Shown here: positions 1-64,000 of the stretch, one piece after another | How positions within the stretch are numbered: the first letter of the stretch is position 1 | Layout: each line of letters opens with the position of its first letter | NCBI GenBank assembly: GCA_029432775.1 | Contig: JAROAZ010000004.1 | Coordinates: forward strand, 1 to 64,000 | Length of the DNA stretch: 64,000 bases | Reading direction: 5' to 3' | Origin: Pontiellaceae bacterium B12227 | GTDB lineage: Bacteria > Verrucomicrobiota > Kiritimatiellia > Kiritimatiellales > Pontiellaceae | Position numbers and translations under genes: made by a program | Notes under the pieces: generated by a model | What the model saw: the letters and a program-made list of their open reading frames with translations, nothing else | The model's database searches: none | Told to the model about the DNA's origin: nothing

Positions 1-396
1 AGCCATCAAAAGCCCAAACTCAACCGGCATTACAGCCACTCGAAACCAGCTCAGATGTTATTCATTCCTTTCATAGGTTTTTTGACAGAACCTTACCTAA
101 CAGTAAAAATAACGTTCCGATATTTTTACCATAAGCCCCGAACAAAACTCAGACCATATTTTTATACAACTTTCTTTATGTTTCTATTATTATTATTTAA
201 ATCACATTAGAAAAAAATACTTTAACTCAACTGCAGGTTGGTAAAATTAAGTTTTGAGTGTACCAACAATGGCATGACGCATCGGACAGCAATAGTTTGT
301 CAGCCCGCAAGTAAGGTTCTGGGATCGTTGCTCACCAGCGTAACCGTGTCGGTCTGGAGATCGATTCTCCCTCGACTTTCCGACACTCCCAGATTT
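1..396. other. AT-rich stretch with no gene seen
   Basis: I see no convincing coding frame here. Bases 80-240 are strongly AT-rich. A TTGACA at 82-87 is followed 16 bases later by TAAAAA, which could be a weak plus-strand promoter, but nothing recognisable lies downstream of it; the next gene runs on the opposite strand and ends at 397. No clear terminator hairpin with a T-run was found behind that gene. Confidence 0.4.
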
Positions 397-1944
397 TTAT
401 ACCAACAGGTCGTCTTCTTCCGGTTCGTGATGCTTTTCGGCAAGACGCTTTGGATCCCACTTAAAGTGGCTGAGGATGAAGGAAACCAGACGGGTGGCGA
501 AGAGGATACCGCCACCGATGAAGAGCAGGGCTTTTACGCTGTAGCCTTCGTACCGATCTGAAAACTCATTCAGCAGGGCTCCGCCTACAATAACAATGAG
601 CATGATCGGGGTGACAAACCGGATGGCAATATCCCACACAACCGACAGCTTCACGTTACTGACAGAATTCACATGCTTTCGCATTACACCTGATTTGAGC
701 ACCCAGCCAATCAGCATGCATTCCAGAATGCCGCCAAGTACCAGCGCATAGTTGTTAATGAAATGGTCCACGATATCGAGGATCCACAGGCCGGCGCGGG
801 TGGTGAAGACAATGCTTCCCAACAGGCCGAGTCCGCAGATGATGGAGGTGGCTTTTTTGCGCGAGATTTTAAACTTATCGCAGATTGAGCAGGAGAAGGC
901 TTCGGTGAGCGAGATACCGGAAGAAAGACCGGCTACGATCAGAACGAGAAAGAAGAGAGCACCAAAAATGGCATTGCCACCGGGCAGTTGGTTGATGGCC
1001 TCCGGATAGACCACAAACGCCAGGCCCGGGCCGGCTTTGATGGCCTCCCCGAACGGCACGCCTTTGGCCTGCGCCATATAACCGATGGTACCGAAAACGG
1101 CAAAGCCTGTGATGAACGAATAGAGGCAGTTAAGCACGCAGGTGGTGAGCGCGTTGCCGACGATGTCGGTCTTTTTCGGCAGATAGCTGGCGTAGGTGAT
1201 CATGATGCCGAAGCCGAGGGAGAGCGTGAAGAAGATCTGACCGAAGGCGGCGACCCAGACTTTACGGCCAGCAGCTGTCATGATGTCTATTTTTGAAAAG
1301 TCGCAGTGAAGATAGTGATTTTTAATGGCATCCCAGGCCCCTTCCAGCTGCAGCGACCAACCAACCAGCACCAGTGTGAGCACAAAAAGAAGTGGCATGA
1401 AAATCATACTCGCCTTTTCAATGCCGTGGCTGACTTCGCGATAACAGATGGCCCAGATGATGCCCCAAGTCAGGACCGTTCCTCCAAGGATTGGAAGCCG
1501 GATGCCACCCAGGGCAAAAGGATTCTGTCCGTCGCTCACCTTCAGAAAGTCGTTGAAGAAAAAGGCGGCGGTGTCTTCTCCCCAGGACAGGTTGAAGGAG
1601 AAGCAGAAATAGTTCATGCACCAGCCGATGACGGCGGCATAGAACAGATTGATGCCAAAGAAAGCAACAACGGGCATCCACCAACCGAGGGGTTCCCAGA
1701 GCGGGTGAACACGGGCAAATGCAAGCGGAGGCGATGCTTTTTCCCGATGCCCGAGGGCATATTCGAGAATCATCAGCGGAATGCCGGCGACAATCAGAGC
1801 CACGACATAGGGAACCAGAAAGGCTCCACCGCCGTTTTCATAGGCCATATAGCCAAAACGCCAGATGTTTCCGAGCCCGACCGCCGATCCAATGGCGGCC
1901 AGCAGGAAACCGACCTTACTGCCCCACAGACTCCGATTCGCCAT
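397..1944 (-). CDS. SLC6-family sodium-dependent transporter
   Basis: A 515-residue polytopic membrane protein of the neurotransmitter:sodium symporter (SNF/SLC6) family, which imports amino acids or related amines together with Na+. The diagnostic start is visible: a Trp-Gly-Ser-Lys motif, then a first helix with the unwound Na+-site sequence AAIGSAVGLGNIWRFG (about residues 16-31), followed by about eleven hydrophobic segments. The length fits bacterial members of the LeuT/MhsT/TnaT type. The ATG at 1944 has a purine-rich GGAAGAGG upstream. The substrate cannot be read from sequence. It is immediately upstream of nothing obviously related: infA follows on the same strand side with a separate ribosome binding site. 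Confidence 0.93.
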   Translation of the reverse strand: MANRSLWGSKVGFLLAAIGSAVGLGNIWRFGYMAYENGGGAFLVPYVVALIVAGIPLMILEYALGHREKASPPLAFARVHPLWEPLGWWMPVVAFFGINLFYAAVIGWCMNYFCFSFNLSWGEDTAAFFFNDFLKVSDGQNPFALGGIRLPILGGTVLTWGIIWAICYREVSHGIEKASMIFMPLLFVLTLVLVGWSLQLEGAWDAIKNHYLHCDFSKIDIMTAAGRKVWVAAFGQIFFTLSLGFGIMITYASYLPKKTDIVGNALTTCVLNCLYSFITGFAVFGTIGYMAQAKGVPFGEAIKAGPGLAFVVYPEAINQLPGGNAIFGALFFLVLIVAGLSSGISLTEAFSCSICDKFKISRKKATSIICGLGLLGSIVFTTRAGLWILDIVDHFINNYALVLGGILECMLIGWVLKSGVMRKHVNSVSNVKLSVVWDIAIRFVTPIMLIVIVGGALLNEFSDRYEGYSVKALLFIGGGILFATRLVSFILSHFKWDPKRLAEKHHEPEEDDLLV

Positions 1945-1956
1945 AAACCTCTTCCG

Positions 1957-2178
1957 CTAGTTGCGGTGACGGAACGTGATGCGGCCTTTTTCCAGATCGT
2001 ATGGGGAAATTTCGACGGTTACTTTGTCGCCCACCGCAATACGAATAAAGTGCTTACGCATTTTGCCTGAAATATGGGCCAGAATTTCGTGCCCGTTTTC
2101 CAATTCAACCCGATACATAGTCGCAGGAAGTACCTTTTTTACAACGCCTTCTGCTTCGATTGATTCCTCTTTAGCCAT
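1957..2178 (-). CDS. infA: translation initiation factor IF-1
   Basis: A 73-residue OB-fold protein that binds the ribosomal A site during initiation. The sequence is typical along its length, from [11 protein letters not shown] through [16 protein letters not shown] to the terminal GRITFRHRN. The ATG at 2178 is chosen over an upstream in-frame start because a perfect AAGGAG lies seven bases before it and family members begin MAKE. It ends in a TAG codon; this shows that amber is an ordinary stop in this organism, which matters for the interrupted ACP gene at 29.5-29.8 kb. Confidence 0.97.
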
Positions 2179-2264
2179 AGAAATACTCCTTAAAATTAAC
2201 AAAGCGAGCATGCTACACGCTTAAAATCCGTTTGCAACCCTAAGGATTAGCCCTTTTAGCAATA

Positions 2265-4220
2265 TTATAGATCCCTGCGCTTCTCAATCAGCTGTTCAAC
2301 CACCGACGGATCGGCCAATGTGGAGACATCCCCGAGGTTCTCCGTCTCCAGACTGGCGATTTTACGAAGGATTCGTCGCATAATTTTTCCGGAGCGCGTT
2401 TTCGGCAGGCCGGGCGCAATTAGAATCTGATCCGGAACCGCGATCGGACCGATGTGCGTCCGGACTTCGTTCCTCAGTTCACCTATCAGTTCGGCATCGT
2501 CGTCAAAGCCTTCTTTCAGCAGGACATAAGCAAAAATCCCCTGCCCTTTGACTTCGTGCGGGAAGCCGACCACGGCCGCTTCCGCACATCCCGGATGGCT
2601 GACCAATGCGCTTTCCACTTCAGCCGTGCCCATTCGATGTCCGGAAACATTGATGACGTCATCCACGCGTCCGGTGATCCAATAATAGCCGTCTTCATCG
2701 CGTTTACATCCGTCACCGGTCAGATAATAGCCGGGGAATGGATTGAGATAGGTTTGTTCGAAGCGCTGATGATCGCCCTGGATCGTGCGCGCCATGGCCG
2801 GCCACGGACTCTTGATGGCCAGCAGGCCGGACACGCCGTTTCCTTCCACTTCATTACCTTTCTCATCGAGCAGCACCGGTTCAATACCGAAAAAGGGAAA
2901 CGTTGCTGAACCCGGTTTGGTGGGCGTCGCCCCCGGGAGCGGCGTAATCATAATGCCGCCGGTTTCGGTCTGCCACCACGTATCGACAATGTTGCAGCGG
3001 CCTTCGCCCACCACATCATGGTACCAGTGCCAGCTTTCCGGATTGATCGGTTCGCCCACACTGCCGAGTACGCGCAAGCTGGAACTGTCGTATTTTTTTA
3101 CAAACTCATCGCCCAAACGGGCAATGGCACGGATGGCCGTGGGAGCGGTGTAGAACTGGGTAATCTTATGGCGTTCAACCATATCCCAATAGCGCCCGGC
3201 ATCGGGATAGGTCGGAATGGATTCAAACATCAGGGTTGTGGCACCGTTGGCGAGTGGGCCGTAAACCACATAACTGTGACCGGTGATCCATCCGATGTCG
3301 GCCACGCAGGCAAACACATCGTCTTCGCGGTAATCAAAAACATAGCGGTGGGTCAACATGGTATAGAGCAGGTAACCGGCGCTGGTGTGCGAAATCCCCT
3401 TCGGCTTGCCCGTCGACCCCGAGGTGTAGAGCAGGAACAGCGTATCCTCACTGCCCATATGCTCGATCGGGCAATAAGGCCGCTCGTTCAGCATGGCCGC
3501 CCCGAGATCAATATCGCGCGGCTCATAGAAAGGGACTTTTGCACCGGTATGGCGCACCATAAACACGTGTTTGACCGTCGGACAGGCCATAACGGCTTCG
3601 TCGACCGGACGTTTGAGCGGAATGACTTTGCGCCCGCGCATCCCTTCATCGGCGGTAATAACGGCCCGGCAGCGCGCATCCTGAATCCGGTCACGCAGGG
3701 CCTCGGCGCTGAAGCCGGCAAAAACCACATTATGCACCGCACCGATTCGGGCACACGCCAGCATGGCAAAAGCGGCTTCGGGAATCATCGGCATGTAGAT
3801 GGCCACGCGGTCGCCTTTGCGGATGCCGTTATGACGAAGCACGTTGGCTAAACGGCATACTTCGCGGTGCAGCTCGCGATAGGTAATGCGGCGGACATTG
3901 CCCGGTTCGTCGCCCTCCCAGAGAATCGCCACCTTATCGCCGCGTGTGGCCAGATGCCGATCAACGCAGTTATGACAGACATTCAGTTTGCCACCGAGAA
4001 ACCAGGCCACCATGCCATGCTCAAAATCGCAATCGCTGACCTGTGTGAATTTATGAAACCAATCAATCTGCACTTCGGCCTGGCTGCCCCAGAACGCTTC
4101 CGGGTTTTCCAGACTCTGGGCATACATTTTTTCGTAGCTTCCCAAGGTTGGATAGAAAGAATCTTCGCTCACCCGGGCGGGCGGAGGAAAGGTGGTTACA
4201 CCGTCAGTTTGATCTGCCAT
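2265..4220 (-). CDS. acs: acetyl-CoA synthetase (AMP-forming)
   Basis: A 651-residue cytosolic enzyme that activates acetate to acetyl-CoA through acetyl-AMP. It has the full-length Acs architecture: an N-terminal ACAS_N region (about 25-85), the adenylation P-loop [11 protein letters not shown] near residue 265, the core WWQTETGG motif near 415, and the C-terminal [14 protein letters not shown] (near 610) whose lysine is the conserved acetylation-regulated catalytic residue. The length matches the family (about 650). The ATG at 4220 is the natural start. It stands alone between infA and the PilT-like gene; no acetyltransferase regulator is adjacent. Confidence 0.97.
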
Positions 4221-4373
4221 GACTATATCTCCGTTTTAAATACGAAAATATATTATAATCATGATCACCATTTCAGTAAATACTTTTTCCAATCATTGGA
4301 AAACGCGGCTTCCAGAGATTGGAAAACCGCGCTTTTCGGGTCTTTCAGGTTGAGTTACTGCAATTTGCAAAAA
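4221..4373. repeat. Palindrome pair TTCCAA-N3-TTGGAA between acs and pilT
   Basis: The gap holds a perfect copy of the iterated palindrome at 4287-4302 and a degenerate copy (TTCCAGAGATTGGAAA) at 4310-4325. They are spaced 23 bases apart and separated by a CGCGGC spacer that is complementary to the CCGCG after the second copy. The pair could fold as a larger hairpin. The same two-copy arrangement with a 22-base step recurs at 44.27 and 44.56 kb. Confidence 0.75.
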
Positions 4374-5858
4374 TTACATCGTTTCTCCGCGCAGCGGAAT
4401 GCCCCGTTTATACAGATTGATATACCGTTGGATGGTCGCCATGAGCTCTTTCTGTCGGTTGGATTTAGCCACCTTGAGCGCCCGTTTACACCATTCCGTG
4501 GCCTCGCCGAAATGCGAAAGCTCAGCATAGGAAGCACTGATCAGAATTAACGTATGTGCATCATTCTGACCGGTTATATCCAGCAGTTTCTGTGCATATT
4601 CCAGAGATTCGTGGCCATTACGCTCATCCGGATTTTCATCCGTCGCAAGAATGGTAATGAGCTCCTGAAGGGCTTTCACTTCGCGCGGATTAATGGAGAG
4701 TTTTTTCCGGGCCTTTTCGCTCTTGGAAGCATTTTCATTCTCGTCCATTTGCATATCAATGTCATCCAGTGCTGATAACGTCAGGTCCAGCGGAATATCG
4801 GCCTCTTCGAACTTTTTCTTAAGGAAAGCCTTATCAATGGCGTTGGTATACGCTTCTTCCGGAGAAATGACCTCCCTCTTTACGAGGCTCAGCAAGTCGT
4901 CCGCAAAAGTACACATCCCGACATTTTTACCGGTTTGCATGATTGAGGGAATCTGATGGGTTTTTCCTTCCCGGATATTGGCGGAAACCGCCGGGGTGAC
5001 CACCAGAATTTCGCAGGAAGCAATACGCCCGCCGCCAATACGTTTACAAAGGGTCTGCGCAATAACGCCCTGGAGCGAGTCGGCAAGCATGGTGCGAATC
5101 TGATTCTGCCGGTCGGCAGGAAATTTATCGATAATACGGTCTACTGTGGTAGCGGCGGTATTGGTATGTAATGTACCGAAAACCAAGTGACCGGTTTCCG
5201 CCGTTTCAATGGCAATTTCCATGGTCTCGAGGTCACGCAGCTCTCCCACAAGAACAATGTCCGGGTCTTCGCGCAAGGCAGCGCGAAGGGCATTGGAGAA
5301 GCTTTTCGTATGCACATGCACTTCGCGCTGGTTTACCAGACAGCCCAGCGAACGATGCTTGAATTCCACCGGATCCTCAACTGTAATTAAGTGCTGCCGG
5401 CGGGTACGGTTGATGAGATCCACCATCGCGGCCAGCGTGGTGGATTTACCACTACCGGTCGGACCGGTGACAATCACCAAGCCTTTGTTCAAAAAACAAA
5501 ATGAGCGAACTCCTTCCGGAATATTCAGTTCCTCAAAAGTGGGAACCCGGGAAGGAATCTGTCGCATAACACTGCCGATACCTTCATGATCGTAAAAGAT
5601 ATTTACACGAAAACGGGCCGCGCCCGGCAGCTCATAGGCAAAGTCGGTATCCCAGGACTCTTCGAGCTCTTCAATATTACGATCCGGTATAAACTCGTAG
5701 AGCAACTCCTTCAGCTCTTCTTCTGTAAACTTCTCAGTACCACGTTCAAACTGCATTTCCCCATCTACGCGATAGCAGGGCTGGTGGTTGGAAGACAGGT
5801 GAATATCGCTGGCGCCTTTTTCCAGCATTTGCTCAAGATACTGATCAATTCGTCTCAT
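4374..5858 (-). CDS. PilT/PilU-like type IV pilus retraction ATPase with C-terminal extension
   Basis: A 494-residue cytoplasmic hexameric ATPase of the GspE/PilT family, expected to power pilus retraction. It starts with the PilT-type GASDIHLSS segment (residues 15-23). The Walker A GPTGSGKST is at 132-140, followed by an Asp box (TVEDPVEF), Walker B (DPDIVLVGELRD) and the His box (GHLVFGTLHT). Normal PilT is about 345-380 residues. Here about 120 extra residues follow, including an acidic linker (about 370-395) and a helical TPR-like tail (YAQKLLDITG, ASYAELSHFGEATEWCKRAL). No other pilus genes lie in the window. The tail may mediate a partner interaction, which is inference. Confidence 0.9.
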   Translation of the reverse strand: MRRIDQYLEQMLEKGASDIHLSSNHQPCYRVDGEMQFERGTEKFTEEELKELLYEFIPDRNIEELEESWDTDFAYELPGAARFRVNIFYDHEGIGSVMRQIPSRVPTFEELNIPEGVRSFCFLNKGLVIVTGPTGSGKSTTLAAMVDLINRTRRQHLITVEDPVEFKHRSLGCLVNQREVHVHTKSFSNALRAALREDPDIVLVGELRDLETMEIAIETAETGHLVFGTLHTNTAATTVDRIIDKFPADRQNQIRTMLADSLQGVIAQTLCKRIGGGRIASCEILVVTPAVSANIREGKTHQIPSIMQTGKNVGMCTFADDLLSLVKREVISPEEAYTNAIDKAFLKKKFEEADIPLDLTLSALDDIDMQMDENENASKSEKARKKLSINPREVKALQELITILATDENPDERNGHESLEYAQKLLDITGQNDAHTLILISASYAELSHFGEATEWCKRALKVAKSNRQKELMATIQRYINLYKRGIPLRGETM

Positions 5859-5933
5859 ATATAATCCTCAAATTAGCTCACTATAAGAAGCATCTTCAGT
5901 GCCACAGTTCCTCCATAGCGAAGAAAAGAGGAA

Positions 5934-8186
5934 TTACTTTTGATTCCGGATCTCAGCCTGAATGGTTCGGCTCAGTTCGCGCCAATCAATCGGCTTTGCC
6001 ATGTAGGCTGCATGGCCGAGATCTTTCAGGTTTTCACCTTCGACCTTTTCCATATAGCCGCTGCACAGGATCGCCGGAATATCAGCACGGATTTCCAGTA
6101 CGGATTTGATGAGTTCATGACCGTTGGTCTCGGGCATGCTGTAGTCCGTCACCAGCACATCAAAGTTGGCAGGGTCCAATTTAAAGGTTTCCAAAGCACG
6201 GCGACCGTTCGTTGCAGTAACAACAGTATACCCGTACGACTCCAGAATTTCGCGCCCCATGGAAAGTACGGTTTCGTCATCGTCCACAAACAGCACCTGC
6301 CCATGCCCCTCCGGGGTGGACAGCACCTCAGCCTTTTCCTGCTTTTCAACGGAATCCATCAATAAGGGAAAATACAGCGTAAAGGTGGTTCCCTCACCTT
6401 CCTGACTCGCCACATTAATAATGCCGCGATGCTTCCTGACGATCCCGTGGACAATGGAGAGGCCGAACCCCGTCCCTTCCTCTTTTTTCTTTGTGGTAAA
6501 ATAAGGCTCAAATATTCGTTCAACAACATCAGCCGGTATACCGCATCCCGTATCAGCAACAGTTATACAGGCATAATATCCCGGATCTAAATCAACGGGT
6601 TGGTCCTCGGACTTACCGGCCAGAATTTCAACCTGCTTCAGGCTCACGTTAAGTTTTCCGCTGCGCTCTTCACCCAGTGCATGAGCTGCGTTGGTGCACA
6701 GATTAATCATCACCTGCTGGATCTGAGTTGTATCCCCGAGAATGGCACCGCAGGCCGGATCGATGTCCTGTTCCAGCACAATACTTTTCTTCATGGTGGT
6801 CTGCACCATACTGAGCGAGTCTTCGATGATGGACTGAAGTTCCAGGGAGTGGAACTCCTGCTCTTCCTGTCGGCTGAACGTCAGGATCTGCCGAACCAGT
6901 TTAGTGGCACGGTCTCCCGCCTTAACAATCTCCTTCAGATAACCGTAGACTTTACCATCTTCCTCAACCGAATTCATGCAGAGCGCCACATATCCGAGAA
7001 TGGCGGTCAGAATATTATTAAAGTCGTGGGAAACCCCGCCGGCCAGCTCCCCGATGGCATTCATTTTCTGCTGTTGGCGAAGGTGTTTTTCAATTTCACG
7101 TTCCTGGGTAATATCACGGCTGATCGCAACATAGTTGATCATGTTGTCGCCTTCACCCCGAATCGGATAGATGACCGCCTCCTCAATGTAGAGCGTTCCA
7201 TCCTTCTTCTTATTCGTCAGTTCACCCGCCCACGTTTTCCCGTTCGAAATCGTACTCCAGAGATTATCGAAAAATGCGGCGTCATGCTTATCACTTTGCA
7301 ACAGGTCGGGTTTTTTACCGATGACCGCATCCTGACTGTAGCCGGAAGTGGTTTCAAAGGCCGCATTCACATACTGAATAACGCCATCCACATCCGTAAT
7401 CATGATCGATTCCGTAGACTGTTCAACGGCCACAGCAAGCTTTCTGAGTTCCTGTTCCATTTCCATGCGCTTAGTCAGGTCCCGACTGATTCCAATCATC
7501 CCGGTCGATCCGGCAGCCGATTCCAGATAAGGCATTTTCACCGTTTCATGATAAACCTGATTCCCTTTTGCATCGGTTACCCACCCCTCGGTTTCAATGG
7601 GCGCGGCATTAGCCAGCACCCGAAGATCTTCCATATGAGTTTTCTTTGCCTGATGATCCGGCAGCACCTCAGATGCGGTGCGTGAATAGATCTGGTCGGC
7701 ATCGGTGCCGACAAACCGGGCATAAGCAGAGTTACACCCGAGATAAAGACCCCGGCTGTCTTTCACATAAATCGGATCAGGAATGGAATCAATCAGACAG
7801 TACAGCAACGCCTGCTGCTCCACTAAACGGCGACCCACCTGAATACGAGCGAGCAGCTCTCCGCTATCGAACGGCTTTTTAATAAAGTCATCTGCACCAG
7901 CGGCAAAACCTTCCAGCACGTCTTCTTTGTCCGATTTCGCCGTCAGGAGAATCATATAGAGCGGAATGGCACTGTCTATCTCACGGATCTTTCGGCAGAG
8001 ATCGATTCCACTGATTCCCGGCATCATCCAGTCGAGCAAAGCCAGCTTCGGGGCATCATCCTGCTGCAGAATTTCCCACGCCACATCCCCGTTTTCAGCG
8101 GCAATCACCTCATAACCGGCTTTCGTGAGTGTTTTCTTCAGCAGGGTTCGAGAGAACGCATTGTCCTCGGCAATCAGAATTTTCAT
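5934..8186 (-). CDS. hybrid sensor histidine kinase with two receiver domains and PAS domains
   Basis: A soluble 750-residue signalling protein without membrane segments. Domain order: an N-terminal receiver (about 1-120, phospho-acceptor in LALLDWMMPG), two PAS domains (about 130-250 and 258-375), HisKA with the H-box GGVSHDFNNILTAILG near 390, HATPase (NLCTNAAHAL, DTGCGIP, GTGFGLSIV), and a C-terminal receiver (LVTDYSMPETNG). The ATG at 8186 is preferred to a TTG one codon earlier; GGAG lies eight bases upstream. No DNA-binding domain is present and no dedicated response regulator is adjacent, so output is probably through the second receiver or a distant partner. Confidence 0.93.
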   Translation of the reverse strand: MKILIAEDNAFSRTLLKKTLTKAGYEVIAAENGDVAWEILQQDDAPKLALLDWMMPGISGIDLCRKIREIDSAIPLYMILLTAKSDKEDVLEGFAAGADDFIKKPFDSGELLARIQVGRRLVEQQALLYCLIDSIPDPIYVKDSRGLYLGCNSAYARFVGTDADQIYSRTASEVLPDHQAKKTHMEDLRVLANAAPIETEGWVTDAKGNQVYHETVKMPYLESAAGSTGMIGISRDLTKRMEMEQELRKLAVAVEQSTESIMITDVDGVIQYVNAAFETTSGYSQDAVIGKKPDLLQSDKHDAAFFDNLWSTISNGKTWAGELTNKKKDGTLYIEEAVIYPIRGEGDNMINYVAISRDITQEREIEKHLRQQQKMNAIGELAGGVSHDFNNILTAILGYVALCMNSVEEDGKVYGYLKEIVKAGDRATKLVRQILTFSRQEEQEFHSLELQSIIEDSLSMVQTTMKKSIVLEQDIDPACGAILGDTTQIQQVMINLCTNAAHALGEERSGKLNVSLKQVEILAGKSEDQPVDLDPGYYACITVADTGCGIPADVVERIFEPYFTTKKKEEGTGFGLSIVHGIVRKHRGIINVASQEGEGTTFTLYFPLLMDSVEKQEKAEVLSTPEGHGQVLFVDDDETVLSMGREILESYGYTVVTATNGRRALETFKLDPANFDVLVTDYSMPETNGHELIKSVLEIRADIPAILCSGYMEKVEGENLKDLGHAAYMAKPIDWRELSRTIQAEIRNQK

Positions 8187-8345
8187 CAACAGATCTCCAT
8201 GGGGAGCCGATACCAGCCATCTTAAAAACTACGGCTCCAATGCCGTACATAGTCGCAAATCACCGATACAGGAGCAAATGTTTTCAAGTGTAAGAGATGA
8301 TCTCAAAATCTGAATGATCAGGAAGATGATCTGTTAAAACGGAAA

Positions 8346-8377
8346 AAAGGCGCTGATCCGTAAGAATCAGCGCCTTT
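8346..8377 (-). terminator. Rho-independent terminator of tRNA-Val
   Basis: A perfect 12-base-pair stem (AAAGGCGCTGAT at 8346-8357 paired with ATCAGCGCCTTT at 8366-8377) with an 8-base loop. Read on the minus strand it lies just after the tRNA CCA end and is followed by a T-run. Confidence 0.88.
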
Positions 8378-8382
8378 CAAGG

Positions 8383-8459
8383 TGGTGAGTGATAGAGGAT
8401 TCGAACCTCCGACCCCTACCATGTCAAGGTAGTGCTCTAACCAACTGAGCTAATCACTC
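8383..8459 (-). tRNA. tRNA-Val (anticodon GAC)
   Basis: The minus strand folds into a complete cloverleaf: a 7-bp acceptor stem (GAGTGAT with ATCACTC), T8-A9, D-arm GCTC, anticodon stem CTACC/GGTAG around loop TTGACAT with anticodon GAC (bases 8423-8425), and T-arm GGAGG-TTCGAAT-CCTCT. The discriminator A is followed by a genome-encoded CCA (8383-8385). The GAC anticodon reads GUC/GUU valine codons. Confidence 0.96.
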
Positions 8460-8476
8460 TCAAAAAAGAAGAACGG

Positions 8477-8505
8477 AATATACGCAGGCCCTCTGCCCCT
8501 GTCAA
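8477..8505 (-). promoter_or_regulatory. Sigma-70-type promoter of tRNA-Val
   Basis: On the minus strand a perfect TTGACA (8500-8505) is separated by exactly 17 bases from TATATT (8477-8482). The tRNA 5' end lies about 18 bases beyond the -10 box, consistent with a short leader. Confidence 0.8.
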
Positions 8506-8533
8506 CCGGACTTGCAGTAAATTTTACGCCCGT

Positions 8534-8549
8534 TTCCAATCATTGGAAA
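8534..8549. repeat. Iterated palindrome, intergenic copy
   Basis: A perfect TTCCAATCATTGGAAA between the tRNA promoter and the 3' end of the biosynthetic cluster. The core sequence equals the copies at 4287, 12297 and 44289. Confidence 0.9.
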
Positions 8550-8614
8550 AAAGCCGGAATGCCGCATGCATCCAGAACTCCGAAGAGCTTCAGAAACCAC
8601 GAAGATGAGAGGCC

Positions 8615-9379
8615 CTAGCGGCCTAAAACGCTTGCCGCACAGGCCAGCGCCGAACCCGTTAACATGTTTCCAAAGATCGGAACCCAGGCATCATTCGCAT
8701 GCTCAAGTAAATCCGTACCGCCCTTTTCAACAAGAAAAAAGGCCGCTCCCTCTCCGGGCACATAGGCTTCGTCCGAAATCCGGCCGTCCTGAGCCACCGG
8801 AATCTTTTGCGTACAGATATATTCCATCACCGTCCCGCACTCATCGCCCGCGCCCAGCAGAACATAGTCGCAGCGGCCTTCTTCAAGCCACGCTTCCGCC
8901 AGTTCAACAGCTTGCTCAAACGGTCGATCAAAGCCCGCAACCGTCCAGGTGGGCCCCTTGATTTTCAGCGCACGGGAAATGTATGAAACCGCCGCATTAT
9001 GCACCGAGTTGGAAAAAATGGTGGGCGAAACGCCTGCATCACCGTAGTCGATGATATCGTCCTGAAACTTAAAAGTCGTGTTATGCGGCCCGAACGCCGT
9101 CGCAAAAATAATGCCTACGCGATCCGAATCCGCCACCGAAATCCCGCTGTTGCTCACTGCATCCATGGCCGCCAGCGTCGTCAGTTTTGAAAAACGATCC
9201 GCCCGGCGCATGCCTTTAAGTGCCGGATCCTTCAACGTCGACGCATCCACAAGATACGCAGGGAAAGGTGCTTCCTGAAACGGAACTTCCAGAAAGTCGG
9301 GTTCTTTCCAATCTTTGGAAAAGTCAGCTTCCGCCCCGCGGCCCCTTGTACAAACTAAACCGGTTCCTGAAATTTTCAC
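8615..9379 (-). CDS. beta-ketoacyl synthase-like protein lacking the active-site cysteine (N-terminal lobe only)
   Basis: A 254-residue protein resembling only the N-terminal thiolase-fold half of ketosynthases (type KSase_2), as found in arylpolyene clusters. It keeps the KS-like segments RADRFSKLTTLAAMDA and GEGAAFFLVEK. At the nucleophile position it reads VAGFDRP, so there is no catalytic Cys, and the C-terminal His-His half is absent. It starts with GTG in a four-base GTGA overlap with the complete ketosynthase upstream, so the two are surely co-translated. This suggests a chain-length-factor or scaffold partner of that ketosynthase (inference). It is the last gene of the cluster's long arm. 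One iterated palindrome lies within it (9306-9321). Confidence 0.8.
   Translation of the reverse strand: MKISGTGLVCTRGRGAEADFSKDWKEPDFLEVPFQEAPFPAYLVDASTLKDPALKGMRRADRFSKLTTLAAMDAVSNSGISVADSDRVGIIFATAFGPHNTTFKFQDDIIDYGDAGVSPTIFSNSVHNAAVSYISRALKIKGPTWTVAGFDRPFEQAVELAEAWLEEGRCDYVLLGAGDECGTVMEYICTQKIPVAQDGRISDEAYVPGEGAAFFLVEKGGTDLLEHANDAWVPIFGNMLTGSALACAASVLGR
9306..9321. repeat. Iterated palindrome inside the KS-like gene
   Basis: A perfect TTCCAATCTTTGGAAA, read in-frame on the minus strand as SKDWK near the protein's N-terminus, in a region poorly conserved in ketosynthases. Confidence 0.85.
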
Positions 9380-10554
9380 GCCTCGTCCTCCAGCCCCAGA
9401 ATGAGTGCTGCATTATTTCCGCCGAAGGCGAGTGATGTCGAAAGAGCCCGCCTGCCGCTGATGGCTGTTTTTCCAATGGTTGGAACTAATCCGATATCCT
9501 CATCCAACACCTCATAACCGGCGCTTCCGGGAATCCACCCGTTTAAAAGTCCGGCAGCCGCAAAGACCGCTTCAATACCGCCCGCGCCGCCAAGCGTGTG
9601 ACCGGTATATCCTTTGGTCGAAAGTACTTTCACTTTTTCGCCGAAGAGTTTCAGCAAAGCGCGGCCCTCAACCTTGTCGTTATCCGGCGTGGATGTTCCA
9701 TGCGCATTCACAAAAGCCACATCAGCCTTTTCGCATTCGGCCTGTTTCAGCGCCGCTTCAATGGCGCGCACCAGTCCTTCCCCTTCCGGATGAGGAGCGG
9801 TCAGATGATAGGCGTCAGCAAACGAACCGTAGCCCAGCACTCTTAAAGGCGATTCAGCGCCACGCTTTGCGGCGCTTTCGAGGGTTTCCATCACCAGCAC
9901 TCCGGCGCCCTCGCCCAGATTCAACCCGGTACGGTTTCCACTAAAGGGTTTACAGGGTTCTGAGCTTGCAACACCGAGCGCATTGAATCCGCAAAGAGGT
10001 ATGCGGTTCATTTCGTCTGCACCGCCGGCAATGGCAATATCGCATAATCCGGCCTTCAACCAGCTGAGCGCTGCGCCGATAGCGTCAGTTCCGGAGGAAC
10101 AGGCATTCACCACCACGAGCTTCGGGCCGGTCAGGCCAAGCCGCTTGGCCGTGGCCTCGGCCAGGTTGCCTTCCAGAAATCCGTCGACCGAGTCCATTTG
10201 AGCCGACTTCTTTTCGCGGTAGGTGGAATAAAAACCTAAATCATTCAGTTGGCAGGCAATGGAGGTGCCCACGGCAACGCCGACACGCAAACCCTCGAAT
10301 TTTTCAAGACCTGCCTGGGCCAACGCCTGATCGATGGCAATTTCCAGCAGCTCCAGCGTCCGCATTTTTCCGGGCTTCGTTCGCGCCGGCAGGCTTTTGA
10401 CCTCAAAGACCGGCAAATCAATCGGCGATTCAAATACGGTTACAGGCCCGACATTCCGTTCGCCGGCTTCCATGGAAGCCAACGATTCCTCCACACCGAC
10501 TCCGGCGGCGGAAATGACTCCCATCCCGCTGATCTGGATCGTTCTTTTCGACAT
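9376..10554 (-). CDS. beta-ketoacyl-ACP synthase (FabF/ApeO-like), catalytically complete
   Basis: A 392-residue condensing enzyme that should extend ACP-bound acyl chains with malonyl-ACP units. The catalytic triad is intact: Cys152 in VVVNACSSG, His285 in FVNAHGTSTPDND and His319 in STKGYTGHTLGG. The length is slightly short for FabF (about 410). Its stop overlaps the start of the cysteine-less KS-like gene (8615-9379), the arrangement expected of a KS/chain-length-factor pair. An ACP gene lies 108 bases upstream. The start ATG at 10554 is followed by MSKRTIQISGMGVIS, a standard KS beginning. Confidence 0.93.
   Translation of the reverse strand: MSKRTIQISGMGVISAAGVGVEESLASMEAGERNVGPVTVFESPIDLPVFEVKSLPARTKPGKMRTLELLEIAIDQALAQAGLEKFEGLRVGVAVGTSIACQLNDLGFYSTYREKKSAQMDSVDGFLEGNLAEATAKRLGLTGPKLVVVNACSSGTDAIGAALSWLKAGLCDIAIAGGADEMNRIPLCGFNALGVASSEPCKPFSGNRTGLNLGEGAGVLVMETLESAAKRGAESPLRVLGYGSFADAYHLTAPHPEGEGLVRAIEAALKQAECEKADVAFVNAHGTSTPDNDKVEGRALLKLFGEKVKVLSTKGYTGHTLGGAGGIEAVFAAAGLLNGWIPGSAGYEVLDEDIGLVPTIGKTAISGRRALSTSLAFGGNNAALILGLEDEA
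9471..9486. repeat. Iterated palindrome inside the ketosynthase gene
   Basis: A perfect TTCCAATGGTTGGAAC, encoding VPTIGK on the minus strand near the ketosynthase C-terminus. Confidence 0.85.
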
Positions 10555-10661
10555 ACAACTCCCAACGCGGATATCAAATGACCGCTAAGACGCAACAAGA
10601 TGAGGACTTTTCAACCCCGCTCCCCGGTGCCTTTGCGGTCATTCCCAGACGGCTGATTTTA
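10555..10661. repeat. Intergenic inverted repeat between KS and ACP genes
   Basis: Nine-base arms AATGACCGC (10577-10585) and GCGGTCATT (10635-10643) flank about 49 bases. The arms continue imperfectly with AAG/CTT-rich sequence. It resembles the GCAAAG-type inverted repeats at 22.93 and 50.73 kb. It could be an RNA hairpin that separates ACP from KS expression or a relic mini-repeat. Confidence 0.5.
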
Positions 10662-10937
10662 TTACGCTTCCGTTTTTTCGTATACGTAGTCAGCCAACGT
10701 GCCGATCGTACGGAAAATTTCGCGATTCTTCTCCATGTCCTTTACTTCCAGATTAAAGTTGCGCTGAAGCATGACCACAATTTCAACGGCATCCAGCGAA
10801 TCCAGGCCCAGGCCCTCTCCGAACAGTTCGCTGTCGTCTTCGATCTCTTCCGGAGTCACATCATCAAGAGCAAGCTGGTCTACCAGCAGAACTTTTAATT
10901 TTTCGCGAATCTCAGCCAGTTTAGTATCTTTATCCAT
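10662..10937 (-). CDS. acyl carrier protein
   Basis: A 91-residue acidic carrier protein. The phosphopantetheine attachment serine is Ser47 in GLGLDSLDAVE. The surrounding helix pattern (DDSELFGEGLGLDSLDAVEIV) is that of arylpolyene/fatty-acid ACPs. It sits between the LpxL-like acyltransferase and the ketosynthase, so it most likely carries the growing chain for those enzymes. ATG at 10937 has GGAAGG upstream. It is one of three ACP genes in the cluster, of which one is interrupted. Confidence 0.93.
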   Translation of the reverse strand: MDKDTKLAEIREKLKVLLVDQLALDDVTPEEIEDDSELFGEGLGLDSLDAVEIVVMLQRNFNLEVKDMEKNREIFRTIGTLADYVYEKTEA

Positions 10938-10974
10938 TCGTCTTTCCTTCCGTGTTTAAATCCCTGTTGTGCGT

Positions 10975-11871
10975 TCAGTCCGCATCCATCCATATATCGT
11001 GGAAAATAAAATATTGTAGCGGATGATCCAACAAATAGTTGCCCAGAATGTCAGCATATTTCTGCACCCATTCAGCCAGTTGTTCTTTCCGGTCGCGTCG
11101 CCGCTCCAGTTTCGGCCAAAGCACCTCAGCCATATTAACCGAATATGCTCCCCCCCCCACCTTGCTCGAAAGCAAAACCACCACCGGACAATGTGCCGAT
11201 GCAGCAATATGAAAGGCACTATAGGGAAAATGGACCGTGGAACCCAGAAATTCAACCGGCACACTGTCAGCCCCGTAGGACCGGTCGCCCATAATGGCCA
11301 CAATGTCCCCGTTTCCCAGTGCATCCATGACGGCCAACACGCCTCCCATTTCCTGATCTGGCGAAATGATTCGGATCCTGCTCTCCTCGGAATCCACCTG
11401 TACGGCATCACGTATGGCCGGATTCATCTCCGGTTTCATCAGTAAATGAACCGTACGGTCCAGCTTTTCGAGCGAGTGCATCACGGTTTGCCAGTTGCCC
11501 ACGTGGGAGGTCAGCAGGATAAACCCCTGCTGATCATGACTGAAGGTTTCCAGCTGCTCATAACCGTCGATCGCCGTATCAAACTCAACCGCTCCGGCAA
11601 TCAGCGCATGGCGGTCGATCAGATTCTTTCCCTGCGAAACGAACAACAGATACGCGGTCCACCACTGCCGGAAACCGGACCGTTCCGGGAACCGGCGCGA
11701 AATATACGGCACGGCCGACCGAACGGCCGCACGGTCGAAGATCGCATAATACAGACACACCGGATAGAGCAACGCATAGGCACCGCGTAACCCGAACAGC
11801 TGCATCAGCGATTTAAAAAACCAGATACCCAGCGCATTGCCGCGCTGGCGGGGAGGAGGAGTTTCAGACAT
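10975..11871 (-). CDS. LpxL/HtrB-like acyltransferase with altered catalytic motif
   Basis: About 298 residues of the lysophospholipid acyltransferase (lipid A acyltransferase) superfamily, adjacent to a GT2 gene as in arylpolyene clusters, where this protein is thought to acylate the lipid anchor. The expected HX4(D/E) motif reads SHVGNWQ: the histidine is present but the acid is replaced by Gln. The related protein at 59.1 kb has HMGSWE. Activity may be lost or changed. I chose the ATG at 11871, which overlaps the GT2 stop by eight bases, over an upstream TTG at 11907. A run of nine Cs (11150-11158) inside the gene could be error-prone in sequencing or replication. Confidence 0.82.
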   Translation of the reverse strand: MSETPPPRQRGNALGIWFFKSLMQLFGLRGAYALLYPVCLYYAIFDRAAVRSAVPYISRRFPERSGFRQWWTAYLLFVSQGKNLIDRHALIAGAVEFDTAIDGYEQLETFSHDQQGFILLTSHVGNWQTVMHSLEKLDRTVHLLMKPEMNPAIRDAVQVDSEESRIRIISPDQEMGGVLAVMDALGNGDIVAIMGDRSYGADSVPVEFLGSTVHFPYSAFHIAASAHCPVVVLLSSKVGGGAYSVNMAEVLWPKLERRRDRKEQLAEWVQKYADILGNYLLDHPLQYFIFHDIWMDAD

Positions 11872-13042
11872 TGGAAACCACCCGCTTCCGCTGCACGCTC
11901 GTTGCAATCAGATAAACAATCACACCACCGATAATCGCCAGCAACGGTGCCAGAACCAGCGAACCCAGCAGCCAGTTCAGCAAATGCTGATGAAGATCGG
12001 CCACAAAATTTTTCAATTCCTGCATCCCGAGCCAATGGCCGTTGCGCATGTAAAAACCCAGCGCAATACAGGCGGCCGGAACAAATGGGGGAGCGCATAG
12101 ATGCTGTACGTTAACCGCTAACAGCCGGTTCAGGTTCAATTTGGTCGAAACATAGAGAATGGCAATGGTATGGCAGGCAATCAGCGGAAGCGTGGCCAGG
12201 AGCAGGCCCACTCCCGCAGCAACGCCCAGCTCAGCCGGCGAAGAGTTTTCCTTCAACAGCATCGCGAGTACGTTGCGCGGGTGCAGCAGCAGCTCTTTCC
12301 AATCATTGGAATCGCGCTTCACCAGTTTTTTGTGCGGCCAAGGCAGCAATCGGCGCAGCACCAGCAGCGTGTGCCGACCACTCAAACGAACATTATCTTT
12401 CCACTGATCAAAGTGGCTGATGCGCTCTTCGGGCGGAGGATAGTGAACCGAGATCGGCACATCCACCAGCGAGAGCCCGTGCCAGACCGACTTCGAGAGC
12501 ACCTCGACCTCAAAATCATAGCGGCTGCCCTTCAGCTTCATCTGCGAGAGCAGTTCCACCGGATATGCACGGAAACCACTTTGCGAGTCCGAAATCTTAA
12601 CGCCGCACTCCAGCTTGATCCAGAAGTTGGAAAATTTCCGGCCGAACTTACTGCCGCCCGGAATATGCTCGCCCGAAAAGTCGCGGGCACCGATCACAAT
12701 ATGCTCCACTGAACTTCCAAGCATTGGAAAAAAGAGTGGGATGTCATCCGGGCAATGCTGCCCATCGGCATCCACCGTTATCATCCATTGACCGCCCTGC
12801 CGGTGTACGTGCGACAACGCCGTTAAAAGCGCGCGCCCTTTTCCCTGGTTGGTCTCGTGGCGTACCACCTCGATATCGGAATCAGCAAACACGGCGGGTA
12901 GATCGGCATCCGTCGAACCGTCATCCACCACGAGCACATGTTCGAGATGCTTCCGGCAGCCGCGCGCCACCAGTTCAACCGTCGCCCCATTGTTATAAAC
13001 CGGAACAACACACCAGATGGAATCTGTAGAGAATTCGCTCAA
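11864..13042 (-). CDS. GT2 family glycosyltransferase with C-terminal DUF2062 membrane domain
   Basis: A glycosyltransferase of about 392 residues. The N-terminal GT-A domain shows VVPVYNNGAT, the nucleotide-binding DDGSTD, the DXD-type TVDADGQH and a GSRYDFEVEVL segment. The C-terminal 150 residues form a DUF2062 domain with three hydrophobic segments (for example GLLLATLPLIACHT), so it is a membrane-bound enzyme probably adding sugar to a lipid carrier or anchor. There is no ATG at the N-terminus. The TTG at 13042, directly after the upstream gene's stop, is favoured over a TTG at 13096. It contains two perfect iterated palindromes (12297 and 12715). Confidence 0.88.
   Translation of the reverse strand: MSEFSTDSIWCVVPVYNNGATVELVARGCRKHLEHVLVVDDGSTDADLPAVFADSDIEVVRHETNQGKGRALLTALSHVHRQGGQWMITVDADGQHCPDDIPLFFPMLGSSVEHIVIGARDFSGEHIPGGSKFGRKFSNFWIKLECGVKISDSQSGFRAYPVELLSQMKLKGSRYDFEVEVLSKSVWHGLSLVDVPISVHYPPPEERISHFDQWKDNVRLSGRHTLLVLRRLLPWPHKKLVKRDSNDWKELLLHPRNVLAMLLKENSSPAELGVAAGVGLLLATLPLIACHTIAILYVSTKLNLNRLLAVNVQHLCAPPFVPAACIALGFYMRNGHWLGMQELKNFVADLHQHLLNWLLGSLVLAPLLAIIGGVIVYLIATSVQRKRVVSNV
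12297..12312. repeat. Iterated palindrome inside GT2 gene (first copy)
   Basis: A perfect TTCCAATCATTGGAAT, read on the minus strand as SNDWK in the linker before the DUF2062 domain. Confidence 0.85.
12715..12730. repeat. Iterated palindrome inside GT2 gene (second copy)
   Basis: A perfect TTCCAAGCATTGGAAA, read as FPMLG on the minus strand: a different reading frame from the copy at 12297 in the same gene. Confidence 0.85.
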
Positions 13043-13043
13043 A

Positions 13044-14423
13044 CTATTTTTGCTCAGTCGACGTTCTTTTCCGGCGTTTCCTACGGCCGGCACCAATCAG
13101 CATATCATAGGCCGTTCCACCATAGCCGAGCTTGTGCAGCAGGTGCAGCTTGTCATCCAGCGCATCCGGCGGAAACACACAGTTGAACTTGTCCGCGAAG
13201 CCATCGATCAGCGTCTTTTCGAGCCAGTCGCGCTCGAGATCTTTCGAAATATAATAGATCGGTTCAATAATATCCGTTTCCGGCGTAATCAGTCCCTCGC
13301 GCTCTGCGAGCTTCATCAGGCCGGTTCCCGGAAGAATGCGAATGCCCATGAACATAAAGTTGGCTGTCTGCTCCAGGTTGCGAATATTTTCGATGCCCTC
13401 AAGTACGGTTTCCTGCGTTTCGCCGGGACCGCCGAACATATAGTAATGCGCCGTCGTGATCTCGTGCTTCCGGAACAGCTCGTTACAGGCAATCACATCC
13501 TGCCAGGTAAAATCTTTACCGATCCCTTTCAGCGCAATATCGCTGGCCGCATCCGCACCGATCTCCGCGGCATCGAACCCGGTCGCCTTCATCATGGCAA
13601 TCATCTCTTCGTCAAGATCCCCGCCCGGCGAAATATAAGCCGTCCACGGAATGTTGATTTTCCGGCGGTGCATCTCCCGCACCACTTCCCGGTATTTACC
13701 GCCCGAGTCGTTAAACAGGGAATCGACAAAAAAGATATAGCTGTCGTCGCGACTGTCCACCAAACGTTCAATATCATCCACCACAGCTGAGGCCCGCCTC
13801 ATCCGGAAGCAGTTACCTTCAAGGTAAGGATAGGAACAATAGATGCAGTGCTTATCACAGCCCCGTTTGGTCTGGATGGAAATCGTCTTGCCGTGCTCCA
13901 TGTAGAAATCAACAATGCCCGGCTCATAATGTGCCGTGGGAATGGCATCGTCTTTCAGATTCTGGGGAGCTCTCAGAATACGTTCATCAGGCCGCTTTCC
14001 CTCCGCAAGCTGTTCCATAAAAGAACACATCAGCACTTCGCCTTCCCCGACAACACCATAGTCGGCACCGACAGCCGTCAATACCTCCTCCGGCATAATG
14101 GAAAATGCGGAGCCGCCCAGAACAACCGGGACCGAAGTCAGGGTTCGTATATCCGCAACAACCTCTCGAACCGTATCAATATAGCGGTGTTCATTCACCG
14201 CATTCACATTATCAATATTCCGGATCGAGATGCCGACAGCATCCGGCTTCACTAGCTGAACTTTATCCCGAAAGGCCTCCATCGACCGGCCGCTCTGCAG
14301 AAAATCAAACAGCTCCACCTGGTGCCCCGCCGCCTTCAGCGCAGAGGCCACCATGCCCATTCCGATTGGATAGACCGGATACGGAGAGGTTTCCCAGTTT
14401 GTGGAGATCAGCAGAACCTTCAT
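13044..14423 (-). CDS. B12-binding-type radical SAM enzyme (first of tandem pair)
   Basis: A 459-residue protein. The N-terminal 150 residues resemble a cobalamin-binding Rossmann domain (MKVLLISTN, VVLGGSAFSIMPEE, GEGE). A radical SAM TIM barrel follows with the 4Fe-4S motif CDKHCIYC (Cys189, Cys193, Cys196) and a C-terminal region (YYISKDLERDWLEKTL) like that of the BchE/HpnJ class. Such enzymes perform radical methylation, cyclisation or oxygen-independent oxidation on lipid-like substrates. Its start overlaps the next radical SAM gene (ATGA), so both are co-translated. The C-terminus is lysine/arginine-rich. The reaction is unknown. Confidence 0.9.
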   Translation of the reverse strand: MKVLLISTNWETSPYPVYPIGMGMVASALKAAGHQVELFDFLQSGRSMEAFRDKVQLVKPDAVGISIRNIDNVNAVNEHRYIDTVREVVADIRTLTSVPVVLGGSAFSIMPEEVLTAVGADYGVVGEGEVLMCSFMEQLAEGKRPDERILRAPQNLKDDAIPTAHYEPGIVDFYMEHGKTISIQTKRGCDKHCIYCSYPYLEGNCFRMRRASAVVDDIERLVDSRDDSYIFFVDSLFNDSGGKYREVVREMHRRKINIPWTAYISPGGDLDEEMIAMMKATGFDAAEIGADAASDIALKGIGKDFTWQDVIACNELFRKHEITTAHYYMFGGPGETQETVLEGIENIRNLEQTANFMFMGIRILPGTGLMKLAEREGLITPETDIIEPIYYISKDLERDWLEKTLIDGFADKFNCVFPPDALDDKLHLLHKLGYGGTAYDMLIGAGRRKRRKRTSTEQK

Positions 14424-15697
14424 TCGCTGGCCATCTTCACGTCAGCTTCTTTCGACTGCCATTGGCGACGGCGCAGCTTCGGCGATTTGTAGGTTCCATC
14501 GGCAACCTCGCGCTGGATCACATCCATATAGAGCTTACCCATGGCCAGCTCTTTTCCGCCCGGACCATAGAAGGAGTCCCAGGCATACTGATGCATTTCG
14601 TCCAGCTTATCGACAGACATCTTCGCCGGTTTGAATACTGTTTCCGCACCGGTATACTTGCGCCAGTTATTATGCAGAATACGACCATCCTTTTCCATCT
14701 CCGAGCGGATCGGCGTATGCGGGAAAGGGGTCATCACAGTGAATTCCGCCAGATCCAGTTCCACTTCCAGCAGGAAGTCCACCAACCGTTTGATATCATC
14801 TTCCGACTGATCGTCCGTCCCTAGAATAATCGTCCCTTCCACGCCGATGCCCCGATCCTTCATTCGCTTGATGCGGTTACGGATCACATCGGACGTATCG
14901 AAAACAGCCTGATACACATACCAGCAACCGGCCTCAGCAGCGAGGTCGAGGATTTCATCGTCATCTTTAATCGGATGCGAAACCCATTTTTTCTTCAGCG
15001 GAATCATGGCCTTGAACAGCTCTTTTTCCCACTCATCATTCTGAGCCAGCGAATTGTCCACCACAAAGAATCGGTTGTTATCAATGGCCGCCATCTCTTC
15101 GATGAATTTTTCAACCGGACGCGGGCGAAACTGGCGTCCCCCCAGATACGGCGTGCAACAAGGGAAACAATTAAACCGGCAACCGCGCGATGCATGAATC
15201 AGATCCACCATCTGAACTCCGCGGAAGTTGTAGAGTTCGCGGTCCAGAATATCGCGGCGGGCCGGACCGATCAGGGCCGTATCCGGATAGTTATTGCGGT
15301 AGTCGTAAACCGGCTTGAGTTTGCCGTCTTCAAAATCGCGCAGCACCAGCTCCGTTCGTCCTTCCGCTTCGCCCAGGAAAACCGAGTCCGCATGCGTCAT
15401 CGATTCTTCGGCATGCAGGTGCGTGGCAATTCCGCCCATCACCACTTTTTTACCCTGGTTACGAAATTCGTCGGCAATTTCCCAGCCGCGCGGAATCTGG
15501 CAGGTCAGCATACAGGAGATAAATACGAGATCGCATTCTTCCTTAAAATCCACCGTCTGAACGTGCTCATCCGTAAAGGAGATATCAACCTCTTCCGGAA
15601 TCGTTGCAGCAAAGACCACCGGACCGTGCGGCGGCAAATGGAACTGTGGTTGATTCGGCATTTTCGGCCACTTTGGATAGATCAGTTTAACCTTCAT
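14420..15697 (-). CDS. B12-binding-type radical SAM enzyme (second of tandem pair)
   Basis: A 425-residue protein with an N-terminal B12-binding-like domain (MKVKLIYPKWP, VVMGGIATHLHAEE) and the radical SAM cluster motif CRFNCFPC (Cys173, Cys177, Cys180) preceded by HASRG. It is not a close copy of its downstream neighbour. The two overlap by four bases (ATGA). Comparable adjacent B12-radical SAM genes accompany ketosynthases and phytoene-desaturase-like flavoproteins in the operons proposed for anammox ladderane synthesis (known from the literature as candidates, not proven). A lipid-chain modification is therefore plausible, but the substrate is not determined. Confidence 0.9.
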   Translation of the reverse strand: MKVKLIYPKWPKMPNQPQFHLPPHGPVVFAATIPEEVDISFTDEHVQTVDFKEECDLVFISCMLTCQIPRGWEIADEFRNQGKKVVMGGIATHLHAEESMTHADSVFLGEAEGRTELVLRDFEDGKLKPVYDYRNNYPDTALIGPARRDILDRELYNFRGVQMVDLIHASRGCRFNCFPCCTPYLGGRQFRPRPVEKFIEEMAAIDNNRFFVVDNSLAQNDEWEKELFKAMIPLKKKWVSHPIKDDDEILDLAAEAGCWYVYQAVFDTSDVIRNRIKRMKDRGIGVEGTIILGTDDQSEDDIKRLVDFLLEVELDLAEFTVMTPFPHTPIRSEMEKDGRILHNNWRKYTGAETVFKPAKMSVDKLDEMHQYAWDSFYGPGGKELAMGKLYMDVIQREVADGTYKSPKLRRRQWQSKEADVKMASE

Positions 15698-15720
15698 ATT
15701 TCACCCTTTGTTCGATGTTT

Positions 15721-17106
15721 TTACAGTATCTGTTTCCCGCTCTCAAAGCACGTCGGATTATCACGTTTAATCTTTCCGCTGGCCGTCCGCTCCAACCGCT
15801 CTACGAGCTCGAACTTTTTTGGAACTTTATAGCTCTCGAGATGCTCATAACAAAAGCGTCTTAAATCTTCCGGGCTCAGCCCCGGCGCCACCACCCTTGC
15901 ACACGGCAGCTGGCCGTAGCGCGGGTGCGGCTCGGCATATACCAGCGATGCCTGCACCCCTGCGCACTGTTCCAGCACCGCTTCGACTTCATACGGGAAC
16001 ACCTTCATTCCCGCAAAATTAATCAGATTTTTCACCCGGCCCAGCAGTTGCAGGCTTCCGGACGCATCCACTAGCCCGACATCGCCCGTTGCAAACCACG
16101 CCCCGGAACGGCGGCGCTGCCATGGATAAAGATACGCGGAATACATGCCCGGCCCGCGCAGCCAAACTTCACCCACCCCGTCTTCATCGGCCTCATGAAT
16201 CTGCACCTCAAACCCCGGCATCGCCTGCCCGACCGATCTCCCCGCCCCGGAGGCATTCACAAACGGGAGTCCGACTTCAATCAGCCCATATGCCTCGCAC
16301 AGGGCGAATCCAAATTTATCCCGAAAAGCCTCCGCCGTTTCATCGGTCAATTTCATTGCAGTGGAAACCGCCATACGGATGCCCGACAGTGCATCGGAAG
16401 CAATTGATTCGTTTTCAGCCAGCGCACGGTAATGAAACGGCGTGCCGTAAATAAAGGTGCCACCGCGTTCGACGCCCGCCAGAAAAGAATAGGGAAAGGT
16501 CTCGCAGCAGAGATTAATCGTGGCACCGCGTCGGAGGAACAGGAGAATGGTCACGACAAAATGAAAACTCATTGAAAGCAACCAGACCACAGTATCGGCC
16601 GCTGTAATCTTAAGCGCATGATCAGCGGTGGCGGTGCGCGCTTCAATTTCGGAATGACTCAGCAGCACGCCCTTGCTCGCACTGGTGGTCCCGGAAGAAA
16701 ACCGAATAAAGGCCGGCTCCATTTCGCGGTATTCAGCGGGCAGTTCTGCGCCCGGATCACGCCGCTCCACCCGGAACCCATCGGCATCCGGAATCAGCAG
16801 GCCATGGGCCAGCGTGTCGGCCAACAACTCTTCCACCACGTCCGGGGCCGCGCTGGCCGAAACCGGAATCAGCACGGCACCGATCGACAGAACCGCCAGA
16901 CTCAGCACGACATAATCAATCCCATCCGGAAAGGCCAGACCGATCCGTTCCAATGGTTGGAAACCTGCTTCTGTTAAACGTGCAGCGGCCGCATCGACCC
17001 GGACAAAAAGTTCATTATAGGTCAGAAGGGCATCATCGATCTGCACCGCAACCTTCCCGACAGGTAGCTCCGCGGTTTCGGAGCGGATTACATCAACGAT
17101 GTTCAT
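15721..17106 (-). CDS. acyl-AMP/acyl-CoA ligase (ANL superfamily)
   Basis: A 461-residue adenylate-forming enzyme, shorter than usual (about 500-550). Core motifs are present: the P-loop FSSGTTSASKGV, the aryl-binding region YGLIEVG, the TGD-equivalent ATGDVGLVD, and the C-terminal catalytic lysine segment RTASGKIKRD. It probably activates a starter or modifying carboxylic acid and loads it onto an ACP or CoA. Its ATG overlaps the end of the flavoprotein gene by four bases, placing it in the same operon. It carries one iterated palindrome (16948). Confidence 0.88.
   Translation of the reverse strand: MNIVDVIRSETAELPVGKVAVQIDDALLTYNELFVRVDAAAARLTEAGFQPLERIGLAFPDGIDYVVLSLAVLSIGAVLIPVSASAAPDVVEELLADTLAHGLLIPDADGFRVERRDPGAELPAEYREMEPAFIRFSSGTTSASKGVLLSHSEIEARTATADHALKITAADTVVWLLSMSFHFVVTILLFLRRGATINLCCETFPYSFLAGVERGGTFIYGTPFHYRALAENESIASDALSGIRMAVSTAMKLTDETAEAFRDKFGFALCEAYGLIEVGLPFVNASGAGRSVGQAMPGFEVQIHEADEDGVGEVWLRGPGMYSAYLYPWQRRRSGAWFATGDVGLVDASGSLQLLGRVKNLINFAGMKVFPYEVEAVLEQCAGVQASLVYAEPHPRYGQLPCARVVAPGLSPEDLRRFCYEHLESYKVPKKFELVERLERTASGKIKRDNPTCFESGKQIL
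16948..16963. repeat. Iterated palindrome inside ligase gene
   Basis: A perfect TTCCAATGGTTGGAAA, translated as FQPLE on the minus strand near the ligase N-terminus. Confidence 0.85.
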
Positions 17107-18206
17107 GCCGCCTCCTTTGCTGCCGCCGCGCCTACGGCTTCGCCCACAGCCATACAGGTTCCGACAACACGTACCGACGAAAGCGCCATGGAATCCGCCG
17201 AAACGGAACGCCCCGCAGTCCAGAGATTGGAAACGGTATTCGACCGCAGCGCCCGCATTGGAATATCATAGGTTCCGTCGCCGTCGACATAGGAATACAG
17301 CACGCCTTTTTCAGCATCCCAGAATTCCATCGGCCAGCATCCTTTTGCCGCCGCATCATCGAAGCGGGCACCGGAGCGCACGCTCTGTTCGTCCAGCACC
17401 GCGGTGCCTTTCAGCCGCACGCCTTCCCGCTCCAGTCTTCCAGTGGAGGTCTCCACTATTTCCGAACATTGGAACTCCGGCAGTTCAGCCTTTAGAACTG
17501 AAAAAATATTGAGCGCCAGCGCTTCGGCATCGGCCCCGGGTTCCACGCTGACCTTGAGCAGATCCCGATCAAAAACGGTATAGCGTGCCGCCGCCGGCAG
17601 CCGGCCGGACTCCGCCGTCTTCCATAAAAGGTGCGGAACGCGAATCGGCAGCATCTCGTTCGGCACAACATGCGAGAGCCGGAGAATAAATCCGGCCAGG
17701 GCCGGATTCTTTGAGGACAACAAGTCAGCTCCGCAACGCTTTGCAACCGCCGCCCGCCCCGTGCAGTCAATCACAGCACCGGCCTCCAGTTCCAACCCTT
17801 GGAAACGGAACGACTCAATCCGGCCATCATTAGAAAAAACCTGTAGATCATCCACATCGGTAAAGAGCTTCAGATTCGGCTCCGCATCAACCCACGCGTT
17901 ATAAATCTGTTCCAGCATTTCGCCCGAACAGCGCAACAGCTGCACACGCCCCCGCCGCTCAACTTCGCCATCCGACGCATCCAGAAACTCACGAACCAGC
18001 CCTTCATTCACCAGCGTCGGCTTTTTGTAATCAGCCAGAAACATTCCACAGATTGGAAAACCCAGCCCCGCCACGGGTGTGCCGCCCAGCCGGCCGGTTT
18101 GTTCGATGAGCGCCACGCGGGCACCGCTGCGCGCAGCCGCAACCGCAGCCGGCACCCCACTGGAACCGCCCCCTGCAACAACAACATCAAACCGTTTCAC
18201 CGTCAT
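17103..18206 (-). CDS. FAD-dependent oxidoreductase
   Basis: A 367-residue flavoprotein with an N-terminal FAD Rossmann motif VVVAGGGSSGVPAAVAAARSG (about 8-28) ending at the acidic VALIEQTGRLGG, and a C-terminal FAD-binding LWTAGRSVSADS motif. The overall form matches the FAD_oxidored group (PF12831-like). Two-electron oxidation or dehydrogenation of a cluster intermediate is expected; arylpolyene clusters often include a flavoprotein. It lies between an ACP (13 bases away) and the acyl-AMP ligase (ATGA overlap). Besides one perfect palindrome at 17790 it holds three degenerate copies (17218, 17460, 18044), the densest of any gene here. Confidence 0.85.
   Translation of the reverse strand: MTVKRFDVVVAGGGSSGVPAAVAAARSGARVALIEQTGRLGGTPVAGLGFPICGMFLADYKKPTLVNEGLVREFLDASDGEVERRGRVQLLRCSGEMLEQIYNAWVDAEPNLKLFTDVDDLQVFSNDGRIESFRFQGLELEAGAVIDCTGRAAVAKRCGADLLSSKNPALAGFILRLSHVVPNEMLPIRVPHLLWKTAESGRLPAAARYTVFDRDLLKVSVEPGADAEALALNIFSVLKAELPEFQCSEIVETSTGRLEREGVRLKGTAVLDEQSVRSGARFDDAAAKGCWPMEFWDAEKGVLYSYVDGDGTYDIPMRALRSNTVSNLWTAGRSVSADSMALSSVRVVGTCMAVGEAVGAAAAKEAA
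17790..17805. repeat. Iterated palindrome inside flavoprotein gene
   Basis: A perfect TTCCAACCCTTGGAAA, translated as FQGLE on the minus strand. Degenerate relatives sit at 17218-17233, 17460-17475 and 18044-18059 in the same gene. Confidence 0.85.
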
Positions 18207-18219
18207 CCAGATTCCAAGT

Positions 18220-18462
18220 CTAAGCGGACTTCATTCGCTCCACCGAACGCGCGAGCGCGGTAATGGATGCAATATCCTCGCGTTGCATATCCGACGCCAT
18301 TAAATCGATCCCGTACTTCGTTTCAATAAACACCAGCAGTTCAACCATCCGCATAGAATCCAACCCCATTGTATGCAATGGAACATCATGCTTCAGTTCC
18401 TCAGCATTCACCGACAGGATTTCTGCGATCCGCCCCTTTAACTCTGATTCCGTTTTATCCAT
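18220..18462 (-). CDS. acyl carrier protein
   Basis: An 80-residue carrier protein with phosphopantetheine serine Ser36 in HTMGLDSMRMVELL. The GLDSM form differs from the GLDSL of the other two ACPs and may reflect a different partner set. The ATG at 18462 (MDKTESEL) is preferred to upstream in-frame starts because an AGGGG ribosome binding site precedes it and the upstream gene ends at 18488. It lies between the condensation-like acyltransferase and the flavoprotein, suggesting that one of these acts on its cargo. Confidence 0.9.
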   Translation of the reverse strand: MDKTESELKGRIAEILSVNAEELKHDVPLHTMGLDSMRMVELLVFIETKYGIDLMASDMQREDIASITALARSVERMKSA

Positions 18463-18487
18463 TACCCCTGTTCCCTGAAATTGTACG

Positions 18488-19780
18488 CTAAAATTCATAG
18501 AGCGCATTTTCGACGGCATTGACATCCCCCTCCGTCAACGAGCCCTCGCGCCATGAAACTCCCATATTCAACCGTCCGTTAATCTGGCTGAAGAAAAATC
18601 CAATACCCACCTGCGGCGGGATCAATGGAAGATGAAAAAGGTTCTTTATTCCCAGCCCTCCGAACGCCCCCCCTTCGAACAGGCTGCTTCCCACAATGCC
18701 GACACTGAATGACGCCTTGTTGTAGCGATTCATCAGTTGAAACAGGCGAATCGGAACCCCCCGGGTGAGTCCCATAAATCGCTGAAAACACTGGGGAAAT
18801 CCTGCCTTGGTCTGATTAAAAAACTGCGTTTTCAAATGGGCAATCAACTCTGACCGGTCCGAAAGTAGTCCCGTATTTATTTTAAAAAAGAACAGCGAGC
18901 AGTAGTTGAAAAAAGTGTTCTTCCAGGAAAAAGTCGTGCCTCGCAGATCCGTCGTACTCGGAACAATAAAACTGCCGCCCCGCCCTTTCACAGCTTTAAT
19001 CTGACTGAATGCGTTGCAGGCAGAAGCCAGCGCATAGGGCATAAACATCAGATAGCCCGCGTCCCGATCCACCCGTTTCTGCCAGGTACGGGTTTCATCC
19101 TCATTGAGTGTCCGCAAACGGAAATGCCCCGGGTTCCCCCTGGCCTTCCCCTTTTCATCCACACGGATCATTCCGGAACCGATCACATTGCGGTTCACCG
19201 TTTCCCCCACGCATCGGGCACTGGCAAAACCTTCTCTGATTTCCCGACGCCATTCCGGGTTCTGAGGTTCCGGCATGGCATCCAGTTCTTCCGGTTTAGT
19301 CCCACCAGCAATGAAGCGGTTTAGAAGCAACAGAAACTGCTCCGCACCTCGGGCATCCAACAGGCGATGATCAAATACCATCGTCAACAGACAATCGCCG
19401 GCCGATGGATAGACCAGATGAAACACCACGTATTCGCCTGGCTCAAACGGGGTATTCACCAGCGTTTCCAATGTCTGGAAAACAGCAGCATCCGCCACTT
19501 CATGAACCTCCACCCGAATGGATGGAACAGAAAGGTTGCGCGGCATACGCCAGATCGGGCGGAAGAATCGGTCGCGCGATAACCGACCGTTCAGCACCGG
19601 CAATTCAGCGGCAAAGGCTTGAACCGATGCAGCAAATGAGCCGGCATCCATTTTACCATCCAGCTGCAATACAATCTGCGAGGCATTGCCGACCCCACCG
19701 GTATTCCGCATCGTCATGCGGCACATCGTGTGGATCATCCAGTCCAGCCCATCCAGATAGATTGGTGCGCGTTTCGTCAA
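18488..19780 (-). CDS. condensation-domain-like acyltransferase
   Basis: About 430 residues resembling the CoA-dependent acyltransferase/NRPS condensation superfamily. The catalytic region reads VFDHRLLDARGAEQF, matching HHxxxDG with the essential second His and the Asp kept. A later segment PSTTDLRGTTFSWKNTFFNY resembles the second lobe of such folds. These enzymes join a carrier- or CoA-bound acyl group to an alcohol or amine. The neighbouring ACP suggests it off-loads or esterifies the assembled chain (inference). No ATG is available; the TTG at 19780 forms a TTGA overlap with the upstream stop, and a TTG at 19804 is the alternative. Confidence 0.72.
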   Translation of the reverse strand: MTKRAPIYLDGLDWMIHTMCRMTMRNTGGVGNASQIVLQLDGKMDAGSFAASVQAFAAELPVLNGRLSRDRFFRPIWRMPRNLSVPSIRVEVHEVADAAVFQTLETLVNTPFEPGEYVVFHLVYPSAGDCLLTMVFDHRLLDARGAEQFLLLLNRFIAGGTKPEELDAMPEPQNPEWRREIREGFASARCVGETVNRNVIGSGMIRVDEKGKARGNPGHFRLRTLNEDETRTWQKRVDRDAGYLMFMPYALASACNAFSQIKAVKGRGGSFIVPSTTDLRGTTFSWKNTFFNYCSLFFFKINTGLLSDRSELIAHLKTQFFNQTKAGFPQCFQRFMGLTRGVPIRLFQLMNRYNKASFSVGIVGSSLFEGGAFGGLGIKNLFHLPLIPPQVGIGFFFSQINGRLNMGVSWREGSLTEGDVNAVENALYEF

Positions 19781-20340
19781 TCCACAACCCCGACCACGTG
19801 GCAACGATCCATCGTATCGCTCAACTCATAAACCATCACATAATCCGCCTGCCCCTCTTCAATCATACGCCGGGCAATGGAGATCAGTTCGTCCACCTTG
19901 GAATCCTGCCGGCGGTAGTAGTAGAGCGGTCCCTGCAGGCCGAAGTGCACCGCCGCCTCGGCCAGCGGGCTGGAGGGCAGCGTATAAATAAACAGGTTGG
20001 CGCGGGCCATCGAACGGCCGCCATCCACATAGTCCTGGAAATAGTCCATATTGGCTTTTTCGCAACCGTATTCATCCATACCCAGCAGGCCGATCTCCTG
20101 TTTCTGCTCTTTTGAATAGTCCAGACCTGCATCCCGCATCGCCAGCGCGGTTACATAACAGGCTCGCTGGGCAATCGCGGGAAAACGACCGAAATTTTTG
20201 ACGGAATAAGCAAACAGGCCGTCTTCTTTTCCAAGCCCCCGGAGCGTCGCACGCGAAGCATACTCCACATCAAGTCCGAGCCGTTCGGAACCATAGGATT
20301 CTTTGCTCATCCACCCGCTTCCTAATACATCGATCTTCAT
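19777..20340 (-). CDS. short ketosynthase-like protein without catalytic cysteine
   Basis: A 187-residue protein resembling the N-terminal lobe of ketosynthases (MKIDVLGSGWMS, AQRACYVTALAMRDAG, then SPLAEAAVHFGLQGPLYYY). Where the nucleophile Cys should follow GLQGP there is YYYRRQ, so it cannot condense. Its ATG overlaps the stop of the complete ketosynthase by four bases. It is the second such KS plus cysteine-less pair in the cluster (compare 8615-10554), which points to a chain-length-factor or stabilising subunit. The two cysteine-less proteins differ clearly from each other in length and sequence. Confidence 0.75.
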   Translation of the reverse strand: MKIDVLGSGWMSKESYGSERLGLDVEYASRATLRGLGKEDGLFAYSVKNFGRFPAIAQRACYVTALAMRDAGLDYSKEQKQEIGLLGMDEYGCEKANMDYFQDYVDGGRSMARANLFIYTLPSSPLAEAAVHFGLQGPLYYYRRQDSKVDELISIARRMIEEGQADYVMVYELSDTMDRCHVVGVVD

Positions 20341-21464
20341 CGGGCGCCCCCTTTCTTCAGCACCAGCGAGGCGTTCACTCCCCCGAAACCGGCATTGGTG
20401 GACAGTACGTATTCCGCCTCTGACTCCTGCGGCTTTTTAAGCACCCATCCTGCAGCAGACTCTTCTGGGTGAGTCATGCGAACCGATGGAGGAACCAAAC
20501 CTGTTTCGAAGGTCTTCAGCGCAAGCATCGCTTCCACCAAACCGGCTGCTCCCATCGTATGACCAATGCCGCCCTTCACGGAATAAGTCGGACGCGGCGA
20601 TGAAAACACATCGTGAAATGCCGCCATTTCCATTAGATCGTTATAAACGGTGCCAGTTCCATGCGCGGCAATGAAGTCGATGTCTTTTTCATCCACCCTC
20701 GCAACCTTCAGCGCCGTTCGGATTGACCGGGCCAGGCCGGAACCATCCCGCAACGGTCCGGTCATGTGATTGGCATCGTTGCTCATGCCCCAGCCCACCA
20801 GCTCTCCGAGATTGGGTAATCCTTCCTCTTCAGCGCGAGCCTTACTCATCAAAACAGCAAATCCAGCGGCCTCCCCGATTGTCAGGCCATCATGCTCACG
20901 GTCAAACGGTCGCGAAGCATTGGAATCCAGTGCCATCAACGAGGAGAAACCGGAGTATAAAAATTCTGTCACCGGATCGCAGGAAACCACCACCGCACAA
21001 TCCACCTCGCCTGCGCGGATGGCTGAAGCCGCCAACCCCAGTGCCACCGTTGAAGAAGCACAGGCCGAAGAAACCACCGCTCCTTCGTCGTCCACACCAG
21101 TCAGCACCTGAGCCGCCCGCAGCAGTTCCGTCATGCAGCAGGCATGCGGTTCGCCGCGATCATACAACACCTTTTCTTCCACCCGGTCCATCTCGCCATT
21201 GAGCGTGGCGATGTATAGCTTTGCATCTTTCGGAATTTGTTTACCGGCGAGCACCTGTTGCAGCATTTGGAAAACCAACGATTTACCCGCGTGGTACGAA
21301 AGGCCGGGGATGATGCCGGCCATCGCACTTTTGAACTCGGTCGTATTGAACCGGTCCAGTTCCGCCAGTGCGCTCTCGCCGCTCATCAGGCCGTGCCAGC
21401 AGACATCCGCCCCGAGGCCATAGGGCGTGATTAAATCATACCCAGTAATCACTACATCATTCAT
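20337..21464 (-). CDS. beta-ketoacyl-ACP synthase
   Basis: A 375-residue complete ketosynthase with Cys135 in VSSACASSTVALG, His268 in IAAHGTGTVYND and His302 in SVKGGIGHTMGAAG. It is shorter than FabF, as seen for arylpolyene-type condensing enzymes. The ATG at 21464 (MNDVVITG) overlaps the thioesterase stop by eight bases and is preferred to an upstream in-frame start that adds 12 unrelated residues. With its cysteine-less neighbour downstream it likely forms a heterodimeric elongation unit (inference). Confidence 0.92.
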   Translation of the reverse strand: MNDVVITGYDLITPYGLGADVCWHGLMSGESALAELDRFNTTEFKSAMAGIIPGLSYHAGKSLVFQMLQQVLAGKQIPKDAKLYIATLNGEMDRVEEKVLYDRGEPHACCMTELLRAAQVLTGVDDEGAVVSSACASSTVALGLAASAIRAGEVDCAVVVSCDPVTEFLYSGFSSLMALDSNASRPFDREHDGLTIGEAAGFAVLMSKARAEEEGLPNLGELVGWGMSNDANHMTGPLRDGSGLARSIRTALKVARVDEKDIDFIAAHGTGTVYNDLMEMAAFHDVFSSPRPTYSVKGGIGHTMGAAGLVEAMLALKTFETGLVPPSVRMTHPEESAAGWVLKKPQESEAEYVLSTNAGFGGVNASLVLKKGGAR

Positions 21465-21936
21465 GCATGCCCCCCAACGTCCCGTCTTTCCATAAAACAT
21501 GCTGTTTCTCCAGCAACGGCGGAATCGTAAAACACGGTTCGCCCGTTTCTGCAGAACTGAAGAGCTGAACGGTGTATCCTGTTGCGGCCATACTGCCGTC
21601 CGCCTTCAGCACTTCGTATTCAATATTAATCCGCGCCGCATCGGTCCAGAGCATGCGGGCTTTCACCGTGAAAAGTTCATCCAGCAAAAGCGATTGATAG
21701 TAGTCCACGTGCAACTGCACAATCGGAGCGTACACCCGGGCCTCAAAGAAGTCCTCATAGCCCAGACCGCTCTTCCGGCGCAGCTCGGTGGATGCTTCTT
21801 CGAACAGCGTTGCATAATGACCGTGCCACATCACCGCCATGGCATCCACTTCACCGAACCGGGCATGACGCCGGAATGAAAACTCCAGCGGATCCGGACC
21901 GGGCTCGCGTTTGAAATAGCGTTTTTTTCTACGCAT
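21457..21936 (-). CDS. hotdog-fold acyl-CoA/ACP thioesterase
   Basis: About 159 residues of the 4-hydroxybenzoyl-CoA thioesterase/YbgC family. The signature segment is RHARFGEVDAMAVMWHGHYATLFEEAS, with the Asp of the usual tyrosine/aspartate site in GEVDAM and a following central helix; IVQLHVDYYQSLLLDE is the second conserved strand pair. Such a protein is a standard part of arylpolyene clusters and may edit or release acyl groups. The ATG at 21936 overlaps the dehydratase stop by eight bases. Confidence 0.87.
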   Translation of the reverse strand: MRRKKRYFKREPGPDPLEFSFRRHARFGEVDAMAVMWHGHYATLFEEASTELRRKSGLGYEDFFEARVYAPIVQLHVDYYQSLLLDELFTVKARMLWTDAARINIEYEVLKADGSMAATGYTVQLFSSAETGEPCFTIPPLLEKQHVLWKDGTLGGMHE

Positions 21937-22276
21937 CTTCAATCCTCAGTTTAAACTGCGCAACGCGTTTGCCAGCCGAAGTCAGGTTGGCCGTCAGTTT
22001 ATCTCCGCTCAACACGCAGGCTATTTCCAGGGGCTGTTCCGGAACGACCATCGACACAAACTTGGCATTCGTTACAGCCGATAACTGCGTGCGGCATCCC
22101 CGTATGCGATCGGCCATCACCATGGCCAGCGTAATCTGGCAGACGCCCGGCAGCACAGGCTGTTCCGGAAAGTGGCCCTTAAATCCGGTGAAAGTTGCAG
22201 GAAAAACCAGCTCCGCCGACGCGGTACCCTGGTCCACCACAACATGTTCTAAAAATCCGTCTATTTCTTTTCTCAT
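21929..22276 (-). CDS. ApeI/FabZ-type 3-hydroxyacyl-ACP dehydratase
   Basis: About 115 residues of the hotdog dehydratase family. The signature FKGHFPEQPVLPGVCQI contains the catalytic His of the GHFP-x-x-P-VLPG loop. In arylpolyene systems this type (ApeI) works as a heterodimer with an ApeP-type partner; here the only ApeP-like sequence is fused to a radical SAM protein at 25988-27457. Start ATG at 22276 or GTG at 22285; both overlap or abut the upstream lipoprotein gene. Confidence 0.88.
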   Translation of the reverse strand: MRKEIDGFLEHVVVDQGTASAELVFPATFTGFKGHFPEQPVLPGVCQITLAMVMADRIRGCRTQLSAVTNAKFVSMVVPEQPLEIACVLSGDKLTANLTSAGKRVAQFKLRIEDA

Positions 22277-22277
22277 A

Positions 22278-23009
22278 TCACTCACTATCCTGCAGAGAAT
22301 AAATCTCCTTCACGTGAAATATTATCCGATAATGGAAGCGTTTGTTATACAGGACCACGCCCTTCGGATACAGCTTTCCGTCGAGTTCTTCATAATTATA
22401 ATAGGTCGCAATAGCATCCGTTTTCCAACCTCTGGAAAATCGTTTTTCCGTCAGTCGCCGGTTCAAGCCGGAAAAAATCCATTCCGAGCCGTCGGCCTTG
22501 AAAATCATGCGGTCCTTTTTCACCTTCACTTCGGCATCCGCCGGTGGCAGCCAGTCGAGATACACCCGGCGCAGGTCCGCACCGATCGCCGCAAAAATTT
22601 TATCCTGATGCTTTTCCATCTGCGGCGGCACAAACAGGGGCTCCACGTCTTCGCCCCGGCCCTGAAGACCAAAGATGGAAACCCCCGTCGGGGTCATGCA
22701 GCTGAGCGCATAGGATTCCTCAGCCGGGTTCACCGAAAGATAACCCAGTCCCGTAAAGCCTTTGGTGAAGAATTTAAACACCACACTTTCCAGCAGTTCA
22801 AACTCGGTTCCCACCTTTGCGGAGAAGTCCGCAAGAACCGCATCGCTTTCCAATCCCCGGAAGTCCCCCTTCGGGTCGGCCTCGAACGGAATGGTTGAAC
22901 ACCCCACAAGACACAACAAAAACAATCCGACAGAAGCTCGCAAAGTTAGCAAAGAAAAACTCCCAGTCTGCATTGCGCTCTTAGCGAGCTTCTGTTGAAA
23001 CCCATTCAT
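22278..23009 (-). CDS. DUF3261-type outer-membrane lipoprotein
   Basis: A 243-residue lipoprotein with a hydrophobic segment ending in the lipobox LVGC. The rest resembles DUF3261 proteins, which are hallmark members of arylpolyene clusters beside MMPL exporter and LolA-like genes, and are thought to help place the pigment lipid in the outer membrane. The first dozen residues (MNGFQQKLAKSA) come from an inverted-repeat element at 22930-22995, so the original start may be the internal ATG at 22973 (MQTGSF). Its first ATG overlaps the exporter stop by four bases. Confidence 0.82.
   Translation of the reverse strand: MNGFQQKLAKSAMQTGSFSLLTLRASVGLFLLCLVGCSTIPFEADPKGDFRGLESDAVLADFSAKVGTEFELLESVVFKFFTKGFTGLGYLSVNPAEESYALSCMTPTGVSIFGLQGRGEDVEPLFVPPQMEKHQDKIFAAIGADLRRVYLDWLPPADAEVKVKKDRMIFKADGSEWIFSGLNRRLTEKRFSRGWKTDAIATYYNYEELDGKLYPKGVVLYNKRFHYRIIFHVKEIYSLQDSE
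22930..22995. repeat. Inverted-repeat mini-element at the 5' end of the DUF3261 gene
   Basis: Perfect 12-base arms ACAGAAGCTCGC (22930-22941) and GCGAGCTTCTGT (22984-22995) enclose AAAG-rich sequence. The arms closely resemble those at 50727-50807. It lies inside the coding sequence and supplies part of the signal peptide. Confidence 0.65.
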
Positions 23010-25360
23010 GCTACGGACTCCTCTTTGAGTAGCAGAGAGCAGAGGGCCGGAACCACCAGCATGGATGTGGCGTATCCGGCGGAGATCCCGCCGACAAGCG
23101 TCAGGCCGACAGAAAACAGAGCCGGATGGAGCGTAAAGAGCAAAGCCCCGGCTCCAATTAATGTGGTCCCTGCCGAAAGAGAAATCGCCGTGCGGGTTCC
23201 GAGATTGAGCGCATGCGTATGGGCGTGCACAAAAAAGATGCCATAGTCCACGCAGAGGCCAATCACAATGATGCCCGAAACCAGATTCATGACATTCAGT
23301 TCGGTACCCATCAGCCTGACCAATGCCGCAACACTCGCCACGCCCGCCGCCGCCGGCATCAGCACGATTAAAACTTTCCGGACATCCTTCAGAAGAACCG
23401 CGCTCATCAAAAGTACCAGCACTAAAGCCACTAAGGTGACCCTGCCGAATTCGCGGCTGTAATCTTTTGCCAGCGAGTCCGCAATGGCACTTCTTGAAAT
23501 TACAAAAACATCCGGCACATCAGCCAGCGCATCGATCAGCTCCGGTTCATCCGGAAAGAAGGAAAACACCCGCGTCCCGCCATCGATCTCCGCAACAAAG
23601 CGCGACTTCAGTTGCTCAAACAACTGGTTGTCCTGCGGCTCTTCATTGCTCACCGGCGGAATTTCCAATGATTGAAAAAACGGTTCAAATGCATCCGCCG
23701 CAAAACCATAAGGCTCGCCCTTCCGGGAAAAGAGGGTTTTTACTTCAGCCACTTTATCGGGGCTCCAGAGTTCCGTCCAGCGAGCGGCATTTGCCCGGCG
23801 GTGCTCAGCTGACTTCCAGATCATTGAAAAGCTGGCCAGGTCATCGGGCAGCACTTCAAACAACCGGTCGTTCCGGGCGAGCGCAACCTGATAATCCATA
23901 TCCGAAACCACGGCAACGGCCTGTGCGGCACTGCCTCCTCCGAAATTATTCTGAAACCGTTCTTCTGTTTCAAGAATGGCTTTCTCCGTTCCGTCCAGCC
24001 CCATGATGTCGGAATCGAACTCCACCTGAAACGCAACCGGAACAGCCGCGGCCAGCAGAACGGCAAAAACACCGACCGTTACCCACGGCAGCCTCACAGA
24101 ACCCGCCGGCCCCGCCGTTCGGCTCTTCGGCGCGCCCGGCTTCAGGAAAACCGGCAGAATAAACAGCGCCCCGAACACGGAAAAAACCACACTCAGCAAG
24201 GCAAAAATGGCGAGTTGGTGATAGCCCGGGATCGAACTGGAATAGAACGCCGCGAAAACTCCCCCCGTTGTCAGAGCCCCGAGCATGACCGGTTTGGCCA
24301 CCGACCGGACAGCCTCCAGCCGCGATGTGGATCGGTGAACTGCCACATACACGTGAATCCCGTAGTCGATGGCAATACCGCTCACCACGGATCCGAAACC
24401 GAGCATCATCGGCGACAGCGTTCCGAGTAGAAAGGCGGCAATATTCACGGCAATCAGCAGTGCAGCAAAGGGTATGATGAAAATGAGATTCGCCCGCAGA
24501 TCGCGGAAGAAGAAAAGAAAAAGGAGCACAAAGGCGATGCTGGCAATAGTGACGGTCAGGCTGATGTCGTGCCGGATCACCTTTTCATTGCTGATGGTGT
24601 GCAGATGGCCGCAAACCATTTCCGACTCGACCGTGGAAGGAAGTTTTTCCAACCGTTGGAAAAGATCGTTCACCAAAGCCTTCGACCCCGCCGCATCGGT
24701 GAATGGAATATCCGTTTCCAGCACCACCAGAATCCGATCGCCGGCGGCATTCATCAGGTGACCGTTTTCAATGGACATGTCATAGCCGAATGAGGCCGAG
24801 AGCGCCCGGATTTTTTCGATCATGGCCATCTGAATATCGAGTGGATCGCGCTGAATCATGGATGCCATAAAGGAACCTTCCGGCTTCAGCAGCTGAACAT
24901 ATTTTTTCCGAAGGATGGAGGCGATGCCTTCCGGTGTGGTTTTCTTTTCCAGCTCCGCCAGACCGGATGCGCCGAGCAGTTCCGGAGCAAGCTCAAGAAA
25001 GGTGCCGACATCGCGAATCATCTGGTCTTCATCCACGTCGCTGATCAGCCGCACCCTATCCAAATCGGAGAGCGAAGCCACAAACTGATCGGCCGCGGAA
25101 AACAGGTCCGACCGGTCGGATGCCCCTTCGGCCAGCGCAAACGATACGGCCACCTTGGCCGACATATCAATATCCTGCAGGTAACTCACAGCCCGGCGGG
25201 TGTCGCTTCCGGCCGGCAGCATAACCTCCATGGAATGTTCAAAGGGAACAATCAGCAGGCCGAGTCCGGCAAGCACCATCAATGCAATAACGCCCGCGGC
25301 CACCATGCGCGGGCGGGCCAGCAGTTTATTAAAGAAGGTTGGAAACCATCCTTCAGCCAT
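23006..25360 (-). CDS. MMPL/RND-family lipid exporter
   Basis: About 784 residues and around twelve membrane segments in two repeats, each with a large periplasmic loop. The two RND/MMPL signature helices are visible as GIAIDYGIHVYVAVHRS and IGLCVDYGIFFVHAHTHA. This is the transporter class that moves arylpolyene lipids out of the inner membrane, and it sits between LolA-like and DUF3261 genes as in those clusters. ATG at 25360, preceded by GGGAGG, is preferred to an upstream ATG at 25399; it overlaps the LolA-like stop by eight bases. Confidence 0.93.
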   Translation of the reverse strand: MAEGWFPTFFNKLLARPRMVAAGVIALMVLAGLGLLIVPFEHSMEVMLPAGSDTRRAVSYLQDIDMSAKVAVSFALAEGASDRSDLFSAADQFVASLSDLDRVRLISDVDEDQMIRDVGTFLELAPELLGASGLAELEKKTTPEGIASILRKKYVQLLKPEGSFMASMIQRDPLDIQMAMIEKIRALSASFGYDMSIENGHLMNAAGDRILVVLETDIPFTDAAGSKALVNDLFQRLEKLPSTVESEMVCGHLHTISNEKVIRHDISLTVTIASIAFVLLFLFFFRDLRANLIFIIPFAALLIAVNIAAFLLGTLSPMMLGFGSVVSGIAIDYGIHVYVAVHRSTSRLEAVRSVAKPVMLGALTTGGVFAAFYSSSIPGYHQLAIFALLSVVFSVFGALFILPVFLKPGAPKSRTAGPAGSVRLPWVTVGVFAVLLAAAVPVAFQVEFDSDIMGLDGTEKAILETEERFQNNFGGGSAAQAVAVVSDMDYQVALARNDRLFEVLPDDLASFSMIWKSAEHRRANAARWTELWSPDKVAEVKTLFSRKGEPYGFAADAFEPFFQSLEIPPVSNEEPQDNQLFEQLKSRFVAEIDGGTRVFSFFPDEPELIDALADVPDVFVISRSAIADSLAKDYSREFGRVTLVALVLVLLMSAVLLKDVRKVLIVLMPAAAGVASVAALVRLMGTELNVMNLVSGIIVIGLCVDYGIFFVHAHTHALNLGTRTAISLSAGTTLIGAGALLFTLHPALFSVGLTLVGGISAGYATSMLVVPALCSLLLKEESVA
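24647..24662. repeat. Iterated palindrome inside exporter gene
   Basis: A perfect TTCCAACCGTTGGAAA, translated as FQRLE on the minus strand in the first periplasmic loop. A one-mismatch copy (TTCCAATGATTGAAAA) is at 23663 in the same gene, translated as FQSLE. Confidence 0.85.
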
Positions 25361-25991
25361 CCCGCTTGACCTCCCAGGCATCTGAAGGAACCGGCTCATT
25401 CAGTACGGTATTAAAGAATAGAATCGACGTAGTATCGCCGCCCCGGTCTTCGATCACGATCTTCTCCACATAAGCCAGATCTGCCCGGGCGCTGATGGTT
25501 ACGCTGTTGATCACTTTTCCGACCATGCTGTCAGCTTTCGGAACGAATCGTAGCACCGGAGGTTCTGCGCTCTCAACTGTCAGCTCATAATCATTTAACA
25601 GCGATTTAAACTCGCCGGAAAACCACTTTTCAATCTGGCCGATGATCTCTTCAAAAACGGGGTCCCCGGAGGTTTTCTGTTTCTGGATTTTATTGCTGTC
25701 TTCGTCCCATTGAATGGCGGTATCGCCGTTGAGTACCAGGGCATAACGAATCGGCGATTTGATCCGCCAGGCCATCCGGTCCGGATTCTCCAGCGTAATC
25801 GAGCCATTCATTGTGATGACGCGCTTAAAGATCTTGAGCGATTTTTCCTGCCGGAATTCGGTCTGAACGGTTTCGATTTTGGAAAACTCCGCTTCCAGCC
25901 GTTGGAGCAGCTCCTCCTGATCTCCCATCGCGGAGATCGTCAACAGGAGGGTCAGGCAGAATAATTTCCGAAGTCCCGATGATAGGTTCAC
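25353..25991 (-). CDS. LolA-like periplasmic lipoprotein/lipid carrier
   Basis: A 212-residue secreted protein: an N-terminal signal peptide (LRKLFCLTLLLTISAMG) followed by a LolA-type beta-barrel sequence with FSKIETVQTEFRQEKSL, the typical first strand, and ENPDRMAWRIKSP. It probably carries the product between inner and outer membranes for the MMPL exporter next to it. It begins with GTG in a GTGA overlap with the radical SAM fusion gene. Confidence 0.87.
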   Translation of the reverse strand: MNLSSGLRKLFCLTLLLTISAMGDQEELLQRLEAEFSKIETVQTEFRQEKSLKIFKRVITMNGSITLENPDRMAWRIKSPIRYALVLNGDTAIQWDEDSNKIQKQKTSGDPVFEEIIGQIEKWFSGEFKSLLNDYELTVESAEPPVLRFVPKADSMVGKVINSVTISARADLAYVEKIVIEDRGGDTTSILFFNTVLNEPVPSDAWEVKRDG

Positions 25992-27457
25992 GCGGTGGCC
26001 TCCTCGTGGTAGATTTTGATCTGGCCTTCGGCGATCAGCTCTTCGCCCCGCAGGACCGTTCCATTCACAATACTGAATGCACCGAAGCCGGTGTCCTTTA
26101 CGGCATTTATCTGGAGCTGGTCTCCCACATTGGCCGAACCATAAAACTTAAACCCTTTCGCTCCGAGCAGGAACCCGGCAGGATCTGCCTCGAGGTGTCG
26201 CGTTCGGAATCCGTTAAACAGCGCGGCGGCCTGCGCAACCATTTCAATATAGGCCTCTTTCTCCAGATAGCCTTCGTCATCCAGAAAAATATTAGACTCC
26301 TCCACGCTAAATTCCACTGAAGCTTTGCGCTCACCGACGGACAACAGCGTATCGACCATTTTCATGGGTGCCTGCTGAGGAATCAGTCCGACGGCACACA
26401 TCGGCAGGCGGTCGATCTCTTCCTGCTTATCGGAATTTTTCCAACAGAGAGGGTCGGATGCCAGATAGTCGCCCGTCATCTGATAGGCCGCTCCGCGGCA
26501 GCCGTAGCAACCTTCCGCTTCCGGACACGCCGCACAAGGCCCCTTGATTTCTTCCAGATGATTCCGCAAGTCCTGAATCACCTCGCTTCCATCAATGATC
26601 TGCTTAAGCGACTGCTCACGGATGTTACCGACCGGCAGATCCACCCCGACGCACGGCATGACATTCCCGATGGCATCCACATAGCAGGAGAACTGATGCC
26701 GCATGCAGCGTTCGCCCGCCAGCGGCGGCTGCGGTTTCCATCCTTCTCCGAATCGTTTGCGGTCAGCTTCTGAAAAGGTTTTGAACAGCGCTTCGATTTT
26801 TGCGGGATCGGCATAGACCCAGTCGTTTTCAACAGCGCCCCCCTGCGGGGTAATCATTTCAAAATAGGGATCGATCTGCTGATCGCGCAGCCATTCCCAC
26901 ATGTCCGCGAGCTCGTCATAGTTGACTTCACTGATGATCGAGCTGCAGGCCATCGGCTTTCCTCCATTGCCATATCCCGCCGCTTTCAGGTTGGTGAAGG
27001 CATCGGTGATGATGTCGTGCGCATTAGGCATGCCGCACAGACGGTTCTGAATTTCGGGATCGCGGGAATTGAGCTTCAGCACCACCTTGACATCAAAACC
27101 GGCCAGACGTTTGGCGTTCTCCGGAGAAATATTGGAGCCGTTGGTGAACATTTCAACACTGATCTCCTGACTGCGAATATATTCCATGACGTCGAATATT
27201 TTCGGATAGATCATCGGTTCTCCGCCAAGAATAATAATACCTCGCGCGCCCATTTCTCCTGCCTGATCGACCAGTGCTTTTATTTCGTCGAGGCTCAATT
27301 CATTCCTGGTCTCGGCATCCTGATAGCAGTATGGGCATTTAAAGTTGCAGACCCGGCTGCATTCAATTTCCATCGTCAGGAGCTTGCCGGCTGCAGCGGC
27401 CTCTTTGATCTCTTCCAGCGAAAATCCGGCTTCATCGCAAAATGCATGACATGACAT
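25988..27457 (-). CDS. radical SAM/SPASM enzyme fused to an ApeP-like hotdog dehydratase domain
   Basis: A 489-residue two-domain protein. Residues 28-345 form a radical SAM enzyme: CxxxCxxC as Cys37, Cys41, Cys44 (VCNFKCPYC), GGEPMIYP as the SAM-binding GGE motif, and a cysteine-rich SPASM region (CMRHQFSC, MPCVGVD, CAACPEAEGCYGC). Residues 347-489 are a hotdog domain like ApeP-type 3-hydroxyacyl-ACP dehydratases (LIPQQAPMKMVDTLL, EMVAQAAALFNGF). In ApeP proteins the first motif is PH-x-x-PM; here His is replaced by Gln. One continuous frame with no internal restart supports a true fusion. I know of no described example of this combination. Confidence 0.87.
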   Translation of the reverse strand: MSCHAFCDEAGFSLEEIKEAAAAGKLLTMEIECSRVCNFKCPYCYQDAETRNELSLDEIKALVDQAGEMGARGIIILGGEPMIYPKIFDVMEYIRSQEISVEMFTNGSNISPENAKRLAGFDVKVVLKLNSRDPEIQNRLCGMPNAHDIITDAFTNLKAAGYGNGGKPMACSSIISEVNYDELADMWEWLRDQQIDPYFEMITPQGGAVENDWVYADPAKIEALFKTFSEADRKRFGEGWKPQPPLAGERCMRHQFSCYVDAIGNVMPCVGVDLPVGNIREQSLKQIIDGSEVIQDLRNHLEEIKGPCAACPEAEGCYGCRGAAYQMTGDYLASDPLCWKNSDKQEEIDRLPMCAVGLIPQQAPMKMVDTLLSVGERKASVEFSVEESNIFLDDEGYLEKEAYIEMVAQAAALFNGFRTRHLEADPAGFLLGAKGFKFYGSANVGDQLQINAVKDTGFGAFSIVNGTVLRGEELIAEGQIKIYHEEATA

Positions 27458-27459
27458 GG

Positions 27460-28743
27460 TTATTTCCTCAAATCAATAAATCGAACCGGCTTACGCGATT
27501 CAGGGGTGAAAACGACCCGGCGTATGTCCGCCTCGGGTTCAACAATCACTTCGGGCTTCACCCGAAGGCGCGCCTGCAATCGGCGCAATACCACTTCAAT
27601 ATCCACCGCCTGCTTCCTGAAGGCCAGATGGACCACCAACCGGTCTGAAAGCGTTTCCTCGGCATAGACCTCCAGATAGTATTCGCTGATTTCCGGCATT
27701 TCATCGAGCACCGTAAAAACGGCTTGCGGGTATAGACTGGTGCCATGGACTTTCAACAGCTGTTTTTTACGACCTAGAATCGGTCCTAAACGGGGGGAGG
27801 TTCTTCCACAGGAACAAGGTTCGCGATCAACAAAGCTTACATCGCCCGTTCGATAGCGAACCAACGGCATACCCTGCACATTGAAGGGCGTAACTACAAC
27901 TTCTCCCGGTTCCCCATCAGGGACCCCGTTGCCTTCTTCGTCCACAATTTCAACCAGCCCCAACGACGGATGGAGGTGCCCGCCAGCCTGCGCGGTGCAT
28001 TCGCAAAAGGTGGTCACCGTTTCAGACGAAGCATACGTGGAAAATACTTTTGCGCCCCAGATCCGCTCCAGATCAACCGAAACGGACAAGGGATTCATGG
28101 CAGCATCTTTCAACGGTTCTCCAATGCATATGAGCTTGTCGATGGTGGTTGAGGGCAGGTCCATTCCCCGACCGGCAAGATAAATTCCCAGTTTCCGCAA
28201 AAAAGAAGGCACGCCTACGACTGTGGTCGGATTGGTGTGCTTAATGACCTCGCCATGCCCTTCCATGGTCCCGTGCCCATTACGAATGGAGGCCGCACCC
28301 ACAGCCTGCACCCCGAGAAAATAGGCTAAGCCGGCAATAAAACAGCGGTCCATGGTACAGGTGAGCAAAACAATATCTGTGGAGGAAAGCCCACAGGCAT
28401 TGAAAGCCCGCTCTTCGTTATAGGCCAACCGTTCGAGGTCGCCCCGGGAATACATAATCTTGGTCGGCCATCCCGTTGTACCGGAAGAAAAGACGATGTC
28501 CGCAACGTCATTCGGTTCCACCGCAACAAATTCCGAGTTCCGAATCGAAACTTCCATTTTATCGGTCAGCGGGAGGTCTTCGAGTTGGACGGTATCGAGA
28601 TCCAACCCATGGAAACGTTCTTTATAGAACGGCGAATATTTGGAACAAAAGGTTAAATGCTCACGCAACAACCGTTCGGTTGCCCGCTGGACTTCTTCGC
28701 GCGCACCGAATTCAAGCGCATCATCTCGGAATTTAAACGTCAT
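27460..28743 (-). CDS. PaaK-like phenylacetate/aryl-CoA ligase
   Basis: A 427-residue adenylate-forming ligase of the PaaK type, which is shorter than standard ANL ligases. Motifs: P-loop FSSGTTGWPTK, ASSETVTTFCEC, the characteristic YRTGDVSFVDREPCSCGRTSPRLGPILGR with its paired cysteines, and a C-terminal catalytic lysine domain. PaaK relatives activate phenylacetate, benzoates or other aryl acids, so this is the best candidate for starter-unit activation. It is three bases upstream of the radical SAM fusion and overlaps the acyltransferase gene by four bases. Confidence 0.9.
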   Translation of the reverse strand: MTFKFRDDALEFGAREEVQRATERLLREHLTFCSKYSPFYKERFHGLDLDTVQLEDLPLTDKMEVSIRNSEFVAVEPNDVADIVFSSGTTGWPTKIMYSRGDLERLAYNEERAFNACGLSSTDIVLLTCTMDRCFIAGLAYFLGVQAVGAASIRNGHGTMEGHGEVIKHTNPTTVVGVPSFLRKLGIYLAGRGMDLPSTTIDKLICIGEPLKDAAMNPLSVSVDLERIWGAKVFSTYASSETVTTFCECTAQAGGHLHPSLGLVEIVDEEGNGVPDGEPGEVVVTPFNVQGMPLVRYRTGDVSFVDREPCSCGRTSPRLGPILGRKKQLLKVHGTSLYPQAVFTVLDEMPEISEYYLEVYAEETLSDRLVVHLAFRKQAVDIEVVLRRLQARLRVKPEVIVEPEADIRRVVFTPESRKPVRFIDLRK

Positions 28744-29489
28744 TCAGTCAGCTCCATTCGATCCAGCTCTTCAGAGATTCGTTCGCGCACCATATTCTTG
28801 AACTTGAACGGGCTGAGGTCCTTGTAGGCTTCCTGCAAAACCGGCTCCAGCGTCCTTACGCGGATGCTCACCGGCTGTAGAACCAGCGTTCCCTTGGGAG
28901 GGGCCTTCTCCGTACCGGAGAGACAGACCGGAACCACGGGCACGCCGGTTTCCTGTGCAAGACGAAAAAGCGAACCATGAAACGAACCCATTTCCCTTGA
29001 GGTTGCGCGGGTACCTTCCGGAAAGGCCGCAATAGAGACCCCCTCCTTCAGAAAGGCTGCACCGCGTGCTGAAAACTCGTCGTGCGACATTTCCCGGATG
29101 CTCTGATACCCCGCAAACTTCGCAAAAAATCCAAGGACCGGAAGTTTGAACGGCCAGATGTTCACCACCTGAATAATCTCTCCGGGGAGCTTCGCCATGG
29201 TGAAGGCATCCGAGGAAGAGCGATGGTTGCAAACATAAATACACGGCAGTGGCGGTTTTCCATATGGATGCTCTCCGCGCACCTTCAGTAACGGTTCCCC
29301 CATCACCATCATGACTGTTCCATACACTTTAATGAGGAAGCGGGTGCGCTCCATTGTTTTACGCCACGAACCAAACGGAGCAAATACCAGTCCAATCAGA
29401 ATCAGAACAGGGATGAGCAGCGCGGAAACGATGAAGAAGAGTGAATAAAAGGCCAGGTTTAACCAGACGGTTTGGAGACGGAGCAACAT
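28740..29489 (-). CDS. PlsC-like 1-acylglycerol-phosphate acyltransferase
   Basis: A 249-residue membrane-associated acyltransferase with an N-terminal hydrophobic segment, the catalytic HX4D in CNHRSSSDAF, and FPEGTRATSR as the glycerol-phosphate-binding motif. It may attach the chain to a glycerolipid, parallel to or instead of the LpxL-like protein with the altered motif. It follows the interrupted ACP gene by nine bases. ATG at 29489 has CGGAGG just upstream, partly within the ACP end region. Confidence 0.9.
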   Translation of the reverse strand: MLLRLQTVWLNLAFYSLFFIVSALLIPVLILIGLVFAPFGSWRKTMERTRFLIKVYGTVMMVMGEPLLKVRGEHPYGKPPLPCIYVCNHRSSSDAFTMAKLPGEIIQVVNIWPFKLPVLGFFAKFAGYQSIREMSHDEFSARGAAFLKEGVSIAAFPEGTRATSREMGSFHGSLFRLAQETGVPVVPVCLSGTEKAPPKGTLVLQPVSIRVRTLEPVLQEAYKDLSPFKFKNMVRERISEELDRMELTE

Positions 29490-29498
29490 ACGGAGGTA

Positions 29499-29759
29499 TT
29501 ATTCTGCTTTCAATTCCTTGCCGAGCGTTTCAATAAAGTCATAGAGATCGTTCAGCACGCGAATATCTCGAATGCGTTCGTCATCACGAATGGATACATC
29601 AAATTTTTTCTGAAGTGCAACCACAAGATCGACCACATCCAGACTATCCAGCCCCAATTCGGTGAAGAGATGAACCTCTGGAGTGAGCTAATCCTGCTCC
29701 ATCTCAAAATCTTCAAGGAACACCTCGTTTACCAGTTCAATAATTTTTTCACGCTGCAT
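29499..29759 (-). pseudogene. acyl carrier protein gene interrupted by an in-frame amber codon
   Basis: Reading from ATG 29759 (AAGGAG six bases before it) gives a clean 87-codon ACP frame ending at TAA 29499, with the phosphopantetheine serine in TELGLDSLDVVDLV. Codon 24 is TAG (29688-29690), where a Gln or Glu codon would be expected; CAG to TAG is a single change. No Met or Val restart lies between the stop and the serine motif; a TTG just before GLDSL would lose helix 1. TAG is the normal stop of infA and several others here, so reassignment is unlikely. It is the promoter-proximal gene of the cluster's long arm. A real nonsense mutation or a base-call error are both possible. Confidence 0.85.
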
Positions 29760-29872
29760 TCCATTCTCCTTCATTGCACACACTTAAATTACGGGTTAAA
29801 AATAGACATAAAGAATATCTGCATGGCACTGCCAATACAATCTGAAAACACCTTGAACAACGGCTTATAAAG

Positions 29873-30445
29873 ATGAATAAAGCATATCTATTACTGGTTC
29901 TTCTGGTCGCAGGCTTCAGTACTCAGGCAACAGAAAACTGGTATAATCAGGCATTTCTCGGGGGTGGTACCTCCATAAAGGGATTCGGAGCAACCGATCA
30001 GGAAGTACGCACAGTTGATGTGGTCTTCCGCCATGCCCGCCTTTTTCACGAAAAAAGTGAAGGATGGATCAAGGGCCGTCATGAATTCTGGATGGAGGTT
30101 CCTGTTGCTATCATTGTCCATGATTCGGATTCCGTGGATGATAATGACTTCGGCATCGTGGGCCTTAACTTCCTGGCCGCATGGATTTTCCCCGAATCGG
30201 CCATTGGATCGCCCTACCTCATGATTGGCGGCGGTCCACAATATGTTCTGGCCGATATAGAGGGCGTCGGATCCGATCTTTGCGGAAACTATCAACTGGG
30301 TTGTGGAACACGTTTTCTGATGATGCAGAAGCACGAGATCAACCTTGAAGTGCGCTATCACCACATTTCCAACCTCGGCATGGCCGACCCCAATGTGCCT
30401 CTGAATTCGGTAAAATTCTATCTCGGAGCAACCCTGCCCTTCTAG
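29873..30445 (+). CDS. PagL-like lipid A 3-O-deacylase (outer-membrane barrel)
   Basis: A 190-residue protein: signal peptide (MNKAYLLLVLLVAGFSTQA), alternating beta-strands, and the PagL/acyloxyacyl-hydrolase hallmark RYHHISNLG near residue 160, holding the catalytic His and Ser, then a terminal aromatic residue (ATLPF). PagL removes the 3-O acyl chain of lipid A at the outer membrane. It is divergent from the ACP end of the biosynthetic operon and 14 bases before a radical SAM gene on the same strand. It may remodel LPS to accommodate the product (inference). Confidence 0.8.
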   Translation: MNKAYLLLVLLVAGFSTQATENWYNQAFLGGGTSIKGFGATDQEVRTVDVVFRHARLFHEKSEGWIKGRHEFWMEVPVAIIVHDSDSVDDNDFGIVGLNFLAAWIFPESAIGSPYLMIGGGPQYVLADIEGVGSDLCGNYQLGCGTRFLMMQKHEINLEVRYHHISNLGMADPNVPLNSVKFYLGATLPF

Positions 30446-30459
30446 TCGGAGCTCAACTC

Positions 30460-31869
30460 ATGAAGATCCTGCTCGTTAAACCCAAGGCCCGCCTCCAGAC
30501 CATCCGCAAACTCGGGGGGCTCATTTTTCTGGAACCGCTCGAACTCGGCTACGTCGCCGCTGCAGTGCCAGAAGGACATTCAGTTGAAATTCTCGACCTC
30601 CGGTTGGCCCGGAATCCGGACCGAATCTTTCGCGCCAGACTGAAATCCCTGCAACCGGACCTGATTGGTATCAGCAGCTATACCCATGAAGTCACCAAGG
30701 TCATCGAGTTGGCCGGGCTGGCCCGGAAAACCAGCCCGAAGAGTAAAATTGTGATCGGCGGGCACCATGCCACCGTCCTGCCCGGCGACTTCAACCGCCC
30801 GGAGTTCGATGCCATTGTGCGCGGCGAAGGATGCGCCCCGTTTCATGATGTTGTCCAATGTCTGGAAAAAGGAAACACACTGAGCCACATTGAAAATGTG
30901 ATGATCCCGGGAACAAACTGGAGCAGAGAAGAGGCCGAGGAGCTTCCCCTCTACCCGGCACCCGACACCCTGCCGGAACCCAAAAGAAATTTATGGAACC
31001 CCGAAGACTACCGATGCTTCTGGCCCACCATGAAACATCCGCAATGGCAAACCGTCTTTCCAAAAACCGCCCTGCTCCGCACCTCGTTCGGGTGCTGCAT
31101 GAACTGCAACTTCTGTGTGATCCCGTTGCTCAGCCGGCGCACCCATATGCCGCGTGATCCTGAAAAAGTGGTGGATGAGCTCGAAAAAATTCAACAGGAC
31201 CACGTCTATTTCTGCGACGACGAAACCTTCATCGATCCCGGTCACGCGCAGCGGATTGCAGAAGCCATTCAACGAAGAGGGATTAATAAAAGGTATTTCG
31301 CCTGGGCGCGCTCCACCACCGTCAACCGGCACCCCGACCTGTTTAAGCTATGGCGATCAATCGGACTCGACTGTGTTTTCCTTGGAATGGAAGCCGCTAC
31401 AAACGAGCAACTTGACAGTATGGACAAACATTCAACCATTGAAGAAAATCAACAGGCCCATCAGGCTCTGATCAATATGGACATTGCCGTACAGGCGGCC
31501 TTTATGGTGAATGCCGATTATACAGAGAAGGATTTTAACGTCCTCTGCGACTACATTGAGAAGATTCCCCCGGCGCAGGTCACCAGCACCGTCTTCACGC
31601 CGTCGCCCGGCAGCACGGCCTGGCATGAGGAAAAGGATAAATATATCTGCCACCCCTACGACCTGCACGACTGCATGCACCCGTTGACCCGAACAAAAAT
31701 TCCGTTGCGAAAATTCTACCGTCACTTCTCGCGCGTTGCAGAAATCGGAGGCAAACGAAATCCGCTACGGAATCCCCAAACCCGCATGATGCCCCGCGAC
31801 ATATTCCGCATCATCCGCTCCGTTTCCGGCTACTCCTCCGCGCTCAAGAATGCATGGAAAGATTTTTAG
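30460..31869 (+). CDS. B12-binding-type radical SAM enzyme (third in the cluster)
   Basis: A 469-residue protein: N-terminal B12-binding-like domain (MKILLVKPKAR, VIGGHHATVLPGDF, RGEG), radical SAM motif CCMNCNFC (Cys212, Cys216, Cys219), and a YFCDDETFIDPGHA segment typical of the B12-dependent BchE/HpnP-like group. It is the only radical SAM gene of the cluster on the plus strand, 14 bases after the PagL-like gene. HpnP-type relatives methylate lipids, but the family alone does not fix the reaction. It ends in TAG. Confidence 0.9.
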   Translation: MKILLVKPKARLQTIRKLGGLIFLEPLELGYVAAAVPEGHSVEILDLRLARNPDRIFRARLKSLQPDLIGISSYTHEVTKVIELAGLARKTSPKSKIVIGGHHATVLPGDFNRPEFDAIVRGEGCAPFHDVVQCLEKGNTLSHIENVMIPGTNWSREEAEELPLYPAPDTLPEPKRNLWNPEDYRCFWPTMKHPQWQTVFPKTALLRTSFGCCMNCNFCVIPLLSRRTHMPRDPEKVVDELEKIQQDHVYFCDDETFIDPGHAQRIAEAIQRRGINKRYFAWARSTTVNRHPDLFKLWRSIGLDCVFLGMEAATNEQLDSMDKHSTIEENQQAHQALINMDIAVQAAFMVNADYTEKDFNVLCDYIEKIPPAQVTSTVFTPSPGSTAWHEEKDKYICHPYDLHDCMHPLTRTKIPLRKFYRHFSRVAEIGGKRNPLRNPQTRMMPRDIFRIIRSVSGYSSALKNAWKDF

Positions 31870-31891
31870 GTTCCGTATTAGTCAGACACTT

Positions 31892-31929
31892 AAAAAAAAA
31901 AACGAACCCGGGCGCTATCTCCCGAGTCC
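31892..31929 (-). terminator. Rho-independent terminator after the lipoprotein gene
   Basis: Minus-strand stem GGACTCGGG/CCCGGGTTC (31921-31929 with 31904-31912), loop of eight, then a run of about twelve T (31892-31902 region). It ends the second arm's transcript between two convergent genes. Confidence 0.85.
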
Positions 31930-31954
31930 GGCGTACCGTATGTATCCAGCTAAC

Positions 31955-32488
31955 TTAATTCGTCAGATAGTACATGATCGTCTGATCAGAAAGCATGGCC
32001 GCAACCGCTGCCGACAGACAACCGCTTGATGCATTGTAAAGGTTCGCTGCAGGAGCTTCGCCCTTAAACGTTTTCGCAACGCCATCGCCCGTTGCAACAT
32101 CCAACGTCAACGTTCCGCGGAATCCCCATACTCCGGTGGAAACCTGCACGTCAGAGACCCGCAGCGTCAGTTTTTTATCGTTTCGCGCAGCTGATCCTGC
32201 ACCGCGTTCATTCAGTTCCCGTTCAGCAATACCGATGGCCTGCTCGGTCCAGTCTTTTTTGTCTGCAACAAACGTATGCCCCATATTATGAGCATACTCG
32301 ATCTCCGTATCATCCGTTTGGCCATTTACCAACGTGACTTTAGACGCCACCGTGTAAACCGGAATGACATCCGTTTTATATTCACTTTCTTTCGGCACAT
32401 ACACATGTGTGCAACCGGTCGACAAGACGACGGCGCCCAAAACCACAACGCCGATCACCTTGCTCATCATTTCTTTCTGAGTTTTCAT
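31955..32488 (-). CDS. lipoprotein of unknown function
   Basis: A 177-residue predicted lipoprotein: signal helix KVIGVVVLGAVVLS followed by lipobox STGC. The mature part has no motif that I recognise; it resembles loosely the small YajG-like outer-membrane lipoproteins (IPVYTVASKVTLVNGQ). ATG at 32488 is preferred to a TTG two codons earlier. It closes the second arm of the cluster and is followed by a strong terminator; whether it belongs to the pathway is unclear. Confidence 0.75.
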   Translation of the reverse strand: MKTQKEMMSKVIGVVVLGAVVLSTGCTHVYVPKESEYKTDVIPVYTVASKVTLVNGQTDDTEIEYAHNMGHTFVADKKDWTEQAIGIAERELNERGAGSAARNDKKLTLRVSDVQVSTGVWGFRGTLTLDVATGDGVAKTFKGEAPAANLYNASSGCLSAAVAAMLSDQTIMYYLTN

Positions 32489-32562
32489 GCCCAATTTCCT
32501 TTCAGTTTGTCCTTCCCCACGTCTGAACCCCGCAGGTCTCCTGCAGAGTCCCGGCTAAAATA

Positions 32563-32811
32563 CTATTCCGCTTTAAGCGCCTCAGTCATTTCCGCTTCAG
32601 AGATTTTCTTCAACGCTTTTGCATAGCAGCGCGGGCAGCGGGCACCCTCCAGATCGTCGACCGACCGAATCAAATGGCCGCACTTGGTGCATTTATACGG
32701 ATCGCCCAATGCAGCATCATAGGCGCTTTTGCTGATCCGCGACTTACAGCCGGTAAGGGCCGACAGGCCAACCAGCCCCAGCAGAATTGAACCAAACTGA
32801 CTTCTTTTCAT
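32563..32811 (-). CDS. small zinc-ribbon lipoprotein
   Basis: An 82-residue protein combining a signal peptide and lipobox (LSALTGC) with a rubredoxin-like or zinc-ribbon pair CTKCGHL...CPRCYAK (two CxxC). Two CxxC pairs outside the cytoplasm in a lipoprotein this small are unusual. It has no recognised family. It sits 33 bases after another lipoprotein gene on the same strand, in the second arm of the cluster. Confidence 0.72.
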   Translation of the reverse strand: MKRSQFGSILLGLVGLSALTGCKSRISKSAYDAALGDPYKCTKCGHLIRSVDDLEGARCPRCYAKALKKISEAEMTEALKAE

Positions 32812-32844
32812 TTTATCATCTCCCTGGGGTTAATAATTACCAAA

Positions 32845-33213
32845 TCAATTCAGCGAAGCCTCCAGAATCTCCGCCACCAGCTCCGGGCTGTTGTATAAAA
32901 AAACTCCGGATACCAAAACCACATAGCCCGTACCGTCCACCACCAGGGTAAGCGGTGTACCCAGCACCCGCAGGCTTATGTCTTTAAACCGGCTCAATTT
33001 CTCGCGCTCCACAAGATACCCATTCAGGTCGCCAACCTGATACACCTCATAATGCACACCTAACGACTTCATCTCCTCCTCGGAAACACTGTCCGCATCG
33101 AACCAGACCATTTCTCCCGAGTCGGTATGCTCCCAAAGCCATTTGGTGCATCCGGTCAACACCCCGAGCGAGCTGCAGGCTAACCCATTTTTTAATAGAG
33201 TCCTTTTAAGCAT
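32845..33213 (-). CDS. small lipoprotein adjacent to ketosynthase
   Basis: A 122-residue predicted lipoprotein (MLKRTLLKNGLACSSLGVLTGC). The C-terminal half has a thioredoxin-like flavour (RVLGTPLTLVVDGTGYVVLVSGVF), but no CxxC. ATG at 33213 overlaps the ketosynthase stop by eight bases, so it is translationally coupled to the cluster. The function is unknown; a role in lipid export or folding is only a guess from context. Confidence 0.75.
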   Translation of the reverse strand: MLKRTLLKNGLACSSLGVLTGCTKWLWEHTDSGEMVWFDADSVSEEEMKSLGVHYEVYQVGDLNGYLVEREKLSRFKDISLRVLGTPLTLVVDGTGYVVLVSGVFLYNSPELVAEILEASLN

Positions 33214-34432
33214 CCACTTTCCGGCAGACCAATGCGGCATTAATGCCGCCAAAAGCAAAACTGTTTTTAATGATGATGTTCACTTCTTTTTCCAACGGTT
33301 GGAAAACGTGCTGAATGCCTTCGCACGTTGGATCAACCTGTTCCAGATTGAGTGTCGGCACAATCACCCCGCGCTTCATCATTTCAAGCGTAGCAATCAG
33401 TTCAATGGCACCGGATGCTCCCAGCGTATGGCCCATATGGCCTTTCAGACTGCTTACGGGAACCGCGTCGCCGAAGATCTCGCGCAGTGCACCGGCCTCT
33501 TCAACATCGCCGTGCGCCGTGGCCGTTGCATGTGCACTGATGTAATCGATTTCCAATGGTTGGACGTCGCTCTCTTTCAGCACCTGCCGAAGGCAGCGCA
33601 CCATGGCATCGGCATTCGACTGGCTGATGTGCGCCCCGCTTCCGCAGGTGCTGTACCCCAGCACCTCGGCATAAATTTTCGCCCCGCGGGCCACAGCTAA
33701 ATCCATATCTTCCAGCACCAGAATACCGGCCCCCTCACCGCAAACGAGCCCATCGCGATCCTTATCAAAGGGCCGGGGTGTAGTTTGGGGCGAATCATTG
33801 TGATGCGATGAAGTGGCGAACAGCACATCGAACGATCCGGTTACGGTGGGATGCAGTTCCTCGGCCCCGCCGCACAGCATTCGATCCTGCCGGCCCAGAC
33901 GAATGAGATCGAACCCGGCTCCGATGCCTTGAAGCCCGGAAGCACAGGCCGCAGAAGGTGCATATACGGTTCCGCTGATGCCGAGATACTGCGACACATT
34001 CATGGCCGCCGTGTGGGAAACACACTGAAAAAATTTGGTGGAAGGCAGTTGGGAAATATCATTTTCCGGCAACACCAGCTCAAAGGTTTCGGTAATGCTG
34101 GCCGCACTCCCCATCGTGGAACCGATTGCACAGCCGGTGCGGTCCGATGCAACGTCCTCATCAGAGAGTCCGGCATCTTCAACCGCCTGCTTTGCCGCAA
34201 TAGCGGCAAACTTGGAAAGGCGCCCCATGGAACGGCGCTTCTGCCGGGGAATCTGTTTTTCGTTTTCGAGCACGGCGGGGGCACCCACCAGCGAGTGCAA
34301 CCCCTGATAATTCGACCAGCTCTCCATTTTCTCAACGGCCGAACGACCTTCCAGCAGGCCCTCCATCATTTCTTCCGGCTGATTACCCAACGGGGAAATG
34401 ACCCCTACACCTGTAATAACAACGCGTTTCAT
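33206..34432 (-). CDS. beta-ketoacyl-ACP synthase (FabF/ApeR-like)
   Basis: A 408-residue complete ketosynthase: Cys163 in APSAACASGLQG, His301 in ISAHATATAHGD (usually HGTST) and His335 in LKGHMGHTLGAS. Unlike the other two it has no cysteine-less partner beside it, matching the standalone third ketosynthase (ApeR role) of arylpolyene systems, which may start the chain. It overlaps the desaturase-like gene by four bases. It has one perfect (33290) and one near-perfect palindrome (33551). Confidence 0.92.
   Translation of the reverse strand: MKRVVITGVGVISPLGNQPEEMMEGLLEGRSAVEKMESWSNYQGLHSLVGAPAVLENEKQIPRQKRRSMGRLSKFAAIAAKQAVEDAGLSDEDVASDRTGCAIGSTMGSAASITETFELVLPENDISQLPSTKFFQCVSHTAAMNVSQYLGISGTVYAPSAACASGLQGIGAGFDLIRLGRQDRMLCGGAEELHPTVTGSFDVLFATSSHHNDSPQTTPRPFDKDRDGLVCGEGAGILVLEDMDLAVARGAKIYAEVLGYSTCGSGAHISQSNADAMVRCLRQVLKESDVQPLEIDYISAHATATAHGDVEEAGALREIFGDAVPVSSLKGHMGHTLGASGAIELIATLEMMKRGVIVPTLNLEQVDPTCEGIQHVFQPLEKEVNIIIKNSFAFGGINAALVCRKVDA
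33290..33305. repeat. Iterated palindrome inside ketosynthase gene
   Basis: A perfect TTCCAACGGTTGGAAA, translated FQPLE on the minus strand near the C-terminus; a copy with one arm mismatch is at 33551. Confidence 0.85.
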
Positions 34433-35919
34433 GCATCGAGCCTTTCGTCAATATGGCGGTCAAATTCTTCTGTATCAGCCAGCGACCGAGCAATAATAAA
34501 AGCGGAAGCCATCGCACCCATAATCCCGGGCAGCACCGAGCTCTGGCCGGCCGCGTAGAGATTGCGGATCGGCAGTTTTCCGAGCAGATTGAACTGCCCC
34601 ATCAGCTGTTTAATTCCATAGGCCGATCCATCGGGCGAATTGAGATAGTCGCGGAAGGTCAGCGGCGTTGAACTTTCCAATGGTTGGAAGTGGCCTTTGA
34701 GTTCGGGCATGAGTTCATGCAGGCGCTCAACAATCCGATCGGTTTTCCGTTTTTTAAATTCGTAGTAGGAATCCGGTCGCTTCTGCAGGGAGGAGTCAGC
34801 CCATTCCGCATACTCCTCCGGCCGGGCCGCTTCCAGAATGGTCAGCGTACGGGTTCCATTTTCTTCCCCGCAGATTCCGAACAGCATGGAGTCAGCCTCC
34901 CGGTCGCCCACCGCGAAGACCTTGTTCAGGTCGGGATCCGGCAGCCCCAGCAGAATAAAATCGTTGAGCAGTTCTGGCAGATCGCATGTGCCGAAAACTG
35001 CAAAAAATCCACTGGACGCTTCATATGCACCAACGCGGCTTTTAAAAGCCGGTCGCAGTTTTTCCGGCGGAAGCAGTTTTAAAATTTCCATGGGATGGAT
35101 AGTCAGCACGGCCGAATCGAACCGAACCAGATCGTCATTGCTTAAACGGAAGGCCCCGGCGGTCTTCCCTTCAAGCTCCTCGATGGCATCCACCGTACAT
35201 TTGCAGCGAATATCCACGTCATATTTCCGCAACTGCCCTTGCAGCGCCGTTACAAACGCATCGCCACCGCCTTCGACTGTTACCAGACTGTCATACATGC
35301 CCTGACAGATACGGGCATGGTTGGCAAAAGAGATTTCATCCGGGCCCACCCCATAGCATAGGCAGTATCCCGCCATCATTGACTTAAGTTCCACACTTTG
35401 GAACAGCTGATCGAGTACGCTGCTGAGCGATTGGTAATCCTCATCCAGCGGAGACGACATATCCTTGAGCGTCCGCAGATTCATGCTGGTGGTTTTGGCG
35501 CAGATTTCATCCACCCGCTGAAAATAAACCGAAATCGCCTCGGCTTCTTCGGGGAAATGAGCAACCAGCGCCTCCATCATCCCGGCACGCAGGCAGGGAA
35601 AATGATAGCGATGGCCAGACGATTCAAATACAAAGCGCATCCCCTCGTCGGCATCAAACGGGCGCGGCTTGATCCGCTCTTCCACCTCCAGCACCTTGAG
35701 CATATCGGAAAGCAACCCGCCGGACTGCAACCCGCCGGTAAAGTGGAATCCGGTTTCAAAAGGAATCCCGGCAATGGGAAAACGAACCATTGACCCGCCG
35801 ATCGCCGGCGCCTTTTCAACAATAAGCACCCGTCGCCCCTGCCGGGCCAGTAACAGCGCGGTGGTTAACCCGCTAATTCCGGCACCCACAACAATATGAT
35901 CGTATTTATATTCCGCCAC
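34429..35919 (-). CDS. phytoene-dehydrogenase/carotenoid-isomerase-like flavoprotein
   Basis: A 496-residue flavin-dependent amine-oxidase-fold enzyme. The N-terminal dinucleotide motif VVGAGISGLTTALLLARQG ends at EKAPAIGG (residues about 9-42), and the C-terminal motif NLYAAGQSSVLPGIMGAM closes the FAD site. These are features of the CrtI/CrtISO family, which desaturate or isomerise polyenes. Together with ketosynthases this suggests work on the acyl chain's double bonds. GTG start at 35919 behind a G-rich stretch. It lies between FabG and the third ketosynthase. Confidence 0.88.
   Translation of the reverse strand: MAEYKYDHIVVGAGISGLTTALLLARQGRRVLIVEKAPAIGGSMVRFPIAGIPFETGFHFTGGLQSGGLLSDMLKVLEVEERIKPRPFDADEGMRFVFESSGHRYHFPCLRAGMMEALVAHFPEEAEAISVYFQRVDEICAKTTSMNLRTLKDMSSPLDEDYQSLSSVLDQLFQSVELKSMMAGYCLCYGVGPDEISFANHARICQGMYDSLVTVEGGGDAFVTALQGQLRKYDVDIRCKCTVDAIEELEGKTAGAFRLSNDDLVRFDSAVLTIHPMEILKLLPPEKLRPAFKSRVGAYEASSGFFAVFGTCDLPELLNDFILLGLPDPDLNKVFAVGDREADSMLFGICGEENGTRTLTILEAARPEEYAEWADSSLQKRPDSYYEFKKRKTDRIVERLHELMPELKGHFQPLESSTPLTFRDYLNSPDGSAYGIKQLMGQFNLLGKLPIRNLYAAGQSSVLPGIMGAMASAFIIARSLADTEEFDRHIDERLDA
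34675..34690. repeat. Iterated palindrome inside desaturase-like gene
   Basis: A perfect TTCCAATGGTTGGAAG, translated FQPLE on the minus strand (GHFQPLESS). A degenerate copy is at 35389-35404. Confidence 0.85.
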
Positions 35920-35946
35920 CCGGCCCCCCTAGGCTTGGCTTGTTCT

Positions 35947-36666
35947 TTAAATTGCCAGACCGCCATTCACACCAATCACCTGGCCATGAATGTAGGACTG
36001 CGCATCGCTACAAAGAAAATCGACCGTGGCCGCCACATCTTCCACCACCCCGAACTTGTTCAATGGAATCAACGGCTTGATCTGTTTTTCCGGAAGATCG
36101 GCCGTCATATCGGTTTCAATGACCCCCGGAGCAACCACATTGACCATGATCTTCTTTTTCCCCACTTCGCGGGCCAGCGCTTTCACCGCGCCGATGAGCC
36201 CGGCCTTGGAGGCGGAATAGTTGACCTGACCCGCCTGGCCAATCTGACCGGCGGTAGAAGAGATCACTACGATGCGTCCACGCTTCTCGCGCAACATCGG
36301 GAAGAGTACCGCTTTGGTTACGTTGTAGAACCCGCTCAGGTTCGTATCGATTACAGAGTCCCATTCATCCTTCGTCATCCAGACCATCAGGTTGTCGCGG
36401 ATAATACCGGAGTTAAAGACGACGACGTGCGGAGGGTTGGCATCGCACTTTTCTTCCAGGGCTGCTTTGGTCGCTTCAAAATCGGATACATCAAACCCCA
36501 TAATATCGCACGCACGCCCCAGTGCTTTAATTTCGGCCTGCACCTCTTCAGCCGCGGCTGAGTTGCTGTGATAGGTTAACCAGATATCAAATCCGGAATT
36601 TGCCAGTTTGAGCGCGATGCCACGTCCTATGCCCCTGCTGCCGCCAATGACTAATGCTGTCTTCAT
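35947..36666 (-). CDS. fabG: 3-ketoacyl-ACP reductase (FabG/ApeQ-like)
   Basis: A 239-residue NADPH-dependent short-chain dehydrogenase. Cofactor motif GGSRGIGRG (8-16), NSG at 85-87 (usually NAG), catalytic Ser137, Tyr150 and Lys154 (SSTAG...NYSASKAG), and the PGVIETDMT tail. It would reduce the 3-keto group after each condensation. It is the first gene of the cluster's second arm, 27 bases before the flavoprotein gene. Confidence 0.92.
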   Translation of the reverse strand: MKTALVIGGSRGIGRGIALKLANSGFDIWLTYHSNSAAAEEVQAEIKALGRACDIMGFDVSDFEATKAALEEKCDANPPHVVVFNSGIIRDNLMVWMTKDEWDSVIDTNLSGFYNVTKAVLFPMLREKRGRIVVISSTAGQIGQAGQVNYSASKAGLIGAVKALAREVGKKKIMVNVVAPGVIETDMTADLPEKQIKPLIPLNKFGVVEDVAATVDFLCSDAQSYIHGQVIGVNGGLAI

Positions 36667-36706
36667 TCTTTATTAATCCCCTACTGATTAAAGCTGTACG
36701 ATCGGC

Positions 36707-36736
36707 TCTATAACCGAAATATCTAAAAAGATACAA
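36707..36736 (-). promoter_or_regulatory. Candidate promoter of the fabG arm
   Basis: On the minus strand TTGTAT (36731-36736) and TATAGA (36707-36712) are separated by 18 bases, about 40 bases before the fabG start. Both boxes deviate from consensus, so this is tentative. Confidence 0.4.
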
Positions 36737-36755
36737 AATGAGCATGGTCTGCAAA

Positions 36756-36778
36756 AGCCTGATCTGTCAGATCAGGCT
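36756..36778. terminator. Hairpin after the lipase gene
   Basis: An 11-bp perfect stem AGCCTGATCTG/CAGATCAGGCT around a single T. It lies three bases beyond the lipase stop; on the minus strand it is followed by TTTTGC, a weak T-run, so it is a probable terminator or 3'-end stabiliser. Confidence 0.6.
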
Positions 36779-36781
36779 GAT

Positions 36782-38029
36782 TTAATTCTTCAGAAAAAGA
36801 TTTATCCAGGTGTGCGTTCCGGGATCGCTCATGATACTCGCATGATTTGCATCAATTCCAATGACCCGTTCCGCCGCCGTCTGCGCGGGATCATACAACT
36901 GCGATTGAAGGGTAACGGTCCCATCATTGTTCACATGCCCGGGAATAACAGAACTCTTCCCCTCATAGGCAAACAACAGATAGTGTTTGGTCTCATCAGG
37001 CAATGACTGCGCATAAAGATGCTGTTGAAACCGGCACCCCGGCACCATATCCAGCCAGGATGGAACCACCGCTACCGCATATTTTATCCCGACCTTTGAG
37101 GCTGCATGTCCCTGCCAGGGCGTTGCAATGGAGATGAATACAGGGATCTTCGGTCGCCCTTCCAGCCCGGCATACTGCAACAGCATAGAACGACCAACCA
37201 AACCTCCCATGCTATGCGCAATTACGTGCATCTCCGAAAAACCATAGGTATGATGCAGTTCATCAAGCAGCTGAACATAATAACCTCCAAGCTGTTCCAA
37301 TCTGAAGCCGGACGGATAAAAGGCCAACCAGGGCTGATACCGCTCCCGGTCGAGGTTTTCAATGATGGATGCCCAAACCCCGGGATGCCCCCCGGCACCA
37401 TGAATAAACAGCACCGGCGTTTTCCGGGCATCATATTCTTCCAGAAAATAGAGTTTAACCCCGACCTCGCGTGCAAACTTCAGAGGAGTCCACAGCCCCA
37501 TCGCTCCGATTTCATCAGAAAATAATGCATTGTTCAGCGCAGTCCCTTCTCCGGCCTGACTCTTACGGAGCGCAAACTTTTCCAACGCTTCATCATGTGG
37601 AGTCAGAATAACATCTTCCGGAAGCGCAATCTCGCCGGGAGGCAACAACCGGAGGGTTAGCCCCGTGTAGTCCTTTCCCGACAAGGGATCAACAACCTGT
37701 CCGTCATCAAAAATACCACCCCATTCCGTTTCCTGATATCGCCCATCTTCATTGGTGTCGGCAAAGGCCATTAAATAGTATTCGCCGGCATCCCGCAGGA
37801 AGGAAAAATCGGTATTACACCGGGTCAGCCAGTAGCTGCTGAGCCCACCCTCATCTCTGGACCACAGCACCACGATGACCGTTTCTTCCAGGACTTCTTC
37901 GCAAACAACCGTTCCGGAAATTTCGTTATGCCGCTCATAGTTTTTCAGATCGCCCTTCAAATTCCACATTGTGCAACCGCACAACATCAGGGGGTACAAC
38001 AAAACAGAAGTGATATGTTTCAGTTGCAT
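36782..38029 (-). CDS. alpha/beta-hydrolase lipoprotein (lipase/PGAP1-like)
   Basis: A 415-residue predicted lipoprotein (lipobox LMLCGC) with a unique N-terminal domain of about 190 residues (DTNEDGRYQETEWGG is EF-hand-like in spacing) followed by an alpha/beta hydrolase. The oxyanion segment PVLFIHGAGGHPGVW and nucleophile VIAHSMGGLVG are clear, and a late His (GIDANHASI) completes a likely triad. It probably hydrolyses esters at the outer membrane or cell surface. It is adjacent to but separately transcribed from the biosynthetic cluster. Confidence 0.83.
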   Translation of the reverse strand: MQLKHITSVLLYPLMLCGCTMWNLKGDLKNYERHNEISGTVVCEEVLEETVIVVLWSRDEGGLSSYWLTRCNTDFSFLRDAGEYYLMAFADTNEDGRYQETEWGGIFDDGQVVDPLSGKDYTGLTLRLLPPGEIALPEDVILTPHDEALEKFALRKSQAGEGTALNNALFSDEIGAMGLWTPLKFAREVGVKLYFLEEYDARKTPVLFIHGAGGHPGVWASIIENLDRERYQPWLAFYPSGFRLEQLGGYYVQLLDELHHTYGFSEMHVIAHSMGGLVGRSMLLQYAGLEGRPKIPVFISIATPWQGHAASKVGIKYAVAVVPSWLDMVPGCRFQQHLYAQSLPDETKHYLLFAYEGKSSVIPGHVNNDGTVTLQSQLYDPAQTAAERVIGIDANHASIMSDPGTHTWINLFLKN

Positions 38030-38168
38030 GGCCTATCCTCAAAAACACGAGTTAGAAAGCATCAAACCGGACATGTTCACACTGCTGCCGCTCGATATAA
38101 TAGAGGGGCTCTCCAGGAAAGCCCCTTCTGTAATGTATCTCAGATTCACATCTGCCTATGTTGCAGAC

Positions 38169-38846
38169 TTAGAACTGGAGTCCCAAACCGAACTGAGCAA
38201 AAAACCCAGTCATATCCAACTGATCATCATCACCATAAGAGATATTCCAGCCAGGATCTTCATTCGATTCCACTTCATACCCGAAAACGGTGTACCCCGC
38301 CTTCATGGAAAAACAGACGTTCTTTCCGCCGGCCGTAAATTTCACTCCCGCCTGACCGCCTCCATCAGAAATCAGATCAAACTCATCCACGTCATCTCCC
38401 ATGCCGGTTTCATCTTCAAGTTCAAAGGTGGCATCCGTCGGCATCATAAAACCAATAAACGGCCCGATCGTCACGGTTCCCCGTTTGTTGAGCTTAAAGC
38501 GGTATGCAACTTCTCCGGTTAGAGCACCACCGATCGGAAAGGTCTCAACTCCATCCCCTGTGAGGGGCATCGCCAGAACGCCACCACCGACTAAGAGATC
38601 CAGATACCCGATTTTAGTATCGATATCGATGCCGACCTGAACGGTACCCAAATAAGCGCCGGCACCATCTTCCAGCTCATAGCTTTGAGTTGTAAATCCC
38701 GCAGTTTTCCACATATACAATTGAGCATCCGGACTGACCACCCCGCCAACCGGAAAGATATCGAGACGGAACCTTACCGGTCCAGCCGTTCCAAGCATTG
38801 GAAGTGCCGCCAGCGTAGCAACCAACAACATTTTTTTAAGATTCAT
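38169..38846 (-). CDS. outer-membrane beta-barrel protein
   Basis: A 225-residue protein with a signal peptide (MLLVATLAALPMLGTAG), strongly alternating glycine/aromatic strands and a terminal Phe (FGLGLQF), as expected for an eight-stranded OmpW/OmpA-like barrel. The family cannot be fixed by eye. ATG at 38846 (MNLKK) is the start that best fits a signal peptide. One palindrome copy (38789) encodes the LPMLGTA of the signal peptide itself. Confidence 0.78.
   Translation of the reverse strand: MNLKKMLLVATLAALPMLGTAGPVRFRLDIFPVGGVVSPDAQLYMWKTAGFTTQSYELEDGAGAYLGTVQVGIDIDTKIGYLDLLVGGGVLAMPLTGDGVETFPIGGALTGEVAYRFKLNKRGTVTIGPFIGFMMPTDATFELEDETGMGDDVDEFDLISDGGGQAGVKFTAGGKNVCFSMKAGYTVFGYEVESNEDPGWNISYGDDDQLDMTGFFAQFGLGLQF
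38789..38804. repeat. Iterated palindrome inside barrel-protein signal sequence
   Basis: A perfect TTCCAAGCATTGGAAG, translated LPMLG on the minus strand at the signal peptidase region. Confidence 0.85.
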
Positions 38847-39038
38847 ACCATGTGCCCCCATGTTCGAATTCACCCCGTATCACCCGTCCAGCACTGGACG
38901 CCCGCAATGCGGTTAAATTGAAAAATAAGTTATAAAGTACATATACTCAATGCAAAAACGCCTATATGAATAACGTATTTTATATTCACACAATCTATCT
39001 CGCCGAATGGCAGCGATCAGCAAAAGAAACAGCAAGAC

Positions 39039-39881
39039 TCAGGAACTCGCACGGTATTCTGAAGGAGAACAGTGAAACTGTTTTTTGAAGACACGGGAAA
39101 AATAGAGCGCATCATCGTAGCCGACAGCCATCGCAATTTCAGCAACCGGACTGTTGGGCTTGGCTTTCAACTGCACTGCGGCCAGCTCCAGCCGGTGATT
39201 CACCTGATACTGCTTAAAACTGCGGCCCGTCACCTTTTTAAAAACGCGGGAAACTGTTGAAGCACTTCGCCCCACGAGCCTCGAGGCCTCATCCAACTGC
39301 AGCTCCAGCTCAGGGTGTTCCTGAATCTGCTCAATGACCGGCGCAATAAGATCGTAGTCTTTATGCTGAATCATCTGGCCCCCGATAATAAAATCAAGCA
39401 GATGGTGAAACAGCGAAAGCAGTGTTTCAATTTTTGCTTCAGGAAAAATGGCCGTCTGCTCATAGGCCTCCTGCAGTTCATTACTCCCCTGCTCTTTTTT
39501 CCAATCGTTGGAATACGGCGACTGAACAGGTGCTGTTTCACTGCGGAACTGCCCAAGCATGACATATCCGGCCAGTTCCTCGTTCACAAATATCGGGGAG
39601 GTCACCTCGCGCATCCCGGCATGACAGGTGTAGGTGATCATGTCCTGCCGTTCAAATGCTACGTGCATCATCTTATGGTCCAGCTCCCGGCATCTTGAAT
39701 CGAGTCCCAGATCCTCCCGCAACAGACGGCAGTGGCCGCAGTTCGGACGATTTACCGCATCGGGATAGATCAGACTTCCATCAGGGCTGAACAGTGTAAC
39801 CCGGATATCGTGCAGCTCCGTATACAGGTCAAAGATTTCCGCTACTTTCTGATTGATCGTATGGTGCATGGATTCAAGCAT
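39039..39881 (-). CDS. AraC-family regulator with PocR-type sensory domain
   Basis: A 280-residue transcription factor. Residues 10-150 match the PocR ligand-binding type (VTLFSPDGSLIYPD, CxxC-containing NCGHCRLLREDLGLDSRCRELDHKM, then ITYTCHAGMREVTSPIFV). The C-terminal 100 residues hold two AraC helix-turn-helix units (LDEASRLVGRSASTVSRVFKKVTG and VAEIAMAVGYDDALYFSRVFKKQ). It is divergent from galK with a shared 170-base intergenic region and may control galactose genes, itself or the adjoining barrel gene (inference). Confidence 0.9.
   Translation of the reverse strand: MLESMHHTINQKVAEIFDLYTELHDIRVTLFSPDGSLIYPDAVNRPNCGHCRLLREDLGLDSRCRELDHKMMHVAFERQDMITYTCHAGMREVTSPIFVNEELAGYVMLGQFRSETAPVQSPYSNDWKKEQGSNELQEAYEQTAIFPEAKIETLLSLFHHLLDFIIGGQMIQHKDYDLIAPVIEQIQEHPELELQLDEASRLVGRSASTVSRVFKKVTGRSFKQYQVNHRLELAAVQLKAKPNSPVAEIAMAVGYDDALYFSRVFKKQFHCSPSEYRASS
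39499..39514. repeat. Iterated palindrome inside AraC-type regulator gene
   Basis: A perfect TTCCAATCGTTGGAAT, translated SNDWKK on the minus strand, in the linker between the sensory and HTH domains. Confidence 0.85.
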
Positions 39882-40050
39882 AATTGCTCCTTTGATTCCG
39901 GGTGCCGATTTACCTCAAACCACGAACCCATGACAAATAAAGCGATTATTGCCCTCTTTGTCCATGCCTTTGCAGAGTTATCCCATGGATTTAAGTTGAT
40001 GGCGTGCATATATTGGAATGCTCATAAATCACTCAATAGGAGGACAGCCC

Positions 40051-41226
40051 ATGTATGATGAAAAAGTAGTAGCAGAAGCTCAGGCGATTCACAAAGAACT
40101 CTACGGCGTTGAGCCGACAACCGTATCCTATGCACCAGGCCGCATCGAAGTACTCGGTAACCACACCGACTACAATGCAGGCACCACCTTTTCCTGTGCC
40201 ATTAACTTTGGGCACTGCTTCTGCATTTCCAAATCCGACAAACCCGGCATCCACGTCACCGCCGGCGACGTTAAAGAATCCTACGAGTTTTCCGCCACCT
40301 GCGATGAACGTATCGACAGCTACTGGGCCAACTACGTTAAAGGAAACTTTTACTACCTCGCCACCGAGCACGGCATTTTGCTCGACGGCATTAACTGCAC
40401 ATTCCTCGGTTCCATCCCGATGGGCGCCGGCCTCTCCTCTTCCGCCGCGCTCGAAGTGGCCACCACCTATGCCGCGTTGCAGTTCGCCGGCAAAGAGGTT
40501 GGTAAAGACGTCAGCAAGAAAGACATCGGCATTCTGGCCCAGAAGTGCGAGAACGTCTTCGCCGGCTGCAGCTGCGGCCTGCTCGACCAGTTTTCCAGCA
40601 TCTTCGGCGAACACCACGGCCTCATTCACTCCGACTTCCGAACATTGGAAACCTATCCGGTGAAACTGCCCGACGACGTGATGTTCCTGATGATCAACCC
40701 GCACATCAAGCACAAGCTGAAAGACTCCCCATACAACGCCCGCCGCGAAAGCTGCGAAAAAGCCGCCGCGGAGCTGAACGAACAGGTAAGCTATGAAGTA
40801 AAAGCCCTGCGCGACATCACGCTCGAGGATTTCGAAGCCAACAAAGACAAAATCGATGCAGAAGCCGCAAAGCGCGCGACGCACGTCGTTTGGGAAATCC
40901 ACCGCGTTGAAGACGGCGTTCGCCTGCTCTCCGAAGGCAAAATCGAAGAATTCGGGCAATACATGTTCGATTCGCACGGAACCTCCCGCACAGCCTTTGA
41001 AAATTCCAGCCCGGCACAAGATACAGTAGTGGATGCGGCCAAAGCAGCCGGCGCGCTCGGAGCCCGTCTGTCAGGCGGCGGCTGGGGCGGCAGCGTCTGC
41101 GCCCTCGTGAAAGTGGCTGACGCCGACAGCATCAGTGAAAAAATCATCGAAACCTGTAAAACGCAGGGCATCGAGCCGACGATTGAGAAAATCGTTCCTT
41201 CCCAGGGTGCACAGGTAATTAAATAA
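40051..41226 (+). CDS. galK: galactokinase
   Basis: A 391-residue GHMP kinase that phosphorylates galactose at C1. Motifs: the galactokinase signature GRIEVLGNHTDYNAG (about 31-45), ATP-binding GSIPMGAGLSSSAALEV, and the C-terminal GARLSGGGWGGSVCALV. The ATG at 40051 is chosen because AGGAGG lies eight bases before it; an upstream ATG at 40018 would add 11 unrelated residues. It is followed by galE with an 81-base gap, forming a Leloir pair; galT is not in the window. Confidence 0.96.
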   Translation: MYDEKVVAEAQAIHKELYGVEPTTVSYAPGRIEVLGNHTDYNAGTTFSCAINFGHCFCISKSDKPGIHVTAGDVKESYEFSATCDERIDSYWANYVKGNFYYLATEHGILLDGINCTFLGSIPMGAGLSSSAALEVATTYAALQFAGKEVGKDVSKKDIGILAQKCENVFAGCSCGLLDQFSSIFGEHHGLIHSDFRTLETYPVKLPDDVMFLMINPHIKHKLKDSPYNARRESCEKAAAELNEQVSYEVKALRDITLEDFEANKDKIDAEAAKRATHVVWEIHRVEDGVRLLSEGKIEEFGQYMFDSHGTSRTAFENSSPAQDTVVDAAKAAGALGARLSGGGWGGSVCALVKVADADSISEKIIETCKTQGIEPTIEKIVPSQGAQVIK

Positions 41227-41307
41227 AGAAGCGCAACGATTGAGCCGTGATGCATCTTCTGCATTAATCACGGCTCACGTTTCACGCCTCACGAAAGGAT
41301 TTACAGC

Positions 41308-42279
41308 ATGAAAGTTTTAGTTGCCGGCGGAGCCGGATATATTGGCAGCGTCACCACACAGATGCTCTGCAACGAAGGTCACGAAGTGGTGGTGTTCGAC
41401 AACCTCGAACGCGGCCACAAAGCCGCAGTGGACCCGCGCGCCAAGTTTCTGCAGGGCGACCTGCGTTATAAGGAAGACATCAAAAGCGCCCTGCTCGCCG
41501 AGCGCCCGGAAGCAGTTATCCACTTTGCCGCCTACATTGAAGTCGGCGAATCCATGGTGGACCCGATGCCCTTCTACGAAAACAATGTCAGCGGTTCGCT
41601 CAACCTCATCCACGCAATGATCGAGGCCGACTGCAAAAAACTGATTTTCTCTTCCACCTGCGCCACCTACGGAACGCCCGAACGCATTCCGATGGATGAA
41701 ACCCTGCCGCAGAAACCGGAATCGGTCTACGGCGACTCCAAGCTCCTCTGCGAACACATGTTTAAGTGGGGACAGGAAATTCACGGAGTTGAGTGCGTGT
41801 TCCTGCGCTACTTTAATGCCTGCGGAGCCACCGAGCAGTATGGCGAAGGCCATAATCCGGAAAGCCACCTGATCCCCCTCGTACTTCAGGTTGCCCAGGG
41901 CAAACGCGATAAAATCTTCATGTTTGGCGACGACTATGAAACCCGCGACGGCACCTGTGTCCGCGACTACATTCACATTCTCGATCTCGCACAGGCGCAC
42001 ATTCTGGCCCTCAAGCCGGGCATCTCCGGAGCCTTCAACCTCGGTAACGGCGATGGCTACACTGTCAAGGAAGTCATCGAAGTCTGCCGCGAAGTAACCG
42101 GACATCCGATTCCCGCCGAAATCCAGCCGCGCCGTGCCGGCGACTGCACCGCCCTCGTGGCCGATGCCACCAAGGCCCGCAGTGAGCTTGGATGGGATCC
42201 GCAGCACGCCGACCTGAAAGAAATTGTTCAGAGTGCATGGAACTGGCACCAAAGCCATCCGAACGGCTACGAAGAGTAA
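41308..42279 (+). CDS. galE: UDP-glucose 4-epimerase
   Basis: A 323-residue extended SDR that interconverts UDP-galactose and UDP-glucose. The NAD motif GGAGYIGS is at 7-14, the catalytic pair sits in STCATYG and YGDSKLLCE (Ser and YxxxK), and NPESHLIP is the substrate loop. It is directly downstream of galK and followed by a strong terminator, so the two form an operon. Confidence 0.96.
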   Translation: MKVLVAGGAGYIGSVTTQMLCNEGHEVVVFDNLERGHKAAVDPRAKFLQGDLRYKEDIKSALLAERPEAVIHFAAYIEVGESMVDPMPFYENNVSGSLNLIHAMIEADCKKLIFSSTCATYGTPERIPMDETLPQKPESVYGDSKLLCEHMFKWGQEIHGVECVFLRYFNACGATEQYGEGHNPESHLIPLVLQVAQGKRDKIFMFGDDYETRDGTCVRDYIHILDLAQAHILALKPGISGAFNLGNGDGYTVKEVIEVCREVTGHPIPAEIQPRRAGDCTALVADATKARSELGWDPQHADLKEIVQSAWNWHQSHPNGYEE

Positions 42280-42317
42280 AAAGTGTTTGTAGTCCCGCCT
42301 TCCGGCGGCTATTTCCG

Positions 42318-42345
42318 AAAGCCCCGCAATCCGCGGGGCTTTTTT
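42318..42345 (+). terminator. Rho-independent terminator of galK-galE
   Basis: Stem AAAGCCCCGC/GCGGGGCTTT (42318-42327 and 42333-42342) with a five-base loop and a T-run to 42345. Confidence 0.93.
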
Positions 42346-42436
42346 GTGGACCGACTACGCATTCCCGCTTGATTCATCCCGGCAGAATCGCAGATCTAAA
42401 GACTGCGTGCCTTCTATCGGTGTGGTACGTCGTATT

Positions 42437-42448
42437 GAAAACGTTTTC
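42437..42448. promoter_or_regulatory. LacI/GalR-type operator-like palindrome
   Basis: GAAAACGTTTTC is a perfect 12-base palindrome with central CG, the general form of LacI-family operators. No LacI-family gene is in the window; the nearest downstream gene starts 265 bases away, so the role is uncertain. Confidence 0.35.
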
Positions 42449-42713
42449 TCATTTTTTGTTCTATGCTGCAGATCCTTAATACGGACTGCTGAAAAAGAAC
42501 CGATGCGGTGCCATGCGGTCGGCCCGAGTCCTGTAATGCCTGATAACTGTATATTCATCGCTTTTCTCCCGCTTCCCCGGTTCGGAAAATAACGCACCGT
42601 GTACCCGGGTTATTGTATTCCGAATAAAAGAGCCGGTTTCTGCTATAACTCCTCATAATTTTCCTATTGTCCGGTTGCCAACCAGCCGCACTTTGCTAGA
42701 GTCCCGATTTATT

Positions 42714-43742
42714 ATGAATCCTATCACATTACTCCCAGTTTTAACCGCAGTCATTTCGGTCCTCACGCCCTCCTCCCCAGCCAAACCGGTTGAGGGAACC
42801 ATTACGCTGAAGATGGATCTATCCGCCCAGCCGCAGGAAGAACCTGTTCGGCTCTGGCTACCCTATCCCACTTCAGATCGGAATCAGGATATTTCGAAGG
42901 TTTCACTTTCCGGTAATTACGCCACCTCGGCCGTCTATACCGACAAAATCTTCGGCAGCGCCATGCTCTATGCGGAATGGCCGGCCGGTTCTGAAAGCAG
43001 AACCCTAACGCTGGTGTTCGACGCGGCCCGGGAAGAAATCACCCGCCCTGAGTGGCCCGCTCAGCCACTCCCGTGGAATGCGGCCGATCACGCGCTCTAC
43101 CTACGCCCCACCAAAAATGCTCCCCTGACCGACGATGTTCAACAACTGGCTAACCGGATCACCTCGGATAAAATGACGGTGCTCGGCAAAGCTCGGGCAA
43201 TTTATGACTGGACCGTCGATAACACCTACCGCAATCCAGAAACCCGAGGGTGCGGAACGGGCGATGTCTGCACCCTGCTGAATGATCCCGGCGGCAAATG
43301 CGCCGACATCAGTTCCATCTACATTGCCCTTTGCCGCGCCGCCGGCATTCCATCCCGCGAAGTACTCGGAATCCGGATGGGGAAAAAGGCCGAACAGGAC
43401 ATCACCACCTGGCAGCACTGCTGGGCGGAGTTTTATCTGCCGGGCACCGGCTGGGTCTCTGTCGATCCCGCCGACGTGCGCAAAAAAATGCTGGTTGAAA
43501 AACTAAGCCTAAGCGATCCGAAAACTGCGGCCTATCGGGAATACTTTTTTGGCGGCATCGATGCCTACCGCATCAAACTGGGCCAAGGCCGCGATATGCT
43601 GCCCAGCCCGGAACCGACCGGCGGAGCAATCAACTATCTCATGTATCCCTACGCACAGGTCGGCGATCGCCCGCTCGACTGGCTCGATCCCCAGGCCTTT
43701 AAATACACCATCACCTATACGCAGGCGCCTGAAAAAGATTAA
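42714..43742 (+). CDS. secreted transglutaminase-like protein
   Basis: A 342-residue protein with a signal peptide (TLLPVLTAVISVLTPSSPA), an N-terminal beta-rich region and a transglutaminase-like core. The triad appears as Cys in GGKCADISSIYIALCRAAG, His in TTWQHCWAEFY and Asp in GWVSVDPADVR. Bacterial members act as proteases or amidases rather than cross-linkers in many cases. ATG at 42714 is preferred because it yields a proper signal peptide. It converges on the next gene with a four-base overlap of ends. Confidence 0.85.
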   Translation: MNPITLLPVLTAVISVLTPSSPAKPVEGTITLKMDLSAQPQEEPVRLWLPYPTSDRNQDISKVSLSGNYATSAVYTDKIFGSAMLYAEWPAGSESRTLTLVFDAAREEITRPEWPAQPLPWNAADHALYLRPTKNAPLTDDVQQLANRITSDKMTVLGKARAIYDWTVDNTYRNPETRGCGTGDVCTLLNDPGGKCADISSIYIALCRAAGIPSREVLGIRMGKKAEQDITTWQHCWAEFYLPGTGWVSVDPADVRKKMLVEKLSLSDPKTAAYREYFFGGIDAYRIKLGQGRDMLPSPEPTGGAINYLMYPYAQVGDRPLDWLDPQAFKYTITYTQAPEKD

Positions 43743-44191
43743 CGGCTGAAACGGGATTTAAAGGTGCTTTCCTCCGGCGGGGTTTCCGGAAGGATCTCGG
43801 CTTGATAGCTTCGGGTTCGTTGTTTTTTCACAGGACGTGACTCATCCACCGGTCGCAGTTCAAGCGCCTGCTTTGCGGTCAACGGTTTCGGTTCCTTCGA
43901 ACGCACCCCCTTCGGGAAGCCACGCTCTCTGGGCTTCAGCTCCATCTCTTCCGGAGTGCTCTTCGGCATCTGCTTAAAGGTATAGAGATAGAATTCTTCA
44001 ACCCGGTTCCGGGCCCATTCCGCTTTTTTAAGAAAGGCCAAAGCACTGGGAATCGTCGGCTGAATCCTGAAACACTTCAGATCAATAGCGGCATCCAGAA
44101 CGCGCCAACCGTAGAACTCCACCAGCTCGGTCAGCATCACTTCCGCCGACAATCCATGAAGCGGGCTGTTTTGTAATTCTTCTGTAGACAT
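43739..44191 (-). CDS. VF530-type (DUF2132) DNA-binding protein with basic C-terminal tail
   Basis: A 150-residue protein. The first 75 residues match the VF530 family: PLHGLSAEVMLTELVEFYGW, CFRIQPTIPSALAFLKKAEWARNRVEEFYL. Typical members are only about 70-80 residues. Here a basic, proline-rich, probably disordered tail follows (RSKEPKPL, RPVKKQRTRSYQ), consistent with extra nucleic-acid contact. ATG at 44191 has GGAG about nine bases upstream; the TTG at 44209 is rejected. Confidence 0.8.
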   Translation of the reverse strand: MSTEELQNSPLHGLSAEVMLTELVEFYGWRVLDAAIDLKCFRIQPTIPSALAFLKKAEWARNRVEEFYLYTFKQMPKSTPEEMELKPRERGFPKGVRSKEPKPLTAKQALELRPVDESRPVKKQRTRSYQAEILPETPPEESTFKSRFSR

Positions 44192-44266
44192 AAAATTTTT
44201 CTCCTTCAAACAAGCAACTGACTATACAGAGGTTCACTGCCGGTAGCAGAATTTAAATCATCAAAC

Positions 44267-44449
44267 TTCCAACCTTTGGAAACCGGTTTTCCAATCATTG
44301 GAAACGGCTTTGCGGCCTTTTCTTCCCGGCGGGATATCTGACAAAAAATTTAGAGAAAGAAATATTTCCCCTCCAGAAGATCTTTTGAGGGAAAACATCT
44401 TTCAAAAAACCCACGCGCACCGATTTTTATGTCCTTAATATTTCTGTCA
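44267..44449 (+). repeat. Composite direct repeat, copy 1
   Basis: Perfect palindromes at 44267-44282 and 44289-44304, then an element at 44339-44449. That element starts TGACAAAAAATT and ends with CCTTAATATTTCTGTCA; its ends carry inverted AGAAATATT/AATATTTCT. It includes GCACCGATTTTTATGTCC shared with copy 2. Confidence 0.8.
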
Positions 44450-44558
44450 AACTACCCGCCGAGCCTCATTCTAAGCGCTGTCGAGCCAGCGCACTCCGAA
44501 ATTTCACATCCCGACGCGCAGGATAATCATTTTGCTCCGAATCATTTTGTCGAAAAAA

Positions 44559-44764
44559 TTCCACCCCCTGGAAACCGCTCTTCCAACCCTTGGAAACGTC
44601 TTCTCAGCATACCTTCCCGTTGCCCAGCGGAATATTTGACAAAAAATTGGAGACAGAAATATTTCCATTCCATCGGTTTTGTTGAAGAAAAACGAAAAAG
44701 CTACGGAAGGCATTTTGCAACACCATCCACCCGCACCGATTTTATGTCCTTAATATTTCTGTCA
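44559..44764 (+). repeat. Composite direct repeat, copy 2
   Basis: A degenerate palindrome (44559-44574) and a perfect one (44581-44596), again 22 bases apart, then the element at 44637-44764 with the same ends (TGACAAAAAATT and CCTTAATATTTCTGTCA) and a 17-base-longer interior. The offset from copy 1 is 292 bases. Confidence 0.8.
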
Positions 44765-44855
44765 AAACGGCACGTGAGGAGAAGGTTTCACATTCACCTT
44801 GAATCGGCCGGACGGGGCCTGCAGTTTTATAGGCCGTTTAACCAACTGGATTTCA

Positions 44856-45620
44856 ATGAAACGATGGATCTCAGGTTTATCAGGAGCACTCGCTGTCGGC
44901 TGGAGCATTGCCGCATCGGCTTATGGAGCCGCGGCAACCTATAAAATTCTGGAAACGGCGGATCACGACCCCTCCCTTTTCACACAGGGACTGATCGTCG
45001 ACGGCACCGATCTGATTGAAAGCTCCGGTAAATATGGCGTATCCAAGCTGGTGCGCTACAACGCCGCAACGGGACAAGTGATCCGCAGCGCGCCGTTGCC
45101 CGCCTCTGTTTTCGCCGAGGGCCTGGTGCAGCACAACGGCTCGTTATATCTCCTGACCTGGAAGGAGCGCAAAGCCTTCCGGCTGGACCCGGCCGACCTC
45201 AACATACTGCAGGAATTCCCATTGGATACCGAGGGATGGGGTTTGACGCACGACGGGCAGCACTTCATTCAGAGCAATGGGTCCGATATACTTTTTTTCC
45301 GCAATAGCTCATCATTTAAAACAGAAAAGAAACTGTCCGTACGCGAAGGGATGTATCGCTGGAGCCGCCTGAACGAACTCGAATATGCGCACGGCCTGAT
45401 CTGGGCCAATGTTTTCATGACCTCCACCATTCTCGCCATTTCACCGGAGGACGGACAGGTTGCCTTTTCGCTGGATCTATCCCCCATCGCCGCCCGGCAC
45501 AAAAGCGCAGACAACAATCAGGTCCTCAACGGCATTGCCTACGACCCCAAACGCGACGCCTTCTGGGTTACCGGAAAATACTGGAACAAACGCTACCTGA
45601 TCCGGATCATCCAGCCATAA
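44856..45620 (+). CDS. glutamine cyclotransferase (glutaminyl-peptide cyclotransferase)
   Basis: A 254-residue secreted protein: signal peptide (WISGLSGALAVGWSIAASAYG), then a five-bladed propeller of the glutamine cyclotransferase family (PF05096-like), with HDPSLFTQGLIVDG, EGWGLTHDGQHFIQSNGS and NELEYAHGLIWANV as family landmarks. It converts N-terminal glutamine of exported proteins to pyroglutamate. ATG at 44856 gives a proper signal peptide; a TTG at 44799 would spoil it. The duplicated non-coding unit lies directly upstream. Confidence 0.9.
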   Translation: MKRWISGLSGALAVGWSIAASAYGAAATYKILETADHDPSLFTQGLIVDGTDLIESSGKYGVSKLVRYNAATGQVIRSAPLPASVFAEGLVQHNGSLYLLTWKERKAFRLDPADLNILQEFPLDTEGWGLTHDGQHFIQSNGSDILFFRNSSSFKTEKKLSVREGMYRWSRLNELEYAHGLIWANVFMTSTILAISPEDGQVAFSLDLSPIAARHKSADNNQVLNGIAYDPKRDAFWVTGKYWNKRYLIRIIQP

Positions 45621-45680
45621 ATGCATTCACCCTCACTTTGACTTGAACCAGCGCAGGAATGGCGTACTCTCCGCCGTCCT

Positions 45681-48299
45681 ATGAATATTTACTTTCCCGG
45701 ACAACGCTGGATCAGCGAAACAGAACCAGAGCTCGGTATGGGCCTGGTCATCGATGTGGCAACCCGTACCGTGGCCGTGCTCTATCACGCCGCCGACGAA
45801 ACCCGACACTACGCCATTAACAACGCACCTCTAAAACGCGTCCGCTTTGCGACGGGCGACGAGATTGCCTCGCAAAAGGGCGATCGCCTCATCGTTGAAA
45901 CGGTGGAGGAAGATGAAGCCTCCGGGCTGCTGACCTATGCGGCGGCCGACGACACAAAGCTCGTTGAAACCGATCTCAGCGATCTCTCCAGCTTTGACCG
46001 GCCGGAAACCCGCCTGCTGGCCGGGCACGTGGATGCCAACGCGCTGTTCGACCTGCGGCTGTCCGCCCTGAATGCGCGCCACCGCTATGGAACGCTGCCG
46101 GTGCGCGGCCTGCTGGGAGGACGAGTGGACCTGTTGCCTCACCAGCTCTACATTGCCCAGGAAGTCAGCAACCGCCCGTTGCCGCGCGTGCTGCTCGCCG
46201 ATGAAGTCGGACTCGGGAAAACGATTGAAGCATGCCTTATCCTACATCGTTTGATGGTCTGCGGCATGGTGCAGCGCGTTTTAATTCTGCTGCCGAATGC
46301 CCTGGTTCATCAATGGTTTGTTGAGCTGCTGAGGCGATTTAATCTCTCGTTCAGCATCTACGATGAAGAGCGTTGCCAAAGCATCGAAACCGGTGCGCCG
46401 GAGGCCAACCCCTTCCTCGACGACCAGCTGGTACTGACCAGCATTGAATTCCTCACGGAAAATCCCAAACGCGCCGAACAGGCCGGGTCCTGCAAGTGGG
46501 ATCTGGTGATTGTAGACGAAGCCCATCATCTGCACTGGTCGCCCGAACAAACCAGCCCGGAATACGACGTGGTGGAAACGATTGCCGGAAACACCCCGCG
46601 GCTCCTGCTGCTGACCGCCAGCCCCGAACAGATGGGGCTCGAAAGCCACTTTGCCCGTCTGCGCCTGCTCGATCCGCAGCGATACTTCGACTTTGAAACC
46701 TATAAAGAAGAGCACGATCAATATGCAGAAGTGGCCCGCGAAATTGAACCGCGCCTCGACGAAATGGACAAATTCGAGCTGGCCGATGAACTGGACCGCC
46801 ACGGACCGGGACGCGTAATCTTCCGGAATACCCGCCGCTGCATGACCGGATTCCCGAAACGCATCCCCGACCCGATCCCGCTCGACCTACCGGAAGGGGC
46901 GGATTTACTCGGACCGGATGATCCCCGCCTGAACTGGCTGAGCCAATTCATCCTGCACAACCCCGATAAAAAAATACTCGTCATCGGTCGGACCCGCACC
47001 GAGGTGGCCTCCATTGTGGAGGTGGTCAAAAGCCGCACCCGCGTGGATGTGGCCCACTTCCACGAACAGATGCCGCTGGTGCAATGCGACCGGCAGGCAG
47101 CCTGGTTTGCGGAAGAGGATGGTGCGCGGGTGATGGTGGTTTCGGAAATGGGCGGCGAAGGCCGCAACTTCCAGGTTGCCTCACACCTCGTGCTGATTGA
47201 TCTGCCGCGCGATCCCGAACTGCTGGAACAGCGCATTGGACGCCTGGACCGAATCGGCCAACGTGGCGATGTGCACATTCACGTGCCCTACCTCAAAGGA
47301 ACAGACGAAGAACAGGTGGTGCGCTGGTTGCACGAAGGACTCAATGCGTTTGAAGAGCCGGTGATCGGCGGATTCGAAATGCTGGAACGCTTCGAACCGA
47401 AACTGAACAAAGTAACCGGTAAGGTCATCACCGAAACCCGCACCGCCTATAAAAAGCTGCGTAAGGAAATCACCGAAGGGCGCGACCGCCTGCTGGAGCT
47501 CTCCTCTTTCCGTCCAGACATTGGAAACGAAGTGGCGGAGCAAATCAGCAAAGTGGAGCAGTCGGACGAGCTGCAGACCTACCTGCTTCAGCTGTTCGAC
47601 CACTACGGCGTCAAGGCCGAGCCGCTGGATGCCACCTCTTTCCACCTCTGTCCCGACCAGCTGTTCGACGACCTCTTCCCTCTGCCGCCGGACGGACTGC
47701 GCGTCACCTTCAGCCGCGACGACGCCCTGCTCCGTCCGGACAATATTCTGATGAGCTGGGACCATCCGATGGTCACCGGTGCCAACGAAGTGATTCTGGG
47801 GTCCGAACGCGGCAGCTGCGCCATTGCCGTGGATCCGAATCAGGAGGCACCGCTTAAACTCCAGGCCGTTTACGTGCTGGAAACCATCGCCCCGCCGGCG
47901 CTTAATGCCGACCGCTTCCTTCCGCCGACGCCCGTCAGCATTACGGTCGACCACGCCGGCACCGCAGTTGACAGCACTATTGCCGAATATCTGAAAGACG
48001 GCGAACCATGGCGCCTGCTGGAGCATGAAGGCATTCGCACACAAATGATCCCGGCCATGATTGAAGCCTCCCGCGAACTGGCGGAAAAAGCGTCTGAATC
48101 GATCATCTCGGATGCGCGCGAAACCATGCGGGAACGACTCGGCGCGGACTACCAGCGCCTCGAATATCTCAAGAGCGTGAATGACAATATTCGCGATGAA
48201 GAGCTCAAGCATGCGCGTAAAGCCATGACCAAGCTCGACCGCAAACTGTCTGAAGCCCGCCTGCGCCTTGACGCCATCCGCATCATCAGTGCAAACTGA
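45681..48299 (+). CDS. rapA: RapA-like SNF2 ATPase (RNA polymerase-associated)
   Basis: An 872-residue SWI2/SNF2 protein that in E. coli recycles stalled RNA polymerase. N-terminal RapA-type Tudor-like domains (FPGQRWISETEPELGMGLV), Walker A DEVGLGKTIEAC near 175, DEAHH near 277, helicase C motifs (GEGRNFQVASHLVLIDLPRDPELLEQRIGRLDRIGQ) and a long RapA C-terminal region. It is about 95 residues shorter than E. coli RapA. It ends shortly before rlmA on the same strand. Confidence 0.92.
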   Translation: MNIYFPGQRWISETEPELGMGLVIDVATRTVAVLYHAADETRHYAINNAPLKRVRFATGDEIASQKGDRLIVETVEEDEASGLLTYAAADDTKLVETDLSDLSSFDRPETRLLAGHVDANALFDLRLSALNARHRYGTLPVRGLLGGRVDLLPHQLYIAQEVSNRPLPRVLLADEVGLGKTIEACLILHRLMVCGMVQRVLILLPNALVHQWFVELLRRFNLSFSIYDEERCQSIETGAPEANPFLDDQLVLTSIEFLTENPKRAEQAGSCKWDLVIVDEAHHLHWSPEQTSPEYDVVETIAGNTPRLLLLTASPEQMGLESHFARLRLLDPQRYFDFETYKEEHDQYAEVAREIEPRLDEMDKFELADELDRHGPGRVIFRNTRRCMTGFPKRIPDPIPLDLPEGADLLGPDDPRLNWLSQFILHNPDKKILVIGRTRTEVASIVEVVKSRTRVDVAHFHEQMPLVQCDRQAAWFAEEDGARVMVVSEMGGEGRNFQVASHLVLIDLPRDPELLEQRIGRLDRIGQRGDVHIHVPYLKGTDEEQVVRWLHEGLNAFEEPVIGGFEMLERFEPKLNKVTGKVITETRTAYKKLRKEITEGRDRLLELSSFRPDIGNEVAEQISKVEQSDELQTYLLQLFDHYGVKAEPLDATSFHLCPDQLFDDLFPLPPDGLRVTFSRDDALLRPDNILMSWDHPMVTGANEVILGSERGSCAIAVDPNQEAPLKLQAVYVLETIAPPALNADRFLPPTPVSITVDHAGTAVDSTIAEYLKDGEPWRLLEHEGIRTQMIPAMIEASRELAEKASESIISDARETMRERLGADYQRLEYLKSVNDNIRDEELKHARKAMTKLDRKLSEARLRLDAIRIISAN

Positions 48300-48306
48300 T
48301 TTTCAT

Positions 48307-49140
48307 ATGAATGAACCCTCTACAACCTATCTACGCTGTCCGGTCTGTAAAGAACCTCTGGCCCCACAGGAAAAGATGGTTGGCTGTGCGAACGGCCACC
48401 CGTTCAACGTTGCGAAGGAGGGATATATCAATCTGCTGCTGAGCCATCAGCGCAAATCCAAAAACCCCGGCGATGAACCGGCGATGGTGATGGCGCGCCG
48501 CCGCTTTTTCGATTCCGGCGCGTATGCTCCACTCACCGCCGCCATCGCCGCATTTCCAATGTTTGGAAAATCAGGCGTTTCGGTGCTGGACTGCGGGTGC
48601 GGCGAAGGTCATCTGCTCGGAGCACTCAGCGAACAGGTTGAGGGATGCTTCTACGGCATCGATATTTCTAAAAAGGCCGTTCAGGTGGCCGCCAGGCGCC
48701 ACAAAAAAGCCACCTGGCTGGTGGCCAACGGCATGCGGGACATTCCGATTGCCGACAACTCAATGGATGTCATCCTCAGCGTGCTGGCACCGCGCAACAA
48801 CTCTGAGTTCAGCCGCATCCTGAAACCGGACGGGGCGTTGCTGATCGGCGTACCCGGCCCGAACCACCTGATCGAACTGCGGCAGAAGCTTCAGTTTTCA
48901 TCGGGCGACTTTGCAGCAAAGGCCGACCAGGCCGCCGAAAAATGCGCCCCGCAATTTATCGAAACCAACCGGGAGATCCTGAGCTTTAAACAGACGCTCG
49001 ACCGGGAGCAGATTGCCGACCTCATTCAAATGACGCCGCTCTTCTACCGCTCCGGCGAAGAAGCCAAAGCTGCCGTGATGCAACTGGACGAACTGTCCGT
49101 CACGGTAAGCTTTACCCTCATCACCCTGAAACCCGCCTAA
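48307..49140 (+). CDS. rlmA: 23S rRNA (guanine-N1)-methyltransferase RlmA-like
   Basis: A 277-residue methyltransferase that modifies G745 (or G748) in 23S rRNA. The N-terminal zinc finger is LRCPVCKEPL with CANGHPFN, followed by the RlmA-specific KEGYINLLLSHQRKSKNPGDEPAMVMARRRFFDSG and the SAM motif VLDCGCGEGHL near residue 98. ATG 48307 lies seven bases after rapA. A perfect iterated palindrome (48554) encodes FPMFGK between the zinc finger and SAM motifs. Confidence 0.93.
   Translation: MNEPSTTYLRCPVCKEPLAPQEKMVGCANGHPFNVAKEGYINLLLSHQRKSKNPGDEPAMVMARRRFFDSGAYAPLTAAIAAFPMFGKSGVSVLDCGCGEGHLLGALSEQVEGCFYGIDISKKAVQVAARRHKKATWLVANGMRDIPIADNSMDVILSVLAPRNNSEFSRILKPDGALLIGVPGPNHLIELRQKLQFSSGDFAAKADQAAEKCAPQFIETNREILSFKQTLDREQIADLIQMTPLFYRSGEEAKAAVMQLDELSVTVSFTLITLKPA
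48554..48569. repeat. Iterated palindrome inside rlmA
   Basis: A perfect TTCCAATGTTTGGAAA, translated PMFG on the plus strand. Confidence 0.85.
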
Positions 49141-49146
49141 CTAAAA

Positions 49147-49203
49147 AGGCTGCCCTTCACCGAGCAGCCTCTTTCATTTCCAATGATTGGAAAATTTATC
49201 CGC
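49147..49203. terminator. Terminator plus iterated palindrome between rlmA and lysS
   Basis: Stem AGGCTGC/GCAGCCT (49147-49153 and 49164-49170) with a short CTTT tail, ending rlmA. It is followed at 49178-49193 by a perfect TTCCAATGATTGGAAA at the end of the convergent lysS gene, which may act as its own 3' hairpin. Confidence 0.75.
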
Positions 49204-50638
49204 GCGGCTTGAGCTGCGGGAACAGGATGACGTCGCGAATGGCGTCGGAACCGGTCAGCAGCATAATCAGGCGATCGATACCGATGCCCATGCCGCCGGT
49301 CGGAGGCATACCGTATTCGAGTGCTTCGAGAAATTCCTCGTCAATTTTGGAACCGTCGCCGGCGGCCTGCTCTTCAAAACGTTTGCGCTGTTCAATCGGA
49401 TTGTTCAGCTCGCTGTAGGCCGGAGCAATTTCCTTGCCGCCGATAATCAGCTCAAACACATCCACCAGTTCCGGATCGTCGGCGCAGGCATTCGCCAGCG
49501 GAACGAGCTCGGCCGGGAGGCGGGTAATAAAGGTCGGCTGGATCAGCGTACCTTCAATAGTTTTGTCGTAGATTTCGTGGGTGACCTGTTTAAAGTCCAT
49601 GCCCTCTTCAACATGCACTTCCAGCTCTTCGGCTTTCGCTTTGGCTTCATCGAGGCTCTTTTCAAACCAGTCGGCACCGAGGTGCTCCCTGATCAGATCC
49701 TGATATGGAACTTCCCGCCACGGAGCAGTCAGATTGATGGTGTTTCCCATCCATTCAAATTCAATTTTACCGAAGATCGTTTCCGCCAGATGCGTGAACA
49801 TGCTCTGAATCAGTTCCTGCATGGAACGCATGTCACCGTAGGCCTCATAAATTTCGAGAGCCGTGAATTCCGGGTTATGCGTGCGGTCGAGCCCTTCGTT
49901 ACGGAAGTTGCGGTTCATTTCGTAGACGCGGTCCATGCCGCCTACGATCAGACGCTTCAGGTAAAGCTCTGGTGCAATACGCATGAAAACATCGGTATTC
50001 AACGCGTTGTAGTGCGCCATGAACGGCTTAGCCGCCGCGCCGCCGGCAATCTGATGTAGCATCGGCGTTTCAACTTCGAAGTAGCCCCGGCCATCGAGGA
50101 AGTTGCGGATCTCTTTCATCACCTGTGTGCGCTGCTTGAACACTTCCATCACTTCCGGGTTGGAGATGAGGTCGAGCGAGCGCTGGCGGTAGCGGGTTTC
50201 TTTATCCGTGAGCCCGTGGAACTTTTCCGGCAGCGGCAGCAGCGACTTGGAAAGCAAGGCCCAGCTGCTGACGCGCAACGTCTCTTCTTCGGTACGGGTC
50301 ATGAACATTTCGCCTTCAACACCGATAAAATCACCGAGGTCGAGCAGTTTGAAGGCCGCAAAATTATCGTCGCCGATCAGGTCTTTTTTGACCATGACCT
50401 GGAATTTAAAGGAACCGTCGGAAATGTGGGCGAAGGCCATTTTTCCCATCTTGCGGATGGCCACAATTCGCCCGCAGGCTTTCACCACCCGATCGACTTC
50501 AAAGTCAGCGTGCAGTTTATCGAGTCGGTCGGTGCGCTCGAACGCTTTTCCAAAGGCTGGAAAACCGGCCTCTTCTAGCTTGTTCATATTTTCAATACGC
50601 TGCTGGCGATATTCGTTTCCGGACAGTTCTTCACTCAT
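49196..50638 (-). CDS. lysS: lysyl-tRNA synthetase (class II)
   Basis: A 480-residue enzyme charging tRNA-Lys. It has the N-terminal OB-fold anticodon domain (VKACGRIVAIRKMGKMAFAHI), motif 1 after RSLDLISNPEV, motif 2 FRNEGLDRTHNPEF, and motif 3 GMGIGIDRLIMLLT. Its length fits bacterial LysS (about 490-505). ATG 50638 has AGGAG at eight bases; an upstream in-frame start at 50710 has no ribosome site. Confidence 0.96.
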   Translation of the reverse strand: MSEELSGNEYRQQRIENMNKLEEAGFPAFGKAFERTDRLDKLHADFEVDRVVKACGRIVAIRKMGKMAFAHISDGSFKFQVMVKKDLIGDDNFAAFKLLDLGDFIGVEGEMFMTRTEEETLRVSSWALLSKSLLPLPEKFHGLTDKETRYRQRSLDLISNPEVMEVFKQRTQVMKEIRNFLDGRGYFEVETPMLHQIAGGAAAKPFMAHYNALNTDVFMRIAPELYLKRLIVGGMDRVYEMNRNFRNEGLDRTHNPEFTALEIYEAYGDMRSMQELIQSMFTHLAETIFGKIEFEWMGNTINLTAPWREVPYQDLIREHLGADWFEKSLDEAKAKAEELEVHVEEGMDFKQVTHEIYDKTIEGTLIQPTFITRLPAELVPLANACADDPELVDVFELIIGGKEIAPAYSELNNPIEQRKRFEEQAAGDGSKIDEEFLEALEYGMPPTGGMGIGIDRLIMLLTGSDAIRDVILFPQLKPRG

Positions 50639-50726
50639 GTTTTTCTCCTGAAAAATTGGCCGCAAACCATACGAGTTCCCCCTACTCAAGTCAACCCACA
50701 GAAGCGGCACATACTAAAGGTTTTCT

Positions 50727-50807
50727 AACAGAAGATCGCAAAGCTCGCGAAGTAATGGCTACGAGTTCTATCAGCAGTTGTCTTTGCGCCCTTTGCGCTC
50801 TTCTGTT
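50727..50807. repeat. Inverted-repeat mini-element between lysS and tsaD
   Basis: 17-base arms AACAGAAGATCGCAAAG (50727-50743) and CTTTGCGCTCTTCTGTT (50791-50807), matching at 16 of 17 positions, with a 47-base interior rich in GCGAAG-type repeats. Similar to the element at 22930-22995. Confidence 0.65.
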
Positions 50808-50811
50808 GGAA

Positions 50812-51867
50812 CTATTCCCAGTCGGCCAGACGGAGATTCGGATTCACGTCGTTGGGTTCTTCGACGGACTTATTGAGCCGGATCTTTTCGTAGGCTGCTC
50901 CGGCGATCATGGCGGCGTTATCGGTGCAGAGCGACGGCGGACAGAGCAGCAGAGGAACACCGGTCTTTTCAGAAAGGGCCGTCAGTTTTTCACGAAGCAC
51001 CTTGTTCAGCGAAACGCCGCCGGCGCAGGAAAAGCTCTTGATATCAAAACGCTTCAGGGCCCGTTCGGTCCGCATGGTAAGCGCATCGGCCACGGCTTCC
51101 TGATAGGAGGCGGCGATGTCGGCCAGCTCCTGGCCTTCCGGCTCGTGGTCGAGTTTTTTAACGTGTGTCAGCAGCGAGGTTTTGAGGCCGCTGAAACTGA
51201 AGCAGAGGTCGCGCTCGTATTTATAAACCCATTTCCCCCGGTCCACACTGTCAAGTCCGCGCGGGAACCGGATGGCCTTCGGATTCCCGCCTTCCGCGGT
51301 CTTCTGAATGATCGGTCCGCCAGGATAGCCGAGCTTCAGCACAGCAGCCGCTTTGTCCAGTGCTTCGCCGGCGGCATCGTCGATGGTACTTCCGAGCAGC
51401 TCGAACTGCCCTGGCCCTTTCATCATTACCAAACTGCTGTCGCCACCGGATACCATGAGTCCAAGCATTGGAAAAACGTCTTCCTCAGTCGGCGCGTCCT
51501 CTTTCATGAATACAGAATGCAGGTGGCCTTCATGATGGTTCACACCGATCAATGGTTTGCCGAGGCGCTGTGCCAGTGTCTTTGCGGCAGAAAAGCCAAT
51601 CAACAGCGAACTGGCCAGCCCGGGGCCATAGGTCACGGCGATGGCATCGATGGAATCATAGGTCTCGCCGGCGGAGTTCAGGGCCTCTTCGATAATGCCC
51701 GGCAGTTTGGCCACATGGTTGCGCGAAGCAATTTCCGGCACTACCCCGCCATAGGGCCGATGCTTGGCAATTTGAGAGTAAATGGCATTGGAGAGTACTT
51801 TGCGGCCGTCTTCCACAACGGCCGCCGCAGTTTCATCGCACGAGCTTTCAAGTCCTAAAATTTTCAT
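50812..51867 (-). CDS. tsaD: tRNA threonylcarbamoyladenosine transferase TsaD
   Basis: A 351-residue ASKHA-fold enzyme that transfers threonylcarbamoyl to A37 of ANN-decoding tRNAs. Landmarks: LGLESSCDETAAAVV at the start, the metal-binding NHHEGHLHS near 112, LMVSGGDSSLV, and CAGGVSLNK. The typical family length is about 340. The C-terminal end abuts the mini-repeat at 50.7 kb. Confidence 0.96.
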   Translation of the reverse strand: MKILGLESSCDETAAAVVEDGRKVLSNAIYSQIAKHRPYGGVVPEIASRNHVAKLPGIIEEALNSAGETYDSIDAIAVTYGPGLASSLLIGFSAAKTLAQRLGKPLIGVNHHEGHLHSVFMKEDAPTEEDVFPMLGLMVSGGDSSLVMMKGPGQFELLGSTIDDAAGEALDKAAAVLKLGYPGGPIIQKTAEGGNPKAIRFPRGLDSVDRGKWVYKYERDLCFSFSGLKTSLLTHVKKLDHEPEGQELADIAASYQEAVADALTMRTERALKRFDIKSFSCAGGVSLNKVLREKLTALSEKTGVPLLLCPPSLCTDNAAMIAGAAYEKIRLNKSVEEPNDVNPNLRLADWE

Positions 51868-51876
51868 AGCGCCTAT

Positions 51877-51908
51877 AAAAAGGGGCCTGAATCATAGATT
51901 CAAGCCCC
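51877..51908 (-). terminator. Rho-independent terminator after the LPP20-like gene
   Basis: Stem GGGGCTTGAATC/GATTCAGGCCCC read on the minus strand (51897-51908 with 51882-51893), followed by TTTTT. Confidence 0.88.
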
Positions 51909-51934
51909 GTTTACAAACTTTACGAATACAGGAA

Positions 51935-52510
51935 TTACATTCCGAGCATGCCTTGACGCTCAGCTTCGGCATATTCCTTCATTTCTTTATCGAGTTCCTC
52001 GAAGGCCTTGGAGGCACGATAGCGCTCGTACAGCTTGGGTTTATTGCTGTTTTTCAGCGACTCGTGAATGATGTCCGGATTCAGCACCATGAGTACATAG
52101 GCGGTGGTAATGCCGTCGTTGACTTCATATTTCTGCATCTTCGGGACCGTGCCTTGCAGTTCCTGCGCAGTAATCTGCTTGGTGGCTGAGCTGAAGAGTT
52201 CGTTCATTTCCGAGCCGCCGGCTTCACCAACTTCTTCCACAAAGGCCTTTTCCAGGTTTTCAATTTTCACCTGAACAGCCTGAGCCATATTTTTGCGCGC
52301 TTCCACTTTCGCTTTGGTAATCGCCAATTGCGTATTGCGGGATTCACCGAGACCGACTGAGGCCATTCCACCTTTTTCAGTAATCTTTGCGACCTCTTCC
52401 TGCATATGGTCAAACATGGTTTTATCGGAGTCCGCTTTGGGTGCAGATTTGCAACCGGAGAATCCGATGCACACAGTTAGGGCCAGCAGGCCAACAGCAA
52501 TTTGTTTCAT
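51935..52510 (-). CDS. LPP20-like lipoprotein
   Basis: A 191-residue lipoprotein (lipobox IGFSGC). The mature part resembles LPP20/LPOR-type proteins: VGLGESRNTQLAITKAKVEARKNMAQ and a terminal YERYRASKAFEELDKEMKEY helix. The function of the family is not well defined (outer-membrane associated). It is divergent from a glycosyltransferase and followed by a strong terminator. Confidence 0.8.
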   Translation of the reverse strand: MKQIAVGLLALTVCIGFSGCKSAPKADSDKTMFDHMQEEVAKITEKGGMASVGLGESRNTQLAITKAKVEARKNMAQAVQVKIENLEKAFVEEVGEAGGSEMNELFSSATKQITAQELQGTVPKMQKYEVNDGITTAYVLMVLNPDIIHESLKNSNKPKLYERYRASKAFEELDKEMKEYAEAERQGMLGM

Positions 52511-52655
52511 TTCTCAGTCTCCTGTTCAGATTTACAAAGATTGGAACACGCGTTCCTCAGTCTCATGCATAAAAATATTATGCCTAGGATTGGAAACGCA
52601 CCGCAAGTGTTTTTTAAGTGTAACTGAGCCGTACGATCCTCTAGGATTTCGATCC

Positions 52656-53873
52656 ATGAAAATTCTTTTTCTAGCCAATCGGCTGCCGCATCAGAATGTT
52701 GCGGGCGGACACCGACTTATCCACCAGCGTATGCAATTGCTCGCGAATAAGGGGCATGCGGTTGGTCTCGCATCTTTTGTGAGCGACGATAATGCCCAAT
52801 ATGTTCAGGCCCTGAGCACGACCCTGCACGAAGTTCAAACCGTCCCGCTGAAAAAGCAGCATTTGACAGTACGGATCATGCGGGACTATGTCAGCGGCTC
52901 ACTGCCGGCCATCTTCTGGAAAAACTATTCCCGCCGCATGATGCGGCTCGTGGGCGACATGGTGGATGCAGGCCGATATGACGTGGTTATTGCCGCCTAC
53001 AGTGAAATGGGCATGTATCTCTATCGAAACCCGTTTCTTCCTGCAGTACACAAGGTGGTATCGTGCCATCGTTGCCTGACCTCCTCCTTCGCTAAATACG
53101 TGGAAACCCCCGGCGTTCCGCTTTCCGTCCGGGCCAAGAGCGCCTCGCAGCTACAGGTACTGGAAAAGTATGAATTCGAGATGTACAGCGCTATGGACCA
53201 CATTCTGACGCTCACACAGGAAGACCGGTTTACGCTACTGAACTATGCCCCGCAACTGCCGGTTTCGGTGATCCGGCCCGGCATTGACTTCAATTATTTT
53301 GACCGGAAACGCAAAGAAGCAGTCACCCAGCCGGTGGTAATGATGTGCGGGTTCTTTGCCGATAAATCGAACCACGATGCCGCCATGTGGTTTATTGAAG
53401 AGATTTGGCCGGCAGTCAAACAGAAGTATCCAAAACTGAAGTGCATTTTTGCCGGCAAAGGCGCCAGCCCCGAAATGGAGCGCGCCGCAGCGGCGTATCC
53501 GGAAACCATGCACGTGATCAGCACCGTCGAAGATTTACGCCCCTATCGGGAGCAGGCCACTATTTTCATAAACCCCATGCGCCTCGGATCCGGCCTACGC
53601 GTTAAAGTCCTCGAAGCCATGGCCACCGGTCTGCCGGTGGTTACCACAGCGCTCGGCGTGGCTGGCATTCCGGCACAAAACGGTGAAAATTGCTTTGTGG
53701 CCGACACACCGGATCTGTTTGCTCAGTCAATCGACTGGTTGATGACCGATCTAAACATGGCAAATAAAATGGGCACACGGGGTCGCGAAATGGTCAAGAG
53801 CCAGTTTAACAGCCACTCGTCCATCAGTGAGCTTGAACAGGTTCTCGAAGAAGTGATATCCATACAGGGTTGA
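52656..53873 (+). CDS. GT4-family (GT-B) glycosyltransferase
   Basis: A 405-residue glycosyltransferase with a GT-B fold: N-terminal FLANRLPHQNVAGGHRLIHQRMQLL and a C-terminal nucleotide-sugar domain with VMMCGFFADKSNHDAAMWF, FINPMRLGSGLRVKVLEAMATGLPVVTT and the EX7E-like site. It could work on cell-envelope polysaccharides. ATG at 52656 is the first start that matches the family; earlier in-frame sequence overlaps the divergent lipoprotein gene and is not protein-like. Confidence 0.88.
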   Translation: MKILFLANRLPHQNVAGGHRLIHQRMQLLANKGHAVGLASFVSDDNAQYVQALSTTLHEVQTVPLKKQHLTVRIMRDYVSGSLPAIFWKNYSRRMMRLVGDMVDAGRYDVVIAAYSEMGMYLYRNPFLPAVHKVVSCHRCLTSSFAKYVETPGVPLSVRAKSASQLQVLEKYEFEMYSAMDHILTLTQEDRFTLLNYAPQLPVSVIRPGIDFNYFDRKRKEAVTQPVVMMCGFFADKSNHDAAMWFIEEIWPAVKQKYPKLKCIFAGKGASPEMERAAAAYPETMHVISTVEDLRPYREQATIFINPMRLGSGLRVKVLEAMATGLPVVTTALGVAGIPAQNGENCFVADTPDLFAQSIDWLMTDLNMANKMGTRGREMVKSQFNSHSSISELEQVLEEVISIQG

Positions 53874-53897
53874 TTGATAACCAAGGGAGTTACACAC

Positions 53898-55001
53898 ATG
53901 ATTCATCATATTCCGTTCGACTATATGTATACCTTTATGCTGGATGTTTTTACCGGCATTGGCGTTCCAGCTGATGAAGCCAAAATCTGCGCCGACGTAT
54001 TGATTGCATCCGACAAACGCGGCATCGACTCTCATGGCATCGGCCGTTTAAAACCCATTTATTATGATCGCATCGTTGATCAGAAAATTCAGAAGCCCAC
54101 CACTGAATTTGAAATCGTGCGCGATCACCTGGCCACCGCTGTTGTGGATGGACATCACGGCATGGGCATGGTGGTGGCAGAGCGCTGTATGCAAATGGCG
54201 ATTGATAAAGCAAAGAAACACGGCCTTGGCATGGTGGTGGCCAGAAACTCGACACACTACGGTATTGCCGGCTACTATCCGCTGATGGCCACCGCCGAGA
54301 ATATGATCGGCATTTCGGGCACCAATGCCCGACCGTCCATCGCCCCGACCTTCGGCGTGGAAAACATGCTCGGCACCAATCCGCTGGTGTTCGGTTTCCC
54401 CACCGATGAGCCGTTTGATTTTGTGAACGATTATGCCACCTCCATCATCCAGCGCGGCAAGATTGAGCAATATGCCCGCGAAGGCCGCGATTGTCCGGAA
54501 GGCCTGATTGTCGGCCGCGATGGAAAATCGAAAACCGATTCAAAGCAGATTCTTGACGATCTCGTTAAAGGCGAAGCCGCATTGGCCCCCATCGGCGGCA
54601 TCGGCGAAGAGACCGGCGGCTATAAAGGCTACGGCTTTGCCACCGTCACGGAAGTGCTTTCCGCCGCACTACAGCAGGGCGCCTTCCTGCAGCAGTGCGT
54701 CAATAAAGATGCCGACGGCAACCTCAAGCCCTACGAGCTAGGTCACTATTTTATGGCGATCGACATTAAATGCTTCTGCGAACCAGTGGACTTCCGCAAA
54801 ACGGCCGGCGACATTATGCGCGCGTTGCGCGAATCCGAAAAGGCACCGGGAGCCGAGCGGATCTACACCTGCGGCGAAAAGGAATATCTCGCCGGCATTG
54901 AACGCGCCGAGTCCGGTGTGCCCGTAAACGAAGCGCTGCAGAAAGATATGATTACCATGCGCAACGAGCTGAACCTCAACTACACGTTCGAATTCGAATA
55001 A
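53898..55001 (+). CDS. Ldh2/malate-lactate dehydrogenase family oxidoreductase
   Basis: A 367-residue NAD(P)-dependent dehydrogenase of the Ldh2/YlbC/ComC type, acting on 2-hydroxy acids. Typical segments: SDKRGIDSHGIGRL, HHGMGMVVAERCMQMAI, RNSTHYGIAGYY (catalytic His) and NPLVFGFPTDEPFDFV. The enzyme lacks a Rossmann fold. ATG 53898 has AGGGAG upstream; a TTG at 53874 right after the glycosyltransferase stop is rejected. Confidence 0.9.
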   Translation: MIHHIPFDYMYTFMLDVFTGIGVPADEAKICADVLIASDKRGIDSHGIGRLKPIYYDRIVDQKIQKPTTEFEIVRDHLATAVVDGHHGMGMVVAERCMQMAIDKAKKHGLGMVVARNSTHYGIAGYYPLMATAENMIGISGTNARPSIAPTFGVENMLGTNPLVFGFPTDEPFDFVNDYATSIIQRGKIEQYAREGRDCPEGLIVGRDGKSKTDSKQILDDLVKGEAALAPIGGIGEETGGYKGYGFATVTEVLSAALQQGAFLQQCVNKDADGNLKPYELGHYFMAIDIKCFCEPVDFRKTAGDIMRALRESEKAPGAERIYTCGEKEYLAGIERAESGVPVNEALQKDMITMRNELNLNYTFEFE

Positions 55002-55228
55002 TGGATTTGCAACTCAGCCCTGCTCAGAAAGATGGACTGCGCCGGAAGCTTATCGCCCTGTATATGGACGTTTTCGATGAAGAAATCAGCGACTTCAAGG
55101 CTGGGCAGGTGCTGGACGGTTTTCTCGAAACACTCGCTCCGGCCATCTATAACGAGGCCGTTCAGGACATGAAAAAATTCATGCTCAATCAACTTGAAGA
55201 TATGGAAGCAATCTACGAGAAAAGGTAA
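55001..55228 (+). CDS. DUF2164 family protein
   Basis: A 75-residue helical protein matching the DUF2164 family (LSPAQKDGLRRKLIALYMDVFDEEISDFKAG and ALYNEAVQDM-like end). The function is unknown. Its ATG shares bases with the TAA of the dehydrogenase (TAATG overlap), so it is translationally coupled to it. Confidence 0.85.
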   Translation: MDLQLSPAQKDGLRRKLIALYMDVFDEEISDFKAGQVLDGFLETLAPAIYNEAVQDMKKFMLNQLEDMEAIYEKR

Positions 55229-55327
55229 TGGCATTGCCCTTCCAAAGTCTGGAAATTAGTACACCTTTTTTCCAGACATTGGAAAATATTCCCCTATGTT
55301 GGTTCTTACACACCAAAGGGATACACC
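55229..55327. repeat. Palindrome pair between DUF2164 and PhnA-like genes
   Basis: Near-perfect copies TTCCAAAGTCTGGAAA (55240-55255) and TTCCAGACATTGGAAA (55270-55285), 30 bases apart. The half-sites AAGTCTGGAA and TTCCAGACAT are partly complementary, so the pair can form one longer hairpin. The PhnA-like gene begins after an A-rich leader. Confidence 0.75.
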
Positions 55328-55729
55328 ATGTCTACGGGCTTCAAAGGAAAGTTTCACCGACAGAATATTCTTTCGCGCTTTGCGAAGGATCTGGTTCGCC
55401 GCTCGCGGTCGCGCTGTGAACTGTGCGAAAAAAGCGGTGTAAAACTGGATGTCTACGAGCTGCTTCCTCTGGAGGAAAATCCCTATGTTGACGGATGCAT
55501 CTTCATCTGCGAAGGGTGCCGCAAACAGATTGAAAAACCAAAAAAAATGATCCCCTCGAACTGGCGCTGCCTGAACAACGCACTCTATTCCGAAGTGCCG
55601 GCCGTTCAGGTGATGTCGTTCCGCATGCTTCGCCGCCTGGCCGCCAGAAATGAGCACTGGGCAAACGAACTGCTCGAACATGCCTATCTGGATCCGGAAC
55701 TTGAAGAATGGGCCGATCTGGCAGAATAG
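55328..55729 (+). CDS. PhnA/YjdM-like zinc-ribbon protein
   Basis: A 133-residue small protein. The N-terminal zinc ribbon has CELCEKSG and CEGCRKQI, followed by the PhnA-type region (IPSNWRCLNNALYSEVPAVQVMSFRMLRRLA). The family's role is not established despite its name; zinc binding is inferred from the cysteines. It converges with the next gene, whose stop begins two bases later. Confidence 0.82.
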   Translation: MSTGFKGKFHRQNILSRFAKDLVRRSRSRCELCEKSGVKLDVYELLPLEENPYVDGCIFICEGCRKQIEKPKKMIPSNWRCLNNALYSEVPAVQVMSFRMLRRLAARNEHWANELLEHAYLDPELEEWADLAE

Positions 55730-55730
55730 A

Positions 55731-56180
55731 TCAGGATTCCAGATCCCGGAAGATTCCGCAGAATCGACCATCCAGACTGGCCCCCTCTACCTTTACCGCA
55801 TCGAGCAAAAGTTTTTCGTCGCCTTGCGTGGTGACCGTGCTGAACCACGCTTCGGTCAGCCCCTCCCGGCTTTCTGCGTGCACCATAAGAGAATCGGCTT
55901 CCGCATTCGAGTCCATGTGCCGGGCCGTTACTTCAGCAATATGGATGAATGCGTAGCCGTTTCGCCCGGAAAGCATCTTCCTGAGTTCTGAAATAATTTC
56001 GTCTTTTTCCATACCCACAATCGGGACCACTTCCATGAGTCCTTCATCGTTAAAGACAAAAAAGATTTCAAGATGTGTGCCGGCCTCCAGAAACTGATAC
56101 CGCGCCTCGGCATTTAATTCCTTAATCCACTTCTGGAGCGATCCCGCTTTATCCTGCTTATTCCACTCGGGTGCATTCAT
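55731..56180 (-). CDS. uncharacterised protein
   Basis: A 149-residue soluble protein, mildly acidic, without signal peptide, membrane segment or a motif that I recognise. The middle (FFVFNDEGLMEVVPIVGMEKDEII and GYAFIHIAEVTARH) suggests an alpha/beta fold. AAAGGAA precedes the ATG at 56180. It is divergent from the ROK regulator. Confidence 0.7.
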   Translation of the reverse strand: MNAPEWNKQDKAGSLQKWIKELNAEARYQFLEAGTHLEIFFVFNDEGLMEVVPIVGMEKDEIISELRKMLSGRNGYAFIHIAEVTARHMDSNAEADSLMVHAESREGLTEAWFSTVTTQGDEKLLLDAVKVEGASLDGRFCGIFRDLES

Positions 56181-56287
56181 GCCGTTCCTTTCGTTATGTG
56201 CTTTAATTTCCCGTCTCCCTGCTTGGAAATCACTTCTATTTATCCTCTCTATGCGCTTATACTCACACTCTTTAAACAGGAGTTGGT

Positions 56288-57472
56288 ATGCAACGGGTTG
56301 TAGATAAAAAAGCAGATCAGGTAACGGTACGACGATTAAATATGTCGGCTATTCTCAGATTACTGAGAGAGCGCGGCACATTGGCCCGGGCCGATCTGGC
56401 AAAAGAACTCGGCATGACGCGCAACACCGCATCCAACATCGTCACGGATCTATTGCAGGCCGGACTGGTGATTGAAACCGAGTTCCGCCGTGCCGGCGCC
56501 GGCCGCCCGGGCCTGCTGCTCGAACTGGCCCCCAATGGCGGTTTTGCCATTGGCGCCGAGATCGATGTTAACCGCATCATCGTGATTGCTGCGGACTTCA
56601 ACGGAAAAATTCTCTGGGAACAATCAACCGCAATTTCCCCGGCGCAATCGAAGGATGAATGCATTCAGCTCGCCGAGCAACTGGTTCAGGACGCCCTGAA
56701 CTGGGGCGGTGCTGAAGGCCTTAAACCCTTGGGCATCGGTTTGGGCCTGGCGGGACTGGTGGATTCTGAAAACGGAACGCTCACCTACGCGCCGACCTTG
56801 AAATGGACGAATGTACCATTTAAAGCGATGTGGGAAGAGCGCTTCGGCCTTCAGGTCTACCTCGACAACGAGGCAAACACCTCGGCGCTTGGATACCACA
56901 CCTATGCGGACCGCTCCAAAGCAAGGAATCTGGCTTACCTCAGTATCGGTGTCGGTATGGCAGCGGGACTGATGCTTGAGGCGCATCTCTTTCACGGAAG
57001 CAACGGCTTTGCCGGACAGGCCGGCCATATGAAAATCCGGACCGATGGCGAAGCCTGCTCTTGTGGCGATCAAGGGTGCTGGGTCACGGAAGTGGGCATT
57101 GCCGCTCTTGCACGGAAAGCCAAACTGGAAAACATCGATTTAAATACCGTTGCTCGCGCTCTGCGAGATGGCGACGCCACGATGATGCAGGTTGTCGATG
57201 AAATGGCAGAGATGCTCGGCCTCGGCATAGCAAATCTGGTAAACCTGTTCAACCTCGACACGGTGGTACTCGGAGGAGCCATGCGGACCGTGCTTCCCTT
57301 CATGCTGGAAAAAACCCGTTCCGTCGTGGATCAGCGAGCACTGAAACAGCCGAGGGAGAATATGCGCATTAAGGTGGCCGGGCGCGACAACGACAGTGTA
57401 TTCGGAGCTGCGTGCCTCGTGCTTGATTCTATTATGAACGATCCGGTTCCTCTGGTTCGCTCTCTGATATAA
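56288..57472 (+). CDS. ROK-family transcriptional regulator
   Basis: A 394-residue NagC/Mlc/XylR-type protein. N-terminal winged HTH (RLLRERGTLARADLAKELGMTRNTASNIVTDLLQAGLVIE), then the ROK kinase-like domain with GIGLGLAGLVD and YLDNEANTSALG, and the zinc site ACSCGDQGCW. These proteins repress sugar genes and respond to a sugar. AACAGGAG lies seven bases before the ATG. No target sugar operon is adjacent. Confidence 0.9.
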   Translation: MQRVVDKKADQVTVRRLNMSAILRLLRERGTLARADLAKELGMTRNTASNIVTDLLQAGLVIETEFRRAGAGRPGLLLELAPNGGFAIGAEIDVNRIIVIAADFNGKILWEQSTAISPAQSKDECIQLAEQLVQDALNWGGAEGLKPLGIGLGLAGLVDSENGTLTYAPTLKWTNVPFKAMWEERFGLQVYLDNEANTSALGYHTYADRSKARNLAYLSIGVGMAAGLMLEAHLFHGSNGFAGQAGHMKIRTDGEACSCGDQGCWVTEVGIAALARKAKLENIDLNTVARALRDGDATMMQVVDEMAEMLGLGIANLVNLFNLDTVVLGGAMRTVLPFMLEKTRSVVDQRALKQPRENMRIKVAGRDNDSVFGAACLVLDSIMNDPVPLVRSLI

Positions 57473-57488
57473 ATTTATATTGACGGGA

Positions 57489-57516
57489 CAAAGGCGGACA
57501 CGCAGGTCCGCCTTTG
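57489..57516 (+). terminator. Hairpin terminator after ROK gene
   Basis: An 11-bp stem CAAAGGCGGAC/GTCCGCCTTTG (57489-57499 and 57506-57516) with a six-base loop. The T-run is short, so it may act in both directions between the ROK gene and the convergent tatA. Confidence 0.75.
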
Positions 57517-57541
57517 TGCTTAGGTGACTGGAAACAGCGCA

Positions 57542-57814
57542 TCAGGCGTCGGCGGCGGGCTTTTCCTCATCCGGTTTATCAGGAGCAGGCACTGGCTCTT
57601 CTTTAATCTCTTCGGTGGCCGCTTTATGCAGATCTTCTTCCACTCCGCGGATCTCACGTTCGAGATCATCTTTTCCCTTCTTGAATTCGCCCAGGCTTTT
57701 TCCGAGAGAACGGGACAGCTCAGGAAGTTTCTTTGCTCCGAAAAGCAACAGCACAATAAAGAGAATGACCAACAGCTCCGGTCCGCCCGGCATGCCCAAC
57801 GCTAAGGTATACAT
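57542..57814 (-). CDS. tatA: Sec-independent translocase subunit TatA/TatE
   Basis: A 90-residue protein: a single transmembrane helix ([19 protein letters not shown]) with the hinge FGAKKLPEL, an amphipathic helix ([18 protein letters not shown]) and an acidic proline-rich tail. It forms the pore of the twin-arginine translocation system. tatC is not in the window. It lies four bases downstream of a lipoprotein gene. Confidence 0.92.
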
Positions 57815-57818
57815 TTTA

Positions 57819-58292
57819 CTACTCCTCGGTTAAATCGTCAAAGACGGGTTCCGGGCGATAGAGCATGAAGACCTCGGTCGGCCCCGTGCCCTGAACGCCA
57901 CGTATTTCAATATGCTCAAGCCCGTGCGCGGCCAGCATTCGGAACGATTTTCCCTCAATCTCCAGCTTCGTGGTTTTCCAACCATTGGAATCGAGAATAT
58001 CGAGCAGGCGTCCATGTATCACAGCGAGGCTCATTTTACTTCGCATGCCCGCACCCACCAGTTCCGCCCCCGGAACCCGCCCGTGCTGGTGCAGCTCAAA
58101 GCCTTCCATCATCAGATAGTCCGGAAAGAGTAACACTTCGGGCCGCAACCCCGGTTCCAGAAATTCCATGGCAGCATCTTGATCAATTACGGGTTCCGGC
58201 GTCTGCATGGGCGTGGAACAACCAAATAAAAGAGCCGTCAGAGCAAGGTATAATCCCCGGACCCCGTTCTGTTTGTTCATCGAATACGGCAT
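57819..58292 (-). CDS. small lipoprotein of unknown function
   Basis: A 157-residue predicted lipoprotein with a signal helix and lipobox LLFGC. The mature protein ([26 protein letters not shown]...[24 protein letters not shown]) matches no family that I recognise. GGAG precedes the first ATG at 58292; an internal ATG at 58280 lacks one. A perfect palindrome at 57976 encodes SNGWK. Confidence 0.72.
57976..57991. repeat. Iterated palindrome inside lipoprotein gene
   Basis: A perfect TTCCAACCATTGGAAT, translated SNGWK on the minus strand. Confidence 0.85.
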
Positions 58293-58381
58293 AGTTCTCC
58301 ACTGCGTTTTAGAAATGATGCAACAATGTAGTTCATTGAGACTTCCGCGACAAGTTTTCCCGTTCCGATCAGAAACGCGAT

Positions 58382-59029
58382 CTATTGCACCTTCAAACTT
58401 TCAGCCATTTCATAAACCTTCAACTTCATATCTTCACGGGCCTCTGCAGAGCCAAATGCTTCAAACCAGTAGAGTTCTTTCAATCCGCCCAGCAAGCAGA
58501 CTCCTTCATAGGCCAGAGTCTTCGGCTTCTTTTTAAAATAGGGTTTACTGGTACCGCTGATATACCAACCGCGCTGCCCGTTGATTTCCACCTGCTCGAA
58601 ATGAGCATCCATATCATTGATGATCACCATTTTCCGGTTGATCAGCTTTTGAACCAGATACTGCAACTCGACCGAAGTCAGCACAGACCACCCCGTCCGC
58701 AGTTCATACGTATCGGTGATAAAGCTGAGGAAATAGGACTCATCGGACGGCTCGAAAATAAACTGTTCTGAAAAAGAGGTATAATAATCAGCCGCATACC
58801 GATTCGACTGCTGGTCATACCACTCTCGTATAGCCGACTCCCGGTCAGACACTCCTTCACCAGACGAGGTTTTGATCGTATGCAGTCCGCCCGGCACCTG
58901 TACCGAGTATCCATTCCAGCCCACCTTCGGATTTGAAATCAGACCATCGACCAATGTGGCCGGTTCATAGGCCACGCATCCGGCAAAGAGTACCAAGGGA
59001 GCAACGAGATATTTCATCAGCTTTATCAT
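58382..59029 (-). CDS. lipoprotein of unknown function
   Basis: About 215 residues with a signal peptide and lipobox (VLFAGC). The mature part contains SYFLSFITDTYELRTGWSVL and a C-terminal LKELYWFEAFGSAEAREDMKLKVYEMAESL segment, with no motif that I know. Candidate starts are ATG 59029 (MIKLMKYL) and 59017 (MKYL); 59029 has purines before it. It is divergent from the LpxL-like acyltransferase. Confidence 0.7.
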   Translation of the reverse strand: MIKLMKYLVAPLVLFAGCVAYEPATLVDGLISNPKVGWNGYSVQVPGGLHTIKTSSGEGVSDRESAIREWYDQQSNRYAADYYTSFSEQFIFEPSDESYFLSFITDTYELRTGWSVLTSVELQYLVQKLINRKMVIINDMDAHFEQVEINGQRGWYISGTSKPYFKKKPKTLAYEGVCLLGGLKELYWFEAFGSAEAREDMKLKVYEMAESLKVQ

Positions 59030-59090
59030 TTCAAAAGCATAACCACCTGAAGGATTGAAAACAAGAAGCCGATTCCATAGTATCTGCCCC

Positions 59091-60050
59091 ATGAAATATC
59101 GCCCTAAACACCTTATCGAATATGCCGCGCTGCGGATGTTTCAGTTCTGTTTCAATATTCTGCCCTATCGGGCTGCACTGGCTGTCGGGGCCGGGTTGGG
59201 ATGGATTGCCTTCTATCTGGTCCGCTGGCGGGTGGATAATGCCAAGGCGCGTATTCGCGAAGTGCTGGGCGAAGAGCTACCGGCCAAAGAGGTCAACCGC
59301 ATTGCCTTTCTCTCCCTGCGCTATATGTTTTTCAACATGGTGGATGTGCTTCGCACCCATTTCTGGACGCCGGAGCGTTTTAGAAAGTACAGCAACTTCC
59401 ACATTGCTTCCGACCGAATGCACAAGCACCTCGAATCCGGACGCGGGGCTGTTGCAGCACTGCCGCACATGGGGAGCTGGGAGCTTGGCGGTATTGCCTC
59501 GAAAGTATACGACGTTCCCCTGTTCTTTATCGTCGGCGTGCAGCGTAATCCGCTCTTCAATGATTTCATGAACAAACTGCGCGGCGGCACCGGCGATCAG
59601 GCGCTGCCGCGCGAAGACCGGATGCTGCTGCGCAAAGTGGTTAAAAACCTGCGGGCCGGAAAAGTGCTGGCCATGACCAATGACCTGCGTTCCCGCACAC
59701 AGGGCATTGCGGTGCAGTTCCTGGGAAAGGAAGCCAACATTGTCGGCGGCATGGCGCTTTTTGCCCGGCAGGCCAAGGTTCCGGTACTTCCGATGATTGT
59801 TTACCGCGAGGGATGGACCCAGCACCGCTGTATTCTCTGCGACCCGATTGAACCCGACTTCGAACTCGATAAAGAAGAGGACTGGCAACGCATCACGCAG
59901 ATCACCATGTCGCGTTACGAGGAAGAGATTCGGAAGCGGCCAGAGCAGTATTTCTGGTATAACAAGCGCTGGGTGCTCGACCCGTTTATTGCGGAAGCCC
60001 CCGCGCCATCACCCGATCCAGCAACGCCTGCGGAACAAAGCGTGCCATAA
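59091..60050 (+). CDS. LpxL/HtrB-like lipid acyltransferase
   Basis: A 319-residue membrane-associated acyltransferase of the lipid A late-acyltransferase family. An N-terminal hydrophobic segment (AALAVGAGLGWIAFYLV), the catalytic HX4E as LPHMGSWELGG near residue 127, and VLAMTNDLRSRTQGIAVQFLGKEA as the second motif. It should acylate lipid A or a related lipid. ATG 59091 is preferred to a TTG at 59055. Its last 65 bases overlap the convergent SDR gene. Confidence 0.88.
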   Translation: MKYRPKHLIEYAALRMFQFCFNILPYRAALAVGAGLGWIAFYLVRWRVDNAKARIREVLGEELPAKEVNRIAFLSLRYMFFNMVDVLRTHFWTPERFRKYSNFHIASDRMHKHLESGRGAVAALPHMGSWELGGIASKVYDVPLFFIVGVQRNPLFNDFMNKLRGGTGDQALPREDRMLLRKVVKNLRAGKVLAMTNDLRSRTQGIAVQFLGKEANIVGGMALFARQAKVPVLPMIVYREGWTQHRCILCDPIEPDFELDKEEDWQRITQITMSRYEEEIRKRPEQYFWYNKRWVLDPFIAEAPAPSPDPATPAEQSVP

Positions 60051-60840
60051 AACCACCGAGGTGCGCCGGCAGCGTAATCACATAGCGCCTCCGGGGACTG
60101 GAACTTTCCAATGCATGGAAAATTTTCCGGGCCACATCTTCCGGCGGACGGTTGATGAAATCGACTTTCTTAAACTGCTTCTTCCGCCGGGCCGCTTCCT
60201 TTTTATAGGAGTCGGCATAGCGCACGTCGTCGGTAATGACATTCTCTTCCATGGCGGCGGCGGCATTGCGGCGAAAGGCCGAAACAATCGGTCCCGGCTC
60301 TATCAGGCTCAGCGTGATGCCTGTCCCCGTCAGCTCCACACGCTGCGCATCGCCCAGCGCTTCCACTGCAAATTTGGATGCACAATAGGCCCCCACCATC
60401 GGTGCGGCAATCAGACCATAGATTGAGCTGACGGTGACAATCCGTCCCCATCCCTGTTCGCGCAGCGTGGGGACAAGCGCATTGGTCAGCTCCTGCGTAC
60501 CAAACACATTCACCTCAAACTGTCGTCTCAGGGCATCGCGGTTCATATCTTCAACGGCGCCCGGCATGGCAACCCCCGCGTTGTTCACCAGACCGCCGAG
60601 TCCTTCCGGCACCTTTTCTAAGAGCAGCTTAACGGCGCGCTGAACCGAAGCACTGTCACCCAGATCGAGTTCGATGGCATCAAAACCATCTTTGCGGAGT
60701 TTGGCTAAATCTTCCTCTTTACGAGCCGTCGGAAAAACCGTCCAACCGTGATCCCGCAGAAAATAGGCCGTTGCTTCACCGATGCCCGATGAACAACCGG
60801 TCACCAATACTGTTCTTTTTTTAACTTCAGGAGCTTTCAT
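59986..60840 (-). CDS. short-chain dehydrogenase/reductase
   Basis: A 284-residue classical SDR. Cofactor motif VTGCSSGIGEA (14-24), NNAGVAMPG, catalytic Ser in VTVSSIYG, Tyr and Lys in GAYCASKFA. The substrate is unknown (family includes oxidoreductases of sterol or hydroxy compounds). Its final 22 codons overlap the acyltransferase on the other strand, an unusually long convergent overlap. A degenerate palindrome is at 60106. Confidence 0.88.
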   Translation of the reverse strand: MKAPEVKKRTVLVTGCSSGIGEATAYFLRDHGWTVFPTARKEEDLAKLRKDGFDAIELDLGDSASVQRAVKLLLEKVPEGLGGLVNNAGVAMPGAVEDMNRDALRRQFEVNVFGTQELTNALVPTLREQGWGRIVTVSSIYGLIAAPMVGAYCASKFAVEALGDAQRVELTGTGITLSLIEPGPIVSAFRRNAAAAMEENVITDDVRYADSYKKEAARRKKQFKKVDFINRPPEDVARKIFHALESSSPRRRYVITLPAHLGGFMARFVPQALLDRVMARGLPQ

Positions 60841-60885
60841 AGGTCATCCATAGAAACCCAATTCGGGGAAAAAAGAAAGGCCGGT

Positions 60886-60929
60886 TTCCAAGGTTTGGAA
60901 GCCGGCCCGTTTTTTCCAATGGTTGGAAA
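60886..60929. repeat. Two iterated palindromes forming the lysC terminator
   Basis: Perfect copies at 60886-60901 (TTCCAAGGTTTGGAAG) and 60914-60929 (TTCCAATGGTTGGAAA). On the minus strand the first is extended by GGCCGG/CCGGCC arms and followed by TTTCTTTTTT, which makes a Rho-independent terminator for lysC. Confidence 0.8.
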
Positions 60930-60930
60930 A

Positions 60931-62277
60931 TTATTTAAAGAACGCTTTGCCCAGTGCCTGAACGGCCTTCACGCGATCCTCATCCTTCACGGCAAACATC
61001 ATGCTGATTTCGGAGGCGCCCTGGTTAATCATTTCCAGATTCACACCGGCCTCGCAGAATGCGCCGGTGGCCTTGGCGGCCATTCCCGGCGTGTAGTGCA
61101 TACCTTCGCCCACCACCATCACCATGGAAAGCCCATGCTCGACGGAAATGTTATCGGGTTCCAATTCTGTTTTAATGAGCTCCAGTACGCTCTCTTCTTT
61201 GCCTTCCACCTGATCCGAACGCAGAATCACCGACATATTATCAATACCCGACGGCGTATGCTCGAAGGAGATTTCCTCGTCTTCCAGAATCTGAAGCAGA
61301 CGACGGCCGAATCCGACCTCGCGGTTCATCATATATTTATCGATGTAGATGGAACAGAAACCGTCCGCACTGGAGATACCGACCACCGAACCGTGCTCCG
61401 GCTCGCGCTTCGGCACCACCATGGTTCCCGGGGCGGCGGGATTGTTGGTATTTTTAATGCAGATCGGAATTTCGGCATGTACCGCCGGAATGATGGCTTC
61501 ATCGTGAAACACACCGAATCCGGCATAGGCCAATTCCCGCATTTCGCGGTAGGTCATGCAGTCGATCGCCGGCGGATTATCAATCACGCGCGGGTCCATG
61601 GCACAAACCGAATCCACGTCCGTAAAGTTTTCATACACATCGGCCTTCACGGCCGCTGCCAGAATGGCTCCGGTGATATCGGAACCGCCGCGCGGGAACG
61701 TGGCAACTTCGCCGGCTTTGGTACTACCGAAGAAGCCGGGGAAAATAATAATTTTGTCGTAGTTCTTCAGAGCCGCCAGTTTTGCAAAGGATTCCGGCAG
61801 CACCTCGGCATTGCCGAATTCATCGGAAAGCAGCATCCCAGCATCACCCGGGTTCACATACACGGCAGGAAAGCCGGCTTTAGTGAACGCTTCGGCAATC
61901 ACTTTGGCATTATTGTCTTCACCGGAGGCTTTCATGGTGTCCATGAACTGCAGATCATTGGAATCGCGGTTCTCTATGCGACCACGCAGGTCGGCCTCGA
62001 TGGTCTCAACCACCGCTTCCGGCAAATCCAGATCCTTCTGAATCTCAGCGTAGCGAGCCACCACTTCAAGCAAAGCGGCTTCGCAGTCGGCATTTTCGAG
62101 TACCGTATCGGCCAGCGCAATCAGCAGGTCCGTGACCTTCGTGTCGGCCCCGGTTCGTTTACCCGGCGCGGATACCACCACAATGCGACGGTCCGCATCG
62201 GCTGTGACCACATTAATAATTTTGGAAATCTGTTCCGCGTTAGCAACGGAGGAACCACCGAATTTTACAACTTTCAT
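60931..62277 (-). CDS. lysC: aspartate kinase
   Basis: A 448-residue monofunctional aspartokinase, first step of the Lys/Thr/Met pathway. Kinase start VKFGGSSVANAEQ, PGFFGSTKAGEVATFPRGGSDITGA and two C-terminal ACT domains (SVVGISSADGFCSIYI; MVMVVGEGMHYTPG) for feedback control by amino acids. It is 61 bases downstream of hom, so the pair is probably one operon. Confidence 0.96.
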   Translation of the reverse strand: MKVVKFGGSSVANAEQISKIINVVTADADRRIVVVSAPGKRTGADTKVTDLLIALADTVLENADCEAALLEVVARYAEIQKDLDLPEAVVETIEADLRGRIENRDSNDLQFMDTMKASGEDNNAKVIAEAFTKAGFPAVYVNPGDAGMLLSDEFGNAEVLPESFAKLAALKNYDKIIIFPGFFGSTKAGEVATFPRGGSDITGAILAAAVKADVYENFTDVDSVCAMDPRVIDNPPAIDCMTYREMRELAYAGFGVFHDEAIIPAVHAEIPICIKNTNNPAAPGTMVVPKREPEHGSVVGISSADGFCSIYIDKYMMNREVGFGRRLLQILEDEEISFEHTPSGIDNMSVILRSDQVEGKEESVLELIKTELEPDNISVEHGLSMVMVVGEGMHYTPGMAAKATGAFCEAGVNLEMINQGASEISMMFAVKDEDRVKAVQALGKAFFK

Positions 62278-62338
62278 TTTCTTTCCTTCAGATCGGTCTA
62301 ATCAGACCCATCCGACTGATCAGTCGGATTTAAATATT
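62278..62338. promoter_or_regulatory. Double hairpin between hom and lysC
   Basis: Two adjacent hairpins: GGTCT-AATC-AGACC (62295-62308) and the 18-base perfect palindrome TCCGACTGATCAGTCGGA (62311-62328). Neither has a clear T-run on the minus strand, so they may tune mRNA stability or read-through rather than end transcription. Confidence 0.45.
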
Positions 62339-63640
62339 TTATTCGAAGTCTTCAAGACGCATACGAATCGGTTCGTCGCATGCGACATCCAGTTTGCGGA
62401 TATCTTCCATGGCCGCAACAAACTCAGCTTCTTTAGCTTTGTGCGTCAGGATCACCACCGGAGCCTTACCGTTTTCGTGCGTTTCTTTCTGCACAACAGA
62501 AGCAATGCTGATGTTGTTTGCACCGAAAATATTCATGACCTGCGCCATAGCACCCGGCTGATCTTCCAGGCAGAGGCGAATATAGCAGCGCTTCTCGATG
62601 TTGTCTGCAGAGCAATACTTCAGCGCATCTTTCTGGAGCATCATCGTGACACTGACCGGAACGCCTTTCCCGCTCAGCTTATCGGAAGCGGCTTCCATGA
62701 TGTCGCCGATAACCGCGCTGCCGGTCGGCAGGCGCCCTGCACCGCGTCCGTAGTACATCGTGTCGTCCACAATGTCGCCTTTCACAAAGACGGCATTAAA
62801 GGAATCAGCAACAGAAGCAATCATATGTCCTTTCGGAACGAGTGCCGGCTCAACAGAGAGCTCCACTTCACCGTCATTATCCTTGATAATGGCGAGCAGT
62901 TTAATCTGATAACCCAGCTCATCGGCATTATCGATTTCCGACGCCGCGAGTCCGCGAATACCGATGGTCGGACAGGCCTCCATCGGCACCGGCGCTCCGT
63001 ACGCCATGGAAGCCAGGACCACGGCTTTGTGGGCGGTATCGATTCCATCGATATCGAGATCCGGCGGCGTTTCGGCATAACCAAGCGCCTGGGCATCAGC
63101 CAGAATTTCGTCGAAAGGCAGGCCTTCGCGTTCCATGCGGGTGAGAATGTAGTTACAGGTTCCATTCAGAATGCCGTAGATGCTTTCAATCTGATTGCCG
63201 ATCAGGCCGGCGCGCTGAGAGCGCAGGATTGGAATCCCGCCGCCAACCGCCGCTTCGTAGTAGATTCCGGTATTATTTTCGCGGGCAACTTTGTAGATTT
63301 CCTCTCCGTGATCGGCCAGCAGCGCTTTGTTGGCAGTAATCACCGGCTTGCCCTGCTTGAGAGCCTCAAGTGTAAAGGTGCGGGCAATGGAGGTTCCGCC
63401 GACCAATTCAACGATCAGGTCTACGTTTTCGTCATTTATCACAGACATTGCATCGGTAGTCAGAACCCCTTCTTCAATCGTGATTCCGCGGTCGGTTGTG
63501 ATGTCCAGATCGGCGATTTTTGTAACGACCGGTGTAATGCCGGTTCGTTCAGCCATGAGGGCTCCGTTTTTCTGAATGCCTTCCACTACGCCGGCACCAA
63601 CTGTGCCGAATCCGAGAATTCCGATTTTGATTTCTTTCAT
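62339..63640 (-). CDS. hom: homoserine dehydrogenase
   Basis: A 433-residue NAD(P)-dependent enzyme converting aspartate semialdehyde to homoserine. Rossmann GILGFGTVGAGV at the start, the substrate region GGGIPILRSQRAG and GTCNYIL, and a C-terminal ACT domain (RLCLEDQPGAMAQVMNIFGANNI). ATG 63640 (MKEIKIGILG) is taken; in-frame ATGs upstream add residues unlike the family. Confidence 0.95.
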   Translation of the reverse strand: MKEIKIGILGFGTVGAGVVEGIQKNGALMAERTGITPVVTKIADLDITTDRGITIEEGVLTTDAMSVINDENVDLIVELVGGTSIARTFTLEALKQGKPVITANKALLADHGEEIYKVARENNTGIYYEAAVGGGIPILRSQRAGLIGNQIESIYGILNGTCNYILTRMEREGLPFDEILADAQALGYAETPPDLDIDGIDTAHKAVVLASMAYGAPVPMEACPTIGIRGLAASEIDNADELGYQIKLLAIIKDNDGEVELSVEPALVPKGHMIASVADSFNAVFVKGDIVDDTMYYGRGAGRLPTGSAVIGDIMEAASDKLSGKGVPVSVTMMLQKDALKYCSADNIEKRCYIRLCLEDQPGAMAQVMNIFGANNISIASVVQKETHENGKAPVVILTHKAKEAEFVAAMEDIRKLDVACDEPIRMRLEDFE

Positions 63641-63724
63641 TATATCCATTCCTGTTTCTAAAAAATGAAGCGCAACCATAGCCATTTGCCCTTTTGACTC
63701 AAGCCAAATCACCCACATTAAAAA

Positions 63725-63749
63725 GGGGTTCCAATGATTGGAACCCCTA
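63725..63749. terminator. Extended palindrome hairpin upstream of hom
   Basis: The perfect palindrome TTCCAATGATTGGAAC (63729-63744) lengthened to AGGGG/CCCCT arms, giving an 11-bp stem. On the minus strand it is followed by TTTTTAA, so it should terminate the gene at the right edge. Confidence 0.82.
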
Positions 63750-63771
63750 CTGATTTGATCCGATTATCCGT

Positions 63772-64000
63772 CTAGTAATAGCGCTTCGGACCAGATGGAT
63801 GCACGCGGGTGCATGTATCGTCGAAATAACGGCCGATCGGAATTTTCTTCAAGTTTTCCAGATTTTCATACAACCAGTCATTCGAGGCGGCATACTGGAT
63901 AATTTCCCCCCTGATATCCGTTACAGTGATCAGATAGCCCATATATTTCTGACCATAGTTATTCGAATGCATGGAGTAGTTCATGGTTTCCACCGTTCGC
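63772..64000 (-). CDS. uncharacterised protein, C-terminal part (5' end may lie outside the window)
   Basis: At least 73 residues, with two in-frame ATGs and a GTG near the right edge and no upstream stop before the window ends. The end is DDTCTRVHPSGPKRYY, with an aromatic region (YLITVTDIRGEIIQYAASNDW). No family is recognised. Terminated by the hairpin at 63725-63749. Confidence 0.6.
   Translation of the reverse strand, partial: RTVETMNYSMHSNNYGQKYMGYLITVTDIRGEIIQYAASNDWLYENLENLKKIPIGRYFDDTCTRVHPSGPKRYY

Follow-up and report, generated by a model that had tools for sequence, protein, structure and literature searches.

A gene cluster at positions 8615-36666 of the window, by which we mean the whole 64,000-nucleotide stretch of DNA analysed (genome G000, Kiritimatiellia, a genus of Pontiella type), is probably (at about 0.6) a complete anaerobic synthesis-and-export cassette of the 'ladderane-type' family, with type II machinery of the arylpolyene (APE) type as its basis. 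The cluster type is already known from Kuenenia, Desulfotalea and the antiSMASH 'ladderane' clusters. The new detail is that one radical SAM-SPASM enzyme carries, as judged from its sequence and structure model, a fused domain that corresponds to ApeP of the ApeI:ApeP dehydratase.

Gene content and arrangement

The make-up of the cluster was derived from Pfam and NCBIfam profile scores and translations; genes lie on the minus strand unless stated otherwise. The three complete ketosynthases listed in the first-pass annotation keep the Cys-His-His residues: the ApeO-like elongation enzyme KS1 (9376..10554; PF00109/PF02801; ApeO 223 bits), KS2 (20337..21500; PF02801/PF00109; ApeR 159 bits, ApeO 145 bits) and the ApeR-type KS3 (33206..34432; ApeR 419 bits). 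The two half-size partners were also recovered; like ApeC, they lack the Cys. KSb1 (8615..9379; PF00109 44 bits), which has no C-terminal domain, is a candidate ApeC-like chain-length factor with a weak hhalign match to ApeC (E = 2.5e-4, probability 43%). KSb2 (19777..20340) was recognized by alignment and a weak PF00109 score of 18.6 bits, and it adjoins KS2 in the clusters of relatives. As had been noted, two acyl carrier proteins are intact, the ApeE-like ACP1 (10662..10937; PF00550; ApeE 67 bits) and ACP2 (18220..18525; PF00550; ApeE 26 bits), and a third (29499..29759) is interrupted in translation by an in-frame TAG at 29688-29690, ahead of the serine motif.

The other synthesis and attachment enzymes named earlier, together with LolA, all score above Pfam cut-offs. 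These are an ApeQ/FlxB-like FabG-type ketoreductase (35947..36666; ApeQ 238 bits; FlxB 300 bits, cut-off 340), an ApeI-type hotdog dehydratase (21929..22285; PF22818 30.4 bits, cut-off 28.5; ApeI 43 bits), an ApeK-like 4HBT thioesterase (21457..21942; PF13279; ApeK 76 bits), an AMP-dependent acyl/aryl ligase (15721..17106; PF00501 and PF13193, acyl-CoA ligase models all being under cut-off), a FlxY/PaaK-like AMP ligase (27460..28743; NF053551 FlxY 416 bits, cut-off 520), a GT2 glycosyltransferase with DUF2062 (11864..13096; PF00535, PF09835) and an LpxL/HtrB-type acyltransferase (10975..11907; PF03279, Lip_A_acyltrans), which match different parts of ApeJ (126 and 78 bits, respectively), an ApeD-like PlsC-type acyltransferase (28740..29489; PF01553; ApeD 33 bits) and an ApeL-like LolA-type periplasmic carrier (25353..25991; PF03548; ApeL E = 1.4e-5). 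The assignment of an MMPL exporter (23006..25399; RND/MMPL, HpnN-like) is backed by a 98-bit match to E. coli ApeM, although the Pfam score is under the cut-off (17.1 vs 20.5). The DUF3261 label of the neighbouring gene (22278..23009) found no backing from Pfam, NCBIfam or hhalign against ApeN; the product is better called a putative lipoprotein at the ApeN position, with a lipobox-like Cys.

Two flavoproteins are encoded, an FAD-dependent oxidoreductase (17103..18206; PF12831 205.6 bits) and a CrtI/CrtD-like one (34429..35919). The latter is far under the cut-offs for carotenoid enzymes (crtI_fam 59 bits vs 238; CrtD 93 bits vs 550), and it is kept in G029, a 97% complete genome in which phytoene synthase was not found; it is therefore unlikely to act on carotenoids there. 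A putative acyltransferase of the condensation/CAT fold (18488..19804) has no Pfam match, but its invariant HxxxD motif (FDHRLLDARGA) is seen in alignment and its model, of pLDDT 57 only, resembles NRPS condensation domains in Foldseek (E = 2e-12).

There are four radical SAM proteins in the cluster. The first, B12-binding, belongs to TIGR04072 (rSAM_ladder_B12; 13044..14423), with 621.5 bits over residues 2-443 against a curated cut-off of 360 and an intact CxxxCxxC in alignment. It is followed by the second B12-type protein, B12rSAM2 (14420..15697; PF04055), the SPASM enzyme described below, and a third B12-binding, HpnR/BchE-like protein (30460..31869, plus strand; PF02310, PF04055) between both operons.

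Most genes had been described as joined by overlaps of 4-8 bases. This holds for part of the main run: among its 20 neighbouring pairs, seven share 4 bases and one shares 8, while the rest overlap by 14-53 bases, which rests on uncertain start codons, or stand apart. The KS3-CrtI-FabG operon lies ~3.7 kb away from the main run, and the gap holds the divergent radical SAM gene, a divergent gene for a PagL-like lipid A deacylase (29873..30445, plus strand; PF09411) and small lipoprotein genes.

A radical SAM-SPASM enzyme fused to ApeP

The product of 25988..27457 combines a radical SAM-SPASM enzyme (residues 1-345; PF04055, PF13186) with an ApeP-like dehydratase subunit (residues 346-489; ApeP E = 2.6e-9). 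Its model (pLDDT 83) matches SuiB/SkfB and 6qsr_B, the ApeP chain of the ApeI:P complex. As in the Xenorhabdus doucetiae ApeI:P heterocomplex (PDB 6qsr), an ApeP fold, here at the C-terminus of the fusion, accompanies an ApeI gene nearby; the difference is that the window ApeP is borne by the radical SAM-SPASM enzyme. The G424 cluster encodes each half in a gene of its own. Most members have Pro-Gln where E. coli ApeP has Pro-His.

Conservation across genomes

The whole set is one conserved unit. Desulfobacterota, Omnitrophota, Lentisphaerae and other Kiritimatiellia carry these genes in almost unchanged order, and the markers occur together in 213 genomes (Fisher P 1e-15 to 1e-22); because order is kept across phyla and markers co-occur, the cluster is not a chance grouping. 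The KS3-CrtI-FabG operon adjoins the rest of the cluster in G222, G424, G324, G082 and G169 and co-occurs with it in the 213 genomes and in 10/10 distant genomes; a KS3 match was likewise present in 10/10 distant cluster genomes. The PagL-like gene recurs near the clusters of G005, G010, G424 and L042, and G005 and G014 have the third B12 radical SAM gene in divergent orientation to the KS3 operon.

B12rSAM2 is the most conserved cluster protein between phyla, at ~60-70% identity in other phyla, above the KS enzymes. Internal stops suspected in some homologues (e.g., TGA in G149/G154) proved to be terminal in the copies checked, and the B12rSAM2 copies checked have no stop codon within their matched part.

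Arylpolyene-type core

Thirteen window proteins match 12 proteins of the E. coli CFT073 aryl polyene cluster (apeA-R), namely ApeD, E, I, J (as two genes), K-M, O-R and, weakly, ApeC, so that the core is arylpolyene-type machinery (roles of Ape proteins: PMC8253772). The ApeO/ApeC-type ketosynthase with half-size partner, ApeR ketosynthase, ApeQ ketoreductase and ApeI/P dehydratase are all present, the ApeC match being weak; in the ApeL/M/N/G export set, L and M are matched, N is represented by position only and G was not found. Homologues of ApeA, ApeB, ApeG, ApeH and ApeN were not detected among window proteins, ApeB being a methyltransferase and ApeH an aryl ligase that is unmatched though the cluster has two other AMP ligases. 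The window adds the four radical SAM enzymes, a CrtI-like oxidase, a second KS:half-KS pair, an FAD oxidase and the condensation-type acyltransferase, in addition to the fusion of ApeP.

Neither aromatic ammonia-lyase (PF00221) nor chorismate lyase (PF04345) was found in 15 genomes (0/15 each). A chorismatase-like PF21168 protein was rejected as aryl source: it is distant (68 bits, cut-off 325), unlinked to the cluster in the window genome and also present in cluster-negative relatives. Since known aryl-starter routes were not found, the 'aryl' part of the name is tentative. The earlier arylpolyene label suits the type of synthesis and export machinery but is incomplete, given the missing Ape proteins and the lack of a known aryl-starter gene.

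Relation to ladderane-type clusters

The window cluster has the ladderane-type composition (PMC2649909, PMC4790861), in that fatty acid synthesis (FASII) genes lie together with those for radical SAM and CrtI-like proteins, a PaaK-like ligase and a glycosyltransferase. Rattray et al. 2009 (PMC2649909) described, from K. stuttgartiensis and D. psychrophila, FASII clusters that also encode radical SAM and phytoene-desaturase-like proteins, ligases and glycosyltransferases. The locus kuste3335-3352 holds a glycosyltransferase, a CrtI-like protein, FabZ, FabG, ACPs, two radical SAM proteins, a phenylacetate-CoA-ligase-like protein and FabFs (PMC4790861), and antiSMASH 'ladderane' clusters were reported from Verrucomicrobiota, Desulfobacterota and Omnitrophota (PMC9902471). 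By published composition, rather than sequence, these clusters share with the window radical SAM proteins, the CrtI-like oxidoreductase, PaaK-like ligase and glycosyltransferase as well as several FabFs including non-canonical ones, ACPs, FabG, a dehydratase and an Mmp-like membrane protein. The window differs in its set of Ape-type attachment and export genes, the rSAM-ApeP fusion and a module of ACP2, condensation-type acyltransferase and ligase; a SAM methylase was not found in it.

The first-pass annotation had proposed a hybrid pathway to an exported acyl lipid not yet described. The hybrid holds, as Ape-type machinery is joined to ladderane-linked radical SAM and CrtI-like genes in what is probably one conserved pathway to an exported acyl lipid. 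The combination was not new: the clusters of Rattray et al., a named NCBIfam family and the antiSMASH clusters precede it. The genes are strongly syntenic, and a characterised pathway that closely matches the cluster was not found; the literature searched gave no product for clusters of this kind.

Proposed pathway

From the observed gene content, conservation, Ape homology and fusion we infer the following steps and product. A starter acid would be loaded on ACP by a ligase, extended with malonyl units by KS3 and the KS1:KSb1 and KS2:KSb2 pairs, reduced by FabG and dehydrated by ApeI in complex with the ApeP domain. As ApeP carries the tethered radical SAM-SPASM enzyme, we propose radical chemistry on the ACP-bound unsaturated chain. 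The polyene may be further methylated, cyclised or desaturated by two B12-type radical SAM enzymes and the CrtI-like oxidase, and the sub-module of ACP2, condensation-type acyltransferase and ligase may add a second acid. The thioesterase, GT2/LpxL pair and acyltransferases would pass the chain to a glycolipid-type anchor, and LolA, MMPL exporter and lipoprotein would move the product to the outer membrane.

Alternative readings

A route to an ordinary aryl polyene or flexirubin pigment, with radical SAM enzymes that do no more than replace oxygen-dependent or methyltransferase tailoring, is unlikely but has several points in its favour. Besides the homology to Ape proteins, FlxY and FlxB are the best NCBIfam matches of the PaaK-like ligase and FabG, and ApeB is absent where B12 radical SAM enzymes are present. 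Both Flx matches, however, are under their curated cut-offs, and the aromatic ammonia-lyase and other known aryl-starter enzymes were not found. Colour speaks for a pigment in that the cluster is present in G005 (probably Pontiella desulfatans, yellow) and absent from G021 (probably P. sulfatireligans, not yellow); this contrast was rejected as proof of a cluster-made pigment, since of the two only G005 carries a phytoene synthase/CrtI locus as well. Moreover, the better conservation of B12rSAM2 than of the KS enzymes suggests central rather than tailoring chemistry.

A bolder form of the proposed cassette, which we regard as speculative and rather doubtful, would have the fusion and two neighbouring B12-type radical SAM enzymes act on dehydratase-bound polyenoyl-ACP to give cyclised or otherwise radical-rearranged polyene chains. 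Once anchored, these would be exported to the outer membrane and would form a lipid class of several anaerobic phyla, with anammox ladderanes as one offshoot.

For D. psychrophila, Rattray et al. suggested an anaerobic route to polyunsaturated fatty acids or hydrocarbons; such a route is improbable for the window cluster. D. psychrophila contains C31:8 and C31:9 hydrocarbons (PMC2649909), and the CrtI-like oxidase and radical SAM enzymes would suit such a route, but the cluster was tied to the hydrocarbons by synteny and isotopes rather than by genetics (PMC2649909), and an exported, anchored lipid accounts better than a free hydrocarbon for the half-size KS partners, ApeI:P, thioesterase, glycosyl- and acyltransferases and Lol/MMPL proteins.

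Ladderane production outside anammox bacteria is unlikely, and a true ladderane pathway, with cyclobutane lipids made by Kiritimatiellia, is very improbable despite the TIGR04072 member and the resemblance in composition to kuste3335-3352 (PMC4790861): no ladderanes resulted from the similar cluster of D. psychrophila (PMC2649909), P. desulfatans is reported to have mainly C18:0 and iso-branched fatty acids (PMC7356697), none of the window families found corresponds to the SAM methylases kuste3338/3347, and anammox candidate genes, when expressed, gave no ladderane (PMC4790861). That the window copy is a decaying pathway is scarcely credible, for although the cluster is patchy within the genus and the third-ACP TAG stands where G005 and G010 have Gln (this ACP is intact in G005, G010 and G029), the remaining genes are open-framed with 57-97% identity to G005, two further ACPs are intact and a single base in a draft assembly may be an error.

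Implications

Ladderane synthesis is a long-standing puzzle that is genetically hard to approach in anammox bacteria, of which there are no pure cultures (PMC2649909), and antiSMASH reports 'ladderane' clusters from many phyla. Outside anammox bacteria these clusters are probably export pathways of the arylpolyene type to which radical enzymes have been added, one of them tethered to the polyene dehydratase. This leads to the specific idea that radical chemistry takes place while the polyene is bound to ACP. A probable cultured carrier, P. desulfatans, and its probable cluster-free sister, P. sulfatireligans, make a pair in which the product could be sought.

Correspondence with the Arylpolyene Machinery

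The window, contig C151 within a 6.3-Mb genome, has relatives that include Kiritimatiellales/Pontiellaceae MAGs. Domain scans upheld nearly all of the gene list in the first-pass annotation, which had proposed an arylpolyene-like lipid cluster enriched in radical SAM enzymes. Its DUF3261 call found no support from Pfam, nor from profile comparison with ApeN, and its statement that most genes overlap their neighbours is right in part only.

The 18 Ape proteins from E. coli CFT073 (L092, L093) served as targets for profiles of the window families, with gene roles as published (PMC8253772). Matches were found for KS3 with ApeR (419 bits), FabG with ApeQ (238 bits), KS1 with ApeO (223 bits), GT2 with ApeJ (126 bits), MMPL with ApeM (98 bits), LpxL with ApeJ (78 bits), the thioesterase with ApeK (76 bits), ACP1 with ApeE (67 bits), the ApeI-like protein with ApeI (43 bits), the radical SAM fusion with ApeP (34 bits), LPLAT with ApeD (33 bits), LolA with ApeL (23 bits) and KSb1 with ApeC (10 bits). 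For ApeA, ApeB, ApeG, ApeH and ApeN, this search detected no homologue among the window families. Since GT2 and LpxL both match ApeJ, annotated in E. coli as a glycosyltransferase/acyltransferase, the single E. coli protein corresponds to two genes of the window. The ketosynthase-like partners KSb1 (8615-9379) and KSb2 (19777-20340) are half-size and without the cysteine, like E. coli ApeC, a protein with a published role as chain-length factor (PMC8253772).

The third ACP (29499-29759, minus strand) carries a single in-frame TAG at 29688-29690 in an otherwise intact reading frame; the site is a Gln codon in the relatives G005 and G010, and the TAG is either a real mutation or an assembly error. 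A PagL-like lipid A deacylase gene (29873-30445) recurs beside or inside such clusters (G005, G010, G424, L042), and thus may belong to the pathway. The gene at 36782-38029, upstream of FabG and oriented the same way, encodes a lipobox-bearing, lipase-like alpha/beta hydrolase and was not seen within the conserved gene set.

Radical SAM Proteins and the ApeP Fusion

Four radical SAM proteins are encoded in the window: a TIGR04072 protein (13044-14423; 621.5 bits), B12rSAM2 (14420-15697), which matches no curated family, an HpnR/BchE-like protein (30460-31869) and a radical SAM-SPASM protein with an ApeP-like C-terminus (25988-27457). No other protein of the cluster set is as conserved as B12rSAM2, which is still ~60% identical where the ketosynthases of the clusters share only ~35-45% identity with their counterparts in the window.

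In the fusion protein, the last ~145 residues match ApeP in profile search, and the predicted structure (mean pLDDT 83) matches 6qsr_B, from the ApeI:P complex of X. doucetiae, with a target TM of 0.80. The two halves are separate genes of one cluster, ~10 kb apart, in G424. X. doucetiae assembles ApeI and ApeP into a heterocomplex; by the simplest interpretation, therefore, the fused protein would bring radical chemistry to the dehydratase. Where E. coli ApeP has Pro-His, most members carry Pro-Gln, which suggests that the fused domain may be structural. Radical SAM-SPASM homologues in three genomes (G082:C371, G058:C36, G071:C101) match fusion residues 12-347 only, without the ApeP domain, and possibly form a related unfused family.

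Condensation-Type Sub-Module

A 438-aa protein (18488-19804) has no Pfam match and an invariant HxxxD motif; its low-confidence model (pLDDT 57) resembles condensation domains. It makes up a sub-module with ACP2, a ligase and an FAD oxidase; the location of this sub-module varies between genomes, and it perhaps adds a second acid.

Nature of the Product

As for a possible 'aryl' product, searches for the known enzymes of aryl-starter supply gave none (PF00221 and PF04345, each 0/15 genomes), and a distant chorismatase-like protein is present also in cluster-negative relatives. This RidA-like protein (~400 aa; L162-L165), a distant relative of the FkbO/Hyg5 chorismatases, occurs in 7/7 genomes of the order checked, with or without the cluster.

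We infer that the same-genus genomes G005 and G021 are probably P. desulfatans and P. sulfatireligans, respectively; G005 DNA sampled away from the cluster has a GC content of 56.1%, next to a published value of 56.0%. The colour difference of these two Pontiella species would fit a polyene or, equally, carotenoids, as carotenoid genes and the cluster share the same presence/absence pattern in them. A separate carotenoid locus (phytoene synthase and CrtI-family genes; L160, L161) lies in the window genome (contig C55), and G005 also has one; G021 yielded no phytoene synthase. The CrtI-like oxidase of the cluster itself scores far under carotenoid cut-offs and is kept in G029, a genome in which we found no phytoene synthase. 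As far as we know, neither the systematic Ape correspondence nor the fusion nor the probable Pontiella pair has been described before; a literature search returned no report of them and no product.

Against ladderanes, D. psychrophila has a similar cluster without them (PMC2649909), the major fatty acids of P. desulfatans are reportedly ordinary saturated and iso-branched (PMC7356697), and expressing anammox candidate genes yielded none (PMC4790861).

Distribution of the Cluster

The cluster type was already noted in 2009 (PMC2649909) and has an NCBIfam family, and 'ladderane' clusters of unknown function were reported across many phyla (PMC9902471). The gene order of the main run (8615-29489, minus strand) is kept almost unchanged in G005, G010, G014 and G029, in an Omnitrophota MAG (L044), Desulfobacterota (L045-L050) and an unclassified MAG (L042); a Lentisphaerae MAG (L051) has part of the run. 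In G005, ~3.5 Mb separate the main run from the KS3-CrtI-FabG operon (33206-36666); the two are contiguous in G222, G424, G324, G082 and G169. Among 213 genomes of the class, B12rSAM2, the KS3 orthologue and the full-length fusion occur in 21, 18 and 22, with strong co-occurrence (15, 17 and 18 shared genomes; Fisher P = 1e-15, 3e-17 and 1e-22, which ignore shared ancestry). KS3 has a match in 10/10 distant cluster genomes, 59-66% identical in 9 of these.

In the phylum of G222, B12rSAM2 is present in 22 of 198 sampled genomes. Diverged clusters of the same phylum (L145-L150; G361, G243, G424) keep it at ~60% identity, most other genes being absent or 25-50% identical, and look like further variants of the cluster family.

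In the B12rSAM2 tree, the Desulfobacterota (L045-L049) and Omnitrophota sequences are nested among those of Kiritimatiellia, and this nesting suggests that transfer occurred between phyla.

Follow-up and report, generated by a model that had tools for sequence, protein, structure and literature searches.

In Pontiellaceae bacterium B12227, an anaerobic marine organism, one gene encodes a polypeptide of 489 residues in which a radical SAM/SPASM enzyme is followed by an ApeP-like hotdog domain. The gene lies at 25988-27457, on the minus strand and with an ATG start, in the 64,000-nucleotide stretch of contig JAROAZ010000004.1 that was analysed here (positions 1 to 64,000; "the window"). The fusion is real, conserved and apparently undescribed, and it appears to be a variant of aryl-polyene-type machinery. 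Taken as a whole, the protein may be read as a tethered two-station enzyme that would combine the ApeP-type half of a dehydratase with a radical step on the acyl chain or its head group, a reading to which a probability of roughly 0.62 is assigned. Through this covalent fusion, present in about 30 genomes, radical SAM/SPASM chemistry is attached to one defined station of an assembly line of the type II fatty-acid/polyketide kind, and the fusion provides a testable handle on the role of radical SAM proteins in fatty-acid-like clusters, a question that has stood since the ladderane proposals of 2009.

Anatomy and distribution of the fused protein

The single frame, its three N-terminal cysteines, its GGE motif, its SPASM cysteine cluster and a hotdog domain from about residue 347 were all recognised in a first-pass annotation, which left the strand unsaid, and each was confirmed. 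The radical SAM core (approximately residues 30-200) carries the CxxxCxxC motif of the AdoMet [4Fe-4S] cluster at Cys37-Cys41-Cys44 and GGEP at 78-81; the SPASM region (approximately 250-340) holds the auxiliary-cluster cysteines C251, C269, C308, C311, C317, C320 and C338. Across 41 aligned sequences both sets of cysteines, and GGEP as well, show no variation, and the Pfam matches reach 4e-21 for Radical_SAM and 6e-10 for SPASM (PF13186, 39.6 bits against a cut-off of 21.5). The N-terminal half has the look of an active radical SAM/SPASM enzyme and gives PDB matches to SkfB, SuiB, MoaA and PqqE.

The hotdog part, residues 347-489 (25991-26419, minus strand), scores 17.2 bits (E 0.004) against the ApeP-like family PF22817, for which the orthologue in locus L008 reaches 25.7 bits; because the window score falls under the curated cut-off of 27, the domain is called ApeP-like and divergent and is not filed as a PF22817 member. 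The hotdog fold itself, on which the first-pass reading depended, is supported by an AlphaFold model of this part (pLDDT 86.5), whose top PDB match in a fold search is 6qsr_B (ApeP; E 2.1e-10), also the best PDB match in a sequence search (1.7e-6). A model of the whole protein reaches a pLDDT of just 67, and large parts of the SPASM region and linker fall below 50, too low to read domain orientation from it.

Fused proteins number 29, found in 25 of 346 genomes of the window's class, three planctomycete-side genomes (the order of genome G004) and one Omnitrophota MAG; their hotdog domains form the alignment sample used below, from which the row of an ACP fusion (L115) was left out. The closest relative is in a genome of the same genus (G083, loci L118 and L119; 8.7 Mb, about 56% GC locally), at 79% identity. 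A scan of 84,980 species genomes returned full-length fusions in three Kiritimatiellales MAGs at 71-76% identity and, at 46-49%, in a MAG named Brocadiaceae, one Planctomycetota genome and one Omnitrophota genome. A frameshift or assembly artefact is ruled out by the 28 orthologues that are fused likewise, and stops within some matches proved to be normal gene ends, with full-length open frames of 493-510 amino acids. In a tree of the radical SAM core the fused proteins group together, but weakly supported branches place two stand-alone SAR324-type proteins within the group, and the two outgroup rows were too distant; a single origin of the fusion is no more than a possibility. The fusion is thus not unique to the window genome. 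No paper describing a radical SAM/SPASM-hotdog fusion was found in the open-access literature searched, and to that extent the first-pass statement that no such fusion had been described holds.

The hotdog domain and its ApeI-like partner

The catalytic histidine of FabZ and FabA is that of the GHFP motif, and the acid that works with it is contributed by the partner chain, from the helix that follows; the conserved LPH(R/x)PM stretch is an element distinct from GHFP. The aligned fused hotdog domains contain no GHFP-like motif or its histidine, so the fused domain does not have His and acid on one chain and is no self-sufficient dehydratase of the FabZ/FabA kind. The catalytic Glu405 is present in 29 of 29 fused hotdogs, and together with an ExxAQ motif it is invariant or nearly so. 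P360-Q361 is as the first-pass annotation described, but its proposal that the usual catalytic histidine has become glutamine was not borne out: the catalytic residue is the GHFP histidine, and position 361 is Gln in 18 and His in 11 of the 29 fused proteins, the two alternating between close orthologues. The difference between PH and PQ is neutral, and a catalytic-residue change at this position is rejected.

The complementary residue is found in the same operon. An ApeI-like hotdog dehydratase subunit, encoded at 21929-22285 on the minus strand, has the intact GHFP histidine, as noted earlier, with Thr at the acid position, and it scores 30.4 bits for PF22818 (cut-off 28.5). Its best PDB match is 6qsr_A, so that the two window proteins correspond, one to each chain, to a single heterodimer of known structure, the "Dehydratase Heterocomplex ApeI:P" of Xenorhabdus doucetiae (6QSR). 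ApeI and ApeP have been described as heterodimeric, with a single active site (PMC8041823). Among ten ApeI partners compared, GHF is present in all and the acid (Glu) in only two (L010 and L130), so the half-site split is not absolute. Because the fused domain keeps the Glu and lacks the GHFP His, because ApeI has the complement, and because the two match chains B and A of 6QSR, the fused hotdog very probably forms a heterodimeric dehydratase with ApeI, in which it is the ApeP half. This enzyme would act on 3-hydroxyacyl-ACP and be an obligate heterodimer of the fused hotdog and the ApeI-like protein, and Glu405 from the one chain and the GHFP His from the other would make up one active site per heterodimer.

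The first-pass annotation had instead suggested a hotdog without catalysis of its own, there only to hold the acyl chain for the radical SAM site. The missing GHFP His agrees with that suggestion, to the extent that the domain is no dehydratase by itself, but the conservation of Glu405 and ExxAQ, the complementary His in the ApeI of the same operon and the neutrality of PQ versus PH make a dead domain unlikely. Natural variants argue in the same direction. A stand-alone ApeP-like hotdog is encoded at L155:4182-4691 (genome G417), in an otherwise similar operon from which the FlxY-like ligase and the radical SAM gene are absent; because the hotdog is encoded alone there, the dehydratase part can evidently occur with no radical part attached. 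In three further loci (L128:6043-6993, L133:9326-10276 and L126:8601-9539) proteins of about 312-316 amino acids retain SPASM and hotdog with the radical core gone. Those of L128 and L133 adjoin FlxY and acyltransferase genes, and no ApeI was recognised near the L128 variant. On this evidence the fused hotdog most likely is a half-site dehydratase subunit, not a dead substrate-binding domain.

The operon and its predicted product

Between 29489 and 10975 the window genes, all on the minus strand, overlap or are almost contiguous. The run begins with a lysophospholipid-type acyltransferase (ApeD-like; 28740-29489, PF01553) and a PaaK/FlxY-like acyl-CoA ligase (27460-28743), which scores 416 bits for the NF053551 FlxY model, below its cut-off of 520. 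The fusion gene follows, overlapped by 4 nt by a gene for a LolA-like periplasmic chaperone (ApeL-like; 25353-25991, PF03548), for which LolA2_flexi is the best NCBIfam model, again below cut-off; both flexirubin matches of the cluster, LolA to LolA2 and ligase to FlxY, are thus sub-cut-off. Beyond it lie an RND/MMPL lipid exporter (ApeM-like by family match and conserved synteny; 23006-25399), a small lipoprotein at the place of the LolB-like ApeN (22278-23009, by position and synteny only, with no family match), the ApeI-like gene, a 4HBT hotdog thioesterase (ApeK-like; 21457-21942), a FabF-type ketosynthase (20337-21500) and a short KS N-domain protein that is probably chain-length-factor-like (19777-20340). 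A 438-residue protein (18488-19804), without a Pfam or NCBIfam match, is conserved in the operons of some relatives and looks condensation-like by eye only. The remaining genes encode an acyl carrier protein (18220-18525, PF00550), an FAD-dependent oxidoreductase (17103-18206, PF12831), an AMP-forming acyl ligase (15721-17106), a B12-binding-type radical SAM protein without family assignment (14420-15697), a member of TIGR04072, rSAM_ladder_B12, the lipid biosynthesis B12-binding/radical SAM family (13044-14423; 621 bits, cut-off 360), a family 2 glycosyltransferase (11864-13096) and an LpxL-type acyltransferase (10975-11907), the last two together being ApeJ-like.

A second KS plus short KS pair (9376-10554 and 8615-9379; 8615-10554 in all) and an upstream block (33206-36666) are also on the minus strand; the block comprises FabG (35947-36666), a CrtD/CrtI-like desaturase (34429-35919) and a FabF-type KS (33206-34432), and it also adjoins the fusion in L008, L009, L010, L121, L122 and L130. 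Three B12-type radical SAM genes accompany the fusion, at 13044, 14420 and, on the plus strand, 30460. The last of these (30460-31869), divergent from the operon and adjoined by a PagL-like gene (29873-30445), is nearest to HpnR, at 216 bits against a cut-off of 650. Among relatives the usual order is acyltransferase, FlxY-like ligase, fusion, LolA, RND exporter, lipoprotein, ApeI, thioesterase, KS, short KS, B12 radical SAM, TIGR04072 and GT2, with local rearrangements.

The gene set fits the aryl polyene core of KS/CLF, KR, ApeI/ApeP, ACP, ligase, TE and Lol/RND export, as compared with a published list of cluster genes (PMC8253772), with ApeN assigned by position and ApeG left out. A type II FAS/PKS-like setting is supported by this inventory, and the cluster is predicted to be of an anaerobic aryl-polyene/flexirubin type with extra radical SAM genes. 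The yellow Pontiella desulfatans F1T has been suggested to produce carotenoids and/or aryl polyenes, and P. sulfatireligans F21T has neither the genes nor the colour (PMC7356697). The yellow Pontiella isolate, of the window's genus, probably carries the fusion.

The main rival to modification of the chain itself is a starter-unit role, in which the radical SAM/SPASM half and the adjacent FlxY-like ligase would make or load a head group before chain growth, the fusion merely co-locating enzymes. The ligase gene lies directly before the radical SAM gene, fused or not, in most operons read, both are absent from the L155 operon, and no tyrosine ammonia-lyase or chorismate lyase that would supply an aromatic starter was recognised in the window cluster with Pfam and NCBIfam models. 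Fusion to a dehydratase subunit, and in locus L129 to an ACP, nevertheless indicates a carrier-bound stage; flexirubin clusters have a FlxY model of their own, which would fit a general role of the ligase in polyene synthesis; and in L122 and L124 the fusion stands without FlxY beside it. A starter role is therefore possible, though clearly the less probable course.

Radical chemistry and comparison with known systems

The radical SAM core also occurs apart from the hotdog. Stand-alone radical SAM/SPASM proteins with a separate hotdog gene are found in the SAR324-type loci L011 and L012 and the anammox-side loci L145-L152, and at L129:10405-11802 (genome G357) a related radical SAM/SPASM core carries an ACP domain (GLDSLGL motif; PF00550, 8e-10) where the hotdog would be. 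Within the window's class the fusion and TIGR04072 are each present in 25 of 346 genomes, 20 of them shared (Fisher p ~2e-23, a value that ignores kinship). In the class of G004, ten of ten genomes with TIGR04072 above cut-off have a strong radical SAM/SPASM match, and a strong match without TIGR04072 is seen in one further genome only, that of the ACP fusion. No TIGR04072 protein above cut-off occurs in the genomes of the SPASM-hotdog loci or of the lone-hotdog locus, and in four genomes (G182-G185) radical SAM/SPASM genes lie elsewhere and TIGR04072 is absent. On the variant loci and these counts, TIGR04072 is the usual companion of the radical SAM core, and ApeI-type machinery that of the hotdog.

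The ACP fusion of L129 lends support to chemistry on ACP-bound chains and is the best independent hint for carrier-bound chemistry. The first-pass idea of radical chemistry on an ACP-bound chain is accordingly plausible and better supported than before; its other part, a hotdog that only binds substrate, does not stand beside the conserved Glu405 and the complementary His of ApeI. In the favoured two-station reading, the radical SAM/SPASM half would be held at the dehydratase station by the fusion and would modify the ACP-bound chain, or the head group of that chain, by an oxygen-independent radical reaction, and the TIGR04072 B12/radical SAM protein would belong to the same pathway; that it modifies a carrier-bound intermediate at this station is the somewhat favoured view. 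A more specific proposal, that it acts on the nascent ACP-bound polyene docked in ApeI:hotdog and couples dehydration to a radical C-C bond-forming or desaturating step, so making a lipid class undescribed in anaerobes, must be considered doubtful.

SPASM proteins often act on peptides, and the radical SAM half finds its top structural matches in SkfB and SuiB. Its nearest characterised relatives have heme precursors and peptides as substrates rather than acyl chains. A RiPP-like role, with a peptide or protein (possibly the ACP itself) as target, is nonetheless highly improbable, as the setting is fatty-acid/polyketide-like throughout and no precursor-peptide gene was noticed, short of a thorough search for small ORFs or a peptide-recognition domain.

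The cluster's radical SAM enzymes might also cyclise a polyene to a ladderane-like or other polycyclic lipid. Ladderanes are regarded as general in anammox bacteria, and stand-alone radical SAM/SPASM proteins of 42-43% identity are encoded directly before TIGR04072 in anammox-side FASII loci. Loci of this kind were proposed for ladderanes by Rattray et al. (PMC2649909). Yet of the roughly 40 genomes that have hydrazine synthase alpha only five were found to carry the radical SAM/SPASM gene, an argument weakened by the many incomplete MAGs among them (the alpha subunit matched 42 genomes, two of them with many matches resembling other proteins). D. psychrophila, with syntenic clusters, had no detected ladderanes (PMC2649909), and the lipid description of Pontiella mentions none (PMC7356697). 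A ladderane role for the fusion gene, lowered by this distribution, is quite unlikely. In the class of G004, TIGR04072 above cut-off and radical SAM/SPASM occur in few hydrazine-synthase-positive genomes, and a TIGR04072 paralogue scoring about 320-340 bits is found widely; it may be the better bearer of the "ladder" name. To our knowledge no anammox bacterium is in pure culture, whereas the yellow Pontiella isolate is available as a probable carrier of the fusion.

Among known systems, the heme-modifying AhbD and NirJ2 provide the nearest named models for the radical SAM half (TIGR04545 and TIGR04055, 134 and 126 bits); these scores are far under the 500-bit cut-off, the window has no heme pathway context, and the fusion has the extra hotdog. 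The anammox and Desulfotalea FASII loci (Rattray 2009; L145-L152) resemble the window in bringing together a PaaK-type ligase, radical SAM/SPASM, TIGR04072, FabG, ACP, hotdog, MMPL, a phytoene-desaturase-like protein and GT2. Their radical SAM protein is stand-alone, however, and their dehydratase looks like a self-sufficient FabZ: the five anammox-side hotdogs read (L145, L148, L149, L151 and L152) all have GH(F/Y) and Glu on one chain. Aryl polyene and flexirubin clusters share with the window the KS plus short KS pairs, FabG, ApeI, ApeP, ACP, ligases, thioesterase, GT2/acyltransferase, LolA, RND exporter and lipoprotein. The window differs in having four radical SAM proteins in or beside the cluster, a CrtD-like desaturase and an FAD oxidoreductase, in its want of a recognised aromatic starter enzyme, and in that clusters like the one in the window are carried by anaerobes. 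ApeI:ApeP of 6QSR offers the same arrangement of two different hotdog subunits per cluster, His on one and acid on the other; sequence identity is only about 23%, and the window ApeP is fused to a radical SAM/SPASM enzyme. Another half-fusion is known from A. baumannii, where ApeI is joined to the acyl-ACP synthetase/ligase ApeH (PMC8041823); there it is the other half of the dehydratase that carries the fusion, whereas in the window it is the ApeP half.
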